Of a stretch of DNA of 64,000 nucleotides, positions 1-64,000 are shown piece by piece. Numbering within the stretch: the first letter of the stretch is position 1; each line of letters starts with the position of its first letter. Position numbers and translations under genes: made by a program. This DNA comes from Asparagopsis taxiformis (lineage: Eukaryota > Rhodophyta > Florideophyceae > Bonnemaisoniales > Bonnemaisoniaceae). Location: assembly GCA_030407315.1 (NCBI GenBank), contig JALQPE010002057.1, positions 1-64,000 on the forward strand, given 5' to 3'. The notes below the pieces were generated by a model that was not told where the DNA came from, searched no databases, and was given only the letters and a program-made list of their open reading frames with translations.

Positions 1-617
1 AACATCCTTTCCAGTCTCCATTGAAGACTGCCATATTTCTTGCGACCCTTTCAGCACCACACAGCGAATTGTATCGTCCCAAGAAGCAGAAGCAAGCATA
101 CTCCCATCATTGTTCAGCGCCAAGTATATTTGTTTGGCATGAGCAGTTAGTATACTACAAACCGGCTCTAGCGGCGTGCATCCCATGACTGGATCGTCCC
201 ATTCTCGAAACCGGAAAAGAAAACGTCTCCAGCTCGACTAACTGTCAAGGAGGAAACTTTGTCACTCAGTACATTGACAGTTCTGCTTTCTCCACTCTCC
301 ACGTCTAGTACTAACAACCTTCCGTTGCTAGTGTGGAGCACAACATGTTGCTGATGGAAAACGTGCAGGGACTGGATGGCCTCAGCCACTGAGAGTATGT
401 TCAACTGGAAAGATCTCACTCGTTTGTTGCTTTCCCATTCATAGACTTCACCGTTTTCACACCACGAATAAAGCAATCCTGATGTCCGGTCCACAGTTAA
501 TCCGTGAACTGCACTTGTATGCCTTCCATCCAGCACGCGTTTCATCGTCTCATCAGTTGCACTCATCACCAACAATTCTCCACTTCTCCCACCAACCACA
601 ACCTCATCTTCTTCCAT
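1..617 (-). pseudogene. WD40-repeat protein fragment with a frame break
   Basis: The minus strand reads as consecutive WD40-type blades from a Met at 617. Typical ends are visible, such as the GxxxGxVYEWE, NGTIQSWDAR and SASWDDTIR patterns. The reading frame stops with TAG at about 168, just after the SWDARR blade end. The next blade, containing LTAHAKQIYLALNNDG, continues in another frame to the window edge, so one base has been lost near 165-170 (decay or sequence error). The propeller is incomplete on both sides. Upstream of 617 the frame stays open to 722 but looks non-coding, and an intron acceptor (CCACAG) just before the Met is possible. WD40 proteins are scaffolds; the spacing loosely recalls actin-interacting protein 1, but I cannot assign a family. 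This is the only ordinary host-type gene in the window. Confidence 0.6.
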
Positions 618-1264
618 TCTGTGGATTATGCTCGAGTACAGTATACAGTGACGCTTTATACAATTATGCAGCATATGACTTACGTCATAATAGGTAGTAT
701 ATGGTCTGTGTACAGAGTACAACTGTACGCCCTGCGATAACTAATCAAACTGATTAGCTGTACATTCACTACCGGCGGCCGCCGCCGCTTCTATGTTACT
801 AATAAAGCTATCTGTTCGCGTTGCGTCTCTGAGACGAGACAACAACGATTAAGGAATTACCAACCAAGACCCAAGTTCAACAAGCATTCTAGCATTTACT
901 TGTTAGTCCAGCATTTGCTGATGTCCGGAGACGGAAGTAATCGCTGATTAATAGCTCGAGACATTCGTGCGTTAAGACCCACGCAGCGTATTATCATACG
1001 CATACGGATGCATCAGCGTTTTGAAGGAGAAGAGAAACAAGTCTGACCAACACCGCGCCAGCCAGACCTTTGGACCGCAACGTGTTGCTCACACTAATAT
1101 TGCTAGAGGACGACCACTCCACGGCGTTTACTCGTCGAGATTGTAACGGAGAGCAATAATTGTACACCTCTGTTAAGGTTGTACTCAGACTTTGGGTGAT
1201 TTTTCGACAGTTATAACTGTCCCACTGCAGCTGCACAGTCAGGGACAATTTAAATCACAAGAAG
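618..1264. other. Non-coding spacer between WD40 fragment and copia remnant
   Basis: No convincing coding frame is seen. There is a CG-rich patch near 771-789 and AT-rich flanks. It may contain a degraded LTR of the following copia element, but no second copy is available for comparison. Confidence 0.4.
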
Positions 1265-1823
1265 TATGGCAGAAGACTCCGAATCAAAGATGACCTAGGC
1301 GACCCACACCATCCAGGAAAGAATGCATCCGATGCAGATATTAAAGCATATATTAATTCGATCACAGCTTACTCCGATGAAATGCTAAATTGTCTTGCTC
1401 ATCATGGATTCTACGGAGAAGAATTATGGATCCAATTCACTTGCACGTTCAGATCAATCACGATCAAATTTCCTTCCGAATCTTCAAGCTGTTTCTTAGA
1501 CCAAACACCTCCGCACAAATGGCGTATTTGTAGAGCAGAAGCGTGGTTATCCCGCAACAAGGCTCTAGTCGATTGCCTGTTTGTACCTGACTTCATCCCT
1601 TCACTCAAGAGAACGAAAATGATGTCGCAGAGTTGCAAGAGGAAATTACAAGCAGAAAGGAATCTGAGGACCCAGAGTCATATGATCCGACATACACCAA
1701 GGATCCCGGTATGACCCCCGAGATCAGATCAGTGGTCACTGCTCCTCTTACCACTACCAAGACGTTACCCCCACGACCGAAACTGGAAGGCCGAACACCA
1801 GAAGTAGTTCAGTCAACTCTCTC

Positions 1824-2246
1824 ATGAGAGCATACGCAAATCAACCAAAGTTCTCAGGTTTATTTACCGAAGATTTTGAAGCGTCAATTGAACAGTACGA
1901 GACACTGTGCTCACTTTGCGAGGTTAGAGGCGATCAAAGGGCGAAAGCATTCCCAGTGATGTTAACTGGATCGGAATTCTCGCATTATAACCGTTCGTAT
2001 GGAAAGAGTAACCTTTCATACCAAGAGCTCGTGGAAGCGTTCCGTTCGTGGTACAACAGCGAAGAACAACGTTATAGACTGCTGCAAGATTGGCAAAGGC
2101 CATCACTAATACGAGAAATGGAACAACAGCAGGACAAGAGCGAGCTGCACGTATTCCAAGAACTGGCAGACAAGCTAACAAAGATCCAAACCAGTTGCAT
2201 AGATCATATCACGATCCACGATTCTTGCGTGATCAACTTCTTGTAG
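1824..2246 (+). pseudogene. copia Gag remnant
   Basis: A 140-residue frame shows the retrotransposon Gag pattern: FSGL, then an aromatic and acidic helix region with EQYETLC, QRAKAFPVML and LVEAFRSWYNSEEQR. Frames before (1265-1823) and after (to about 2310) appear to belong to the same gene, joined by frameshifts. An ATG at 1265 opens a frame that stops after about ten codons. It would form the virus-like particle shell if intact; here it is non-functional. Confidence 0.65.
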
Positions 2247-2309
2247 CTGCCGATGTGCCACACATACGCAGATCATTAATAGATAAGCCCGAGTACGCCA
2301 CAGGAGGCC

Positions 2310-2954
2310 ATGCAAAGGATTGCTACACTATTATCTTCCGAACCACGGTCAGCAGGTGCGTATCATACAGACGGATACCCGGACGAGGCAATGTACGGTA
2401 TAGGAAGACGTTTTGGCGGGAAAGCCAAAAATGGGATTAGAGGCGGATCACGAAAGAAGAAAACGTTCCGACAGGCACTGGCATCCGTTGGACGGCTGTG
2501 GGTGTGCAAAGGAAAGCACCGCGCACGCGATCATCACACTTCCGCAGAGATTATTTCGGCGCTGAACAAGCTGAAGGAAAAAGGTGACAGTGTCATGCTT
2601 ACTGTGGAGAATTTGGAGGACATACAAGACGCGTACGTCATGCAGAATGGCTCGGAAAGCGAGGATGAATCGCAAGATGACAACGCCAGCATTAATCTAC
2701 TCTCGCTTGGTAGAAATTCTATGTCCACGCATGACCACTCATGCACACACGAAGCATACTTGTCTAACGAAATGTTTCTGCACGGCAGATCTTTTGTCTC
2801 AGACAGAGAGCGGAGCATACGGAAAATCGACGCCGAACTCAAGACCGGCGAGATCAGTCGATTCAACGGCATTATAATCGATACCGGTGCGAATCATCCG
2901 CGATGTGTATTCAGCAGTATCGAGTTTACTGTGATGAGTTCATGGCTCCAATGA
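2310..2954 (+). pseudogene. copia zinc-knuckle region and aspartic protease remnant
   Basis: This 214-residue frame holds a degraded zinc knuckle (WVCKGKHRARDHH; only part of the CCHC set is left). An acidic linker follows, then FNGIIIDTGANH with the DTGA catalytic signature of retroviral-type aspartic proteases. The frame stops soon after, at a point where the protease should continue; 3055-3321 may hold the rest in another frame. Protease upstream of integrase fits a copia element. Confidence 0.65.
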
Positions 2955-3314
2955 AAATTAACTCAAGGAGAACTCAGGACTAAAGGGGATCGGTGGGAAG
3001 AGCGACGCAATTGGCACAGCAATTATTCCAATACCATTCCACCACCTTGATCTCGTGATTGATGTGAAGTTCAACATAATGAGAAACCACTGTCCAACCC
3101 TTCTGTGTCTCCGCGACATGATACAAAAAGGACTAGATCTCAGCATCCAGGAAAGGTGCATATCGTACAAGCACAAGACTCAGAGCCTTGTACTGGACAA
3201 CTATTTCCTCAAGCACATATGGAAACCCGGCGACATCGCATACGCGTTGTACACAGATGAGCGCGCCGCCTACACCGCGTATTTGGACATCCAACGGTTT
3301 CGGCATTCGCGAAA

Positions 3315-4324
3315 TTGCTGAAGACAGTGAACCCCAATGAGTTTAATTCAGACGTTAAGCAAGCGATACAGGCTATCACACGAGGATGTGAAACATGCGG
3401 TAAGCTTTCCGCGAAGCCACGTCGCTTCAAAGTATCCATCGGTAGTGACAACTTGCGCTTCAATCACGTCGTCGCAATAGATCTCGTCATGCTCGTAGGA
3501 AAGTCCGTCCTACATGCGGTTTGCGAAGCAACGCACTACAATGCTGCAACATTTCTGCGAAACAACACGGCAGAGGAAACATGGAAGGCGCTATTACGAT
3601 GTTGGACGAGAGTGTACCTTGGACCGCCCGATTTCCTGCGAATTGATCAAGGATCAAACTTTGTCGCCTAGCATTTTCGCGACTGTGTGGATGCAGACGG
3701 GATCACATTGTTAGAAGCACCGATCGAGTCACCAAACACAATGTCGCACGTAGAGCGTTATCATGCGCCATTGAGAGCCGCATTCCAAAAGATCCGCGAA
3801 TCAATGCCACGAGCAGAAAGTGACGCCGATTGTATCCAGCTCGCAGTGAAAGCTGTCAACGACACTATCGGACCAGAGGGACTATGTCCGACGATCCTAG
3901 TCTATGGTACAATCCCCCGCCCACCCCGCCGCACCCCCGCAAAAACACAATTAGAAAGAGGAAGAGCACTTGACTGTGCAATGGACGAAGTGAGAAAAGA
4001 GCAGGCCAAACGCCGCGTGGCTTTTGCGCTGAGACACCCAGGAAGTCCTAAAGCGAACGAGCAGGAGATCTAGCTACACAGACTCCCTTCAGGTCCCCTG
4101 TACGCGTGTATCGGGACAAATCAAAGCAGTGGGAGGGTCCGTTTCCGCTTGTTAGTGTTGTTAGTGTGGAGGGACGCACCGCAGTCGTGCAGTTACCGCA
4201 CGGAAGGAAGATCTTCCGCTCTACAGTCGTGAAGAGTGCCGGAAGCAGTCCTCCGAAAGAAATTTGGTGTGAGGGGAGAGACCAATGCGGAGATGATGGA
4301 CAGAAAAACTCGTTCCACTTCTGA
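3315..4324 (+). pseudogene. copia integrase remnant (three frames)
   Basis: Three adjoining frames (3315-3671, 3687-4073, 4106-4324) make up an integrase. The first contains a CxxC of the N-terminal zinc domain (GCETCGKL), the first catalytic Asp in HVVAIDLVML, and the second in LRIDQGSNF. After a stop at about 3671 the next frame supplies the catalytic Glu in MSHVERYHAPLRAAFQKIR. The last frame holds a C-terminal beta region (YRDKSKQWEGPF and PHGRKIFRSTVV). At least two stops or shifts kill the gene. It would catalyse cDNA insertion. Confidence 0.7.
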
Positions 4325-4388
4325 ACAATCCACAATAGATACTGGGCAGGCTAATTCCATATTGGAAATTACTCCAAAACATTAATCA

Positions 4389-4842
4389 ATGGGATATTCG
4401 AAACGCCAGATCATATTTTCAGTACCGACGACGACGACGGCACACACACACATTAGCCACAGCCGCCAACAAGAACTAAATGGACTACGAGAGAGAGGAA
4501 CCTTCGACATCGTAGACAGATGCAGTATCCCTAAGGGCATACGTATCTATGGTTCAAGATGGATTGATACACTCAAGAATGTGAATGGAACGACTGTGCA
4601 CAAATCGCGACTCGTCGCTCAGAACTACCGCGACAAAGGCGCTGCGACAATCGCTACTAAATCACCAACTGTGAGTCGTATGGGACAGCGAGTTGCCGTC
4701 TCCACCGCCGTACTTTTTCCCGATCATCGCTGCTATGTCCGAGATGTATCCCAAGCGTACATCCAGAGCACATCCCCCCTCGAGCGATCCGGTATCTTCG
4801 CGCCCCACCCGAAATGGAACTACAAGATGATCAAGTACTGCT
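4389..4842 (+). pseudogene. copia reverse transcriptase, N-terminal part only
   Basis: The frame has the copia-type RT start: LRERGTFDIVDR, GSRWIDTLKN, KSRLVAQNYRDKG, SPTVSR and RDVSQAYIQS. The polymerase active site (YxDD) is absent because the gene is cut at 4842 by the family A gypsy LTR. RNase H is also missing. The lost 3' part should lie beyond the outer element, outside the window. Confidence 0.75.
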
Positions 4843-5502
4843 TGTAGTAGGTAGAAAATCCGCAAAGCGGCAAAACCACCCTACAGGTGTCCCGAGCTTC
4901 GGTAGCGTGGTAGAGCAAGCGAATCTTGCGTCAACCGCCAATGGCGAGTATACCACGAAAGGTCTTCCGGTAGTGCCGGGTGAAGGTTGGGGGTGCTCAC
5001 GCACGAAGTGCGTATTGATGGAGCGAAAGACGTAACCCGTCGAGCTGTATAGCTAAAGCTAATTCGTCCTGGAAGGATGGAATAGAGCAATGCAAACACT
5101 GTTCAGTGGAGTCGTAAATTCCACGTGAGTTTACGTTACCTCTAAAAGGTTAAGCACTCTGGCTAATCCAGAGGCGTTTTATACTAGTCTAAGTTACTGT
5201 AAAAAGTTAGGGTAGGTAGACAGTTAGGAATAAATATCCTTATGTGCACCAATCAGATCCCTGATTATGGCGACTGCGGGAGCCCGCGAGATCACCAACT
5301 GTTAGTGTTACAGTGTAAAGTTAGCTGAGTCAGCTTAGTTAAAATTTGCCCCTTGTGGGGTCTTTAATTGTCCCAGTGGGTCCATTCCCTTGACTTGGGC
5401 GAGATACAGCGAGGCTGTTTCTATTGGTCAGTCCCGACCCGGGGTCATCCAATAGGATGTTGACACGACCCCACCAGGGCAGACCACCGCGTGGTATGAC
5501 AT
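4843..5502 (-). repeat. 3' LTR of family A gypsy element
   Basis: Boundaries are inferred without a second copy. The left end TGTAGTAGGT at 4843 matches the family B LTR end (TGTAGGACC), and the right end GGTATGACA at 5502 abuts the polypurine tract. Read on the minus strand it starts TGTCATACC and ends CTACTACA, giving the usual TG...CA. Length is 660 bp. Confidence 0.65.
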
Positions 5503-5516
5503 CGCCCCCTCCTAAG
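5503..5516 (-). other. Polypurine tract of family A element
   Basis: The minus strand reads TTAGGAGGGGGCGA immediately upstream of the LTR start TGTCAT. This is the expected plus-strand primer site. Confidence 0.65.
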
Positions 5517-5978
5517 CCAATTGTCGTCCCGACAATTCCAAAAATCTACTGATTTTAAATTTCCAAATTATTTCCACCGCCGTGGCCGGCCAACCGGATA
5601 AAATTTGACCGCCAAAATTTGGCTGATATTTATCCGTGCACACGGTTCCACTCCCGAGCGTCGCTCATCATCTGAGTAGTAACGACCTTTCAGGTTTGCG
5701 TCCTTTCACCGGCGTTGCCGTGTTGTCAAACGTTGTTCTACCTCCGGTCCTGCCGGTTTGCGAAGCGATCTCGCCTGGCGATTCAAGTCTTGTGCCTCGC
5801 TGAGGTTTGCGCGCGTGATACGCGATTTTTCTTGCGTTAAGGGTAATACCCGCCTTGCGTTCTTCCGCGGCGTCCCTTCGGGATTCAAGAAAGACCTCAC
5901 GCCTGTGGCGACCGTACGGCTTGTCTGTTGCGTTGCTTCTGACTCCAGTGGAGTATTTAAGGACTGCTGTTACTCAGC

Positions 5979-8187
5979 ATGGTCGATCGCATTAACAGCC
6001 CGACAGGCAACATGCCAACACGTTCTACGCGGGCGGCTTCCCGCCGTCAAACAACCCGCCATCAGGCGTCGCGCGCCCTTCGACTCCAACCCCGGCGACG
6101 CCGACAACTAACCCTTCCGCTTCCGCTGCTGGCGTTCCAGCTTCTTCTTCTCAACCACCGGATTCCGGTTCAACCTGCGAAGTTCGCAGGCTAAACCCTC
6201 TACAGGGACTGGTCAAGAACAGGCGAAGACACCTTCGGCCGCTCACCGTCCGCCGAGTCCCTCACCTGAGGTTACGCCTCGTAAAGACAATCCCGGTAAA
6301 CCGGTTGTGCTGCCTTCGGTAGTTCCGCCCCCAAGCGACCCTCATCCTGAGGTAGAAGAAGTTGAAGTTCAACGGGATACCCCGCGTTCACCGCCATCGG
6401 GCAAGCAAGGGACTCCCCAGCCTTCGCGCCGCACGCCGGAACCGGCAGAAATTATCGTTGACGCTGCTGCTGCTTCGCAGCCCAGTTCGACCCCAGCGAC
6501 TTCTGCCGCTCCTGCTGTCACAGGCCGTTCCATCGTTCCCCGTCCATCGGAGTATCCGGATCCTTATGCGAAACCTCGCTCGTCCACACGGAATCCCGTT
6601 ACGGCTGAGCCGGTTAAGTCCAAGAATCCTTACGAGGACTTATACAGCCGTAATCGGCAATTCATCATCGATGCGCGAAACCGCAAGGCGGCCGAAGAAG
6701 CGGGTCGCGGGCTGGTTGCCAGCAATTCGACGCGAGCCGCGTATGGGTCCGGTGGATATGAGACGGTGCAACCGCAAGGAAGACAAGGTCAGTTGGTAGA
6801 TCCGTACCAAAAACCAGCTCCTGCTGTTACGGCTGCGCCGACTTATTCATCGCCCAAGCGGGTTCCGGCTCCTTCCGCCGATTGGCGTCGCGAAGGCGAA
6901 TTTTATCCTTCGAATGCTTCGGAGCTCATGGTCTTTGACTCACATGAGTTGCCTTTTTCAAGGTATTTGAGAGCTCCGTGGGAGTATTACCCTTTTGCGC
7001 GCCTGCCCCTACGGGAGTTTTTAAGCGAGGACGTTACCGACTTACGTCGAGACCTCCGTCTCATGGCAGGTGTTAAACACCGTGATACCCATGCGCTGCA
7101 TAACAGCTGGTCGGCTTATGCCCAATTGCCGTCGTGTCGGCCGATGCGACATTTCCGTGTACCACACACGTTGCTGTGCGACCGCACCTTTCTTCTTCAC
7201 CCAGGCGATGCCTTGTACGTTGAGCGGATGAACCGTCGATTGTTCGAGTCACACTCGGATCAAGGGAGCGTCCCCGACTTACCTATCGTTAGGTCAAGAT
7301 GGTTTGCGTATCCGCCCCGCCCGGATACCGGTATGTTGGAACATCACATGCGTGTACACGCGCGTCACCTAACCCGGTCTACCGGTTTGCAAGTGTCGTC
7401 ACTTGACTACCGAGTGTTCGGTTACCGAGCTAATCGGAGCATAGACCATCGCACTGCGAACTTGGTGGTACCTACAGCAGAGCTGAATTCGACGTTGGAA
7501 GATTCCCGATGGGAAGGCGAGAACTCACCGCCCTTGTGTTTGCCCATTGGGGATACACCAGCGATGCTGTATTTCCACAGTGTGGTAGAGGCGGATCCCC
7601 GTCCTTGGGTGAAGCCTCGGTTTTTGGACTATGTCCTGTTAGAGCGAGAGCTCATGATTGGTTTGGAATTGGCTCGTCTCGTAGAGACTAGAGGGTTCCT
7701 CCCGGTATTGGCCAAACACTTGGCAGAGTCGGCTATCACGACGTGGAAGACATTCCATGAGATGCCGTTATCACCGGTTGTACCGAAGACGCGTAGCGTA
7801 GATGTGAAGGTTATCATCGACCTCCTCGAGGCTTCTTACAAGACCACCGATGGTATAGAGGAGATTGCTTGTACAATCGAAGGCGTTGCGCCCGAGAAGA
7901 TCTTCCTTTACTCGCATCCGAGTTTGCCCTTCAAACCGGCGAAGGCCGCGGCGTATACTACCCGGGACGGGACTGTGGTTGAGACTCCTCCGTTTCGTCG
8001 GGACGGTGAATTTGCCGAGGACGGCTATCTTACGGTCGACCCGCCAAGTTACTCCGACGGAGATTTGGAGGACTACATGTACAAACCCGAACGGGAGATG
8101 CACGTTCCACGCCCTGGGCGTTCGACACCTGCTGGTCATTATCGTCCAGCCGATTCCGGCGTCTCCCTCATCCAACTGCTCCTGTAG
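5979..8187 (+). pseudogene. Antisense accessory protein of family A gypsy, N-terminal and central region
   Basis: This gene lies on the strand opposite to gag-pol, between the 3' LTR and the chromodomain. The start is at 5979 or 6011 (MPTRSTRAAS), with frame changes near 6060 and 6175. From 6307 the frame is open for 626 residues: a Pro/Ser/Ala-rich tail of about 200 residues, then a globular part rich in Trp, Tyr and Arg (FSRYLRAPWEYYPFARL, SRWFAYPPRP, WEGENSPPLCLPIGDTP). The length, the lack of simple repeats and the restored frame after each break argue for a real protein. No known domain is recognised. Family B has a gene in the same place and orientation with the same architecture, which suggests an element-borne accessory function, not env (env would be in the sense strand). 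Confidence 0.6.
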
Positions 8188-9194
8188 AGCCAGCTTCTTA
8201 CGAAGCGATGGAACCCCCGGCAGTTGTCCCTCCACCAGCCCCACTGGATCTTTCTCGCTCTACCCGTCCGGGTCTTCCGGCTTCTACGGCAGCGCCGTTT
8301 CTGTCACCAGACCGTCAATCCGGTCAGTCACTCGAGGATGACGGTACGGTCGGTCGTGCTACCGCTCGCGCGGATGTTCTTGGATCCAGTTTGTCTGCGG
8401 CGCAGTTATTATCGGTTACGAATGTGCGCCAATTGGCGGATAGTCTTGGTGATGGCCAACTTTCGTCGGTGTTTCATCCACGGGATGACGGTTACCCCGT
8501 TCGCAATGCGTTGGATACTTTGGCGTTAACGTGTGTCACGTTGGGTACTCGGTACAAGGAAAGTCGCGAGCGACGGGATGCTGCAGTAACGCGCTATCGC
8601 GCAGAGCGTACAGGTCGCCGCTTAGCGGAAGAGAAGGTGTCAAAATTGGAAAAGGACTTAACTGCGAGGCAGAAGACGTTCGATGAACTAGTGACAAGAG
8701 TCCGAGAGCTTGAGGAAGAATTGCGCTTAGCGCGTAGGCGCATACCGCATGAGCGGGGTAGGGATACGACACACGCCCTGGAGACTCCAGCTAGTATTCA
8801 ACCTCGAGGAGGGATATCCGGTCGTCGTCGGGATCGTTCTCCCGCTGAGCGCGACGATGGTCGAAATGTCCGCCCCCGGCGCGCTTCTCCAGTTAACACG
8901 ACTCCGCCGTTGCTTCAGCGCATCGAAGCACGGGATCCCGTGAGGGAGGAGTCTCCGGATATGTCCGATGAGGTGGTCACTAATTCTCCGACGGTATCGG
9001 TTCCTTCAGTCCCTGCTGTGCCTCATCATCGCCCACCGGCTCGTTTAACCACTTCCCGTCGGGATGCTGGACGCATTCGTCCTCGCGACACTCGTCGTTC
9101 TACGGCTCAACATCCGACCAACCGGTCATTGAGGCCAACCTCTTCCTACCCTTCGCATCAGCGCCCCCGTCCCTCCGACAACTTCCGACGTTAG
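8155..9194 (+). pseudogene. Antisense accessory protein of family A gypsy, C-terminal coiled-coil part
   Basis: The frame change near 8155 moves reading from the upstream frame to this one, which is open through 9194 (Met at 8208). It starts with a proline-rich stretch, then has a strong heptad coiled coil (about 8560-8750: RYKESRERRDAAV, LAEEKVSKLEKDL, LVTRVRELEEELRLARRR). The tail is basic and Arg/Ser/Pro-rich. A globular core followed by a coiled coil is the same layout as the family B antisense gene, so the two frames probably encode one protein of about 1000 residues. Confidence 0.6.
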
Positions 9195-9524
9195 ACGTCT
9201 TCCTTCCGTAACCGGGTTTACCTTCTTATACGCATTTGCGTTTCACTCTCATGTTAGATCGTTCATCCATGCGCCGTGTGCGGCTTTGTCATGTCTCCCA
9301 TTAAAATTTGGAATGTTTTTGTTGTTTTTATGGAATTTTCTTCCGCCGATTGGCTTCATATTTCTACCGCTCGCGGTTTTTGTTATTTGGCCAACCCGAC
9401 GGGTGCTGTTCGTGGGGTCTTACCGGCTCAACCTTGTGGTCATTAGCGGTGACGCCGCGATCACTAGCCGTTCCTACTGACGCTCTTGCGTACAACAGCT
9501 TCGCTGTGGGGCAGCTCTGCCGTT
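9195..9524. other. Spacer between convergent antisense gene and pol
   Basis: No supported gene. The two transcription units of family A converge here, so 3' untranslated regions and termination signals are expected. No clear AATAAA was seen. Confidence 0.4.
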
Positions 9525-10067
9525 CTACTTACCACGCCTTTTGGCCGTTCGTCGTTTAGACGTTTTCTTACCCGCTTGGCGGTCAACTTTCCGGAAGTAC
9601 CGAGATATTTGCTCGTCTGGCACGTTGTGCCGTTGCGTCCACGTAGGGTCACGGTACCCGTACCACTTCACGAGGAACCATTCCTCCTGATCGTCGTCGA
9701 CGACATAATCGATCAAGTCGTCTATGGCGAATTCCTGTTCCTCAGGTGGTTCCAGGTTCTGGGAGACAGTTCCCGGTTCGGGTATAACCTCTTGGCTCGA
9801 CGAGCGTCGTCTGCTTCCGGTGTTGGCCGTGTCACCCGCAGGGTTTATCGGCTCAGCCGAAGTGGCTTCTTGGGATATTTCCATGCCGTGTGGTCGGCTT
9901 ATTCTTGTTTGTCGACGAGAGCGACTATTCTTCTTCGGACTTGTTCCGGTTGGTGCCTTATGGGTTGATCGGCGTAGCCGGGAGAACGTCTTGTTGGCGT
10001 CTTGGGAAGCAGGTTCCTGCATTGTGTCAAGAGTTTCATCCTCGGCGAGGTCAATTTGAGTGGACAT
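9525..10067 (-). pseudogene. Chromodomain at Pol C-terminus, family A
   Basis: A basic, Ser/Thr-rich linker is followed by a chromodomain: FAIDDLIDYVVDDDQEEW, then FLVKWYGYRDPTWTQR and a basic tail (GKKTSKRRTAKRRGK). Chromodomains at the end of integrase steer chromoviruses to marked chromatin. The aromatic cage can be read only in part. It belongs to the pol gene upstream but is in another frame, with a shift near 10070. Confidence 0.75.
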
Positions 10068-10620
10068 GGCTGTGAAGCAGCATTGTTATTACGACGTATG
10101 TCAGCCTGGGCCCCCTCCTCAAAGACGGTTCGTCTCGGACCGATACTCGGTGTGTTAGTTACGGAATTACCTTCAACCGCGGAGCGGGATGACAAAGGCT
10201 TGGTTACAGGGTGACCTGGGGGTTGTCCGGTGTGAAGAGGTACGCGCTGCGGACCTGATGTCTCGCGACGTAGTCGTTCTTCCGCCATAGTCGGCACCGT
10301 GTTGGCGGCTTGATCGTCGGTTCTTGCCGCAGGTACGGGTGCTCCGTTAGAAGTTAACCGTGAGTGCGGTATTTCCTGTTCAGGTTGTGGCGCATACGTC
10401 ACGCGGTCGTGGCTAACTTGTTCGACAAGTCCATCACGTTCAATATGGACGGTACGCCTACCGGCTTTAGCAACCTTAAAAGGTCCTTGCGCCAGTGGCG
10501 TCAACTTGTTTCGTTCCCGTACTTCGGGGTTGTCAAGGTAGACGTAGTCACCCTCCTGAAGGAGTCGTTTGGTCTTCCGGATCCTTCGGTCAAAGTCCCG
10601 TTTATAACGCGCTTGCGTGG
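9899..10620 (-). pseudogene. Integrase C-terminal region and linker, family A
   Basis: After a one-base loss near 10625, integrase continues in this frame with QARYKRDFDRRIRKTKR, LLQEGDYVYLD and KLTPLAQGPFKVAKAGRRTV. This is the GPY/F-like module typical of gypsy integrase ends. A low-complexity linker then leads toward the chromodomain, with another frame change near 10070. The same QARYKRDFDR motif occurs in family B at the same position. Confidence 0.7.
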
Positions 10621-13533
10621 CTTGTAGCCGTTGACCGGCCTTTCAATCGCGTGAGCAATCCGCTGCAGGAAATCCTGTTTCAAGAAAGCGTCCGGTTTTT
10701 GCCGTGATCTCGTCGAGTGATGAAGGGAGTAAGGTGGTGGGGGTCGACTTAGGATAAGGTCAAAGGGTGTCGTCCCTGTCGTGCGATGCACGTGCGTATT
10801 ATACGCGTAAGTCAACGCTGGTGCGTACACATCCCAGTCATTCTGGTTCTCATTTACGTAGTTGCGTAACATGTTCAACAACGTACGGTTATACCGTTCT
10901 ACCTGACCGTTGGTCTGAGGGTGGTAGGTTGTTGTGAACAAGTTCTTTGTTCCAAGTTGCAGGCAAACAGCCTGAAAAAGTTTGGAAGCAAACTGAGGTC
11001 CATTATCGGAAAGCAACGTCCTAGGGGGACCGTACTTGAAAACCCAGTGGGTGCAAAAGGCAACAGCCACATGGTAAGCAGTGATACTGCGTAATGGTAC
11101 AACCTGAGTAAGCTTCGTGAAGCGACAGGTAATTACTAAAAGGTGAAGGTTACCCTTCTTTGTTTTAGGCAACGGGCCTAATAAGTCTATAGAGACTTCT
11201 TCCAGCGGTGCTGAAGCTGGGAATAGTTTCAATGTGTTTGCGTGTCTACGCAACTTGAGGCGGTTCCTGGCGCAAGCCTGACAACGTTCAACCGTAGCGG
11301 TGATATCCGCGGCCATGGCAGGCCAATAATACGAGAGACGCATAGTCTCATACATACGGTTTTGTCCGGGGTGACCCGCGAGTACGTCGTGATGACACAT
11401 CTTCAACAGGCGGGGCCTGAGTGTTCTTGGTACAACCACTTGGTGGGAATTGTCCAGATTGGATTTACGTCGCAAGACACCTTGGTCATCTTCAAAGAAG
11501 AGAGAGTCAGACTTCTGACTTGTTAATACTTGTTGACAGAAGTCATCAGAGCGTTGCTCCTCAATCCACTCGTTGAGTGTTATCGGTTCGGAACCCTCTG
11601 TCTGAGGGTGTGTCGTTAGGACAGCTGGGTTTATTCCCGTTAGGGATTTGTCAGTGAAAATCCGCGCGATAAGCACATCAAAGAACCAAGGGTTCATCTC
11701 TTCTGTGAAAGGTACTTCCTGGGTAAGGTTATACGCGAAGAGTGTGGGAATTTCGTCATCCACTGGATGTGGGTCTAACCCTTCTGTTTCAACACGCGAT
11801 AACGCGTCTGGTACTTGGTGAACCCTACCGGGGCGATAGACTATGGTGTAGTCAAACTCTGAAAGGCGGAGTCGCCAACGGCAAAGGCGCCCGGATGGGT
11901 CGGTGATGTTCATCAACCAACGCAACGCGTTATGATCGGATCGTACCACAAACTTTGTTTGCTCAAGGTATGGTCTGAGGGTAGTGACTGCCCATACTAC
12001 AGCGAGACACTCGCGCTCTGTCGGAGAATATCCCCGTTCGGGTTTGGTTAAGGTCCGCGACCAGTATCCTACAGGACGATAGTCGTCGTCATCCTGCTGT
12101 TGCAACAGCGCACACCCTATCTGATACGCAGAAGCGTCCGTGTCTACGATGTAGGGTTTACCCACTCTTGGCAGAGCCAATATTGGTGGTTGCACCAAGG
12201 ATTCCTTGAGTTGTTCAAACGCGTGGCGTTGTTCCTCTGTTGGAGGCATTGAACCGAAGCTCGGTAGGTTTTCCTTAGTCAACATCGCGTTGAGGGGGTG
12301 GGAGATATCCGCGTACCCCTTCACGAAACGGCGGAAGACCCCGCAGCTCCCGAGGAAAGAACGCATTTGCGTAGGTGTGGTCGGAAAAGTTGCTTTCGCA
12401 ATAGCGTCCGTTGCCGTTTGGGCGACCGCTAGCTTACCTGGCATAACCACATGTCCAAGGTAATCTACCTTCGCTTCGAAGAAGTGGCACTTGGCCAGTT
12501 TTAGGGTTACCCCTGCCTTCCTCAACAGTGTGAGTACCTGATCCACCTGATGAAGGTGTTCTTCCTCACTCCGTGAGAAGACGATGACGTCGTCAAGATA
12601 GATGAGACAAGTTTGCCAGCGTACGCTGCTTAAGATAATATCGATAGCACGTTGGAACGTGGCGGGCGCATTCTTCAGCCCGAAGGGCAATCGTTTAAAT
12701 CGATATGTTCCAAGGTGCGACGTAAAGGCCGTCTTATCCCGATCCTCGGAGGCAACGGGAATCTGCCAATAGCCCGAGTTACAGTCGAGCGTGGTGAACA
12801 CGCGTGCATCTCCTAAGGAGTCTATACAATCGTCCATACGAGGCAACGGATAAGCGTCCGATATTGTGATATCGTTGAGACGGCGGTAGTCAACGCAAAA
12901 GCGTAGCTTACCATCCTTCTTGGGTACCAAGACAACTGGGCTAGCCCACTCAGAATTCGAGGGTTCGATGACCCCTTTCTCTAGCATGGAGATGATCTCC
13001 TTACTTGCTAGCTCCCTTCTCAAGGGTCCCATCCGGTATGGTTCCTGTCGACGAGGTCGACTTCCTTCGATTACATCGATCCGATGCTCGGTTGCTTTAA
13101 TGTCTCCAAGAGACCCGTCCCACATGGACTCATGCTGCGATAGCATCGCTATAATTTTCTCCTTCAACTGCGGTTGCTGAAGGTGTTCCAAGGATACATC
13201 CTCCCGCCATTGCGGATTCTCTTTCTCCTTGGTTCCCGTCGCCAGGTTGGTCAGACTGATGATACGGTCTGTACCGGAAGAGGATAACTCACTGGGGAGC
13301 TTTCGATCGGCTGTGCCGGGTGCTCGACGAGCAATACCAACAACCGTCCCCTTCGGGAGGTATCTCTCTGCTGACCCAAAATTCGTTAGAATAACAGTGA
13401 AGACTGTTCGAGGAATGATTTCGGCAATGCCGTTCGGCATTGAGATCCGCTGTCGGTGGAAAAGTTTTCCCTTCGCCTCGAGGAGGCTTAGTCCGCCCCC
13501 AGCACAGACAACCGATGCGGTTACTTGACTCAT
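10501..13533 (-). pseudogene. Pol of family A gypsy: RT, RNase H, integrase core
   Basis: A 1010-residue frame. RT motifs are FCVDYRRLNDITISDAYPLP (about 212-231), TTLDCNSGYWQIPV, RLPFGLKNAPATFQRAI and the active-site YLDD (about 312-315). RNase H follows (VDTDASAYQIGCALLQ, TERECLAVVWA, SDHNALRWLM), then integrase with an HHCC finger (HHDVLAGHPGQNRM, ERCQACARN) and catalytic residues in VSIDLLGPLP, LLSDNGPQF and NGQVERYNRT. The upstream end overlaps the protease frame by ATGA at 13530-13533, and the downstream end runs out of frame near 10625. All catalytic residues are present, but the gene is not continuous as read. Confidence 0.9.
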
Positions 13534-14222
13534 GGGGGAAGGGTGATTTCTCTTGCTAGCCGGATCCTGTTGGACTGGTGGTCCAAGTCAGTACCCTGCG
13601 AAGGGCTTGAATCATGTATATAGCAAGAAGAAGAAGAGTTGTTCATTTTACTCACATTCTGCATAAGCAGTATGGCTATCGAGCCACCATCATGCACATC
13701 AATGCGCTGAGCGCGGCATCGAATTGCCTCTACATGCGAGTTCATGATACCTGTTCCCAGGATAACTGGTACTGCCAGCTTAGGGGCTACAAAGAATTCT
13801 GCGTCCAGAAGCTTTCGGCCTAGCTGTATTAGCAGCTTGATTCTTCCCGTTATCCTGAGAGGATTACCATTGGCGTCTGCCAGTTGAGGGATATTCCCGG
13901 TCTGCGCGGCATAGGCCTTCCATCCCTTCGGTAAGGTTGATTCTTGGACGACCGAAGGACCGGAACCGGTGTCCATAACCATACGCATGGGCGTTAGAAG
14001 TGTCTCGGAAATTCCGATCGAACCTAAAACCACGTAGTGGGCTGCCTTCAAGAGACATGCAGCCTTTGGCTGAGAGGGGAGGGAATAAGGGATATCCCCG
14101 GTTGGTGTCTGGGTAGGACGGTTCAACCGTCTTGGTTTCTTCGTTCCACCCTGTGGAGGTGTAGATGGTGCGATATCCACCCCACAGCGAAGCTGTTCCA
14201 CCCCCTGGCGGGAGCGCGACAC
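13530..14222 (-). pseudogene. Aspartic protease part of Pol, family A
   Basis: A frame from a GTG at 14222 contains MVMDTGSGPSVVQES with the DTGSG protease signature. It is followed by flap-like ADANGNPLRITGRI and VPVILGTGIMNS. The frame ends in TGA at 13530, overlapping the ATG of the RT frame. In family B, protease and RT are in one frame, so the split is probably a frameshift in the C-run just before the stop. Upstream the frame stays open past the gag stop, consistent with expression by -1 frameshifting. Confidence 0.75.
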
Positions 14223-14236
14223 CTCACTCCCCCCGG

Positions 14237-14246
14237 TTAGTTTTCC
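14237..14246 (-). promoter_or_regulatory. Possible -1 frameshift site at gag-pol junction, family A
   Basis: The gag frame ends GAA AAC TAA. The pol frame is the -1 frame and is open across this point. The heptamer GGAAAAC is not fully canonical, but the A-site AAC-to-AAA slip is possible and a GC-rich segment with GGGAG/CTCCC complementarity follows. The comparable junction in family B is a perfect canonical site. Confidence 0.35.
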
Positions 14247-15473
14247 GACGAAGTGTCGGATGTTTCATCTGAAGATGCTAGAGCATCAACTGCGGTTTCT
14301 TCCGAACGAGAAGGACCAATACTCCGTTGCAATCCGGAAGCCAGATTTGTTTGTTCAACGACGTTGTCGTCCTCGGCAAACGCGACCATTCGCGGAAACG
14401 GTTTCTGCCGTTGGAGAACTGTTTTAGCAGGGACCTGCTTCTTCTTGAACTTGTCGAATTGCCGTTGCTGGCGGCGCATGACTTGTTCCGGCTCTTGCTG
14501 GTATGCATAGTTCGCGAAAGCGAAATACATTCCCACGGAACGGGAGAGGTACGGGCATGTGTACAGCACGTGACCGGGTTGCCGGCATCCGGAGCAGCGC
14601 CAATTGACCGCTCCCTTCGGGATCATGGACTCGGCAAGACTCACATGTTCCTCTGTGAGGGGCGGTGCCTCCATCGGCGGTGTCTCCGCGTTCGGTCCCA
14701 CGGTCAGTAGTTGTGACATCTGCGACGTAGACATTTCTCTCCTCATTCCGAGGTCTTCATTAGCCATGGTAGCTACTAACGCTTTGCGTTTCCTTTCGGC
14801 AAGCTCCCTACTAGGGTACATCTTGGGCTTAGCCGTGTCGGCTGTGGTGGCTCTTAAGGAATCTCCGAGTCCTTTAGCCAAATTGCGTACCGCAAGGAAG
14901 TCTTCGCCGTCTCGGCCAACAGTCACCTTAACGGTGTCTTTTACCCCCCGGGCGTAGCCCTTTGAGGTAGTAGTTTACCAAGTCTCTCTCGGAGAAAACA
15001 TTAGCACACAACAGTGCGGCCTCTTGCAGTCTGTCGGCGTATTCTGCCTCATCTTCGTGAGGTTCTTGTTTAATACGCGTGACTGCGTCGTAGGCGTCAG
15101 CCAAAACTGTATCCGTTGCATAACGAGAAAGTAAAGCATGGACGGCCTGTGGCCACGTTATCTGCTGGTGCAGTTGATTTAGCAACTTCCTTTTCCGAGA
15201 TTCGGACGCGATGAATCGTTGCGCATCTCCTTCAAGGAAATAACGTAGCAACTTTGTTGCTATTCCTTCTGATACTTCGCAGGAGTCACAAGCATCTTGG
15301 TACTCCGCAAGGAATCTAAGTATATCGATGGGTTGCGTTCCATCGAACGGCGTCAAGGACGCATTGAAGTTCCGGATCTTTTCCGTTATCTTGTAGAGAC
15401 TTCTACTCTTTCCGTTCGGAGCTTCTGTCGATGACGACTTGTCTTGTAACCGGTAATACCGGTAGGATAACAC
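14237..15473 (-). pseudogene. Gag of family A gypsy (one frame break)
   Basis: The 5' part (15473-14928) has a capsid-like Gag core: LTPFDGTQPIDILRFLAEYQ, RYFLEGDAQRF and a DEAEYADRLQEAALLC region. The 3' part (14926-14237) contains a CCHC zinc knuckle, CSGCRQPGHVLYTC. The frames meet at a run of six G near 14950; five G would keep one frame. Start choice is open, as the frame begins just inside 15473. The protein would package the element RNA in cytoplasmic particles. Confidence 0.75.
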
Positions 15474-15518
15474 ACGATCGAACGAGGGTTCGCGGGCTCT
15501 TAAAGGAGTTAAGCCTGG

Positions 15519-16198
15519 TGTGGTGCAATTTAAGTTGGTCGATGGAATCGATGCGAGCGCGCGCGTTTACGTTAGTCCGCAAGCATCCGTTTGAGTTAGT
15601 TTAGTAAGCGAGCGTACGCGTGGCGTCTTGATTACGTGTCACGGAGCGTCAATGCGAGCGCGTGCTCGCGTACATTGCCACGAAATCGCGAGCCGCGCCA
15701 CGTGTAGCGATTTCCGCGAATTTTCCTTTATTTTCCCTTTTTGGGTGTTTTATGACGAAAGTCTTTTTCCCAAAATATTTCCCTTTTTGCGTGCGAGTGT
15801 GCGGCCGCCGCCGGCCGGCCACACAAGGGCAGCCTGTCCCAAGTAAGTAGCTATTAGTGGTCGCATGGCTTCGCACCCTACCAATAAACAGTCAGCACTT
15901 TCGCAGCTACGAGTTAAGCGTTGAGCGCGTCGCGAGGACCGATTGAGTTACGACGTTGCGTGCGGATTGCTCATGATCGCCGACGTACGTGCGCGCGCGC
16001 CGCGTTTACCGACCGTCGAATTGCGTCGCACCGCGAGACCGCGCGTTGCGTCGCATACCGCTAGGCCAGGGATTTACGACCCCTGCGTGGATCGTGTTGA
16101 GCTCGAGTTTACTCGGTGATCTCACCCTGAGATCACGGCTTGCGCCGGCCCGCGAATCCCGTGTTGCGATCGACCCTGCGCGTTCCGCCGTTGTACCA
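15519..16198 (+). repeat. 5' LTR of family B copy 1, first 680 bp
   Basis: It starts TGTGGTGCAATTTAAG, matching the family B LTR start TGTGACGCAATTTATT, and aligns throughout at roughly 80% by eye with the LTRs at 31387 and 55865. It stops at 16198 (GTTGTACCA). The remaining 130 bp of the same LTR are at 63182-63311. 680 plus 130 equals the 807-bp family length plus a small duplication. The five bases before it, CCTGG, are the expected target duplication; the other copy is outside the window. Confidence 0.85.
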
Positions 16199-16212
16199 CA
16201 CAGGATAAGCAA
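16199..16212 (+). repeat. Left terminal inverted repeat of the giant transposon
   Basis: CACAGGATAAGCAA, the perfect inverse of 63168-63181. The LTR flank ends in CA just before it. Confidence 0.8.
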
Positions 16213-16966
16213 AAATAGAGAATATTCCATGGAAAATGCCGTATCGTACAGTAGAACTAGTCACCATATTTTAGCGGAACGCCCATCCCCAACGTTTGGA
16301 TAAGGCCCATCGAAAAAAATGTAAAAAATCATGGGCTGAGACCAGCACGGCGATTTTGTTTTACAGTAGGCAGGAACCAAGCAGAACTATGGTGTGGCCG
16401 TGAGGTGATGGCTGAACCATGTACGGAAGGACACGTAGGGATGGAAATGAACCACGTCCATATATGAGCAGGACGGCGGGTTGACTAGAACGGGCCAAAT
16501 CACGCAGGCACGGACTGTTGGAATGGAACCAGTACTGTATATGGGTATAGTTAGATATGGGGTGCACCGTGACTGCGATATGTAGTGGAAGGTGCAGAGA
16601 GATTCGTAGAAATAAACTATGAACTATAATGGGCACACCGTGACGGTCCGGTGTCTGAAACCAGGCGTAAGCAGCACTCGCTGAATGGACGGTGACCAAA
16701 GTATGATTATTGTATTCATTGGGATAATTCCAGAGTAGGTGACTTTTTGCTTATGGGACGTGACCAAGCTGACTTGTGGAACTGGCCAAACGATAATCTG
16801 GAAAGGGACCATTGACTGGGAATATACGGCCCAAGGCAAAGCGCGGTTAGTTTCCAAACTACAGTACTGTGTAAAGCCCGGATATATTCTATTATAACAC
16901 CTGCTCGTGACACTGGTATTATTCCACCGTGGAGCACTGTAATGGGTACGGTTCACTTCCACTGGA

Positions 16967-17258
16967 TGTAGTGGTTGTACCGTCGGGTTGGCGTGGACCA
17001 TGTTCACTGGGTAGAGTAGTTGTACCGTCGGGTGGGCGTGGTCCATGTTCACTGGGTAGAGTAGTTGTACCGTCGGGTGGGCGTGGTCCATGTTCACTGG
17101 GTAGAGTAGTTGTACCGTCGGGTGGGCGTGGTCCATGTCCACTGGGTAGAGTAGTTGTACCGTCGGGTGGGCGTGGTCCATGTCCACTGGGTAGAGTGGT
17201 TGTACCGTCGAGTGGGCGTGGACCATGTCCACTGGGTAGAGTGGTTGCACCGGTGGGC
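16967..17258. repeat. 45-bp tandem repeat block, about six copies
   Basis: Units carry TTGTACCGTCGGGTGGGCG followed by TGGTCCATGTCCACTGGGTA with few changes. The period is exactly 45 bp. Confidence 0.85.
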
Positions 17259-18299
17259 GCTCTGGGTAGAAACTGAAAGGTAGAATGGGCGGCACATCGC
17301 ACTTTTGCGGAGAAACTGCAGGACGGATAGGTCTGACTGAAACGATATCTAGGTAGAATGGAAATCGGCATAGGGACAATGAATTAGACTAGGTTGCAGC
17401 CATAGCGGGTACGCAAGATTTACGATATGGTGTAGTGGATATGGAATAGGTAAATGGGCAGCTAACGCCAAAAGTTTAACGACATGAAGATCATCTGTAC
17501 ACTGCACTACGGAACTATGAACTATGCCACCATGGCAGATACTAAACGGCAAAACACTAGCTCTACATAAAGTAACTACAAATACATATAGGCATAAAAA
17601 GAGAGATGAGGGGAAGCCAGAAATTTCTGTTGGCACCTGGAAGGAAAAGAATAGATGAATCAATGGTTAGTGCTAGGAATGTAACTTCATCAACGCTAGA
17701 AGCATGGTTAGAAGCGAGAGAACATACCGTTGATAGTGGAGCCAGAGCTTGAGTAAGCGGATTGTAGAGAACCCAGAAACTTCTGCTGGCACATAGATGG
17801 AAAGAAGTGGATGACACAGTGGTTAGTGCTGGAAACGGTATGCCAAAAGCTCGATTAGAAGTGAGAAAACGTAGTAATGACAGTAGCCCTGGAGAAAGAC
17901 GAAACAGAAAGTAGGAAAGGCAGAAAAGTATGTTAGCAGAAGAACAACGAAGAACCGCAGAAAAAGACAATGGGAGGAATGGCTAAAAGACTAAATGAGC
18001 TGGAAAACCTTATCGTAGGATGGAGGCGGCGGGGCACAATCACATCCGTAGGGATGTGGTTGCACTCCGCCGCCCCATCCTGCGTAGGTGGTGTGCTCCG
18101 AGCGACAGGTGCTGGCGATGTTGCCCGGCGTGACGCAAGGCTTAAATACTGCTGCAGAGTGAGCCCAGAGGTCGCGTATTTCACTTGCGTAGTGAGAAAG
18201 CGCGCGTTTTTCGTACTGACAAATCAGAAACAAATCATCGATGATCTATGAACACGTCATGGACACGTCATGGACTCGAGATGGACTCGTCATGAACAC

Positions 18300-18339
18300 G
18301 TAATGAAATAGAACACTAGGTAGTGTTCTATTTCATTAC
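18300..18339. repeat. Perfect palindrome, 19-bp arms
   Basis: Arms GTAATGAAATAGAACACTA and its exact complement, separated by GG. It follows a short array of ACGTCATG-containing direct repeats (18248-18299). Confidence 0.85.
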
Positions 18340-18401
18340 AGCTGGCGTGCAGCTGCACGCTTGTGAGCGGAAACGTGTATTGCAGGCTGAGGAGCCAATG
18401 A

Positions 18402-18500
18402 TGAAAAATTAGAAAAAATGACTAGTTACTGCAGTAAAAAGTGACCTAGGAAGATGCATTTGGTAGATCAGTTTTTACTGCATTAAAAAAAACTTAATTT
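18402..18500. repeat. Palindromic hairpin repeat, TGCAGTAAAAA family
   Basis: It contains TTACTGCAGTAAAAAGTGA, then TAGATCAGTTTTTACTGCA in inverted order. It is related to the palindromes at 57770 and 58279 and lies downstream of the transposase gene. Confidence 0.65.
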
Positions 18501-18782
18501 GCCTTTTATTTTATTGTGATACGTTCCTCCCTGAGGAAGCTGGTTCAGGCTTGAGGCAGTTCAAGGAATGGATAAGCTCTGGAAGAAGCATGAATGGGGT
18601 ATAGACGAGGAATTAGAGATGGTTACATAAAATATAACATAGTGTCTGACAGTTTTTGGGACAAGGGACATAAGTATGGCCAATGTCAAGGTGGATGTAT
18701 GTGACGGAAAGGCTACAATATGAGGAAGTTTGTTTACGGGAAGTAATATGGTAGAGAAGCTTATGTACTAGACCCTAGAGTA

Positions 18783-21700
18783 TTATGCAGTCCTTGGCGG
18801 ATATCCATCTTCTCTTGCAAAGATAGAGAAGGAACCACCATCCATAAACGAAGGACCTCCATGCGTAATTCCTCCATTCGAAGTGCCTTGCTCCACAGAA
18901 CATAATGAAGGGCTACAATTGTGGAGGAGACCAACCTTACGAACCCCTGAAGTGAGAGGGAGAAACCAGGAGCCGGAATCGGTGTTCGGAGCAAACGTAG
19001 TGGGGGACGACTTCTGCTTGATAACTGGAAGAACAATAGCGTGTGGTGGAGACAGGTTTTCCTGGTGAGATTCGTGTATGCAAACGTTTCCCGGTGAAGC
19101 AATGTTTCCATCAATAGTCAGGTCAAACACGGTGGTAACAGCCCAAAAAGAAGGCGAACAGGTCTTCTGTAGAATTCTAGAAGACGGGGAAGCTGAGTAG
19201 CAAGCTTGTACTACACAGCCAGAAGCTATTTCTTGTGGCTTTGAAAAGTCCCGAGACGCAGCAGAGGGCGAAGCTGCACAGGCAGGGTGGGCAGAACTGA
19301 GACGTGCTCCCTTGCAAGGTTTTCCACGAAGCATGACTGCATCCGAATTCTGCCCACAGGAAAAATCCTGCTGTGGTAATGAAGAGGGAACTCCTGTCCA
19401 CGAGTAATATGAATATGGAGAAGAGAAGAATGGTAAAGAAGACCTATTCAAATGTTCGAGAAGGGGTTCTTGACAGAGGTCATGCAGCGTACTAGCCGGG
19501 AGGTTCTCCATGGATTTACAGTGCTCCCGTCCGAATAGAACACGAAGGAGAAACCGTTTAGAACGTTGTCTCTCCACAGATGCTGGAGTAGAATTGGAGA
19601 AACTTTTCAAAGCAAGATGGAGGCTTCCTTTCCAATAGTTTCCGAGTGCCGCTAACATAGCATCCAACTGTCTGTCAGCACCTCCGGAATGCTCTAGACC
19701 TCGTTTCATTTGTTGATGTGTTGCTTCGAATGATAGCTCAGCTACCTGGCGAGCGTGTCCGAGCAGAGGAACAGTGTGTTCAAATGCCTCAATGAGACGG
19801 TGCAAGTTTGGCTTATTGTCAAGAATCTTCCTTGCCCGGAATCCAGCAGTCTTGTTTTCCATCTCAATGTGGTCATTATCATTCGTTACTATACCTTCTG
19901 TCTGCATCTTCCGTTTCTTCGAGACCGCTGTGCTCCGCTGTCTGGTAGGAACAGTCTTGAGCAGGTCATCCACTAGAGTAGCATATTCTTTCGATAGCTG
20001 CTGCAGACGACGGAGACTGTTGTGCGCAGAATTCCCTGTAGCTCTCTGTACTGCCTCAGAACCGTCGATATTTTTTCGTGGTAGGAAGTATGTAGCTGCA
20101 GATATAGAGGACAGGAGACGAACAAGTTCTAGAGACAGATGGCGTTGCTCTTCAGAAGCCTGGAGTGACCTTGAACCGCTACCTTCGGATGACCTTGTAG
20201 TCTGCGATTGGAATTTCAGAGAAGACCTGAAGCAGTGTTCGGCGACGAGGAGAACTGCAAATCTGTCCGAGATTCCCATTGTATGAGTTTCACCTGCGTT
20301 GAAGTTATATATCCTGTTCTGATTTGCGAGGCCCAATACACGGAGGGCATCCACCATGAACCTGTCGGCCAGCCTTCTCACACCATCATTAGGCAAGCTT
20401 GAAAAAGCATTGTCCAGAGCATCCTTTGCCAGTCCATGGAGGAGATGGTCAATTCCAACAAACGTCGAACGGTATGGGTCCAGAATAGCAGGCACGACAG
20501 GGATTCGTAGACCATCGTTTCCGAGTGGTGTCCCGGTTGGAACCAGCCCTTTGGACCTAGCTTCATGAAGTAGTCTTTCAATGAGATGCAATGGAGTGTC
20601 TGTGATATTTTGCACTGTTCTCAAACCCAGATACTTCAAGATGTTTGCAGAACTTTCCGATGACTGAACAGCAGCTGTTCGCTCGGATGTGCGAAAGTGT
20701 GTATCAGAGCTCGAATGTAAACGGGTGTCGTAGCCAAACTGCGAGTTCTTCCCATATTTCCCCCCTCTTACAAAGAAACACAAATGGCATGGGCAGTCTG
20801 CGTTGTGCCCCATGACATCCAGCACATGAGAACAGGCAGGATAATCCGATACGAAACCAATAAAGTCCAGGAAAATTAGACATTCATTGCCGTCTGGATC
20901 GACATCACGAAACCCCGACGTACATCCTTGAATAATGTCTCTAGAGATATGTCGAAGGATATGGTTTGTACTAACACCAGGACCTGTGACACCGATAACG
21001 CGCACAGCAGAACTGTTCCGGCGACAGTCCAGCGGAAGACCCATTGGGAGCATATAGCATCCTCCAGCACTCCCTTTCTTACCAGAGGCTTCATTGAAGT
21101 CATCGCAGTATAAAAGAAATGGATAGACGTAGTATGTGGTACCGCAGCTGAGAACCCCACGGAGATGTGTAGGATGAAAGGGGCTGGGGCTCGTGCCTGG
21201 TTTCAATAACTTGACATTATTGATTGCACGAGTTCCGCCGACAACTTTGTAATGCCCTTCAGAGTTGACGAGAAAGAGCAGTTTTTGTGATGGGCCTGGC
21301 GGTCCGGGAGAGCTGACGACAAGCCCAATGAAGAACTGTATACCACAATTTTGAGTAGGGTTACACTCAGGACTGGGTGATAAAACTGTCAGGTGATCAC
21401 CCGGCCGAGCATATTCCCGGAACGACTCTTTCTGAAGGATGAAGGCGGACCCATATGAATGCGGGGAGACCGAAAGCCTACTATGAAATGTGGCACCGGA
21501 GTTTATCCATGAAGAAGATGTGATAGCTTTGAACGACTCATGGCTGGAAGATAGTGATTCATGTTGGAAAAGGGAACTGAGAGTAGGATCTAGAGAAGAG
21601 GCGTGCTGCCCTGATGTGACATGCAGTTCCACAATACTACCACCGAAAGCAGAAACGGGAAAGCCGTCTTTTACCGCCTCCGCCCTCATCGTGTAGTTTT

Positions 21701-22943
21701 GTCCTTTTAAGGAGTACTCTCTGAATTTTCCTAGCTTCGACTTGCACACGTTACCATGTAAACTTAGTATGTCATCCGAGTCGGAAGCATCCAATTGTGT
21801 GTTATCACGCCACGCAAGGTCGAATATATGTGGTGCAGTAATGTCTGCTCGTGCATATTCGCTTGGTGGAACGATAAGTACAGGTGCTGATTGACTAGCT
21901 TTGTTTTGTTCGACCTTGCTTCTTCGTAGAATTGCAGAAGAGGCAACACGAGCTGCACTACGCTCTGCGTTTACAGGGAAGTATACGGTTTCCGAACGTA
22001 ACCATGCGTTGAAGAACAGCCACGGTCTTACCTTCCGCATAATTGTCGAATAATGGGGTAGACTTCGCTGAACGTGTTTGTTCGTGGAACCTTGTCTAGC
22101 GAAATCGAACAACACGCGATCTTCCTGAAGGTTTGCTGCGGTGCATTTCGTCGACCCTGTCAGTTTGGCGACAGCGTACAACGTTGTCCATTCTGTCATG
22201 TAATTGCGAGCTTTGTCTGGATTGGACGTGTTCATGATAAAGGGAGAAGAGATTAGGAGCTTCGCTTCTGCCTCCTCCTGTAGAAACAGGTCGTTGTCAT
22301 CCGAATCGGAGTCGTTTGTTGCGGTGACGTTCTCATGATGGTCGGAAGCAGCGGGATGGCACAGTTTAGGAACTGTCGCAGCAGAAGTGACGGGGTCTCT
22401 GCCGGAGGATAGTACAATATCATCGTCGCTAGGAGTAATACAAGCTTTTTGAACTTCTGGAACAATTGTTCCAGAAGTATACTTGAGTATATTGTTCTGC
22501 TGCCCACTATTGGCGTACGTCAAAGGGAGGGTGGTATCCACAGAATTGCTCCCAGGTCTGAAGATATCCTGTGAAGACGAGGAAGGGAGGACTGGATCTG
22601 GATCTGGGGTCTGGGAATTGGTAGCTATGGGAGCATGGGGAGGGTTCGAAGTGCTACCATACTCTGTTGCCGGGCGAGGATGATGGGTTTCTGGTGTATT
22701 GCAGTCCATTTCCTGAACGGCAAAAGGATTTGAGACTGTTCTGGATGTCGAGCGTCTAGTCCGATTGCGGACAGGGGCTACATAGTTGAAACGGAGCCTC
22801 GGGCCATTCCTAGACTTTCTCGGTCTAGCCATATCTCGATAACCTGGATTGAGGTAGCACCTAGGTGCAAACAGCTGTTTGGAAGGGAGGGAAACGCTGT
22901 ACGCCTCTATATTATGAGGATACAAATCTCTATAGTCTATCAA
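18783..22943 (-). CDS. Tnp2/CACTA-like transposase
   Basis: An uninterrupted frame of 1386 residues; an inner Met at 22832 (MARPRKSRNGPR, basic) may be the true start. Residues 1-240 are low complexity and acidic. The catalytic core is recognisable: YPFLLYCDDFN (about 607-617), then GGCYMLPMGLP, then LIFLDFIGFVSDYPACS (about 689-705) followed by a GHNADCPCHLC cysteine motif (712-722). This matches the Tnp2 (Transposase_21) pattern of an early Asp pair, a second Asp before PA, and a CxxC. A helix with LSFEATHQQMK near 1070-1080 may hold the catalytic Glu. It should cut and rejoin the CACAGG termini. It is divergent from the ParB-like gene and intact as read. Related KDZ-type transposases are an alternative family. 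Confidence 0.7.
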   Translation of the reverse strand: MIDYRDLYPHNIEAYSVSLPSKQLFAPRCYLNPGYRDMARPRKSRNGPRLRFNYVAPVRNRTRRSTSRTVSNPFAVQEMDCNTPETHHPRPATEYGSTSNPPHAPIATNSQTPDPDPVLPSSSSQDIFRPGSNSVDTTLPLTYANSGQQNNILKYTSGTIVPEVQKACITPSDDDIVLSSGRDPVTSAATVPKLCHPAASDHHENVTATNDSDSDDNDLFLQEEAEAKLLISSPFIMNTSNPDKARNYMTEWTTLYAVAKLTGSTKCTAANLQEDRVLFDFARQGSTNKHVQRSLPHYSTIMRKVRPWLFFNAWLRSETVYFPVNAERSAARVASSAILRRSKVEQNKASQSAPVLIVPPSEYARADITAPHIFDLAWRDNTQLDASDSDDILSLHGNVCKSKLGKFREYSLKGQNYTMRAEAVKDGFPVSAFGGSIVELHVTSGQHASSLDPTLSSLFQHESLSSSHESFKAITSSSWINSGATFHSRLSVSPHSYGSAFILQKESFREYARPGDHLTVLSPSPECNPTQNCGIQFFIGLVVSSPGPPGPSQKLLFLVNSEGHYKVVGGTRAINNVKLLKPGTSPSPFHPTHLRGVLSCGTTYYVYPFLLYCDDFNEASGKKGSAGGCYMLPMGLPLDCRRNSSAVRVIGVTGPGVSTNHILRHISRDIIQGCTSGFRDVDPDGNECLIFLDFIGFVSDYPACSHVLDVMGHNADCPCHLCFFVRGGKYGKNSQFGYDTRLHSSSDTHFRTSERTAAVQSSESSANILKYLGLRTVQNITDTPLHLIERLLHEARSKGLVPTGTPLGNDGLRIPVVPAILDPYRSTFVGIDHLLHGLAKDALDNAFSSLPNDGVRRLADRFMVDALRVLGLANQNRIYNFNAGETHTMGISDRFAVLLVAEHCFRSSLKFQSQTTRSSEGSGSRSLQASEEQRHLSLELVRLLSSISAATYFLPRKNIDGSEAVQRATGNSAHNSLRRLQQLSKEYATLVDDLLKTVPTRQRSTAVSKKRKMQTEGIVTNDNDHIEMENKTAGFRARKILDNKPNLHRLIEAFEHTVPLLGHARQVAELSFEATHQQMKRGLEHSGGADRQLDAMLAALGNYWKGSLHLALKSFSNSTPASVERQRSKRFLLRVLFGREHCKSMENLPASTLHDLCQEPLLEHLNRSSLPFFSSPYSYYSWTGVPSSLPQQDFSCGQNSDAVMLRGKPCKGARLSSAHPACAASPSAASRDFSKPQEIASGCVVQACYSASPSSRILQKTCSPSFWAVTTVFDLTIDGNIASPGNVCIHESHQENLSPPHAIVLPVIKQKSSPTTFAPNTDSGSWFLPLTSGVRKVGLLHNCSPSLCSVEQGTSNGGITHGGPSFMDGGSFSIFAREDGYPPRTA

Positions 22944-23202
22944 TCTGTAGAAGAACGAAATTGGAAGGGGAGATCTCAGAGCTGACCGTTACAGTCGTTG
23001 CAGAGAACATGTTCTCTACTTCCATGGAAGCCAGGAAATAGTGCAAAGTACTGATGAGTATACATGAAGACTGAAAACTTCAAAGAATGACATAGTTTTT
23101 ACCAGAATCGTAATTCATCCTATAGTGTTTCTTGCAGCTTCGCAACTGCAGACAGAGCACTCAGTGCAAACACTATACTCCATGGAGTGGCACGGAGAAG
23201 TT

Positions 23203-23692
23203 CCAGACTAGTCTAAAATTTGGTAATTTTTTGGGCTCAAAAAGTACCAAATTTTATACCCCACTCGTAGTGACCGTATGGCTCGTACTCCGTCCTACTT
23301 TGTACCAGCGACCTTATGCCATGGAACACTCACCACCACGAGTAAGCACCACGTGGGCAGCACCTTCTATAGTTCGGTGCAATTATGTTTATCGACTATT
23401 GGTGCACAACTGTCTCGATGCATCACGATGACTAGATGTTCAAGATTGTATGAGGAGAGAAGTAGACGGACATAGATGCACGTCATGGTAATACCGGTTC
23501 GGTTTTGAACAGAGCTGCAATGCGCCGTCAATGTTCGTCAACGACCATCCAGCGAAGAAGCGTAGCATTTGGAATGTTTAGAAACATCAGTAAAGCATGG
23601 AATGCATGAACTTGACGTAGCATGGGGCAGGAGCGGTTGTCCAAATCTGGAACAGGTGGGCGCCGGACGGGTCTAAAATTTGGTAATTTTTT
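23203..23692 (+). repeat. 490-bp inverted repeat, left arm of the ParB/2OG cassette
   Basis: It matches the reverse complement of 27968-28457 at about 99% by eye. It begins CCAGACTAGTCTAAAATTTG. Palindromic TAAAATTTGGTAATTTTTT-type motifs lie at both ends of the arm (about 23213 and 23673). Confidence 0.85.
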
Positions 23693-24169
23693 GGGCTCAA
23701 AAAATTACCAAATTTCACGCCCCTTCTTGTACTCTCTTCACGACTGTTCATTGGGTACTGATTGATTTGAACGCAACCGGTGAGTCTTTTGGCGCGTGGG
23801 CGCGAATTTATTCGCATCCCTTCAGTTAACCTTCCAAACGTTACGTCTACACGATTTCCTGTCACTCTCCTCTGCTACTCATCTACTACTCCTTGTAGTA
23901 CTCCAGCACCTCAAAGGCAATTCAGATCGTGCATCTCCCTGCTTCAGCCCAACTCCCCCTGCTTTCCAAGCTTCGCTCTTCGCATCTCTCTCTGCTTCTC
24001 CCGCTTTGCATCTATCTGTATCCCCACGGTGACAGTGTCCCATCCCTCTCTCTCTTCAATCCTTGCTCTCCCGTGCCCTCTCTTTCTCTTCACTCCCTGC
24101 CCTTTTCGTGCCCACTTCACCTCTATACACCGTTCAGAGTTCAAGAGCTTGTTTATCCCACCCACAAAC

Positions 24170-25387
24170 ATGTCTCATCGTCAACGCTCTCGTCTCGCAG
24201 CTGCATCTTCCCGCGCTCCAGCTCGGGAGCTGACAGTCCCCGCGATGCCCCGGGCTGGTAGCACGCTTGCGAACTACGAGTTCCGGCAGATGACACTTCC
24301 GATTGCGGACATTCATGTCACGGAAGAAACATCGCGCGAGGTTGATGAGTCGCATGTAGATGTGTTGTTTCAGAAGATGGTTCTTGAAGGCTTTCAGACC
24401 TCTTCCGTGGGCTCCGTGACTGTCGTTGGTCTAGCCCACGAGTCCGACGAAACACGCTTCTACATCGCGGATGGTCTCCATCGTCGTGGCGCTCTTGTCC
24501 GAGCCAAAGCGGAAGGAGTTGAACGTCTGGCTTCTATTGTGGACAGCGTTCCTGTTCAGGAAGCGTTCAGGCCAGATGGACAAGCCATGACGATGGAAGA
24601 CGTGCTCTACCTGAGTCAGCGGCTGAACGAACTGGTGCACACGGTTTTACCGACCACCATCCGCGACCGTATTCATGCTATCATCAGCATATACAACTGC
24701 AACTTGAAGTACGCGAAGGAAGGGGAAAGGAAACTCTCCAGTATGACAGCTTCGCAGCTGTGCAACTGGTTCTTCCAGCGTCACTTCAGTGGCATACTCA
24801 GGAAGAGTACGGTGACGTCTATCGTCAATGTGGCTCTGAACATGAGACGTTCACCACGCACGTACGAGGCGTACAAGATGGCCTCTGGTAGGAAGGAAAA
24901 TGAGGTTGGAATCAGCCTTCTAGTGCTGAAGGACACCGCGTTCACAAAGGCTGAGGACCGTGCCAGTGAGCTGATGGTTAGGTGCATTCACTACCGCTCT
25001 GTGAAATTGCTCCAGTCCTTTGGTCGCATCCGAGGTCTCCAGCTCAGGGTGTATCTCAATTACATCAGAGATTTCTACCTGGTAATCCGTGAAGTCGCAC
25101 CCAAGGTTGGGATGACTACGGACGAGCTGGCAGACCTGGAGGACCTCGAACCGGATGGAACGGACATGATCCCGACCTGGAAATCCGTGTTCAAGCGCAT
25201 GGTTCAATATGAAGAAGAACCTGTGCGAAAACAGGAGAAGAACCACGAGCGTCGCCGAGAAGATTTCCGAACCGTCATCCTGCAACGTTTCAACATTGCA
25301 CCGGATCGTGAGACTCCGCCCCCCCTCCCGGAGCATCTGGCGATGCAGTGCTTGCCACTGCGGCCAGTCAAGGCGCAAAAGATGTAG
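24170..25387 (+). CDS. ParB-like domain protein (N-terminal part of a longer protein?)
   Basis: The start chosen is the ATG at 24170 (MSHRQRSRLA). The frame is open from 23780, but the extra stretch is pyrimidine-rich leader. Residues 43-50 (LPIADIHV) and 99-108 (IADGLHRRGA) match the two hallmark boxes of the ParB/Srx N-terminal fold, the second being the GxHRxxA motif that binds nucleotide. The remaining 300 residues are helical and unrecognised. ParB folds are CTP/ATP-binding DNA-linked switches or nucleases; in bacterial mobile elements they are often found next to DNA methyltransferases. The frame ends at 25387, but a one-base change in the C-run near 25320 would continue into the proline-rich linker, so this may be the front of one long protein. 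Confident on fold, not on activity. Confidence 0.65.
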   Translation: MSHRQRSRLAAASSRAPARELTVPAMPRAGSTLANYEFRQMTLPIADIHVTEETSREVDESHVDVLFQKMVLEGFQTSSVGSVTVVGLAHESDETRFYIADGLHRRGALVRAKAEGVERLASIVDSVPVQEAFRPDGQAMTMEDVLYLSQRLNELVHTVLPTTIRDRIHAIISIYNCNLKYAKEGERKLSSMTASQLCNWFFQRHFSGILRKSTVTSIVNVALNMRRSPRTYEAYKMASGRKENEVGISLLVLKDTAFTKAEDRASELMVRCIHYRSVKLLQSFGRIRGLQLRVYLNYIRDFYLVIREVAPKVGMTTDELADLEDLEPDGTDMIPTWKSVFKRMVQYEEEPVRKQEKNHERRREDFRTVILQRFNIAPDRETPPPLPEHLAMQCLPLRPVKAQKM

Positions 25388-25854
25388 GGAAGGAGAGCGA
25401 GAAAGCGGCAGAGAGCGTTCCTGCTCCTGCCCCTGTGGCATCAGCCACTCCTCCGAAGTCACCATCACAGGTGACTCGGCAGGCTCGCTCTCCGACCCAA
25501 TTCGGGGAGAATATCATGGAACCTCTCCCCGTTCCCCTTCCCTCACAACCCCTTCCTGAGGACGAAATCAATCCGATGGACATTTCTCCTCCTGACCCCC
25601 AAGCCAAGCCGGACTCAACAGCCCGCGCCCCTTCCCCCTCGAAGCCCAACTCTCCTCCCCCTTCCCCCTCCAAACCCAACTCTCCTCCCCCTCCCCCTTC
25701 CCCCTCACAACCCGACTCACCCCCCGCTCCCCCATGGCCGTCTCCCCACCCACGTCTGCTCCTGTTCCCGACTCTGCTATCGCCACGGAACCGCAGAACC
25801 CCGAAACCTCGGTTGAAGCTTCTCAACCGCAGGGGGGTGGTGGGGGGACAGTAG
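25330..25854 (+). CDS. Proline/serine-rich linker frame between ParB-like and 2OG regions
   Basis: In the +1 frame relative to the ParB-like region, reading continues with GDAVLATAASQGAKDVGKES. It then becomes a long Pro/Ser/Lys-rich tract with repeats of SPSKPNSPPP. Near 25730 another C-rich run shifts it into the frame of the zinc-finger/2OG region. The tract is simple-sequence protein, typical of linkers. It makes sense only as the bridge between the two flanking domains. The frame breaks coincide with homopolymer C runs, so they may be slippage or sequence error. Confidence 0.45.
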   Translation, partial: GASGDAVLATAASQGAKDVGKESEKAAESVPAPAPVASATPPKSPSQVTRQARSPTQFGENIMEPLPVPLPSQPLPEDEINPMDISPPDPQAKPDSTARAPSPSKPNSPPPSPSKPNSPPPPPSPSQPDSPPAPPWPSPHPRLLLFPTLLSPRNRRTPKPRLKLLNRRGVVGGQ

Positions 25855-27707
25855 TTTCACGCTCTGTGCGCATTCCGCCCGATGAAACTACGCCACGCCC
25901 CTTTCCCTGCTCGCTTGGATCACACTGTCGCTTCCCCGGCTATGCCGCTGTGCACAAATGCACAGCGTGCAACATTAAGCCAGTACACAACCTGTGCGAC
26001 TATCCTCTAGTATATCACCTCATCCCCATCAAGTACCTCAACAACGGTGAGCGAGACATGGTGTTCGTCTGCTCCCGTGAGTGCTACGATGGCCGTCAAC
26101 CGGATGACCCCCCTTCTTGGACCCCTCCTGCAGGGGTCACGTTACAAGAAGCGTGGGAAGGTGATGCGTACAATCCTTTCGAAAAGGACGCGTCCTCTAC
26201 CGAGTCTGCTGAAGAAAAGGATAAGCAGACCGGTGAGGCTCCGCGGAGTACGATGGGAGGGAAGGCGCCCATATCCCGGGAACCAGCCAAGAAAAGTGCC
26301 TCTGGAACACCGCGGCGGGGAGAAAAGAGGAGGAGAGAGCCGACCACTCCTCCTCCGACTCGGATGACTCGGTCCAAGACTAGAAGTGCCGCTATCGCAG
26401 AGCAACTCATCGCTCTCGGTAGCCCGTCTTCTCCCCCTGTCTCCCTTCCGCTTCCTGCACAGCCACCCTCATCTGGCGAAAAGGAGCGTGAAGGTGAGAT
26501 AGAAGACGGCGAAACCCCTACAAAGACGAAGGTGACTTCCAAGGGGTTTCGGGTACACAGGTATGAGGACGAACAGCCACCGCCACCTTCCTTTCTCACG
26601 GAGCAGACCACGCTTGCCCAAGCTGCTACGTTCGTGCGTTCAATTTCGGGTCTGCTCCATCCTGAACACCGCTCTGGGTTCATCATGACGAGTGGGGAGG
26701 TGGAGGAGATCAGGGAGGATATCAACTCCGCGGCTGGTGGTACATCCGAGGAGAGGATTGTTTATTGGGAGCGGGCAAGGGCTAGTATTGATTTCGATGG
26801 ATACATCGTCCTCGAAGACATACTAGGAGCTTCCGATGTACGGTCTGCAATCCACGAAATGCTCTCTGGGTTTGCCCAAAAGTTCGATGACAATGTGGAA
26901 GGGGCGTGGGGCACGATTCTGAACTCCGGTTCAGCTGCCGAGGATGCCCGGGGTGGCGCGTCTCGCCAGCGGTACATGACCCCCCACTCGGCTGTCATTG
27001 AAGACCTCGACGGGGAGCAATCCATGTCGCTGGCTCATGACAAGGTTTCCGTGGATGTCATCCTCGCAATTATAGCGGAAATGTTGCACTTGGAGGATTC
27101 CGTTTCATCTTTGAACGGATTCAAGAAAGGCTCCAAGCTGCGCTTTGGGAGGACAGGACTTCGGATGCTCCTGACGGGTTCCAACTGTACTCGTCAGATC
27201 CCGCATCTCGACTTCACGTACCCAGGACCGCCACGCGAGGAACCGAACCGCTATTGTGGGACCCCTGCACCAGACCCAGACTATTCTTTCATAGCTACTG
27301 CTGCAGTTGGGTCCCCAATTCTGGTACGACCGCGGAGTCATGCCTTCCTCAACGCCCCTCGTGATGCCTTCCTGGCCGTCTGGCCCCATCTCCATCCAAA
27401 ATTGGTTTGGATTCCACCCTTCGCTGTTCTCGTGACTCGTGGTGACGTAGAGCACGCTGGTCCGGGATGACAGGATTACAACTTCGTGAAGGACAAAATT
27501 TCTAAGACTGGAGTACAATACGGTCATCACATTCGAGTCCATAGCATGGCTGTACGTGATTCTTCCGAGCTAGTCAATGATCTCGTCTACGCACCGGTGC
27601 AGAGTGACGACCCCAATCGTCTGCCGAAACCTTACGAGTTCGCACACGACTTTGAGTCGGACGATGAGGTACCGGATAGTAGTGAAGATTACATAACAGT
27701 TGAGTAG
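25734..27707 (+). CDS. Zinc-binding region plus 2OG-Fe(II) dioxygenase, in-frame TGA at 27468-27470
   Basis: Residues about 59-117 hold ordered Cys/His pairs (C59, C65, C76, C79, H85, C88, C113, C117), a PHD-like zinc module. A basic nuclear-type segment (GEKRRREP) follows. The C-terminal domain has the double-stranded beta-helix signature: QIPHLDF with H491 and D493, a SPILVRPRSHAF strand pair, and the distal His in TRGDVEHAG (H574). After a single in-frame TGA the same frame continues to 27707 with HHIRVHS, supplying the Arg expected to bind 2-oxoglutarate. The family uses Fe(II) and 2OG to hydroxylate substrates; TET/JBP members act on DNA. The substrate here is unknown. The TGA removes the last strand if not read through. 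Confidence 0.65.
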
Positions 27708-27967
27708 GTAGGATTTCACCTATAGGTTGCTCTCAACTAAAGTTTCTATTGTTTTCTTAATGTTCCTCCATTGCTTCACCTGTAGCATAGTATACTATAT
27801 ACTAACAGTATACTCTTCCCCATTGCTTACTGACAACTTGTGACATTCTGTGATCTACGATATTGTTTTCCTTTCAACCCAGACTAACGAGTGCGTATCC
27901 ATGAGCTAAGAGCGCTCCCGACCTCAGCAGTACCTCTACTTTGTCTTTTCCAGCTGCTATTCAGGTC

Positions 27968-28457
27968 CTAAAATTACCAAATTTTAGACCCATCCGGCGC
28001 CCACCTGTTCCAGATTTGGACAACCGCTCCTGCCCCAGGCTACGTCAAGTTCATACATTCCATGCTTTACTGTTGTTTCTAAACATTCCAAATGCTACGC
28101 TTCTTCGCTGGATGGTCGTTGACGAACATTGACGGCGCATTGCAGCTCTGTTCAAAACCGAACCGGTATTACCATGACGTGCATCTATGTCCGTCTACTT
28201 CTCTCCTCATACAATCTTGAACATCTAGTCATCGTGATGCATCGAGACAGTTGTGCACCAATAGTCGATAAACATAATTGCACCGAACTATAGAAGGTGC
28301 TGCCCACGTGGTGCTTACTCGTGGTGGTGAGTGTTCCATGGCATAAGGTCGCTGGTACAAAGTAGGACGGAGTACGAGCCATACGGTCACTACGAGTGGG
28401 GCATAAAATTTGGTAATTTTTTGGGCTCAAAAATTACCAAATTTTAGACTAGTCTGG
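27968..28457 (-). repeat. 490-bp inverted repeat, right arm of the ParB/2OG cassette
   Basis: Reverse complement of 23203-23692 with only a few substitutions. Outside the TAAAATTT ends both arms show GACTAGTC, an 8-bp self-complementary sequence that could be a target duplication. Confidence 0.85.
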
Positions 28458-28823
28458 CGACCGTCTGTAGCTAATGGGGCTTGAATTTAGGTGCAGTGTC
28501 TCTGTATTATTAGTGAAGCTGGCTCAAGGTTGTGGAGATTTTGTTTAATGCACTGTCATGATACAGAATGCGCCCAAGCTGCATACCCGTTCAAAACATT
28601 GCACCCCTTCACCAATCTTCAACAATCAAACTCCAAACTCTTTCATCATCCCGCGACCCCTCGTCAGAAATCGGGGCTTCCATAAATTCCAATTTCAAAT
28701 TTTGCGGGCGCGCGGAAAAATCTCCTTGCCGTCCTGTCAGGCACATGTGCCGGATTGCATTGCAATCTTCTCTACCAATCTATCGCATTCTCTCTTCTCC
28801 CTCGTTCCCGAGCATCCCCTGAA

Positions 28824-30737
28824 ATGGCGCAGCCACAACCCCGGCACGGGCTTGTCGAAACGTACAGCGAAGATGGGCCGATGCATCCATCTGACAAGTA
28901 CGGAAACGGAACCATTCTATGGGTTGATCCCGCTCGCGTTGTTTCAATTCCTGCTATCGCAGGGGCTAGCACCCCAGCCTCCGATGTCACATCCGTAGTG
29001 CATCTGGATTTCGAACGTCTCTATCTGTACGGTAGCATTGCGGACAATGGTGACGTAACCTTGGTGGGAGGCATGGACGTGTGCGAGGAGGTATGGTCGC
29101 GCCCCCGACGGAACACATCGAGATATTTACTTCGCATGAGCTACGAATCTATTACTACCAAACCACATACGCTTGCCTCTATTCTCTTTCATCTCCTGGA
29201 GAGGGAAAGGATTATTCCGTTCTACGAAAGTGTAGCAATAGTCGCTCACATGCGAGACTGTTGGCATGAAGCTGAGAAGAAAGAGGATCATGTGCCCCTT
29301 GCAGAACGTTCGCTCACAGCGTTTCGAAGGGCTGTGAGCAGTATGTACAAGTTTGACCTGCCAGCGAATGCTTCAATCGTTCTGGATACATGGTTCTCGT
29401 ATGCCTACCATCGTCACACCTTTAACATTGTGCAAGCAGTCCGAAACTTCACCATTTCTGCTGGTGAAGATGGTAGTGTAGATATAGACACACGGGTATG
29501 GGATTTATTCCTCACGAGCTGTGGGTTTCTGGATTTATCCGTATCCTTCTTTATTCCCGTGTTTGTCCATGAGCGTGATGAGCAATCAGCAGAGGATCCA
29601 CTCAAAAACTCTCAGAGTCCTGGACCACCACTTCCAGTTCAGAAAGAGTTCTACACCGAGCATAACTTCTCCCAGTCCGCGATTGGTCGAGATGCCTTCT
29701 CAAGACAATCACTAGCATGCCAATTCTTCGTTTCACAGACCCAGGAGCGCGCTTCGCATCAAGATAGCTGGACAACTCCGAGACTTATCACAACTTTCGA
29801 GAGGGTTGTATTTCTCATGGCATTGATACAAATGGACCGAGACTGGAAGTTGCAGGCAGAATCCCGGCCACGCTCACGTACAAGAACGAGGTCTTCGAAT
29901 AGACCCACGCCGCTTCTCAAGAAGGATAGTCCGTGGACTGCCCAGCGTCTTGGATATGGTATTCATGTGATTCTGAAGTCATGGGATGTATTGGCAAAGT
30001 CGCTAGGGGCTACCAATACCGAGGAGCTCTTGCAACCGTACCTTCTGTACGACCAGAGAGTATTCACGTACCACGTCCTGGACTCGGAAAATAGGGGCTT
30101 CGCACCGCTTCGAGAGCTGAAGACTTTGTTGCACGGCAGAGGAGCTGTTCGAAGAGTGCAGCACTCGGCAAGCATCTCGAGTGCGGCTGTCCATCGTACG
30201 CTGCTGCAAGATGCTCAGATGCGCCTCTGCGCAACGTCCTTCTGGGAGCACATAATGACGATCTGTCGGCACAAAGAATTGTTCGACCAAACCGTTTCTT
30301 CACCGCGAGCAATACCTTTCCTACAGGGCTTCCAGGCGTCGACTGGTTCCCCGGATGCTGGGAGGTTTACGACTATTCGGGCTCTGGGTATGGTTGAAAG
30401 GCAACTCACGGCATTCAGCCTCACAGAAGAGCCACAATCAACGCCCGACCCTAATGAGGAGCTGTTCGGAGACACTGAGAGAACAGCTTCTCCAGTACGG
30501 GATTCTCCGCCCGGCGGGAACGGAACGAGCCCGAATGCTAAACGCAGACGACTAGATGAAAGCCCTTCTGGTGCAGGAAGCTCGAGCAGGAATAGCGGTA
30601 ACAGCGGTACCGCCGAAGCGGCCAGAGCTGATATAAAATCCATGCGTGCAGAAGATGAAGTGTTGATTCCTCCAGAAATGGACAACGGAAAGGATCTGTC
30701 CTGCATACTTTCAACTGCAGCTTCAGAGACCTTTTGA
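28824..30737 (+). CDS. Unknown N-terminal region fused (by frame change) to the DNA methyltransferase
   Basis: From ATG 28824 (MAQPQPRHG) the frame is open for 637 residues. It is a mostly helical globular protein (LASILFHLLERERIIPFYES, IVLDTWFSYAYHRH, LITTFERVVFLMALIQMDRD), then a Ser/Asn-rich linker with a nuclear-type KRRRLDE. I recognise no domain. It stops at 30737, while the methyltransferase frame is already open from 30659 and looks coding from about 30690. A single-base slip in GGAAAGGATC near 30690 would make one protein of about 1160 residues with the methyltransferase and SET domains. It lies 370 bp downstream of the inverted-repeat arm. Confidence 0.55.
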   Translation: MAQPQPRHGLVETYSEDGPMHPSDKYGNGTILWVDPARVVSIPAIAGASTPASDVTSVVHLDFERLYLYGSIADNGDVTLVGGMDVCEEVWSRPRRNTSRYLLRMSYESITTKPHTLASILFHLLERERIIPFYESVAIVAHMRDCWHEAEKKEDHVPLAERSLTAFRRAVSSMYKFDLPANASIVLDTWFSYAYHRHTFNIVQAVRNFTISAGEDGSVDIDTRVWDLFLTSCGFLDLSVSFFIPVFVHERDEQSAEDPLKNSQSPGPPLPVQKEFYTEHNFSQSAIGRDAFSRQSLACQFFVSQTQERASHQDSWTTPRLITTFERVVFLMALIQMDRDWKLQAESRPRSRTRTRSSNRPTPLLKKDSPWTAQRLGYGIHVILKSWDVLAKSLGATNTEELLQPYLLYDQRVFTYHVLDSENRGFAPLRELKTLLHGRGAVRRVQHSASISSAAVHRTLLQDAQMRLCATSFWEHIMTICRHKELFDQTVSSPRAIPFLQGFQASTGSPDAGRFTTIRALGMVERQLTAFSLTEEPQSTPDPNEELFGDTERTASPVRDSPPGGNGTSPNAKRRRLDESPSGAGSSSRNSGNSGTAEAARADIKSMRAEDEVLIPPEMDNGKDLSCILSTAASETF

Positions 30738-31386
30738 AGAACTATGACGCTGTTGACAATCCTCGAAAGCCGCAAATCCGGGAAGGTGCTCAGTTGGTAT
30801 TCACTGACCCGCCGTACAATACTAGGCGTATGTCTGGCAGAGGAAACTCTGGTTACGATGTCCTCCGTCAGGAAGAAATCGAAGAAACGGTAGCTGAAAT
30901 TTCCAAGGTGACGCGCAAGGGTGGTCATGTTCTCATATTCACATCTGCTGCTCTGTTCTACAATTGGGTATACGAGCTTCGCAAAGTGAAATACTCTACG
31001 GGTAGTCCTATGTTTGCGGTTGATTCGCAGCCTATCGTCTGTACTCGGAGCCCCACCCATTTTACTTCGCCTCCGTATAGGATTACGACCAGTTTGTTAA
31101 ATATGGTCGAGCTGGTACATGCTACGAAGCTGGGTAAGGGTAAAGAAGACTGGGGGATGGTGAACTACCGAAATGCAGGATACATCCCTTCTAGGTTCAA
31201 GGCTTGGACAAATGTCATCGACAACATCCCGCGCATCACAGCATCGAAGACAGTGAAATATTTGGACAAGGACAAGAAAAAGGTTACGTTGCGCCCCGAG
31301 CAGAAGACCGTAGCTCTCATGCAAGAGCTCATTGGACGTTTCTCAAACCAGGGAGACTTGGTCGTGGACATGTTTGCTGGCACTTT
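30659..31386 (+). pseudogene. DNA amino-methyltransferase (DPPY type), 5' part of split gene
   Basis: The frame shows motif IV as LVFTDPPYNTRR (DPPY codons at 30806-30817), then GGHVLIFTS, a target-recognition stretch, then motif I as VVDMFAGT (about 31362-31384). Catalytic motif first and AdoMet-binding motif last is the beta-class order of N6-adenine/N4-cytosine methyltransferases; DPPY is commoner in N6A enzymes. The gene is cut at 31386 by the LTR of a gypsy element. After removing the insertion and one ACTTT duplication, the frame continues exactly at 56677 with the rest of motif I and a SET domain. The apparent C-terminus encoded beyond 31387 is LTR sequence. Confidence 0.8.
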
Positions 31387-32193
31387 TGTAGGACCAGCCG
31401 GGGTGGCGATCGCTAAGGGAGTTCTAAAATTGCAGCCGTGTCAGGGCGAGGTGAACCGTAACGCGCTGGTTGAACTTGCGTTCGCGCGTCGCTCGGTCGC
31501 GCTGGCGAACGGGTGGTACAACGGCGGAACGCGTAGGGAACGATCGCAACACGGGATTCGCGGGCCGGCGCAAGCCGTGATCTCAGGGTGAGATCACCGA
31601 GTAAACTCGAGCACAACGCGATCCACACAGGGGTCGTAAATCCCTGGCCTAGTGGCGTGCGACGCAACGCGCGCTATCGCGGTGCGACGCGGTTCGATGA
31701 TCGGTTTATGCGCAACGCGCACGCCAACGTCGGCGATCGTGGGCAACCCGCACGCAACGTTTCAACGCAATCGGTCCTCGCGATTCGCTAAACGCTTAAC
31801 TCGTAGCTGCGAAGATGCTGACTGTTTATTGCTAAGGTGCGAAGCAGAACAAACATTAGTAGCTAACTACCTAGGACAGGTTGTCCTTGCGCGGCCGGCC
31901 GGCGGCCGCTCGCTCGCACGCAAAAAAGGGAATATTTTGGGAAAAAGACTTTCGTCATAAAAAACCCAAAAAGGGAAATAAAAGGGAAATTCGTAAAAAG
32001 CGCTACACGTGGCGCCGGGCTCGCGGTTTCGTGGCAACGTACGCGCGCACGCGCTCGCATCCACGCTCCGTGACACGTAATCAAAACGCCACGCGTACGC
32101 TCGCTTACTAACTAACTAAGATAGATGCACGCGAATTCATCCCGACGCAATCGCAGCGAACGCGCGCGCGTCGACGAAATAAATTGCGTCACA
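31387..32193 (-). repeat. 3' LTR of family B copy 2
   Basis: 807 bp, TGTAGGACC on the plus strand to GCGTCACA; on the minus strand it starts TGTGACGCAA and ends CTACA. Near-identical to 55865-56671. Confidence 0.95.
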
Positions 32194-32204
32194 CTCCCCC
32201 CGAC
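32194..32204 (-). other. Polypurine tract of family B copy 2
   Basis: The minus strand reads GTCGGGGGGAG immediately before the LTR start TGTGACG. Confidence 0.75.
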
Positions 32205-32514
32205 TAACTTCGAAGCGCGTCCTCGCTCTTCATCTCTCGTGCGCATATCATCCTGTTCTTCCTCTGCTCTCTTCCTCCGTCTTCTCTCTGTTCCATCTTT
32301 CCTTCTCTTTGTTCCATTGTGCCATTCGCGCTCGCTTCCTCGTCTCTGTCGTGCGCGTGCTCGTTTACCGATGGCGCAAGGCAACGATTCGCTTCCCGGC
32401 TGGCTCCGAGCCGGCGCACCTCCTGGCAACGAAACTGTGCCTACGCCTCATGCTTCTCCGTCCACTGCGCGCGTTTCGATTCCTTTTCCGTAGAGCCCCG
32501 AGAGCCCTTATTAC

Positions 32515-34482
32515 ATGTCCATGGCGCAGGCCTCCTCCTCAAACGCGGTTGCGCCGGCATCGTCGAGCGCACGCGGGGGTGACGGCGCTACGCTATCCGA
32601 CGTCGTCGCGACCGTGGACGCTACCGTGACGCCAACTTCCGCGACCGGGACTCGCTCGGGCACTGGCATCCTTCTTCGTTCTGTTCCCCCGCCTGCGTCG
32701 GTCTCACTTCCTTCGGCCGCGCAGAACGCTCCCGCTCCGGCGTCTCGCGTGCGGTACGACGATCCCGTGGCGTTCCGCTTCCTTCCTCGCACGCTCCCGA
32801 CCTGGTCGGAGCTCAGTCGCCTTCAGTTTTATCCGCGCCGCTTCCTCTGGGACCGCATTGCCGACGTTAACCGGTACGCCGTGTTGCCTGGCCATCGAAA
32901 CGCGCAGTCGGTGTGGGATGCGCGACGCGACGCTGCGCTTTGCGACCTGGCTGTGCCGGCGAACTTGCCCTGCGACGCGTATTTCTTGGAGGATGCGGCT
33001 GACGAGCGACTCGTGCGCCACTTGGCCAAACTTCGTACCATGCGCCGCGACGAGTTTGTCCACATTGACCCTTGGGCGGCAGCGCCCAGTGCCGGCTTCC
33101 TGTTAGACGGCGGCGTGCCGTGGAACGACGTCGATAACGAAGGCGAGACCAGCGTGCCGTGGTTCCTGGAATCGGCCATGCGGTCTGAGTCGCGCCGTGA
33201 ATTGCGCTTGCGTCAATCGCGCGGCTACTTTGTTACATATCGCGACGTCGAGTTTCGCGAATTCCCGGAAGACCGCGTCGGTGCGTTCTTCTCGCGCTAC
33301 GACGCGCGTGACTGGCCCGAGGCTCCCGAGTCGTTGTCAGTGCCGCTCCCTTGTGTTTTCCACTACGCGCCGTCGGTCTTGCTCGGTCTGAACGTCTCTG
33401 TTGAAACACGCTCGTATTTCTGGGCGATAGCCCTCAGCGAATGGGTCGTAATGGTCGCTGCCGCTTGGTTGCACGTTGCGTACGTCGAGCGGCGCATCTT
33501 GCGACTGAGCGACCAACTTATCGCGGGCATCGAACGTATCGGCGCATCGGCGGTTGTACGCGGCGGCACGTATTCAACGGCGCACCTAGAAAGCCTTCTA
33601 CGGGAGCACCGCTCTTGCGCGTGGGACGAGACTCCCGTCTTCGAAGTAGCGCCGGGCGTCGATCTCAGGGAGGGCGGTCAATGGCTGCCTTGGAACGCAG
33701 AACGTGGCGCTGTCGATTGGTCGCATGGCGCGCTGGGCGTACATCGCCATACCGAAATTACACACATCCTTCTGAAGTCCCCACGCAACCCGTCGCGCGA
33801 TGCGTTCGCGAACTTAGAGGCGGGCGACGTCGTGACTATCGATTCCGTGTTATCGGCGTTATCTTCCAACGAATTACACGTCATGCGTGCGACTGACTCG
33901 CGAGAGTACGCACAGTACCTTGGCATGGCGGCGTTGTTAGCTATCGAGCGACGACGCTTCCGCGATGGTCGCTATTCACTATTCTCCGAGGCTCCTCGCG
34001 CGCCAATTGACGTCACTCAGCTCGACGCGGCGCTGCGCGCGGAATACGTCAAGGTCTATAACGAGTTACAAGCGCTGAAAGGCGCGAACCGGGCTTCAGA
34101 CGATGCTACAGCGGCGGGCGAGGTTGTGGCGTCCGGGGGAGCCGGTCCGAGCACGGCAATAGTCGTCGCAGAGGCAGGCGTATCGACGGACGAAGCGGGC
34201 GTTCGCGCGTTACGACGACAGCTGTGCGCCGCCGAACGAGAGCTTGATGATGCCTTGTCGCGTGCCGCGGCGTCCGAACGGGCTCGTGAAGAAGTGGCGT
34301 CGCGTCTGGAATCGATCGAAAGGAGCCGCGACGAGGCCCTGTCGCGAGTGACCGTAGTAGCTCAGGCTCATGATGACGCTCTAGCGCGCGTCGCAGAGGC
34401 AACCAAGATCCGCGCTGAGGCGTTAGCGTTGCAGCGTAAAGGGCTCTTCAAGATGCGCGCGTACATGACGAGGCGTTGGTGA
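32515..34482 (+). pseudogene. Antisense accessory protein of family B gypsy, main part
   Basis: The frame of 655 residues runs opposite to gag-pol. The ATG at 32515 follows a pyrimidine-rich leader (32215-32365). Residues 1-85 are Ala/Ser/Pro-rich. A globular region of about 450 residues is rich in Trp and Arg (FRFLPRTLPTWSELSRLQFY, WFLESAMRSESRRELRL, GQWLPWNAERGAVDWSHG). From about 560 on there is a strong coiled coil (ALRRQLCAAERELDDALSR and following heptads). One base is lost near 34460, after which the coiled coil continues in another frame. No known domain. Position, orientation and layout equal those in family A, so it is a conserved accessory gene of this group. Confidence 0.7.
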
Positions 34483-34674
34483 GGAAGGCCGGCGAAGACG
34501 CGGCGCGGCTGGATCATCTTCGTCACGAAGTTTGGGTTCTTCAAGAACGCACGGCGGCGCATCAAGGCGAAGTCGACGGCAATCGGGCGATGATTACGGC
34601 GCTGCAAACTAAGTGCGAAGCTGCGAATGCGGCTCAAGAAACGGAGGAGCGTGCGCTTGCAGCTGCCAATGCTA
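34460..34674 (+). pseudogene. Antisense accessory protein of family B, coiled coil up to TIR insertion
   Basis: The coiled coil continues as DEALVRKAGEDAARLDHL and on to ALAAANA, after a one-base frame change. It is cut at the TA at 34673-34674 by a TIR element. Taking out the insertion joins the codon split between 34674 and 46652, and the frame is kept. Confidence 0.75.
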
Positions 34675-34795
34675 CGTCTGTGTTTTCGGAAGTGGACGCG
34701 GACGTCCAGTCTCTCTAGTACGGGTCCTAGTCGGCCCCGAGATTTACTAGAACAAATGAACGTCCGCGTCCGAAAAAAATAAAAATTTTTTGGAT

Positions 34796-35106
34796 GCGGA
34801 CGTCCACTTTCTCTAGTACGTTCGGCGGAATACTAGGACCCGACATCCACTTTCTCTAGTACGTTCGGCGGAATACTAGGACCCGACATCCAATTTCTCT
34901 AGTACATTCAGCGGAATACTAGGACCCGACATCCAATTTCTCTAGTACATTCAGCGGGATCCTAGGACCCGACATCCACTTTCTCTAGTACGTTCGGCGG
35001 AATACTAGGACCCGACATCCACTTTCTCTAGTACGTTTGGCGGAGTACTAGGACCCGACATCCAGTTTTTCTAGTACGTTTGGCCGGATACTAGGACCCG
35101 ACATCC
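34796..35106. repeat. 43-bp tandem repeats, about seven copies
   Basis: Units contain GACATCCACTTTCTCTAGTA then a CGTTCGGCGGAATACTAGGA segment. Related GGACGTCC and TACTAG motifs recur near the other end (46440-46640), so these are subterminal repeats of the TIR element. Confidence 0.85.
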
Positions 35107-35379
35107 AGTATACAATATATCAGCAAAAACCCGGAGGGAAGAAATTACAGCGGATGGTAAATTAAGGGCCCATATCGGACCGTATTTTATTCTCTCATTT
35201 ACGAAACTGCTCGTATACAATACGTCTCTCTAGAATAGGAAATACATATCTGGTCAGAATAGGAAATAAATACCCGGTTAGAATAGGAAATACGTATCAA
35301 GCCAGGATACGGAATATGTATCCAGCTAGAATATGGAATACGTATCCAGCCAGAATACAAAATACCTGTCAGCATACCG

Positions 35380-37150
35380 TCGATCACCCATCTCCCTCAC
35401 TATCGCGTTCTCCCTACCATCCGAACGCCATGCACCACCATCCGCACATACTTCAAGAACCCTCACGACCTAGATTACAAAAAATCTGCTCCTTCCCAAT
35501 ACCATCCCCGCTTTCCTCGACACCACCCCAGCCCATTAAATCATCAAGACATGAAACACGAACATGGTCAGCAAAATCTTACACGACTTGAAACCCACTC
35601 TTACTTCTATCGTATGCCTGAAAATATACACATACCAGAAACACCTCACAGCTTCATTCCCCATCTTCCTAGATCCCTTCTTCACTCTCCCTGAGTCCTG
35701 CCATTCCTGCTTCACCACTCCTGCATCACATACACAACATCAACCCCAACAGTCAGATTCAAAAGCAACGCTTACCACGCCAGATATCTTAGAAAATCCC
35801 TTACTTACCTCTCATCCATCCTACACACAATACAAACCATGATCCAAAAACCTTGCAATGAATAATCAAAGTCAGCAGTCCATATCTTCGCAAAACAAGT
35901 CTTGGCGCTCAATGAAACTTACCTTCTGTCATCACCATTCCAGCATCACCTGCATAAAATCGAAATCAACCACAACAGTCGGACTCAAAACCCACATGTC
36001 CCTCTCAGCATACTCTCAAAACTTCCGCACTTTCCTTCGCTCGACACAATACGCACCATGACTGGATAAGCTTCCAATGAATAAATATCGCATTAACTGC
36101 AATAGTCAGATTCGAAACAAACACTTCTCTCGATGCATACCCTCAGAACTCACTTACTCTCGTTTCATTCTACACACAATACATACCAAAAGTCGAAAAT
36201 CTCACAACCAACAAATGAAGTCAACATTCCGCATCTTCGCACCACCGGACTGCGCGCTAAATGCAACTTACCTTCCGTCATCACCATTCCTGCATCACCT
36301 ACAAAAAATCGAAATCAACAACAACAGTCGGACTGAAAACCCATGCTTCCCTCGCTGCATACCCTCAGAACTCACTTACCCTCGTTGTATCCTGCACACA
36401 ATAGAAACCATAAGTCAAAAATTGTACAAAAAAATGTAGTCAGCATTCCATATCTTCGCGCAACTTAACTAGGCGCTCAATGTAACTTACCTTCCGTCAT
36501 CACCATTCCAGAATCACCTACACAAAATCAACATCAACCACAGCAGTCAGACTCAAAACCCACATTCCACTCACTGCACCCCTCAAATGCTCACCTACCT
36601 CCTTTCCACCCTTCAGCAAATATGCACCATGACTCACTAAGCTCCCAATAAATAAATATTGCATAAAAGACGACAGTCACATTTAAAACAAACACTTCCC
36701 TCGCTTCATACCCTCAGGACGCACTTAACCTCTTCATCTCGTTGCATCATACAAACAATACAACCAATAATTCACAAATCGTGCAACGAAAAAATGTAGT
36801 CAGCATTCCATTTCATCGCGAAACCCGTCTTTCAGCTCAATGAAACTTACCTTACTTCATCACTATTCCTGCACCACCTATACAACATCAAAATGAACCA
36901 GAACAGTCAGACTAAAAACCCATGCATCCCTTATTGCACACCCGCGAGACTCACTTACTTACCTGCCTCCCATGGTTCACAACATGCAAACCATGACTCA
37001 CGAAGCTTCTAATGAATCAATATCGCATCAACGACAACAGTACGACTCAAAACACACGCTTCCCTCGCTGCATACTCTCCAAACTGGCATACTCACCGTC
37101 GTTCTATCCTCTACACCAAACAAAGGAAACACGACCAAAGAACCTCAGCC
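35380..37150. repeat. Degenerate satellite-like block, strongly G-poor on this strand
   Basis: The sequence is made of A, C and T with very little G. A motif CTTACCTTCCGTCATCACC recurs near 35922, 36268, 36487 and 36848, at spacings of 346, 219 and 361 bp. No gene is supported; open frames are a result of the composition. Confidence 0.6.
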
Positions 37151-37659
37151 AGTGACGGCGGAGAAGTGGAATTCCACAGGTTAACCTGCGGCGTCGACTG
37201 GACAGCTTTCAACGTCAGCTTAAGTCCTGCTGTGCATACTCCATATCATCGCCGGTATTGAGATTAATAATGGCCCAAGCCATGGTCTCTGAACTCCCGA
37301 ATGATGAGATCCGGATCGAGAACATCGGAATGGTATAATCATATATATCACAATCCATTTGCTTCCCTTAAATGATCCCTGTAATATCCACTGTAAAGCA
37401 CAAACTTATTCCATGAAGTTCGCAATTAATATAATTTTATTATTTCAAATGAATTAATTGAAAATCCATCTCCCACGGCGGTCATTCATCCTTCCAAGCG
37501 CACGTTGCCAGCAAAATGTGTGACCTAGCGGTGATGATTGATCGCTCAGGCACATTCCACCATTGGGCTGCCAGAAGTGAGCACAAAACTGATACCCACA
37601 AAACCACGAGAACATTACAAACGAGGTCTCGAACGCACATTTGGAGTACAATATAAATA

Positions 37660-39826
37660 CTATACAACAAACTCTACTCGCTATCTCAGACGACGCGGCT
37701 CACAAGTGGCGTAGTCCCAATTTTCCGTAACGCCTTTCCTGATGCTTAAAAGTAAAAAACACGTCAAAACGTATATCAGAAATGAGTGCGAGAGTTTTCT
37801 GCACAGGAGATGCTGAGCCACCAAATTGATTTTTCGGAAATTTTAGAATTTCTGGGCTGGCCAGCAATGCAATCGAGCTGGACATCCACCGGACGTCCAT
37901 TTCAGGTTGATCGTGAGAGAGTAGGGCGGGACCATGATGAAACAAGGACCAAGACCTGTCCCTGACGTGTTGAGCCTGAAATCGACCCTTCGTAAGACGC
38001 GATTTTGGCTTACAGTTAGTGCTTACAGAAGCCAGTGATGACCCCGGTCGGGGCAGCAGCCGGTTCCTGGGGCCGTTGTGGCCAAATTAGACACCTTGAT
38101 TTGAATTGAAATTTGGGCTATTCTCAAAAACATGCACATGTGAACATGTTTTTGAGATGGGGGTCTGCCGTACGGCACAATCGACCCGCCCAAATCGATG
38201 ATTTTTCACAATTTTTTTCTGCCCGAAATTTTAGAATTTCTGGGCTGGCCAGCAGTGCAATCGAGCTGGACATCCACAGGACGTCCATTTCAGGTTGGTC
38301 GTGTGCTGCCCACATCCATGCATTGCAGCAACTAAGCAGGCGGGCTCACTACTCATACAAAGTGCACGGAATATGAGTAACGTGATGTGTGAGTGTTGTT
38401 TGTCGTGAGGATGTAAGGTGGGACCATGATGAAACAGGGAAAAAGATGTCTCCCTAGCATAACTTGGGCTTGAAGCCTGGAATCGACCCTTCGTGAGATG
38501 TGGCTTTGCTTACAGTTGGTGCTTACAGAAGCCAGTGACGGCCCCGGCCGGGGCAGCAGCCGGTTCCTGGGGCCGTTGTGGCCAAATTAGACACCTTGAT
38601 TTGAATTGAAATTTGGGCTATTCTCAAAAACATGCACATGTGAACATGTTTTTGAGATGGGGGTGTGCCGTACGGCACTTTCGACCGCCCAAATCGATAT
38701 AATTTTGCAATTTTTTTCTGACTGAAATTTTAGAATTTCTGGGCTCGCCAGCAATGCAATTGAGCTGGACATTCACCGGACGTCCATTTCAGGTTGGTCG
38801 AGTATTGCACATGGATACAGTTTTGCAGCTATTTCTCAGCCCAACATTTTAGAATTTCAGGGCTGACCAGCAATGTAACCGAGCCGGACTTCCACTGGAC
38901 GTCCATTTCAAGTTAGGCTAGTGCTGCACATTTGCTCGCATCGCAGCAACTAAGCAAGTGTTGACAGCACCGAGATGCCATGCAGACAAGGGGGAATCGG
39001 CTGCAAACGGCTTCCCTGGTCGGCGGCTGGATGTCTGGATGTGAATGGCTGCAAGCATGGAAATCTTGCTACCGCACAGCGCATACACACTGCAGCAGCA
39101 CATCACTGACGCATGCGAAAGTTGGGTGCTGCAGTGCGTGGTTGTTTGTGTGTTTGTGTGTTTGTGTGTGTATGACGAACCTTGTGGTATCCCTAGGCGT
39201 GCACTGGTTCAAAAAGTTTGGACTGCCCCATCGGTCGTACTTTGGCGCATTTACATGCATCGGAGAACGACCAAGGAGGTAGAGCAGCAATCGCTGTTGG
39301 CTGAGCGTCCAAACTGGAGGGCTTGGGGCAATGGTTCTATAGCAGTCATTTATAGGACGCCCACCGTTGATGACTGAGATCCACGGTGGGTTTAGTATTC
39401 ATGGTGTTGTCCTGCATTGGCGGACGTCGAAGACGAGTACTTCCAGTGAGCGTCCAAGGTGAACAGCTCAGCAGAGGATTATGATGTGGATGTGAAGGCA
39501 TGGATGAGGCCAGCAGGAACGTTTCTGCAAGATGGGCGTGAGTGGGTAAGTGAGCGGGGAGGGGCCGCTCGGGGCGCTTGGTAGCTTCTGGGGCCGTTGT
39601 GGCCAAATTAGAATCAAGCCTATGTCCGGCGGACGTCCTGAATTGCTTTATTTTTTGGGCTATTCTCAAAAACATGCACATGTGAACATGTTTTTGAGAT
39701 GGGGGTGTGCCGTACGGCACTTTCGACCGCCCAAATCGATGTATTTTTGCATTTTTTTTCTGACTGAAATTTTAGAATTTCTGGGCTCGCCAGCAATGCA
39801 ATTGCGCTGGTCATTCACCGGACGTC
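37660..39826 (+). repeat. Left arm of large inverted repeat
   Basis: It is the inverse of 42451-45204, from TATACAACAAAC at the outer end to GACGTC at the inner end. It contains three copies of a unit with a 34-bp palindrome (38123, 38623, 39665) and GGAAATTTTAGAATTTCTGG-type motifs. The left arm is 2167 bp, shorter than the right. Confidence 0.85.
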
Positions 39827-42450
39827 CATTTCCATTTCAGATCTACTGGTTGCACTAGGCCTGAAAGTGTTTCTGGATAGGGCCGAATAACGACCTGGGC
39901 AGCACGCACTGCGTAAGATGATCTGTGTGATGCAGACTGCAAGGATTTCTATGGTGATTCTGGCTGGGGAATGTGGTAAGCTTGATTGTTGCGTGGCTTT
40001 GTATCTCCTTGCCTGCCATTTTGCTTGGATATTTACACGAGCGATCAAACCGAAGACGCCGACTCGGCACAACTACCAACTCTCCTAGCTTCGAGTCAGC
40101 GCCATCTAATTGCAACTTGTGACACTCAAGACGAATACGTTGTGCTGATCTCTGCAATGAAAATTGAGTTAGTGCTGCAGTTCTTTTGGTCGATGCCAAT
40201 ATGCAGGGATACTGTTTACACCTTTTGGGAGTCAAGAAGTTCTCAGATTGCAAATCAAATCAGATCATGGTAGAATATCTGACTTTTCTCTCTTCCCTTC
40301 ACCACATCTGCATCCGGAGCTGAGCCAAGCTGAGCTGGAGGGAACCCGGCCGCTGACCCCTGTCATTCTCATAAAAATCTTTAATGCAATACTATTCGTG
40401 TATGGTAATGTAAGTGCTAATGAAAATGTATACAAGTCTAGAATAAACGTTGCAGTGGTTCTTTGTAGCTATCGATACTTGCTAAAAATCTGTAGCTTTT
40501 GCTTCTCGCATGGACGAGTTGCAGTCTTTGTGTTTGTTTCATTTCTGCCACAAACGAGAGGCAATCAGGGTCTGTGTGCACATAGAGAATGATTTAATAT
40601 ATGCGCTCATTGCCGTCGTAGATACTTTTAACAATGGCCAGTACGTTTCTCTCGGCCGCCGCCGGGTACGGTCGGACTGAAAGATCGGGGAGATGTGTGG
40701 AGAGTAGTGTTTGGATAGAGACGAACGTTGTGATGGATGGAATGGTGATGATTTCATGCTGAAGCGATGGGAGATGGATGGATATGGTTGAATGAAATCT
40801 AGTATTCCGAAGGAGGCCTTTTCTCGAGGAAGAGGCATTATATTCTCACAAAGCATGTAGATACTGGTTTCCAGTTTGGTATGCTATTGTAGCTCAATTC
40901 ACATCTTATCTACACGTACGTATGGAGAGAGATCCAAGTGTGCGTGGCACAAGTCCAACGGTGAAACAACGCAGTATGAAACTACCACAGATAAGGCGGC
41001 GTACAAAATCCTCGACTCAAGGCAGCTCTCAGGCTTTCGTGAGCACCGACTTCGTTCCACCAAGATGTTGCGGAAATATGTGCTGGTCTAACTTGATACG
41101 ACCATTGGACAGTTTTGCTCTCTAAGCAATGAGCGAAAAATCAATGATTGCGCGTGTCGTCGGTACGGTCTTGTAATGTTGGCTCAACCAATAACATCTA
41201 ACGTTGAGTTATCCACCCTCCGCCGTGTCGTGTCGTAAATTTGCACAGAAAATTTGTTTCAAATCTTTGCTCCAATTATCAGCTCAAATACGGCATTGAT
41301 CTCCAGCTTCATCTGGACAGAAACACCGATCGCTCGATGTCTGTCTCAGATAAACCGCAGTCAAACGCCATGCGGAAAGTTTCATCGCTTCCCGTTGCGA
41401 CTGAATCTGCAAACGCCACACAAAAATTTGCCCTTTCCGCGTCCGGAACGAACGCCGACTACATGTCGTCAGGTTCCTGATCGACTGGATCGATGGAGCT
41501 TGCTCTGCAGGAGAGCAGGACAGGCGGTTTGTTATGCCTGGACAATTTCCATACCGATCTCCCTTCTTGAGTGCAAAATTACGAGTCTAGAAATTGACCT
41601 GCATCGGCTGCTGTATCACATCTGTGCTAAGGATTGATGATACCCGTACCGCTGAGAAATTGCAGCTCTGGTAACGTGGGGATGATGTGCTGAACACGCA
41701 GAACGCTGATCCATAACGGGACTGCTTCATAGGCATAGTACGGAATGTATTGAGACAGCCCAAGCGAATTCAGGAGGGAGCACCAGGGCAGTGCGCGGTG
41801 ACTCAGCAGATACCAGTGGTGAGTGGTCTAAATGGGGCTACACACGAGTTTGTCAATGAACAGTCTAGTTTAGTTTGGAAATGTGTCGGATGGATGGTAT
41901 GTTGTAAATGTCGACAGATTTGAGGAAGCGATAGAAGCAATCAGCACCGTGTAGTTGCATCAAGGCTTTAGTGGCCATTGCTAGAGAACTTTCTCCAATG
42001 CCCTTATTGCAGGATGGGCAGAAAACCCGGCCGGTTTCGAGATTGAAGAATTCATTGCGCAGATTGAATGAATGCAATTGACGGAGAATGCAGAAGTATA
42101 CAATGGTATCGTTTTGCAGGGTGACGTAGGGGAAACATGTTGGGCTTGTTGGAAATGCTGAGAGCGATGATGAGATCCAGTCGTTTCCGTCGTAGATGGC
42201 AGTGCTTATTTTCTGCACGGCTAGCTTGTCTGCTGGGCGACTGGGCGGTATTGGCGTACGATGAAGCGGGACTGGTGGTGTTTAAATGACATTTTTTGTT
42301 TGAAGATGGATGTATGTGTGCGACTAGAATGTAGTAAGAGCATGAAAATGTTTATGTTTGATGGGCGTCGCATGTTGGGGGACTTTATGTCGTGTGGGGC
42401 AATAATGTATCAGGTATTTGAAGCAGACAGCAATCGCTTGAGCGCATATA
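39827..42450. other. Unique centre between inverted-repeat arms
   Basis: About 2.6 kb without a supported gene. A short minus-strand frame at 41865-42218 has a CPSCNKG motif, but nothing around it supports coding. Possibly remnant sequence carried between the arms. Confidence 0.4.
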
Positions 42451-45204
42451 GACGTCCGGTGAATGACCAGCGCAATTGCATTGCTGGCGAGCCCAGAAAT
42501 TCTAAAATTTCAGTCAGAAAAAAAATGCAAAAATACATCGATTTGGGCGGTCGAAAGTGCCGTACGGCACACCCCCATCTCAAAAACATGTTCACATGTG
42601 CATGTTTTTGAGAATAGCCCAAAAAATAAAGCAATTCAGGACGTCTGCCGGACATAGGCTTGATTCTAATTTGGCCACAACGGCCCCAGAAGCTACCAAG
42701 CGCCCCGAGCGGCCCCTCCCCGCTCACTTACCCACTCACGCCCATCTTGCAGAAACGTTCCTGCTGGCCTCATCCATGCCTTCACATCCACATCATAATC
42801 CTCTGCTGAGCTGTTCACCTTGGACGCTCACTGGAAGTACTCGTCTTCGACGTCCGCCAATGCAGGACAACACCATGAATACTAAACCCACCGTGGATCT
42901 CAGTCATCAACGGTGGGCGTCCTATAAATGACTGCTATAGAACCATTGCCCCAAGCCCTCCAGTTTGGACGCTCAGCCAACAGTGATTGCTGCTCTACCT
43001 CCTTGGTCGTTCTCCGATGCATGTAAATGCGCCAAAGTACGACCGATGGGGCAGTCCAAACTTTTTGTACCAGTGCACGCCTAGGGATACCACAAGGTTC
43101 GTCATACACACACAAAGACACAAAGACACAAACACACAAACACACAAACACACAAACACACAAACACACAAACACACAAACACACACACACACACAACAC
43201 ACAAACACACAAACACACAAACAACCACGCACTGCAGCACCCAACTTTCGCATGCGTCAGTGATGTGCTGCTGCAGTGTGTATGCGCTGTGCGGTAGCAA
43301 GATTTCCATGCTTGCAGCCATTCACATCCAGACATCCAGCCGCCGACCAGGGAAGCCGTTTGCAGCCGATTCTCCCTTGTCTGCATGGCATCTCGGTGCT
43401 GTCAACACTTGCTTAGTTGCTGCGATGCGAGCAAATGTGCAGCACTAGCCTAACTTGAAATGGACGTCCAGTAGAAGTCCGGCTCGGTTACATTGCTGGT
43501 CAGCCCTGAAATTCTAAAATGTTGGGCTGAGAAATAGCTGCAAAACTGTATCCATGTGCAATACTCGACCAACCTGAAATGGACGTCCGGTGAATGTCCA
43601 GCTCAATTGCATTGCTGGCGAGCCCAGAAATTCTAAAATTTCAGTCAGAAAAAAATTGCAAAATTATATCGATTTGGGCGGTCGAAAGTGCCGTACGGCA
43701 CACCCCCATCTCAAAAACATGTTCACATGTGCATGTTTTTGAGAATAGCCCAAATTTCAATTCAAATCAAGGTGTCTAATTTGGCCACAACGGCCCCAGG
43801 AACCGGCTGCTGCCCCGGCCGGGGCCGTCACTGGCTTCTGTAAGCACCAACTGTAAGCAAAGCCACATCTCACGAAGGGTCGATTCCAGGCTCAGGCTCA
43901 ATACGCCAGGGCGAAGTTTTGGTCCTTGTTTCGACATGCTCCCACCCCACTTTCTCACGACAAACACTGCTCATCCATCATGCTGCACATGCTACGTGCA
44001 CTTCGTATGAGCAGTGGGCCCGCCTGCGTGGTTGCTGTAATGCGTAGATGTGAGCAGCATACGAACAACCCAGAATGGACGTCTGGTGGATGTCCGGCTC
44101 AATTGCATTGCTGGCGAGCCCAGAAATTCTAAAATTTCGGGCAGAAAAAAATTGTGAAAAATCATCGATTTGGGCGGGTCGATTGTGCCGTACGGCAGAC
44201 CCCCATCTCAAAAACATGTTCACATGTGCATGTTTTTGAGAATAGCCCAAATTTCAATTCAAATCAAGGTGTCTAATTTGGCCACAACGGCCCCAGGAAC
44301 CGGCTGCCGCCCCGACCGGGGCCGTCACTGGCTTCGGTAAGCACTAACTGTAAGCCAAAATCGCGTCTTACGAAGGGTCGATTCCAGGCTTCAAGCCCAA
44401 GTTATGCTAGGGAGACATCTTTTTCCCTGTTTCATCATGGTCCCACCTTACATCCTCACGACAAACAACACTCACACATCACGTTACTCATATTCCGTGC
44501 ACTTTGTATGAGTAGTGAGCCCGCCTGCTTAGTTGCTGCAATGCATGGATGTGGGCAGCACACGACCAACCTGAAATGGACGTCCGGTGGATGTCCGGCT
44601 CAATTGCATTGCTGGCGAGCCCAGAAATTCTAAAATTTCGGGCAGAAAAAAATTGTGAAAAATCATCGATTTGGGCGGGTCGATTGTGCCGTACGGCAGA
44701 CCCCCATCTCAAAAACATGTTCACATGTGCATGTTTTTGAGAATAGCCCAAATTTCAATTCAAATCAAGGTGTCTAATTTGGCCACAACGGCCCCAGGAA
44801 CCGGCTGCCGCCCCGACCGGGGTCATCACTGGCTTCTGTAAGCACCAACTGTAAGCCAAAATCGCGTCTTACGAAGGGTCGATTTCAGGCTCAACACGTC
44901 AGGGACAGGTCTTGGTCCTTGTTTCATCATGGTCCCGCCCTACTCTCTCACGATCAACCTGAAATGGACGTCCGGTGGATGTCCAGCTCGATTGCATTGC
45001 TGGCCAGCCCAGAAATTCTAAAATTTCCGAAAAATCAATTTGGTGGCCCAGCATCTCCTGTGCCGAAAATTCCCGCGCTCACTTGTGATATACGTCTAGA
45101 CGTGTTTCGCACTTGTACGCATCAGGGAAGGCGTCACGGAAGGTTGAGACTACGCTACTTGTGTACCGCGTCGTCTGAAATAGCGAGTAGTGTTTGTTGT
45201 ATAG
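42451..45204 (-). repeat. Right arm of large inverted repeat
   Basis: Inverse of 37660-39826, with one more internal unit (palindromes at 42579, 43710, 44207 and 44708) and a longer ACACAAAC microsatellite. The additional unit at about 43900-44300 explains the 587-bp length difference. Confidence 0.85.
43105..43223. repeat. ACACAAAC-type microsatellite
   Basis: A run of CACAAA and CACACAAA units. The inverted copy at about 39145-39175 is much shorter, showing length change since the arms formed. Confidence 0.9.
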
Positions 45205-45399
45205 TTGTGGAGTATGCGTCTGGTGGTTTGTAAAGCTTGCAGAACGGGATAGGGATGTGGGTGGCTCCATTTTATGAATACATGAATACAAATATTCAGG
45301 GTTGACGAAGCGGAAAGGCATACGCTCATACATGTATGAGTTTGCATAGTGGAGAAAATATTTACATCGAAATTTACATGGAAGAGATGGAGGTTTTAA

Positions 45400-46300
45400 G
45401 GATGAGGTATGAGAGGAAGAAAATTCTTCTGTGGTATGAGGATGTGTTCTGTGGGGGGTGGATGGAATCTTGGGATGGGATGGTACAGGGGGAAGTGGAA
45501 ATGTACGGAGTGCGGGTTTAGATTGGAGTGTGATTCGGAGAGGAGTGCCGACAAGCATATTATGGGGATTGGGGAGACGCTGCGGGGTGTTGGGGTAGTG
45601 AGGGCGGAGGAGGTGTTTAGGTGGGACCGTAGGAGGGTGCGGTTGAAGGCCCCGAGAGGAGGGGGTTTTAGGAAAGTGAGGAGAAAGAGGTGGGAAGGGG
45701 GGTGGCGTCTGTTCTGGCTGTGGTGAGTGGGGATGTGATGGGGAAGAAGAGGGTTATTGTATTTGGGGAGGGAGGGGAGTGGGAGGATGGGTGCGAAGTG
45801 GGGGGTTGATATGTGTTTCAGAGCGGGGAGGTTTCTGGGGAGACGGCGGGGGAGCGGGAGCGTGGGCCGGTGGTGGTGGTGGTGGTGTATACGGTATCGA
45901 AGATGCGGATGGCGTGGGGGCATGGAGCAGGTGAGGGAGGGAGGGGTGGAGCAGGTCGAAGAGTAAGCTGCAGGGGAAGTTTGTGGAGAGGGCGAAGGAG
46001 AGGGGTTGAAGGTAGAGGAGAGAGGGTATTGAAGAACAATACGTTGCAAAGGTGATGGGGGAGAGCATGGTCGAGGGGATAGGGGATGTTTTTCCCTATT
46101 CTGAGGTAGTATGAGGACTGGTTATAAGAAATCTGTACGGTAGAGCAGAAAAGTAGGTATGGAATGGAGGTGTGCACCGTGGAAGCGGGGATAGGTAGCT
46201 GAAAATGCGTTCTAGAGTGGTATTGGGGGTGTTTGAGGTACAGTACGGGGGAGGTGAGCACCAAATGGAAGGGGGTGTGAGCGAGAGGATGAAAAAATTA
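45400..46300. other. Purine-rich, C-poor strand-biased block
   Basis: The plus strand is dominated by G, A and T with few C, the mirror of the G-poor block near the left end. No gene is supported; overlapping open frames reflect the composition. Confidence 0.55.
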
Positions 46301-46651
46301 AAGACAAAATTGGAGTCGACCGACAAGGAAAAATAGAGTGGTCGCCGTGATGGATGCGGACATCCATGTCGAGCAAGGCGGCAGAAATTTCTGGGGTCGA
46401 AATTTTTGAATTTCTGAACCGGCGCCCGTCCTAGGTTGACATAGACATGGCGGAAGTCCATCCCGAGGGGGACATCCGTGGTACTAGAAACAATGAATGT
46501 CGTCCTAGTAATACTAGACGTACTAGACCGCATGGACGTCCGGATCTAGGCGGACATCCAAAAATACTGGAGAACATGGACGTCCGCCTAGTAATACTAG
46601 GTGTACTAGAGGTTGTGGACGTCCGCGTCCATTTCCGAGAACACAGACGTA

Positions 46652-46965
46652 GCCTTGCTGACGAGCGTAAGCGGGACGAGGGGCGCGTCGCGGCTGTCCG
46701 TCGCGAATATCAAGCGCGCGAGAAGGAGACGGTCCGCCAGATTCAAAACACTATCGAGCGCACGCATCGACTTGGCGCTACGCTGAGTGATATCATCGAC
46801 TCGGTTCAGCGGTCGCCCGCTGTGTCGGATGGGGTGGTCGCGTCTAACGGCGAGACGCAGTCGGTTGCGGTTTTTACAGAGGAGGCGATGCAGGACGAAA
46901 CGGCGTCCGGAGCGACATCGACGGCGCGGGGTGTTGGAGTGGTTCGCGGCGCGCGCGTCCAATGA
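46652..46965 (+). pseudogene. Antisense accessory protein of family B, C-terminal part after TIR insertion
   Basis: In frame with the part ending at 34674, the coiled coil resumes (SLADERKRDEGR, REYQAREKETVRQIQNTIER). It ends at 46965 after a Ser/Ala-rich tail. This gives a C-terminus of about 104 residues and a total length near 820. Confidence 0.75.
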
Positions 46966-47229
46966 CTCGTTCTCGCGCTGCGGGGGCTACGTCGGCGCCT
47001 CCTAGTATCCCGCCTTTGCGCCTCGGGTGCAAGGGCGGGCGCGTCGTCCGGGTGTGTGAATCCCAGCGTCGACGCGGTCACCAAGCAGACACAGCCTCAA
47101 AGCCGTGCTCGCGCGCGCAATGCGGTGGGAGGCACTTCCAGTCGTCGTACGCGCCGCGACGACGACGCGCATGCGAATCCGTAGTCGTTATCATCCGTAC
47201 ATCCCTCGCTGACGTTCCAGGCTACCTCA

Positions 47230-47235
47230 AATAAA
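47230..47235 (+). terminator. AATAAA polyadenylation signal for the antisense gene
   Basis: AATAAA in an AT-rich spot 265 bp after the antisense stop codon, in the right orientation. Confidence 0.4.
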
Positions 47236-49084
47236 CGTATCCTTGCCTTTCCTGTTCTAAGTCGCCTTTCCTTCTGGGTACACGCCTTGTAGCTTCGCGT
47301 TTGCCTCGGCGCACGGTCGAACATATGGGGCGGTTGCCGCGTCATAATGGGCTTCGGGCGCCGCGGCGTGCGCGTCCAACGTTTGAGGCCGTTTTGCTGG
47401 GTGATCACGTCGGCGCTCGGGGGACACGCGGACGACGACGTCCTACGGGCGCGTGCAAAGGTGTGGCGCGTATGCTGCAAAGTGCGGATGGGGGTACGGG
47501 GGCGAAAGAAGGGTTAGGGAGAGGACAGCGCGTCCGAGGAACTTTGTCGGGGCGTATGCGCTTCGTCGGTTCGTCGTACGCAGCGCCTTCCGTCGGCGGT
47601 TAGTTCGCAGCGCATTCGTCTGACGCCATGGCAGGTGTTCGTTTGCGTCGCGTATTGGTTCCTCGCTCACGTGGTCGCTCGTTTTGCTCGCTTCGGATGG
47701 ACGCGGGTCGGTCGTGGCGCACGCAACTATCGCGTCTAAAACGGGGCGGCTGGTGTTATTAGGAGGCGTAAGCGGGATTACATCTTCTAGGAGCCTCTCT
47801 CGTCCATTTCGCTTTCCGCTGGAGAGGGTAAGCGTGCACGTGGGTGCCGCTATATTCCAGTGGAGACCCGCGTCCTTCCAGGGATTGCGTCTTTCCACCA
47901 AGCTCGCGCGCCTCGCGGTAGTCGGCGTGTGTCGTCGCCCAATCAAAAGGCGACAGCAGGGGACGTTTCGTCACGGCGCGGGAGTAGGCTGGACGGCGGC
48001 GCAATGCGGCTGTCCCTACTCCTAGTAATTTCCCAATGGGGCAATTTCCATGGGACGGCTACACTGTTGACCAGCCGGGCCAGCCCCCACGCTTTGATTC
48101 CAACGTCGTTCCCCGTTTCGCGCGAAAACTCATCGCTGATTCCAGCTCGCTCCACCATCCAGAGTCAATAGAACGCCCGCTGGTAACCATACTCGTACAG
48201 GTTTCATGAAGCGTTTCTAGAGCCCGAGTGCGGTGGGTCGGTAGGCGCGCGGCGGATCGTCACGAAAATAACACAACGTAAGCGTAGAACTCTTGCGTGG
48301 CGCGGCGAAGAACGGCGCGCGTGGCATTGCGAATTCCGAACGAACGCGTGGCAGGCTGAGCGGGTTTTGAGGCCCTCTCCATCCTTCTAGTGAAAGTGAC
48401 CGCTGCTGATGCTTTCGTGTCGACGAGCACCGTTCGTGTCGACGAGCACCGGCTTTCGCATGGCGAACGAGCGGCGCGCCGGGCCAACTGCTGTGTCTCC
48501 CGCGACGTGCATCAACGTCTCTTGTGCGTTCTCCTTCTTCTTCGCGCGGCACGGCCGCTAGGCTCGGGCGGCCTTACACGAAGGAGCGTCCATAGAGGCG
48601 GGTAAATGGTGCGGGTGGCATAGGAGTCGCGTGTGCCCCTGTTGGGCGGTTGCGTATGCGCTATCCGCACTTTCGCTCGACGAACGGCGCCAGCTCATTC
48701 CGCGATTTGACGGCCTCAGGCTAGCTATGATTAGCATGACGCCCCAGCGGAACGCGGCGTGTTCGCTTGGCGTTGCGTGACGGGCAATTGCGCGGCGCCA
48801 CGTTAACGGTTGCGCTTCCTGACGTCTTGCGCGCGCAATCGGTGGCGGTGGTAGCAGCGGCATTCTTGCGCGATAAGGTTAACTGCGGACGCCCTCGGCG
48901 TCGACCGCAGCGTATCGGTGATGTGTCGGTGCGTGTAGCTATCTACGCATTAGGGCTTTCCGCGGGGCGTGGCCCACTTAGTCGGCGGTCGGCGTAGATG
49001 GCTGCCTTAGTTCGCGCGTCCGCCGAGCCCGGCGGCAGTTCGGGAGTTAGTTACGTGGCGGGTGACGCTGCGTCTTCTTGTCCG
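47236..49084. other. GC-rich spacer between antisense gene and chromodomain, family B
   Basis: About 1.8 kb with no convincing gene on either strand. The small open frames have the random character of CG-rich sequence. It lies between two converging transcription units. Confidence 0.4.
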
Positions 49085-49850
49085 CTAACCTTGCGCTCGC
49101 TCGGCGGGGCGGCGTTCGTCGTGGCGCTGCGACGCGTGTCGTTTCGGGGTGGGGGTTTTCACTGGGGGCTTCCGGCGGTTGCGCGGCACTTCGGGGTTGG
49201 CTTCGGTGACCTTCCCGGCGACATTAGACGCTAGTCGCTTCAACTCCTTGCGAAAGCGTGCGACGATTGGCGCGGGTAGTGAGCGCATGGGCTCCCAAGT
49301 ATCGTCGCGCGATGAATAGCCCTTCCATCGCACACGAAAGACTGCCTCTCCAGCGTCGTCGATGCCTTCGGCCATCAGCTTGTCGATCATAAATTCGCGC
49401 GTCCCGTACCCGGCTTCCGGGTTAACCCTGCGCGCGTCGTCGAATTCGTGCTCGCCCGCTCGCGGCGCATCGTTCGCGTTTTCCGTATTGTTATTGCCTT
49501 CTGAGCTGTCAGGCACGACGGGTACGTGCGACGCGGGTTGAGGGGCGAGGCGGATGCGGTCGGAACTGACCAGTTCGGGCACACCATCTATCACGATTTC
49601 GTAGGTATGGTCGCGGCAACTTATTACGGGAAAGGGACCGGAGACAGGGTAGTCCAATTTCGACGCGCGCGTACCCTCATCTCGCTGCGCCTGCGTCGTC
49701 GCTCCTGCGCGCGTGTCCAGATACACTTGATCGCCAACCTTGACACCTTTGTTCACCGTGCGTACACTGCGGTCGAAGTCGCGCTTGTATCTTGCTTGCG
49801 CCTTCTTCAACGCACTCGCCGCGCGCGCGTACGCTTCCGATAGTCGAGGA
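49085..49850 (-). pseudogene. Integrase C-terminus and chromodomain, family B copy 2
   Basis: After a frame change near 49845, Pol continues with LSEAYARAASALKKAQARYK, GDQVYLDTRAG and a GPFPVIS segment (GPY/F-like). Then comes a chromodomain: FMIDKLMAEGIDDAGEAVF, RVRWKGYSSRDDTWEPM. The WKGY...TWEP core is a typical methyl-lysine reader pattern. The last 40 residues are basic. One base in or near CTCGACTATCGG separates it from the main pol frame. Confidence 0.8.
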
Positions 49851-52800
49851 ACTCCATGCGAAGGAACGGCGTGCTGCGGATAGTGTCCACTTGTTCCGTG
49901 CCCAGCGATACAGGGTAGCGCGTGAGTGTCAGTTCGAATGGCGACGTATTCGTCGAGCGGTGTATCGCGCGATTGTAGGCATACGCTAGCGCATCCAGAT
50001 GCTCGTCCCAATCCTTTCGCTCTTCATCGACGTAGTGGCGTAGCATCGCGACAACTGTGCGGTTCATACGCTCGACCTGCCCATTCGATTGTGGATGGTA
50101 CGTCGTCGTGAAAATGTTTCGCGTCCCCATCAGCGCACATTTTTCTTGGAACAACTTCGAGCGAAACTGCGGTCCGTTGTCAGAAAGCAGCGTGCGTGGC
50201 GGTCCATATACGAAAACCCAGTCTCGGCAAAATGCTTTCGCGACGGCGAGTGCGGATACGCGTCCGAGCGCGATAAGCCGGCAAAGCTTGCTATAGCGGT
50301 CTGCAATTACGAGTACGAAGCGGCGTTGGCGTGGCGTCTCGGGCAACGGACCCAGTATGTCTATGGCGACGTCCTCGAGCGGGCGCGTCGCGGGGAATAG
50401 CTTCAGGGCGTTCGTATGGCGATATTGCGTAACGCGGTTGCGTGCGCACGCGTCGCACTGTCTCACCGTAGTATAGACGTCTACGCTCATCATCGGCCAG
50501 TAGTACGCGCGTCGGATTACGTCATACATGCGTCGCGCGCCCGGGTGTCCCGCGGTTACCGCGTAGTGGTTAGCTCGCAAAATGCGCCCTTTTATGGTTT
50601 CGGGCACGACTATCTGCGTAGCATCATCGAGCGGAGCGGTCCTCATGAGAATCCCATCGGGGGAAAGGTGAAAACGCGATTGCGGCGCGGTCTCGACGTC
50701 GCGTTTTGCGTTCTGGCAGAACTCGTCCGTAGCCTGCTCGCGTATCCACTCGTCAGCAGATACGGGTGGTTCGATACATGCTTGAGATGTCAGTAGACAA
50801 TCCAGGCTAGGATAATATTCGGCGTAGTCGCATAGTAGCGCAGCGTTAGTTCGGGCGTGGGCGTCCGCGTGCGGTTCGACGATGTTCGCGGCGTCGAAGC
50901 AGGGTATCTCGTCTGGTATTTCCGTTTCGTCGCCGCTTCGCGTGGCCATTCGCGAGAGCGCGTCGGAGATAACATGGCGTTTACCCTTTTTATATTCGAC
51001 GTCGAACTCGAACTCGGCGAGTCGCAATCGCCAGCGCGCGAGTCGTCTTTCCGCGGAGGTCATATTTAGAATCCAGCGCAGCGAATTATGGTCCGTGCGA
51101 ACCGTGAACTTCCGTCCTTCTAGGTATGCGCGTAGTAGTAACACAGCCCATACCACTGCGAGGCATTCGCGTTCCGTCGTCGAGTAATTACGCTCCGCGT
51201 CGTTAAGCGTGCGTGACCAGTATCCGACTGGATGCAATGTGTCTCCGTCGGCGTCTAACTGTAGTAACGCGCATCCGATTTGTCCTTGCGACGCGTCGGT
51301 GTCGAGCACATACGGGTGCCCTTCGCGTGGCAGACGGAGGATAGGCGGAGATAGCATCGCTTGTCGCAATGATTCGAACGCGCGCGTTTGCTCTGGCGTC
51401 GGCGCGGGTAGGTTATCTCCTTGGTCCTTCTTCAACAACTGCGTAAGCGGCGCGGCTATGAACGCGAACTTCTCGACGAATCGGCGGTATACATTGCACG
51501 TCCCCAGGAAGCTGCGCAGCTGCGTTTTCGTCGTCGCATACGTCGCATCGCGCAACGCGTCGCATTTCGTCGTCGGTACGGATAGCTTCCCCGGCGAAAT
51601 AGTGTGTCCCAGATAGTCCACCGAGCGCTTGAAGAACTCGGTCTTCGCAAATTTGAGCGAAACGCCAGCGCGTCCGAGGATCCCCAGTATCTCGTCGACG
51701 TGATGCACATGCGCGTTTACATCGGCGGAGAAGATGATTACATCATCCAGGTAGACAAGGCAGTGCTGCCATTTCACGTTCGCGAGCAAGATATCGAGCG
51801 CGCGCTGAAACGTCGCGGGCGCGTTCGAAAGTCCAAAGGGCATGCGGCGGAAGCGATACGTACCAACATGCGACGTAAACGTAGTCTTATCGCGGTCGGC
51901 GTGCGCCACTGGGATCTGCCAGTATCCCGAGTTGCAGTCCAGCGTAGTGAAAACCGTCGCGTTACCGAGCGAATCGACGCAATCGTCCATGCGCGGAATC
52001 GGATACGCGTCCTTGACGGTAGCGGCGTTTAAGCGGCGGTAGTCGATGCAGAAGCGGGAAGTCCCGTCCTTCTTAGGCACGACTACGACCGGTCTCGCCC
52101 ACTCCGATGTAGCAGGTTCGATCACTCCAGCGCGGAGCATCTTATCCACTTGCGTACGGATAATTTCGCGCGACGCGTGTCCGGCGCGGTACGGCGGTTG
52201 GTTGACGGGGGTCGCCCCCGGAACCAGTTCGATACGGTGTTCTGTCGCGTGGATGGCTCCGAGCGTGCCATTCCACATGCGCTCGTGCTTTCGCAGCATC
52301 TCGATAATTCGCGCGTGTAGGTCATCGTCTACTCGCTCATCGCGTAGCGTCGTGCGTAAGAGATCTTCCCAATGCGGCGTCGCGTTCGAAATTCCGTCGG
52401 CTTCGCGCGGGTCCGGCGGGTTCGTCGCGTCGCGTGGCGTCGCATCGTCGGGCGGTCGGTCTTGCGGGGTCGGTGCCTCTTGTGCAACTTGTAGGCAACC
52501 TACGGGGTTGGGCACCGCGGCGCCCAGCTTCATGCCTTTGGGCAATACCTGTAGGCGGGTGCCGGCGTTGTGCACGTGCACGCTGAAGGGCACGTTCCTT
52601 TTAACCTGCGTTTCACCATTGGCTAGACGCAACAACTTCTGTCCGTAGAGGTCGGTCGCGGGTATCGTGATGCAGCGTCCGTCAGCGCCCGTGGTGACTT
52701 CGATAGCTTGCGTCGCGTGCGGCGGAATCGACGTGCGGCGCGCAACGCGGATTGGTGCGAATTCTGTCGGTCGGGTAGTCTTGGGGGTCGGTGCGCGGCG

Positions 52801-53271
52801 CGGTTTCGTCGGCGTGCGTGGGAGCATCGGAACGTGGTCTCCATAGCGGGTTCGCAACGCGCGCTGCGGCCCAGTATAGATCATCCGAACTACGCGGTCG
52901 ATGAAGTCTGCTCCCAGAATGCAAGGGACGGATAAGCGCGGCATCACCAGGAAAGTTTGAAGGTGCGCGCGGGCACCTAGAAGAACGCTAAGTCGCAGCG
53001 ACGCGTTCGGCGCGAGGCGTCGTCCATTCGCGTCGATAATCGCGCAGCGCAGCGTCAGCGGCGTAGCGAGGCGCTTCCAATCAGCGCCTAATACGTTCTC
53101 GCGAATGAGGCTCGGGCCCGCGCCGGTATCAAGCACAGCGGTCACCGCGGTGGCCGTACGTAGATTATATCCGACGCGTACCTCGAGTTTGTAGTTCGCG
53201 GTAGGGGTCTGAAACAGGACCACTGTTTCGGGTGGTAACGGAGGCGGTCTTTCGCGCGGCGGTTGCGTCAT
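49807..53271 (-). CDS. Pol of family B copy 2: protease, RT, RNase H, integrase
   Basis: 1154 residues from ATG 53271; the frame is open further upstream into gag. Aspartic protease DTGAG at 48-52. RT with FCIDYRRLNAATVKDAYPIP (about 407-426), TLDCNSGYWQIPV and the YLDD active site at 507-510. RNase H with LDTDASQGQIG (D657), TERECLAVVWA and TDHNSLRW. Integrase HHCC finger (H902, H909, C939, C942) and catalytic D971, D1031 and E1067 (AIDILGPLP, LLSDNGPQF, NGQVERMNRT). All active-site residues are in place. Only the integrase tail and chromodomain are out of frame. Pol is in the -1 frame relative to gag and has a frameshift signal at the junction. Confidence 0.93.
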   Translation of the reverse strand: MTQPPRERPPPLPPETVVLFQTPTANYKLEVRVGYNLRTATAVTAVLDTGAGPSLIRENVLGADWKRLATPLTLRCAIIDANGRRLAPNASLRLSVLLGARAHLQTFLVMPRLSVPCILGADFIDRVVRMIYTGPQRALRTRYGDHVPMLPRTPTKPRRAPTPKTTRPTEFAPIRVARRTSIPPHATQAIEVTTGADGRCITIPATDLYGQKLLRLANGETQVKRNVPFSVHVHNAGTRLQVLPKGMKLGAAVPNPVGCLQVAQEAPTPQDRPPDDATPRDATNPPDPREADGISNATPHWEDLLRTTLRDERVDDDLHARIIEMLRKHERMWNGTLGAIHATEHRIELVPGATPVNQPPYRAGHASREIIRTQVDKMLRAGVIEPATSEWARPVVVVPKKDGTSRFCIDYRRLNAATVKDAYPIPRMDDCVDSLGNATVFTTLDCNSGYWQIPVAHADRDKTTFTSHVGTYRFRRMPFGLSNAPATFQRALDILLANVKWQHCLVYLDDVIIFSADVNAHVHHVDEILGILGRAGVSLKFAKTEFFKRSVDYLGHTISPGKLSVPTTKCDALRDATYATTKTQLRSFLGTCNVYRRFVEKFAFIAAPLTQLLKKDQGDNLPAPTPEQTRAFESLRQAMLSPPILRLPREGHPYVLDTDASQGQIGCALLQLDADGDTLHPVGYWSRTLNDAERNYSTTERECLAVVWAVLLLRAYLEGRKFTVRTDHNSLRWILNMTSAERRLARWRLRLAEFEFDVEYKKGKRHVISDALSRMATRSGDETEIPDEIPCFDAANIVEPHADAHARTNAALLCDYAEYYPSLDCLLTSQACIEPPVSADEWIREQATDEFCQNAKRDVETAPQSRFHLSPDGILMRTAPLDDATQIVVPETIKGRILRANHYAVTAGHPGARRMYDVIRRAYYWPMMSVDVYTTVRQCDACARNRVTQYRHTNALKLFPATRPLEDVAIDILGPLPETPRQRRFVLVIADRYSKLCRLIALGRVSALAVAKAFCRDWVFVYGPPRTLLSDNGPQFRSKLFQEKCALMGTRNIFTTTYHPQSNGQVERMNRTVVAMLRHYVDEERKDWDEHLDALAYAYNRAIHRSTNTSPFELTLTRYPVSLGTEQVDTIRSTPFLRMEFLDYRKRTRARRVR

Positions 53272-53297
53272 CGCGCGTCGCGTATCCGTTGGATGGA

Positions 53298-53340
53298 GAG
53301 GAGTCGGCCCACCCGCTACGACTCCTCGTAGGCGTTTCCC
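53298..53340 (-). promoter_or_regulatory. -1 programmed frameshift signal at gag-pol junction
   Basis: The minus strand has the canonical slippery heptamer G GGA AAC in the gag frame (53340-53334). A 6-nt spacer GCCTAC follows, then a perfect 9-bp stem GAGGAGTCG / CGACTCCTC (53327-53319 and 53306-53298) with a 12-nt loop that starts with the gag stop TAG. The -1 frame after the slip is exactly the pol frame. Confidence 0.85.
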
Positions 53341-55286
53341 GGGTCTTCTGCGAAGCGAACCGAGTGGGGCGTGAGCTGCTCGCCGTCGTGCGCGTCGTCT
53401 TCGCGCTTGCGTTCGCTTTCGCGCTCGCGTGCGTCATCGTCCGCGGAAACTTCGAAAACCTGAACGTTACGCTGCAGGTTCAGTTCTTCGGGCGTTAGGC
53501 GCGCGTGGCTATGCATCTCGCGAATCGCGGTCTGTTGCTCGGATGAGAGCAGCGGGCAGCTTACCATGGGGTGCCCAAACTTCCGGCATATCAGACAGCG
53601 GAACGCCGCTGTGCGAGACGTGTCGGCCGGTACCGTCTGTCTCACGATAGGCGGTGGGTAAGTTGCGCGCGGTATGTGCGCCGTGTACGGTCCCGCGCGT
53701 TCGCGTTCTCGGTCGTCGTTATGCGCAAAGCGTCGCGAGCGGTCGGCGGGCGATGCGTCGCGAGAGCGTGGCGTGCGATAATTCGACGAAGGAGTGCCAA
53801 GCGAGGTCGGACTTCGCATGGGGCTCGGGGTCGAGAACTTCCGTTCGCGCGGAGCGTGCGGTGTCGCGGCGGAGGTTGAGACGTTTGGCGATGAGAAGCC
53901 TGATGGCGGGGTATGCCCCACGGTCAGTGCTTGCAGCGTCGGTGTCTCGTCCTCTTCCACATAGAGCGCAGGAGTTCGCCGTAATAGCGGTCGCGCGCTA
54001 GTCGTCGGCGTCATCGCTCGGTGCGTGTCCCCGTGGCTCTGCGCCATAGAGACTAGCTCTCGAAAGGTGTATCGACGCGGGTCGCGAGACAACGCGTCCC
54101 GCACGAGGTGTTGCGCATAGGGTCGTAGGCCATCGACGAAAATAGAAACAAGCGTTCGATCGCTAAACGCATCGCCACAGCGCAGCGCTCGTCGTCGTAA
54201 TCGCGTAGCGAATTGCGTTTTGGTTTCCTTCGGGTCTTGCGTTTGTTGCGCCACGTCGCGGTACGCTTGCAGGACGTCGCCTTCGCGCGCATAGGTTAGC
54301 AGGAGCCACTAAACGGCTTCCGCGTAGCATGTAATCGAATCGACGCCCGCGCGCGCTCTTCGGAACGTTCGTCCCACGTACGTTTGGAACGTGTCGCGCG
54401 CTTCGTCGGCCAGGAAATACTTGAGAATCGGCAGCGCTGCGCCTTCGGATACGCCGGTGTCGTCGCATGCGCTCTTGAAGTACTTCAGAAACGATAGTAC
54501 CGCGATTCCGTCAGTGCCCGTGAAATTCTCTCCTTGCATCGAATGGCGCACCATTTTCGCGGTGTTAGCCAATTCGCTCGCAATTGCTCGGTTAAACGCG
54601 CGGTCCGTATTACGCAAGCGATACGTGCGGTACGAAAGCGCGCGCGTGAACAGCTCGTTCAACGGCTGGATCTCTACCAGCCCGGGATGTGCAGGTCCAT
54701 CGTCGCTATCCGAACGCGGGTGGTCGTCGAATGACAGGTCCTGGCGCGCCAGTTCCAGCCATCCTTCGGGGTCCGCGTTGCGCGCGTAGTTCGTAGGGGT
54801 CGCGCGCGCTGCGGTTTGCGTTCGGTTTTCGCGCGCAGCGACGCTCGCGCGGTCGGTATTGTGCTCCTCGCGGGAGTCCATCGTAGTGACGATTAGGTTG
54901 TGGACTTGTGCCCTCATCTGAGCCGTCAATCCACGTGATTGGCCCTTGATGGCGCGGTCCACCGCGGCTCGTACTTCAGCCTGGAGCATGCATTGGAACG
55001 TAGGGTCGTCCACTACTTGTCGAACCAAGCTCGGAAGCGTTGCGGACGGCGTAGCGTGCACGTCGGAAACGCGGAACTCGGCTTCACGCTTCGTGGCGGC
55101 GCCATCGTCGGACGTTTGCGCGTCGTCGTCGATGCTCGCGAGCGCTTGCGTCGGTAACGGCGGCCACGGAGAAGCGGTAGGGTCAGGGATATGTGAAGCG
55201 ACCAGCGCGTCGACTGCGTGCGTTTGCGACGCGACTGGCGGCGGTTCGGTCGGCGCGTTCGATCGCTCGGGCGCGGATGGATCCAT
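53316..55286 (-). pseudogene. Gag of family B copy 2, with one in-frame TAG
   Basis: The start is the ATG at 55286 (MDPSAPERSNAPTEPPPVAS), identical to the start of family B copy 1 at 63889. The capsid-like region lies near the middle (LVEIQPLNELFTRALSYRTY, FTGTDGIAVLSFLKYFKSAC). The zinc knuckle is CLICRKFGHPMVSC. One TAG codon at about 54309-54311 (after CYAEAV) interrupts a frame that otherwise continues unchanged for 1971 bases. The sequence after the TAG (WLLLTYAREGD) is clearly still Gag, so this is a point mutation or error and not the end. Gag forms the particle shell. Confidence 0.8.
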
Positions 55287-55864
55287 CGGCGCGGTTGCGT
55301 TCGATCGTCGCCTAGGGAAAAGGGAAAAAGGGATGATGGGGAAGGAGAAAGGGGAATTCCGCGCGCGTCAAAATCTCGCGTCGGCGCGTCGAAAAATTGG
55401 CAAGTAAAAAGGGAAGCGCTTCCCGAAAATTGTCTGCGTATCGGGCGCGCGTAGTAAGGGTGAGGGGGGACGAGTTCGCTCGCAGGAGGGCTTCTTCCTC
55501 GCTCGGAACGCGCGGAGACGGGTCTCGACCGTCTGCGAACCCAATATTTTCGGCACCGCCGAACCCGCGTTAGGGTTGCGAACTAGCACGCGCACGCGCT
55601 GCGTCTTCGATCGCGTCGTTCCGCGCGGCGAATCGTCGTAGTAGAGATAGGGTAGTTATACAAACCAGAGAGGCTATAGCACCGCTTCCGGGATAGCGAT
55701 ACGCGCGCACGCGTCAATCGCCCTTGCTGTCGCGCACGACGAACGGATAAAAGAAGAATTAGAGTAAGCGATAGGTTTGGCGTCCCGTGTTTTCCCCAAG
55801 CGGAGTTTCTGTGCTTCGCTGAGTTCGCACGCCGGTTCGCGCAATTCTAGGTCGAGAGACCAGT
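55287..55864 (-). other. Leader and primer-binding site, family B copy 2
   Basis: Read on the minus strand, two bases after the LTR end CTACA is TGGTCTCTCGACC, a TGG-starting primer-binding site. A 577-bp leader to the gag ATG follows. It is about 97% identical by eye to 63312-63888. Confidence 0.65.
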
Positions 55865-56671
55865 TGTAGAACCAGCCGGGGTGGCGATCGCTAAGGGAGT
55901 TCTAAAATTGCAGCCGTGTCAGGGCGAGGTGAACCGTAACGCGCTGGTTGAACTTGCGTTCGCGCGTCGCTCGGTCGCGCTGGCGAACGGGTGGTACAAC
56001 GGCGGAACGCGTAGGGAACGATCGCAACACGGGATTCGCGGGCCGGCGCAAGCCGTGATCTCAGGGTGAGATCACCGAGTAAACTCGAGCACAACGCGAT
56101 CCACACAGGGGTCGTAAATCCCTGGCCTAGTGGCGTGCGACGCAACGCGCGCTATCGCGGTGCGACGCGGTTCGATGATCGGTTTATGCGCAACGCGCAC
56201 GCCAACGTCGGCGATCGTGGGCAACCCGCACGCAACGTTTCAACGCAATCGGTCCTCGCGATTCGCTAAACGCTTAACTCGTAGCTGCGAAGATGCTGAC
56301 TGTTTATTGCTAAGGTGCGAAGCAGAACAAACATTAGTAGCTAACTACCTAGGACAGGTTGTCCTTGCGCGGCCGGCCGGCGGCCGCTCGCTCGCACGCA
56401 AAAAAGGGAATATTTTGGGAAAAAGACTTTCGTCATAAAAAACCCAAAAAGGGAAATAAAAGGGAAATTCGTAAAAAGCGCTACACGTGGCGCCGGGCTC
56501 GCGGTTTCGTGGCAACGTACGCGCGCACGCGCTCGCATCCACGCTCCGTGACACGTAATCAAAACGTCACGCGTACGCTCGCTTACTAACTAACTAAGAT
56601 AGATGCACGCGAATTCATCCCGACGCAATCGCAGCGAACGCGCGCGCGTCGACGAAATAAGTTGCGTCACA
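55865..56671 (-). repeat. 5' LTR of family B copy 2
   Basis: 807 bp, differing from the left LTR at about three sites. Followed by ACTTT, the target duplication. An apparent start MHANSSRRNR for the following gene is encoded in this LTR and is not its real start. Confidence 0.95.
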
Positions 56672-56676
56672 ACTTT

Positions 56677-57583
56677 CTCTACTGCAGTTGCATGCCTTAC
56701 TATGCACCACGGTCAGTACAGGAGGTTTGTGGGGTGTGAGAAGTTCACGGACTGCTTTGAACTATCCCTTCCTAGAGTCAATCTTGCATTTCTGCAGCAG
56801 GTCTCCATTGGGAACTCTGCTCAACAGTCCACGCCCGCCCTGCAGCAGCTGGCCACTTCTCAACTCGGAACTTCCGATGACGATTCCCACTCGAAGAACC
56901 CCTCCAGTTTACCAAGTTCGACACAACTTCCACCCCACCTCATCAGCTTTCTGACCGCCATTTGGTGCATCCCAGACCAGCACAATGACTTGATAGACCT
57001 TCCTATTCACAAATGGCCACAATCACTGCTGGGCTTGTTTTCCACCATGGATAGTAAAACCCTGCTATCAATTGATGCAATGGCACACAATGTATACGTT
57101 GCAACTTCAACTATACCTGCAGCTGGTGATGGACTCTTCGCAAGAGTAGATAGTGATCCAGGAGATATCGTCGGGTACTATTTTGGGGCAGTGGTTTACA
57201 AGGATCTCTACCAAGCAAAACTGAAGACGTTTGGTACGGGTCCGACTTCGTTCTCGATTGAGTGCTTCCAGAAGTACGCAGTTCAAATCAAGGACCCAAA
57301 TATCACCTGCTTGCTTCCGTCTACGTCTGGCCGCCCCATCTTCATTGTTCCATTCGAGTATTGCGCTGCTTCGAAAATCAACGACCCAACGTTCGTGGAT
57401 CCAGCAGAGGGAACCAATCGCCCGTCGCGAACTGCTAATGTTAGTTTCTCCTCCCCTGTACAAGAACTCATCAGTGAGAGCTCTGTGTCTAGCTACCAAG
57501 TTGTATGTGTTACTGCTAACGAGGCTATCTCAGCTGGCTCCGAGCTGTTTATCGAATACGGTCATGATTACTTCACTGTCTAG
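56677..57583 (+). pseudogene. DNA methyltransferase 3' part and SET domain (split gene)
   Basis: This continues in frame from 31386: the first residues complete methyltransferase motif I and give the RRFVGCEKFTDCFELSLPR segment expected after it (motifs II-III). A Ser/Gln-rich linker of about 70 residues follows. From about 57080 there is a SET domain: NVYVATSTIPAAGDGLFARV with the GxG-like start, DIVGYYFG, ANVSFSS in place of the NHSC motif, and AGSELFIEYGHDYF with the catalytic-type Tyr. SET domains methylate lysines, usually in histones. The NHS region is degenerate, so activity is uncertain. A DNA methyltransferase joined to a SET domain in one protein is unusual. The gene is now broken by the 25-kb gypsy insertion. 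Confidence 0.8.
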
Positions 57584-57769
57584 CTGTTACCCTCTCACAG
57601 TCAAATTTCACAAGTAAATCCATCTCCATTAATGTTTTCACTCTGTTTCCCATACCTTCAATTTATTTTTATCGTAATGTACTCTTTCCCCCCAAGCAAG
57701 AAATGCGTAGAAGAATTTCCCGTTTGGTACGTAATGCGTCTGCATAAGGTTGGACAAGGTATATTCTGT

Positions 57770-57897
57770 GCGTAAAATTTGGTAATTTTTTGGGCTCAAA
57801 AATTACTGCAGTAAAAACTGATCTACCCGAGTGCACTTTGCTAGATCAGTTTTTACTGCAGTAATTTTAGAGCCCAAAAAATTACCAAATTTTACGC
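57770..57897. repeat. 128-bp near-perfect palindrome
   Basis: Arms start GCGTAAAATTTGGTAATTTT, pass through ATTACTGCAGTAAAAACTGA and return in inverse order around a short centre. The outer part equals the ends of the 490-bp arms. It could be a miniature transposon or a two-way transcription stop. Confidence 0.85.
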
Positions 57898-58278
57898 TGC
57901 CTTGTATGTGTTCTGGCATAGCCACGGGCACCACCACACAACCCTACATGGCATGTCGAAGGCTGAGGTTTGGATACCAGCCGTTCTTAGTTGTTTGCCT
58001 TGTTCCACATGCAGACGGTCTCCGCTTGTTCTTCAGCACAATGTAGAGAGAAATGCAGGTACCACAACTGTCTTGTACATTGTACATCCATTCTCGCATT
58101 TCGTACATCATGCATGTACCACACGCAGGAAAAGCTGCTCAATGTACATTCTATGTGGTATGAAGTTTAACGCTTCTATAATTATAGCGTTAACGCTCCT
58201 AGCAACAAAACAGCCCGGAAGAACAAACTGAGCCGTGGTCATCTACATAGTCAGCTAGTGCTGCTTACATAGTGCTGA

Positions 58279-58402
58279 GATTAAATTTCGGTAATTTTTC
58301 TAGCTATGAAATTACTGCAGCAAAAACTGATCTACCTAAGTGCACTTGGGTAGATCACTCTTTACTGCAGCAATTTCAGCGCAAAAAAGATTACCAATTT
58401 CC
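58279..58402. repeat. Diverged copy of the palindrome
   Basis: Same layout with many substitutions: TTACTGCAGCAAAAACTGAT, then TAGATCACTCTTTACTGCAG. Confidence 0.75.
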
Positions 58403-58699
58403 TTTCCCCGAATATACCTTAGCCTACGTTCTGCAAACACATAGAGATGTAACCAAAATAACTTCTCTGGCTGATTGCATTGCTGGCTCCATTGCTTTTG
58501 GGTATGCCCAGGACCGTTACTGCCCGCAGCTTTTGTAACGGCCGTACCAATGTCCTTATCCGTTACATCTTCCGTCTATGCTCGAGACAAGTTTCCCCCT
58601 GGTCTCTTCTACTTATCCTTCCCTTCTCCTCAGCAACGTTTCCAGTTCTACTCAAGTACTCTATCCTGGGCGTGAACCATTCAACGGTTTCCAGCAAAA

Positions 58700-60373
58700 A
58701 TGAGAGATGATTTATCTTTGACTAGGTTTGCAAAGTTCGAAGAACGGTTCGCATCCCTCGAACAGTACATGCGCGATTCCCTTTCGTCTATTCAATTGGA
58801 GCTGGCGTGTATTCGATACATGGCCTCCGCTGCTGCCGGAACAAACACTGTCCCTTCAGTTGTTCTGGATGAGAGATCAAGAAAAGCAGGTCAAATTGCC
58901 ACGCTGGTGTCTGCTCTGTTCAACAACAGGCAGGTGACATCTCGATTCGTCGCTTTCAGAACTGTTGCAGAGCTTGTTAAAACCTTTGTTGACGCCAATT
59001 TGCTCAACAATTGTAATTCGAGGTCTGCAACATCACCACAGGTGGATTCCTGCACAACGTTGCTTCTTGCTGCCCTGTCGTTTTCGCAGACTTCAAGTTC
59101 AAATTCTGAGGTAAGGCAATCTAAGAGATCTCTTATCGGAACGGCAGTAGGGAAACGACATGTGTTCTTAAAACGCTCTATTATCGGAACTGCGTTTATT
59201 TCAATGGCAAATGACAGAATTGTGCGATGGAAGGACTCGACGAGCAGGAATGCTGGTGTCCTCGATCCTGGGGAGGAGGAGGACTTGAACAGCAATACTC
59301 TATCTCGAGACTATGCACTACGCAATGCTACAATAGTGCCCATCGAAAAGCCGTCTTGGCTGCACATTTCCCAACGAGCTCTTTTCCATGCCATGGATAT
59401 TTCGATGCCCACGGAGGCAGAACGAAACGTGGAACAGTCTACGAATTTGCAGGTTACTCTTTCAAAGCGTCGCCGACTGTCTGGTTCGAAAGAAGCACGC
59501 CGTACTGGTACATCCTCTTCCTCTTCTTCCGCTGTATCCAACCTTTCTCCGTCTGACTTACAGTCTATTCCGATTATTACCTCTGCACTACGGCAGCTTA
59601 CACAGTTCCTCAACACTTCCCGGAAACAGATGAAAATGGAATTGGTCAAACAAGCATTCTTCCTTATCCACCGAGATATGAAGGCAACTGTGGATTTTTC
59701 TCCTGCCCATGCTGTTTCCACAACAGAAATGTGTCCACCTGACTCTATTCCGACAACTTCGAGAGCTTACGGAACAGGAGAAGAAGCTCTCGAAGTGTAT
59801 TCAAAAAATGATTCCATCTTCTCAAATTTCATTCTGAGCCGTCCTGAGCTTCACATTCAGGTTACTTACATAGTTCAGGTGAGCGGTGATATCGATGGTG
59901 AAAACATTGCGAGTACGCGAGTGGAGAAGTTGGCTGTCTGTTCATTCTCCTTTCTTACTCTAGCTATGATATTGTTATGCAGTTTTTGCCAATGTACACA
60001 ACTGGAGATGCTCTGTCATGAACCTCATGCTATTCAAGCATGTTATAAGATTGCAATATGCCTCCAAGGTTTATTTAACGAAGCCCTGAAACAACAGCCT
60101 ACATCTCATTTTGGGAAGGATGGATTCCCCTTGCGCGTTACATGGGGACATCTTGAGCTCCGGGACTACCCCATGGGAGGTGACTGCCTCACGGGGATCA
60201 TTAGAAAGAAGAGAAACCTAACAGCACAAGAATACGAGTCTGTCCGTTTCGTTTCAGGCTTCAGGCATACTGAGCGCTCAGAAGATAACCCAGCAAACAG
60301 ACCAGTTTCCAATCATGATTGTGTACCTCTCGAGGAGGATGATGAACTTGGTATTTCTTTAATTGGCATGTAG
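58700..60373 (+). CDS. Cargo protein of unknown function, 557 residues
   Basis: The frame from ATG 58700 is unbroken. The N-terminus (FAKFEERFASLEQYMRDSLS) is a likely short coiled coil. The middle is Ser-rich with a nuclear-type basic patch (LSKRRRLSGSKEARR). A hydrophobic stretch near residue 410 (FSFLTLAMILLCSFC) could be a membrane segment or buried helix; it directly follows a GTGAGC that resembles a splice donor, but no acceptor keeps the frame. The C-terminus is acidic. I recognise no domain. Its position inside the giant transposon, next to another accessory gene, suggests a role such as the second protein (TnpA-like) of CACTA elements; this is only inference. Confidence 0.6.
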   Translation: MRDDLSLTRFAKFEERFASLEQYMRDSLSSIQLELACIRYMASAAAGTNTVPSVVLDERSRKAGQIATLVSALFNNRQVTSRFVAFRTVAELVKTFVDANLLNNCNSRSATSPQVDSCTTLLLAALSFSQTSSSNSEVRQSKRSLIGTAVGKRHVFLKRSIIGTAFISMANDRIVRWKDSTSRNAGVLDPGEEEDLNSNTLSRDYALRNATIVPIEKPSWLHISQRALFHAMDISMPTEAERNVEQSTNLQVTLSKRRRLSGSKEARRTGTSSSSSSAVSNLSPSDLQSIPIITSALRQLTQFLNTSRKQMKMELVKQAFFLIHRDMKATVDFSPAHAVSTTEMCPPDSIPTTSRAYGTGEEALEVYSKNDSIFSNFILSRPELHIQVTYIVQVSGDIDGENIASTRVEKLAVCSFSFLTLAMILLCSFCQCTQLEMLCHEPHAIQACYKIAICLQGLFNEALKQQPTSHFGKDGFPLRVTWGHLELRDYPMGGDCLTGIIRKKRNLTAQEYESVRFVSGFRHTERSEDNPANRPVSNHDCVPLEEDDELGISLIGM

Positions 60374-60499
60374 AACTGTTCTAGCTGGAACACCGCCGTC
60401 TTCATGTGACTGTAGTAGTTCCCATTGCTTGCCTCTGCTCCGCAATGTATGCTTCAGAATAATTAAACTAGTTCTTCCATGTTCATCTCACTACCTGTA

Positions 60500-61129
60500 T
60501 CATTTTATGTACTCCTCTGCCCTTTTCTCTGACACACTATACCCCACCACATCATTGACCACATCTTCCGATATTAACTTGCCTATTCTACATGGTTCTT
60601 CCACACCACGGAATATGACATACGGCATATGCACTCTCAATGTTCCCCACAACATGTCACCAGCCCTTCCTCTTTTCCTTTGCGTCGTAGGTTCCCATTC
60701 AATGCGGAAACATTTCTTTCTTTCGCTTCTCCACCCTTCTAGACTCCCGTCACCATCGAACCCCCCGTGCACGCCACATATCGAGGGACATTCCTGCAGC
60801 TCCATTCCGTTCACACATCCACCTTGGACTACAGCACTACCGTTGCGAGCCAGACACCATACGTTCGATTTAGATCCGGCAATGCAGAACGAGCTACTGC
60901 CAATTGCAACAGATGTCGACTGTGCTTCCATCGTTTCCGAGCACAATATCGTACCAAACAACCGCAGAGCACATGGCCTCGCTGTTCCGTTCATGTCACC
61001 ACACTCTTCATTCTCCTCCCCTTCCGAGTTGCTTATGTTACGCCTATGAACCAGAGACTCAGTTCGCCATCTGTGCCCCAATCCTAGCAGATCCGATAGT
61101 GTGGAAAAACTGGAACACGTAATGTTCAC
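60500..61129 (-). CDS. Possible continuation of the Tudor-like gene
   Basis: A 209-residue frame overlaps the stop of the gene upstream (GTGA at 61126-61129). Its composition, with several Trp and Cys (SKSNVWCLARNGSAVVQGG, ERKKCFRIEWEP), is more protein-like than the opposite strand frame at 60363-61049. It may be the C-terminal part of the upstream protein after a frameshift. No domain is recognised; weakly supported. Confidence 0.3.
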   Translation of the reverse strand: MNITCSSFSTLSDLLGLGHRWRTESLVHRRNISNSEGEENEECGDMNGTARPCALRLFGTILCSETMEAQSTSVAIGSSSFCIAGSKSNVWCLARNGSAVVQGGCVNGMELQECPSICGVHGGFDGDGSLEGWRSERKKCFRIEWEPTTQRKRGRAGDMLWGTLRVHMPYVIFRGVEEPCRIGKLISEDVVNDVVGYSVSEKRAEEYIK

Positions 61130-62193
61130 AGCTTCTCCGCCATTTCAAGCCACTGCCGCGTGAAGCCCTGGGTACACTTTGTAATACCCCCTCGATAGGT
61201 TTCTGCTGTTCCCTTTAGCATTTCCCGGAATAGCTCAGTGCTCAATGAGATTGGAATCTGGACAGGTCCGCTAATAGCCGTTCCACTCGTGCATGCACCG
61301 TCAATCTCACCATGTGGGTAGCCACCCCCTGGGGTTGACAAAGTGCTTCGATTAACCTGTTCCACAACTTTCTCTACCGCACGCTGCAAGAGCATTAACA
61401 AAATCTTACCAGCCGATACTGTTGATGCACAATTTAGAACCCTTTCGTTCCAACCAAGCCGAATCTCGCTAGCATTTCCAGAAAGCATTATATTTTCTAG
61501 TGTTCTCAGCCTTGTCTCCATACCACTGTATGTTTTGACGTCAAGTGCTGATTCCACTTTTGGCTTCTTCCTCTGCGGTGATATCGCTTCAGATTCTCCA
61601 TCTGATTGGTCATGACATTCTACTCTCTCCGCTTCGTAATCCACAGCCTCTCCATTGCTCGTTCGCCACGGTGTCGGGGGCTGGCCCCCCGACATCAACT
61701 TATTTCCGAGCAGAAACTTTACGTTTTCGTAGGCGACACAAGGATAATTCATTTCAGGAATAGCATCGTATAACAATCTGCCTTCTGCCACTGCCATTTC
61801 ATTATGACTCGGCTTCACAGCGTTCGAATGCCGCCACGTAGTGACTTCCAAGACTGATATCTCCTTTTCCTCCCTCGTCAACCTCACGATTGCATCATCC
61901 ACATCCTTTCCATTCTGCTCCACCACACCAGGCGTGTACATTCCATATCCTCTGTCTACGTCGATGCGGTCTCCCACTAACGGCTTACCACTGCAGACAG
62001 GATACTGCTCAGGAAGTTTCATTTCCACAACCGTAGCCTTCCACCATATTGCGTCATCGCCAACTTGGAACCATACGTCTATTTCCGTTCCGACACATGG
62101 GAGTGCATCTACGGCAGCTGCCCGCTCACGCTCACGACCAGCTTTCGCTTTTTCGCTCTGTCGCCTAATTCGCAATGATTCACGCCTCGTCAT
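61126..62193 (-). CDS. Cargo protein with possible Tudor/agenet-like N-terminal domain
   Basis: 355 residues from ATG 62193. The N-terminus is basic (MTRRESLRIRRQSEKAKAGR). Then comes GTEIDVWFQVGDDAIWWKAT, which resembles the first strands of Tudor, agenet or related chromatin-reader barrels. A further segment has YGMYTPGVVEQNGKD. The centre holds a nuclear-type SPQRKKPKVE and a helical region (YSGMETRLRTLENIMLS). It converges on the upstream + strand gene. The domain call rests on pattern only. It could read chromatin marks or bind the subterminal repeats. Confidence 0.5.
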   Translation of the reverse strand: MTRRESLRIRRQSEKAKAGRERERAAAVDALPCVGTEIDVWFQVGDDAIWWKATVVEMKLPEQYPVCSGKPLVGDRIDVDRGYGMYTPGVVEQNGKDVDDAIVRLTREEKEISVLEVTTWRHSNAVKPSHNEMAVAEGRLLYDAIPEMNYPCVAYENVKFLLGNKLMSGGQPPTPWRTSNGEAVDYEAERVECHDQSDGESEAISPQRKKPKVESALDVKTYSGMETRLRTLENIMLSGNASEIRLGWNERVLNCASTVSAGKILLMLLQRAVEKVVEQVNRSTLSTPGGGYPHGEIDGACTSGTAISGPVQIPISLSTELFREMLKGTAETYRGGITKCTQGFTRQWLEMAEKL

Positions 62194-63167
62194 AGTTCCT
62201 CCACGAAATAAAGATACTACAACGCACTATCTGTAATTTTGTTTAGGACAAGTCTTCGTCGACTTCTTCACTAGATACTACTTCACCCATGTCTGTAACG
62301 TCCAATTTTTCATTTTTATCGTATGATACGAATTCACTACCTTGTTCCCTACTGCTGCACAAGTTTACAAATCCACTAATACTGCGTTTAAGATACTAGT
62401 AACGCTTAAAGCCAGGGCGGAACTCACTATTCAGGTCAATCTTGTGTATGCGGGAGTGACTTTATTACAAAATTTTGCGACTTCGACAGTAACTATGCCA
62501 TAGTATCTGTGCTATAAATCAACAGAGATGGTGCCATTCTTTACTAAGTAATACTACAGGAACTAAACTCAAGTACAATTATCTACTCTTTCGACCGTAC
62601 CCTACCTATGGTAGAACAATGGCCATATCGAGATTAGCTAGTTCACGTCATACACTCTGTATCTCGCCTCTTTCATATGATTCTGCATGGACGTCCAAAA
62701 CGTGTCGTCATCGAAGCGTATGGCGCGTTGGAACAGTCAGCACCACTCCATCCCTCTACCATCACTACATTGCTACGACTACCACCAGTACCTCAGACCG
62801 GCGTGACCATCAATGTTCATGGTTCGAGTCCAACATGGTACTGTCATACATATGGTTCCCTCGTTTCGTGATTCCAGCAAGTAAATTCAAAAAATAATGG
62901 AATATGCCACCTCCGGTCACCGTCATGACCAACGCGACGTGTCTTTGTCCTTTCCAATGTTATTTTTCCGTACAGTAGTGGAAAATTCCACCATGTCACG
63001 GTGCTTATACCCACTCCCACGGCGCAGTTTCATTCCACTCTATTCTTTACGGTATTTCCACTACTTATCTATGGCACGGCGCCGGTAATTTCTGCGATTT
63101 TTTATGGTTTGCCATTCCACTAATTTCTAATGGTCCAGACCATAAAATTTACTGGTTTTTCAAAAAA
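62194..63167. other. Right subterminal region of the giant transposon
   Basis: No supported gene. AT-rich with repeated short motifs such as GTGGAA/TTCCAC and ACCATAAAATT near the end. Corresponds in position to the left subterminal region. Confidence 0.5.
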
Positions 63168-63181
63168 TTGCTTATCCTGTG
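63168..63181 (-). repeat. Right terminal inverted repeat of the giant transposon
   Basis: TTGCTTATCCTGTG, the exact inverse of 16199-16212. The LTR resumes with CACCCG directly after it. Confidence 0.8.
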
Positions 63182-63311
63182 CACCCGATCGCCTCCGCGA
63201 CCGCGCGACGTGCGAAACGCAAGTTCACGAGCGCGTTACGGTTCAACACGCCCTGAGAAGGCAAGCGATTCTAGAACTCTCTTAGTGACCGCCATCCCGG
63301 CTGGTCCTACA
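63182..63311 (+). repeat. 5' LTR of family B copy 1, last 130 bp
   Basis: Aligns with the end of the family B LTR (CGCGTTACGGTTCAACACGC, then CCCGGCTGGTCCTACA) at about 80% by eye. It continues the part ending at 16198. Confidence 0.85.
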
Positions 63312-63888
63312 ACTGGTCTCTCGACCTAGAATTGCGCGAACCGACGTGCGAACTCAGCGAAGAACAGAAACTCCGCTTGGGGAAACACGGGACGCCAAAC
63401 CTATCGCTTACTCTAATTCTTCTTTTATCCGTTCGTCGTGCGCGACAGCGAGGGCGATTGACGCGTGCGCGCGTATCGCTATCTCGGAAGCGGTACTACA
63501 GCCTCTCTGGTTTTGTATAACTACCCTACCTCTACTACGACGATTCGCAGCGCGGAACGACGCGATCGACGACGCAGCGCGTGCGCGCGCTATTTCGCAA
63601 CCCTAACGCGGGTTCGGCGGTGCCGAAAATATTGGGTTCGCAGACGGTCGAGACCCGTCTCCGCGCGTTCCGAGCGAGGAAGAAGCCCTCCTGCGAGCGA
63701 ACTCGTCCCCCTCACCCTTACTACGCGCGCCCGATACGCAGACAATTTTCGGGAAGCGCTCCCCTTTTTACTTGCCAATTTTTCGACGCGCCGACGCGAG
63801 ATTTTGACGCGCGCCGAACTCCCCTTTCTCCCTTCCCATCATCCCTTTTTCCCTTTTCCCTAGGCGACGATCGAACGCAACCGCGCCG
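63312..63888 (+). other. Primer-binding site and leader, family B copy 1
   Basis: Starts AC, then the PBS TGGTCTCTCGACC at 63314. The leader is about 97% identical to that of copy 2, far closer than the two LTRs are. Confidence 0.7.
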
Positions 63889-64000
63889 ATGGATCCATCC
63901 GCGCCCGAGCGATCGAACGCGCCGACCGAACCGCCGCCAGTCGCGTCGCAAACGCACGCAGTCGACGCGCTGGTCGCTTCACATATCCCTGACCCTACCG
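63889..64000 (+). CDS. Gag of family B copy 1, N-terminus, cut by window edge
   Basis: ATG at 63889. The 37 visible codons (MDPSAPERSNAPTEPPPVAS and on) are the same protein as copy 2 Gag. It continues to the right, outside the window. Confidence 0.9.
   Translation, partial: MDPSAPERSNAPTEPPPVASQTHAVDALVASHIPDPT

Follow-up and report, generated by a model that had tools for sequence, protein, structure and literature searches.

A giant red-algal DNA transposon whose cargo enzymes may mark its own chromatin

The window, the whole 64,000-nucleotide stretch of Asparagopsis taxiformis DNA analysed here, contains one damaged copy of a giant red-algal DNA transposon that measures about 22 kb without nested insertions. 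The family was recently active and is present at high copy number, in near-identical copies and in at least two subfamilies. On the basis of the predicted proteins, we give slightly better than even weight to the explanation that this is a giant transposon whose cargo enzymes self-mark its chromatin, and the cargo may let the element control its packaging and its silencing by the host cell. The features of the window copy are as follows.

16197..16198, left target-site duplication CA (flank alignment)
16199..16212, + strand, left terminus CACAGGATAAGCAA, the 14-bp end of the transposon (motif search and genome count)
16958..17252, subterminal tandem array on the left side, 45-bp unit, 6.6 copies
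18783..22988, - strand, transposase, a 1401-aa open frame from stop to stop with motifs YCDDFNE, SDYPA and CHLC, probably EnSpm/Plavaka-like
23203..23715, palindromic sites (TAAAATTTGGTAATTTTTTGGGCTC...) in an intergenic region (repeat search)
23771..25387, + strand, ParB-like/Cys-His/2OG-type protein, part one; its frame is interrupted in the window copy, whereas C2263 has a single 1226-aa ORF
25596..27470, + strand, same protein, part two, with the Cys/His-rich and 2OG-type regions, shortened in the window copy
28393..28445, palindromic intergenic site between the ParB-like/2OG-type and methyltransferase-SET genes
28686..30737, + strand, N-terminal part of the methyltransferase-SET protein, in another frame than the methyltransferase part in the window copy
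30659..31386, + strand, DNA amino-methyltransferase part with the DPPY motif, interrupted by the LTR insertion
31387..56671, nested LTR retrotransposon, foreign to the transposon, left LTR up to 32193, right LTR from about 55865, target-site duplication ACTTT at 31382-31386 and 56672-56676
56672..57583, + strand, remaining methyltransferase and SET domain (Pfam and comparison with C2263)
57762..57893, paired palindromic intergenic sites 3' of the methyltransferase-SET gene
58676..60373, + strand, 565-aa ORF P0007, function unassigned, open frame in the window copy
61126..62226, - strand, possible Tudor-like protein, 366 aa here (many other copies have frames of 575-592 aa), matching no family
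63168..63181, - strand, right terminus, the 14-mer inverted (motif search and genome count)
63182..63183, right target-site duplication CA (flank alignment)

A sequence-only reading of the window had described matching 14-bp termini at both ends of a segment that splits one LTR, and both observations were borne out. Allowing up to two mismatches, CACAGGATAAGCAA has exactly two matches in the window, 16199-16212 on the forward and 63168-63181 on the reverse strand. The pair by itself is modest evidence, because 4 of 100 shuffles also gave at least two matches at this threshold. Across the 141 Mb of genome searched, the exact 14-mer occurs 225 times (96 forward, 129 reverse), compared with 0 and 0 for the reversed control, and a one-base variant of the terminus occurs 95 times against 0 in its control. 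Five of six independent insertions carry a 2-bp target duplication (CA, TC, TG, TG and GT; chance about 5e-6), and the sixth, a single locus represented in two contigs (C384/C98), is without a matching duplication. An empty site, which the same reading had suggested looking for, was found within the window itself: the flanks joined across the element align to the LTR of the inner retrotransposon, with one extra CA. These results confirm that the 14-bp termini delimit a genuine DNA-transposon family. Long terminal repeats at the element ends were rejected, as local comparison of the two outermost 300-bp segments finds no better match than the 14 bp.

An uninterrupted copy (C2263) is 22,061 bp long and encodes a 1401-aa transposase, a 1226-aa ParB-like/Cys-His/2OG-type protein, a 1203-aa amino-methyltransferase-SET protein, an unnamed gene and a 575-aa possible Tudor-like gene. 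In the window copy, a 25.3-kb nested LTR retrotransposon interrupts the methyltransferase-SET gene; 47 kb was therefore rejected as the element's own length, since that span includes the insertion. The frames of both cargo genes (ParB-like/2OG-type and methyltransferase-SET) are broken in the window copy and the Tudor-like ORF is shortened, 366 compared to 575 aa in C2263. The transposase frame is open and differs from that of C2263 by one substitution in 1401 residues, and the 565-aa unnamed ORF is open in the window copy and divided into two frames in C2263. Assigning one gene to each ORF of the window was rejected, as C2263 shows the ParB-like/2OG-type and methyltransferase-SET proteins each as a single ORF. 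As to recency, 10 of the 35 transposase matches, the window's own excluded, are listed at 100% identity (rounded) over at least 1391 residues.

Listed copies of the transposase, methyltransferase and Tudor-like genes show recurrent spacings to termini or to one another, which supports the cargo travelling with the element. Of the 18 transposases listed on contigs C1-C1725, 15 are accompanied by a terminus where gene length predicts one. A convergent Tudor-like ORF is found 4.1-5.6 kb downstream of 45 of the 128 listed methyltransferases; the other 83 are without a listed convergent Tudor-like ORF nearby, and eight listed methyltransferases have a Tudor-like ORF within 8 kb in another arrangement. 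Of the 49 Tudor-like ORFs listed on the same contigs, 25 have no exact first-subfamily terminus within 4 kb. Contig ends, the limited number of matches listed and the variant terminus account for some, though perhaps not all, of the methyltransferases and Tudor-like ORFs that have no partner or terminus.

In the second subfamily, the exact right end is located 5.9-6.6 kb downstream of the methyltransferase in 33 of 51 cases. A search for termini paired at 15-25 kb around the same gene set, as proposed in the sequence-only reading, was answered in part: second-subfamily pairs 20.4-21.5 kb apart enclose a methyltransferase in 8/8 and a Tudor-like ORF in 7/8, but among the matches listed no transposase or ParB-like/2OG-type gene lies inside these eight. 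Three further terminus pairs, about 2.05 kb apart, contain no cargo among the matches listed. Neither transposase-only copies nor cargo genes at the same place without termini, which would have spoken against cargo status, were encountered, and C2263 holds the same genes as the window. At the right end, a single base distinguishes the subfamilies over the final 50 bp, whereas for one pair of coding sequences dN is 0.251 and dS 2.14 (saturated). By domain, dN and dS between subfamilies are 0.145 and 1.82 for the methyltransferase and 0.12 and 2.87 (dS saturated) for SET. The cargo ORFs form long open frames in many copies, and the methyltransferase-SET gene is apparently under purifying selection.

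The mobilizing part of the element is best described as CACTA/EnSpm-like, and the suggestion of a giant element of this kind moving its cargo gained support from the termini, the target duplications and the copies with the same genes. The inverted termini (CAC...GTG) begin with CACAG and not CACTA, and fit the CA...TG rule of the EnSpm/CMCT clade. In all four transposases examined, SDYPA is followed by CHLC or CHVC, corresponding to the C(2)C motif of the CMCT clade, placed after the second catalytic D, which we take to be the D of SDYPA. No H(3-4)H motif common to the four was seen after the CxxC, and the DDE triad is a guess. With E values allowed up to 10, Pfam offers no family for any of the four, and Pfam, NCBIfam and PDB sequence searches returned no usable family, so the label "Tnp2-like" given earlier rests on motifs. 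An AlphaFold model of the transposase core was poor (mean pLDDT 33.6), and the fold search made with it gave no match and was discarded. The 2-bp duplication is within the 2-5 bp range by which the CMCT clade is defined in the available part of PMC12730594, but differs from the 3 bp given there for fungal EnSpm, and the ends differ from the TGT..ACA or CATCA..TGATG termini given there for fungal Plavaka A and B. The transposase would cut and paste the element in the EnSpm/Plavaka (CMCT) manner.

The ParB-like protein and the zinc-binding/2OG-Fe(II) dioxygenase, previously read as separate, are parts of one 1226-aa ORF, in which a ParB/sulfiredoxin-like domain is joined through a Cys/His-rich region to a probable 2OG-Fe(II) dioxygenase. 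The ParB-like part matches the PHROG_1033 profile in two of three members. In a fold search with a poor AlphaFold model of this protein (mean pLDDT 32.9), ParB-N ranks first and nothing reaches E 0.001; this search is quoted for the ParB-like part only, where the independent profile agrees. In the dioxygenase-like part, H1013, D1015, H1096 and R1123 (HxD...H...R) are invariant in 3/3 proteins and are presumably the metal triad HxD...H and the 2OG-binding arginine; the region matched nothing in Pfam, NCBIfam or PDB sequence searches, the AlphaFold model did not bear out the double-stranded beta-helix fold of such enzymes, and the protein has no Tet_JBP match in Pfam.

The proposed fusion of a DPPY methyltransferase to SET held up: the N-terminal, methyltransferase and SET parts constitute one 1203-aa ORF in C2263, with Pfam matches that include the fusion. 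SET (PF00856) matches above cut-off, and among the relatives scanned N6_N4_Mtase was found in 15/15 and SET in 13/15 (E up to 0.01). DPP[YF] is kept in 68/68 relatives. As far as PHROGs profiles for the ParB-like protein and Pfam for the methyltransferase-SET protein show, the ParB-like and methyltransferase parts are in separate polypeptides here. The Tudor identity of the last gene did not find family support, with no family returned by Pfam, NCBIfam and PDB sequence searches.

The setting is red-algal, with relatives in Chondrus and Pyropia and a phycobiliprotein contig in the genome; viral contigs scanned with three queries gave no relatives. C5-cytosine methyltransferase (PF00145) has no match in the genome, and 10 of 14 control genomes gave matches. 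Genome searches for Tet_JBP and MT-A70 are uninformative, as no control genome gave matches.

In the reading that we favour, the methyltransferase-SET protein would write a DNA mark, more likely 6mA than 4mC, on the element's own chromatin and would also set a histone-lysine mark there. The ParB-like protein would perhaps direct this writing by acting at the palindromic sites between the cargo genes, which could alternatively be MITE-like repeats or promoters, and the dioxygenase would remove or alter a methyl mark of opposite effect. In this way the element would impose on itself a chromatin state in which it stays expressible or its transposition is timed. A bolder version, that the transposon and not the host owns the DNA methylation of this genome, with the ParB-like protein reading palindromes, one polypeptide writing 6mA/4mC and a histone mark, and the fused dioxygenase resetting, is tentative and rather doubtful.

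It is conceivable, if unlikely, that transposition itself is what the cargo enzymes control, for example by marking replicated or hemimethylated termini or through chromatin-state-gated excision, and that they do not counteract host silencing. The genome search detected no 5mC methyltransferase, which makes it doubtful that there is a 5mC-silencing system to evade, and the one-base difference at the right end despite saturated coding dS indicates a constrained terminus; both points suit such regulation. However, no target sequence or hemimethylation control is in evidence, and the SET domain fits poorly with a purely DNA-based switch. Another reading is anti-silencing by erasure, the role proposed for fungal TET/JBP transposons, in which the dioxygenase would strip a silencing mark from the DNA, with secondary roles for the remaining enzymes. 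According to the available text of PMC12730594, transposons of 11 lineages, EnSpm and Plavaka among them, carry TET/JBP genes, but the lack of a Tet_JBP match here and of a PF00145 match in a search where most controls were positive makes this improbable. The analogy to TET/JBP transposons drawn earlier is thus disfavoured, and erasure of host 5mC does not seem to be how the element works. We infer that self-marking is to be preferred over TET-like erasure.

It is very improbable that a large element has picked up the cargo genes and carries them as neutral passengers. Giant transposons often carry accessory genes of unassigned function and nested insertions, as the portion of PMC12477816 at hand describes, and most cargo frames are lost in the window copy; against this, the methyltransferase and Tudor-like genes occupy the same places in two subfamilies, dN is far below dS, the DPP[YF] motif is invariant, and many copies keep long open frames. 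Host genes lying by chance between two unrelated termini would be suggested by nothing beyond the initial view of a single locus, and are refuted, with negligible residual probability, by tens of copies in different flanks at repeated distances from termini. In the overall interpretation of the sequence-only reading, the element, the methyltransferase-SET protein and the ParB-like protein stood, the dioxygenase is weaker, the TET/JBP analogy is disfavoured, and the Tudor assignment has no family support.

Petroll et al. (2025) reportedly described giant EnSpm/Plavaka elements in the red alga Bostrychia moritziana. Compared by description only, these share with the present element (22,061 bp) the red-algal host, giant size and accessory genes. 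The enzyme of the bdelloid rotifer 4mC system is said to be an amino-methyltransferase. In the part of PMC8885841 available, this bacterial-type DNA mark in a eukaryote is presented as a host epigenetic mark, whereas here the enzyme is carried by a transposon. Giant EnSpm elements with accessory genes in red algae and ParB-methyltransferase proteins in algal transposons are already in print, to judge from the accessible text of PMC12477816, so that the kind of element is known. There, Sola1-1_Ec32 of Ectocarpus is a 21.5-kb DNA transposon with a 1104-aa accessory protein combining ParB-like and N4C/N6A DNA methyltransferase parts, and the authors suggest that proteins of this type may bind to the transposon that encodes them and modify it. 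In contrast, the element described here is EnSpm-like, with the ParB-like part fused to a 2OG-type region and the methyltransferase to SET. Fungal TET/JBP EnSpm, Plavaka and KDZ elements, as outlined in the same part of PMC12730594, are likewise DNA transposons that carry a dioxygenase as an accessory gene, and some belong to the CMCT clade; here the dioxygenase-like part lacks a Tet_JBP match and is fused to a ParB-like part, and no 5mC writer was detected. Phytophthora HarbingerS and MuDR elements, cited in that paper, also encode SET but belong to other transposase superfamilies, and its available text does not mention a fusion of SET to a DNA methyltransferase. The earlier statement that no described element has such a set therefore holds only in part, in view of the published giant EnSpm elements and ParB-methyltransferase proteins; the methyltransferase-SET and ParB-like/2OG-type fusions, in a genome without a detected 5mC methyltransferase, look new relative to published elements compared by description only.

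How DNA methylation and histone methylation are coupled is a central question of chromatin biology that has mostly been studied in separate enzymes. A mobile DNA methyltransferase-SET polypeptide with relatives in other red algae and apparent purifying selection offers a ready-made test case. Should the host truly have no C5-cytosine methyltransferase, transposons may be the source of any DNA mark present here.

Both of the 14-bp termini claimed from the sequence alone were confirmed at the ends of the element (16199..63181). On its own, this pair is modest evidence, because 4 of 100 shuffles of the window also gave two or more terminus matches with two mismatches allowed. The genome-wide counts, rather than the pair in the window, decide that the termini are real. 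Across the 141.5 Mb searched (3156 contigs), the exact 14-mer occurs 96 times in forward and 129 times in reverse orientation, and the one-base variant terminus CACAGCATAAGCAA, which marks a second subfamily, occurs 46 and 49 times; in both cases the reversed pattern gave no match in either orientation. The right end of the second subfamily was sharp in all five copies examined and differs from that of the first subfamily by one base in 50.

Additionally, the empty site that the sequence-only reading had suggested looking for is provided by the LTR of the retrotransposon nested inside the element, to which the outer flanks of the element align across the junction and which has no element and a single CA where the filled site has two. 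Paired ends with matching target duplications were identified in the window (CA) and on contigs C635 (TC), C1000 (TG), C86 (TG) and C2263 (GT), and the ends at a sixth locus, present with identical flanks on contigs C384 and C98, carry no matching duplication; by chance, duplication at five or more of six loci is expected with a probability of about 5e-6. The two contigs of the sixth locus carry one and the same insertion, reflecting either two haplotypes or a duplicated contig, and the copy counts reported here are therefore somewhat inflated. That a DNA transposon carries the genes described below is very probable.

The organization of the element was established from the uninterrupted copy on contig C2263, whose termini lie 22,061 bp apart.

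Frames of the C2263 copy and features of the window copy
C2263, minus strand, transposase, 1401-aa stop-to-stop frame
C2263, plus strand, ParB-like/Cys-His/2OG-type protein (ParB-2OG), 1226-aa stop-to-stop frame
C2263, plus strand, methyltransferase-SET protein, 1203-aa stop-to-stop frame
C2263, unnamed gene, overlapping frames of 203 and 351 aa (565 aa in the window)
C2263, minus strand, possible Tudor-like protein, 575-aa stop-to-stop frame
Window 31387-56671, nested LTR retrotransposon, 25.3 kb, splitting the methyltransferase of the window copy
Window 23203-23255, 23663-23715, 28393-28445 and 57762-57893, copies of the palindromic repeat (cargo gene junctions)

Because the C2263 frames run uninterrupted across them, the cargo ORFs previously taken as one gene each are instead pieces of fused proteins. 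The window copy is about 98-99% identical to the C2263 copy in long matching pieces, the match breaking after 31386 and picking up again at 56672; both cargo genes have broken frames in the window, and the Tudor-like ORF is short. The LTRs of the nested retrotransposon are 99.6% identical over 808 bp and are flanked by an ACTTT duplication, and its ORF at 49085-50023 matches a chromodomain (E 2.5e-7). A related Ty3-type element is located at 10501-15566. Inside the nested retrotransposon, positions 37659-45205 form a very large inverted array with units near 500 bp, arms of 850, 696 and 708 nt with 96-100% complementarity, and a ACACACAA run. The ParB-2OG gene is flanked by 488-bp inverted repeats (98%; 23203-23690 and 27970-28457) with counterparts in the C2263 copy, which could be the mark of a formerly nested unit that brought in this gene.

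The genes of the element are abundant in the genome. At least 128 methyltransferase copies were found (scoring covered 128 of the 4295 candidates from a first look), most of them in two groups of about 94-98% and 72-74% identity and many as open frames near 1203-1215 aa. Copies of the Tudor-like ORF number at least 112 and fall into three main groups, with many frames of 575-592 aa, and there were at least 49 matches to the ParB-2OG protein (39 candidates scored of 8564) and at least 35 to the transposase (33 scored of 2121). When 100 of the 225 exact termini were used, 15 of the 18 transposases listed on contigs C1-C1725 had a terminus at the expected distance, and 24 of the 49 Tudor-like ORFs listed on these contigs had an exact terminus in the correct orientation no more than 4 kb away. 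A convergent Tudor-like ORF lies 4.1-5.6 kb downstream of 45 of the 128 listed methyltransferases, and a further 8 have one within 8 kb in another arrangement.

Terminus pairs 15-25 kb apart with the same gene set, as proposed by the sequence-only reading, were recovered in part. The second subfamily has eight pairs 20.4-21.5 kb apart, of which all eight enclose a methyltransferase and seven a listed Tudor-like ORF; however, no transposase or ParB-2OG copy lies inside them among the matches listed, which is not absence from this subfamily because so few candidates were scored (33 of 2121 and 39 of 8564). Four further pairs spanning 27-38 kb each contain methyltransferase and Tudor-like genes. 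Three pairs about 2.05 kb apart (C286 19886-21941, C2415 41383-43430 and C2416 10229-12281) enclose no listed cargo and are probably non-autonomous derivatives of the second subfamily; on C2415 an additional 35-kb pairing spans one of them. In the first subfamily, five listed pairs measure 21.8-38.4 kb, with a listed methyltransferase in two and a listed Tudor-like ORF in three.

The transposase gave no Pfam match and no usable PDB match. The four known transposases of the family share, in order, YCDDFNE, SDYPA, CHLC or CHVC, and later FEATHQ, of which we take SDYPA...CxxC to be the Tnp2/Plavaka second-D region; no H(3-4)H was found at a position common to the four. The C(2)C, termini and target duplication fit CMCT, and the element is probably EnSpm/Plavaka-like and not CACTA proper.

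The methyltransferase and SET assignments were upheld by profile matches to N6_N4_Mtase in 15 of 15 relatives spread across the range and to SET in 13 of 15. DPPY or DPPF is present in all 68 relatives from the protein database, three of which bear an organism name (Chondrus crispus, Pyropia vietnamensis and Pyropia yezoensis), and the SET-region residues G1026 (59/60), Y1030 (54/60), C1085 (56/61), N1110 (58/58) and E1145 (55/58) are kept. One database entry, P0012, proves to be the methyltransferase-SET protein encoded by the second subfamily itself, matching at 1162 of 1165 residues. Between the subfamilies, dN and dS (Nei-Gojobori, one copy pair) are 0.251 and 2.14 for the whole gene, 0.145 and 1.82 for the methyltransferase part, and 0.12 and 2.87 for the SET part, where saturation of dS leaves 'dN far below dS' as the only safe reading.

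The ParB-like label also held, as residues 88-180 match PHROG_1033 (ParB-like partition protein; E 3.6e-4), a profile matched by two of three family members (best 7.8e-5), and ParB-N structures took ranks 1-3 in a fold search with a low-confidence model (5k5d, E 1.7e-3, probability 1.00), followed by sulfiredoxin, with no match reaching E 0.001. For the proposed 2OG dioxygenase, the support is HxD, H and R, which do not vary among three proteins (about 22-25% identity for the most distant); the region has no match in Pfam, PDB or NCBIfam. Searches with the Tudor-like protein found no family support for that label.

The palindromic repeat occurs in a 43-bp short and a 120-bp long form at the transposase/ParB-2OG junction, at the ParB-2OG/methyltransferase-SET junction and 3' of the methyltransferase-SET gene. 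Exact copies of its 20-bp core number 454 across the genome, against none of the reversed pattern, and the core is common to both subfamilies (e.g. on C134 and C348); of 100 listed cores, 93 are no more than 25 kb from a gene or terminus of the element, measured against an incomplete reference list of places. Candidate roles for the repeat are those of addressing site, promoter and terminator; it could also be a nested MITE of old date.

The analogy to TET/JBP transposons, in which a dioxygenase erases cytosine methylation, is disfavoured because no candidate for a C5-cytosine methyltransferase (PF00145) was found in the whole genome, a search positive in 10 of 14 control genomes, though these are prokaryotes, a split gene could hide behind introns and the assembly may be incomplete. 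In the same genome, a 224-kb contig carries 11 of 13 phycobiliprotein matches, one being allophycocyanin beta by PDB matches; two equal-scoring matches on this contig lie 177,170 bp apart, a spacing that might be expected if a circular plastid genome had been read past its starting point. With the named relatives of the methyltransferase-SET protein, this makes a red alga the very probable host.

A 2025 Bostrychia study, which reportedly attributes genome growth to giant Plavaka transposons, lay outside our mostly title-level literature survey, in which no transposon was found to carry a fusion of the methyltransferase-SET or of the ParB-2OG type. TET/JBP and SET genes in transposons are covered in parts of PMC12730594. 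Published accounts of giant red-algal EnSpm elements with accessory genes (doi 10.1016/j.cub.2025.04.044) and of transposon proteins joining ParB-like and methyltransferase domains are cited or given in PMC12477816. The family is real and high-copy; its copies are nearly identical, its fused chromatin enzymes are conserved, and self-marking, the favoured mechanism for the cargo, is about as likely as not. The kind of element is already known; what sets this one apart is its combination of fusions, together with the palindromic sites and a host in which no 5mC writer was detected and the element-borne methyltransferases would be candidates for the main DNA modifiers.
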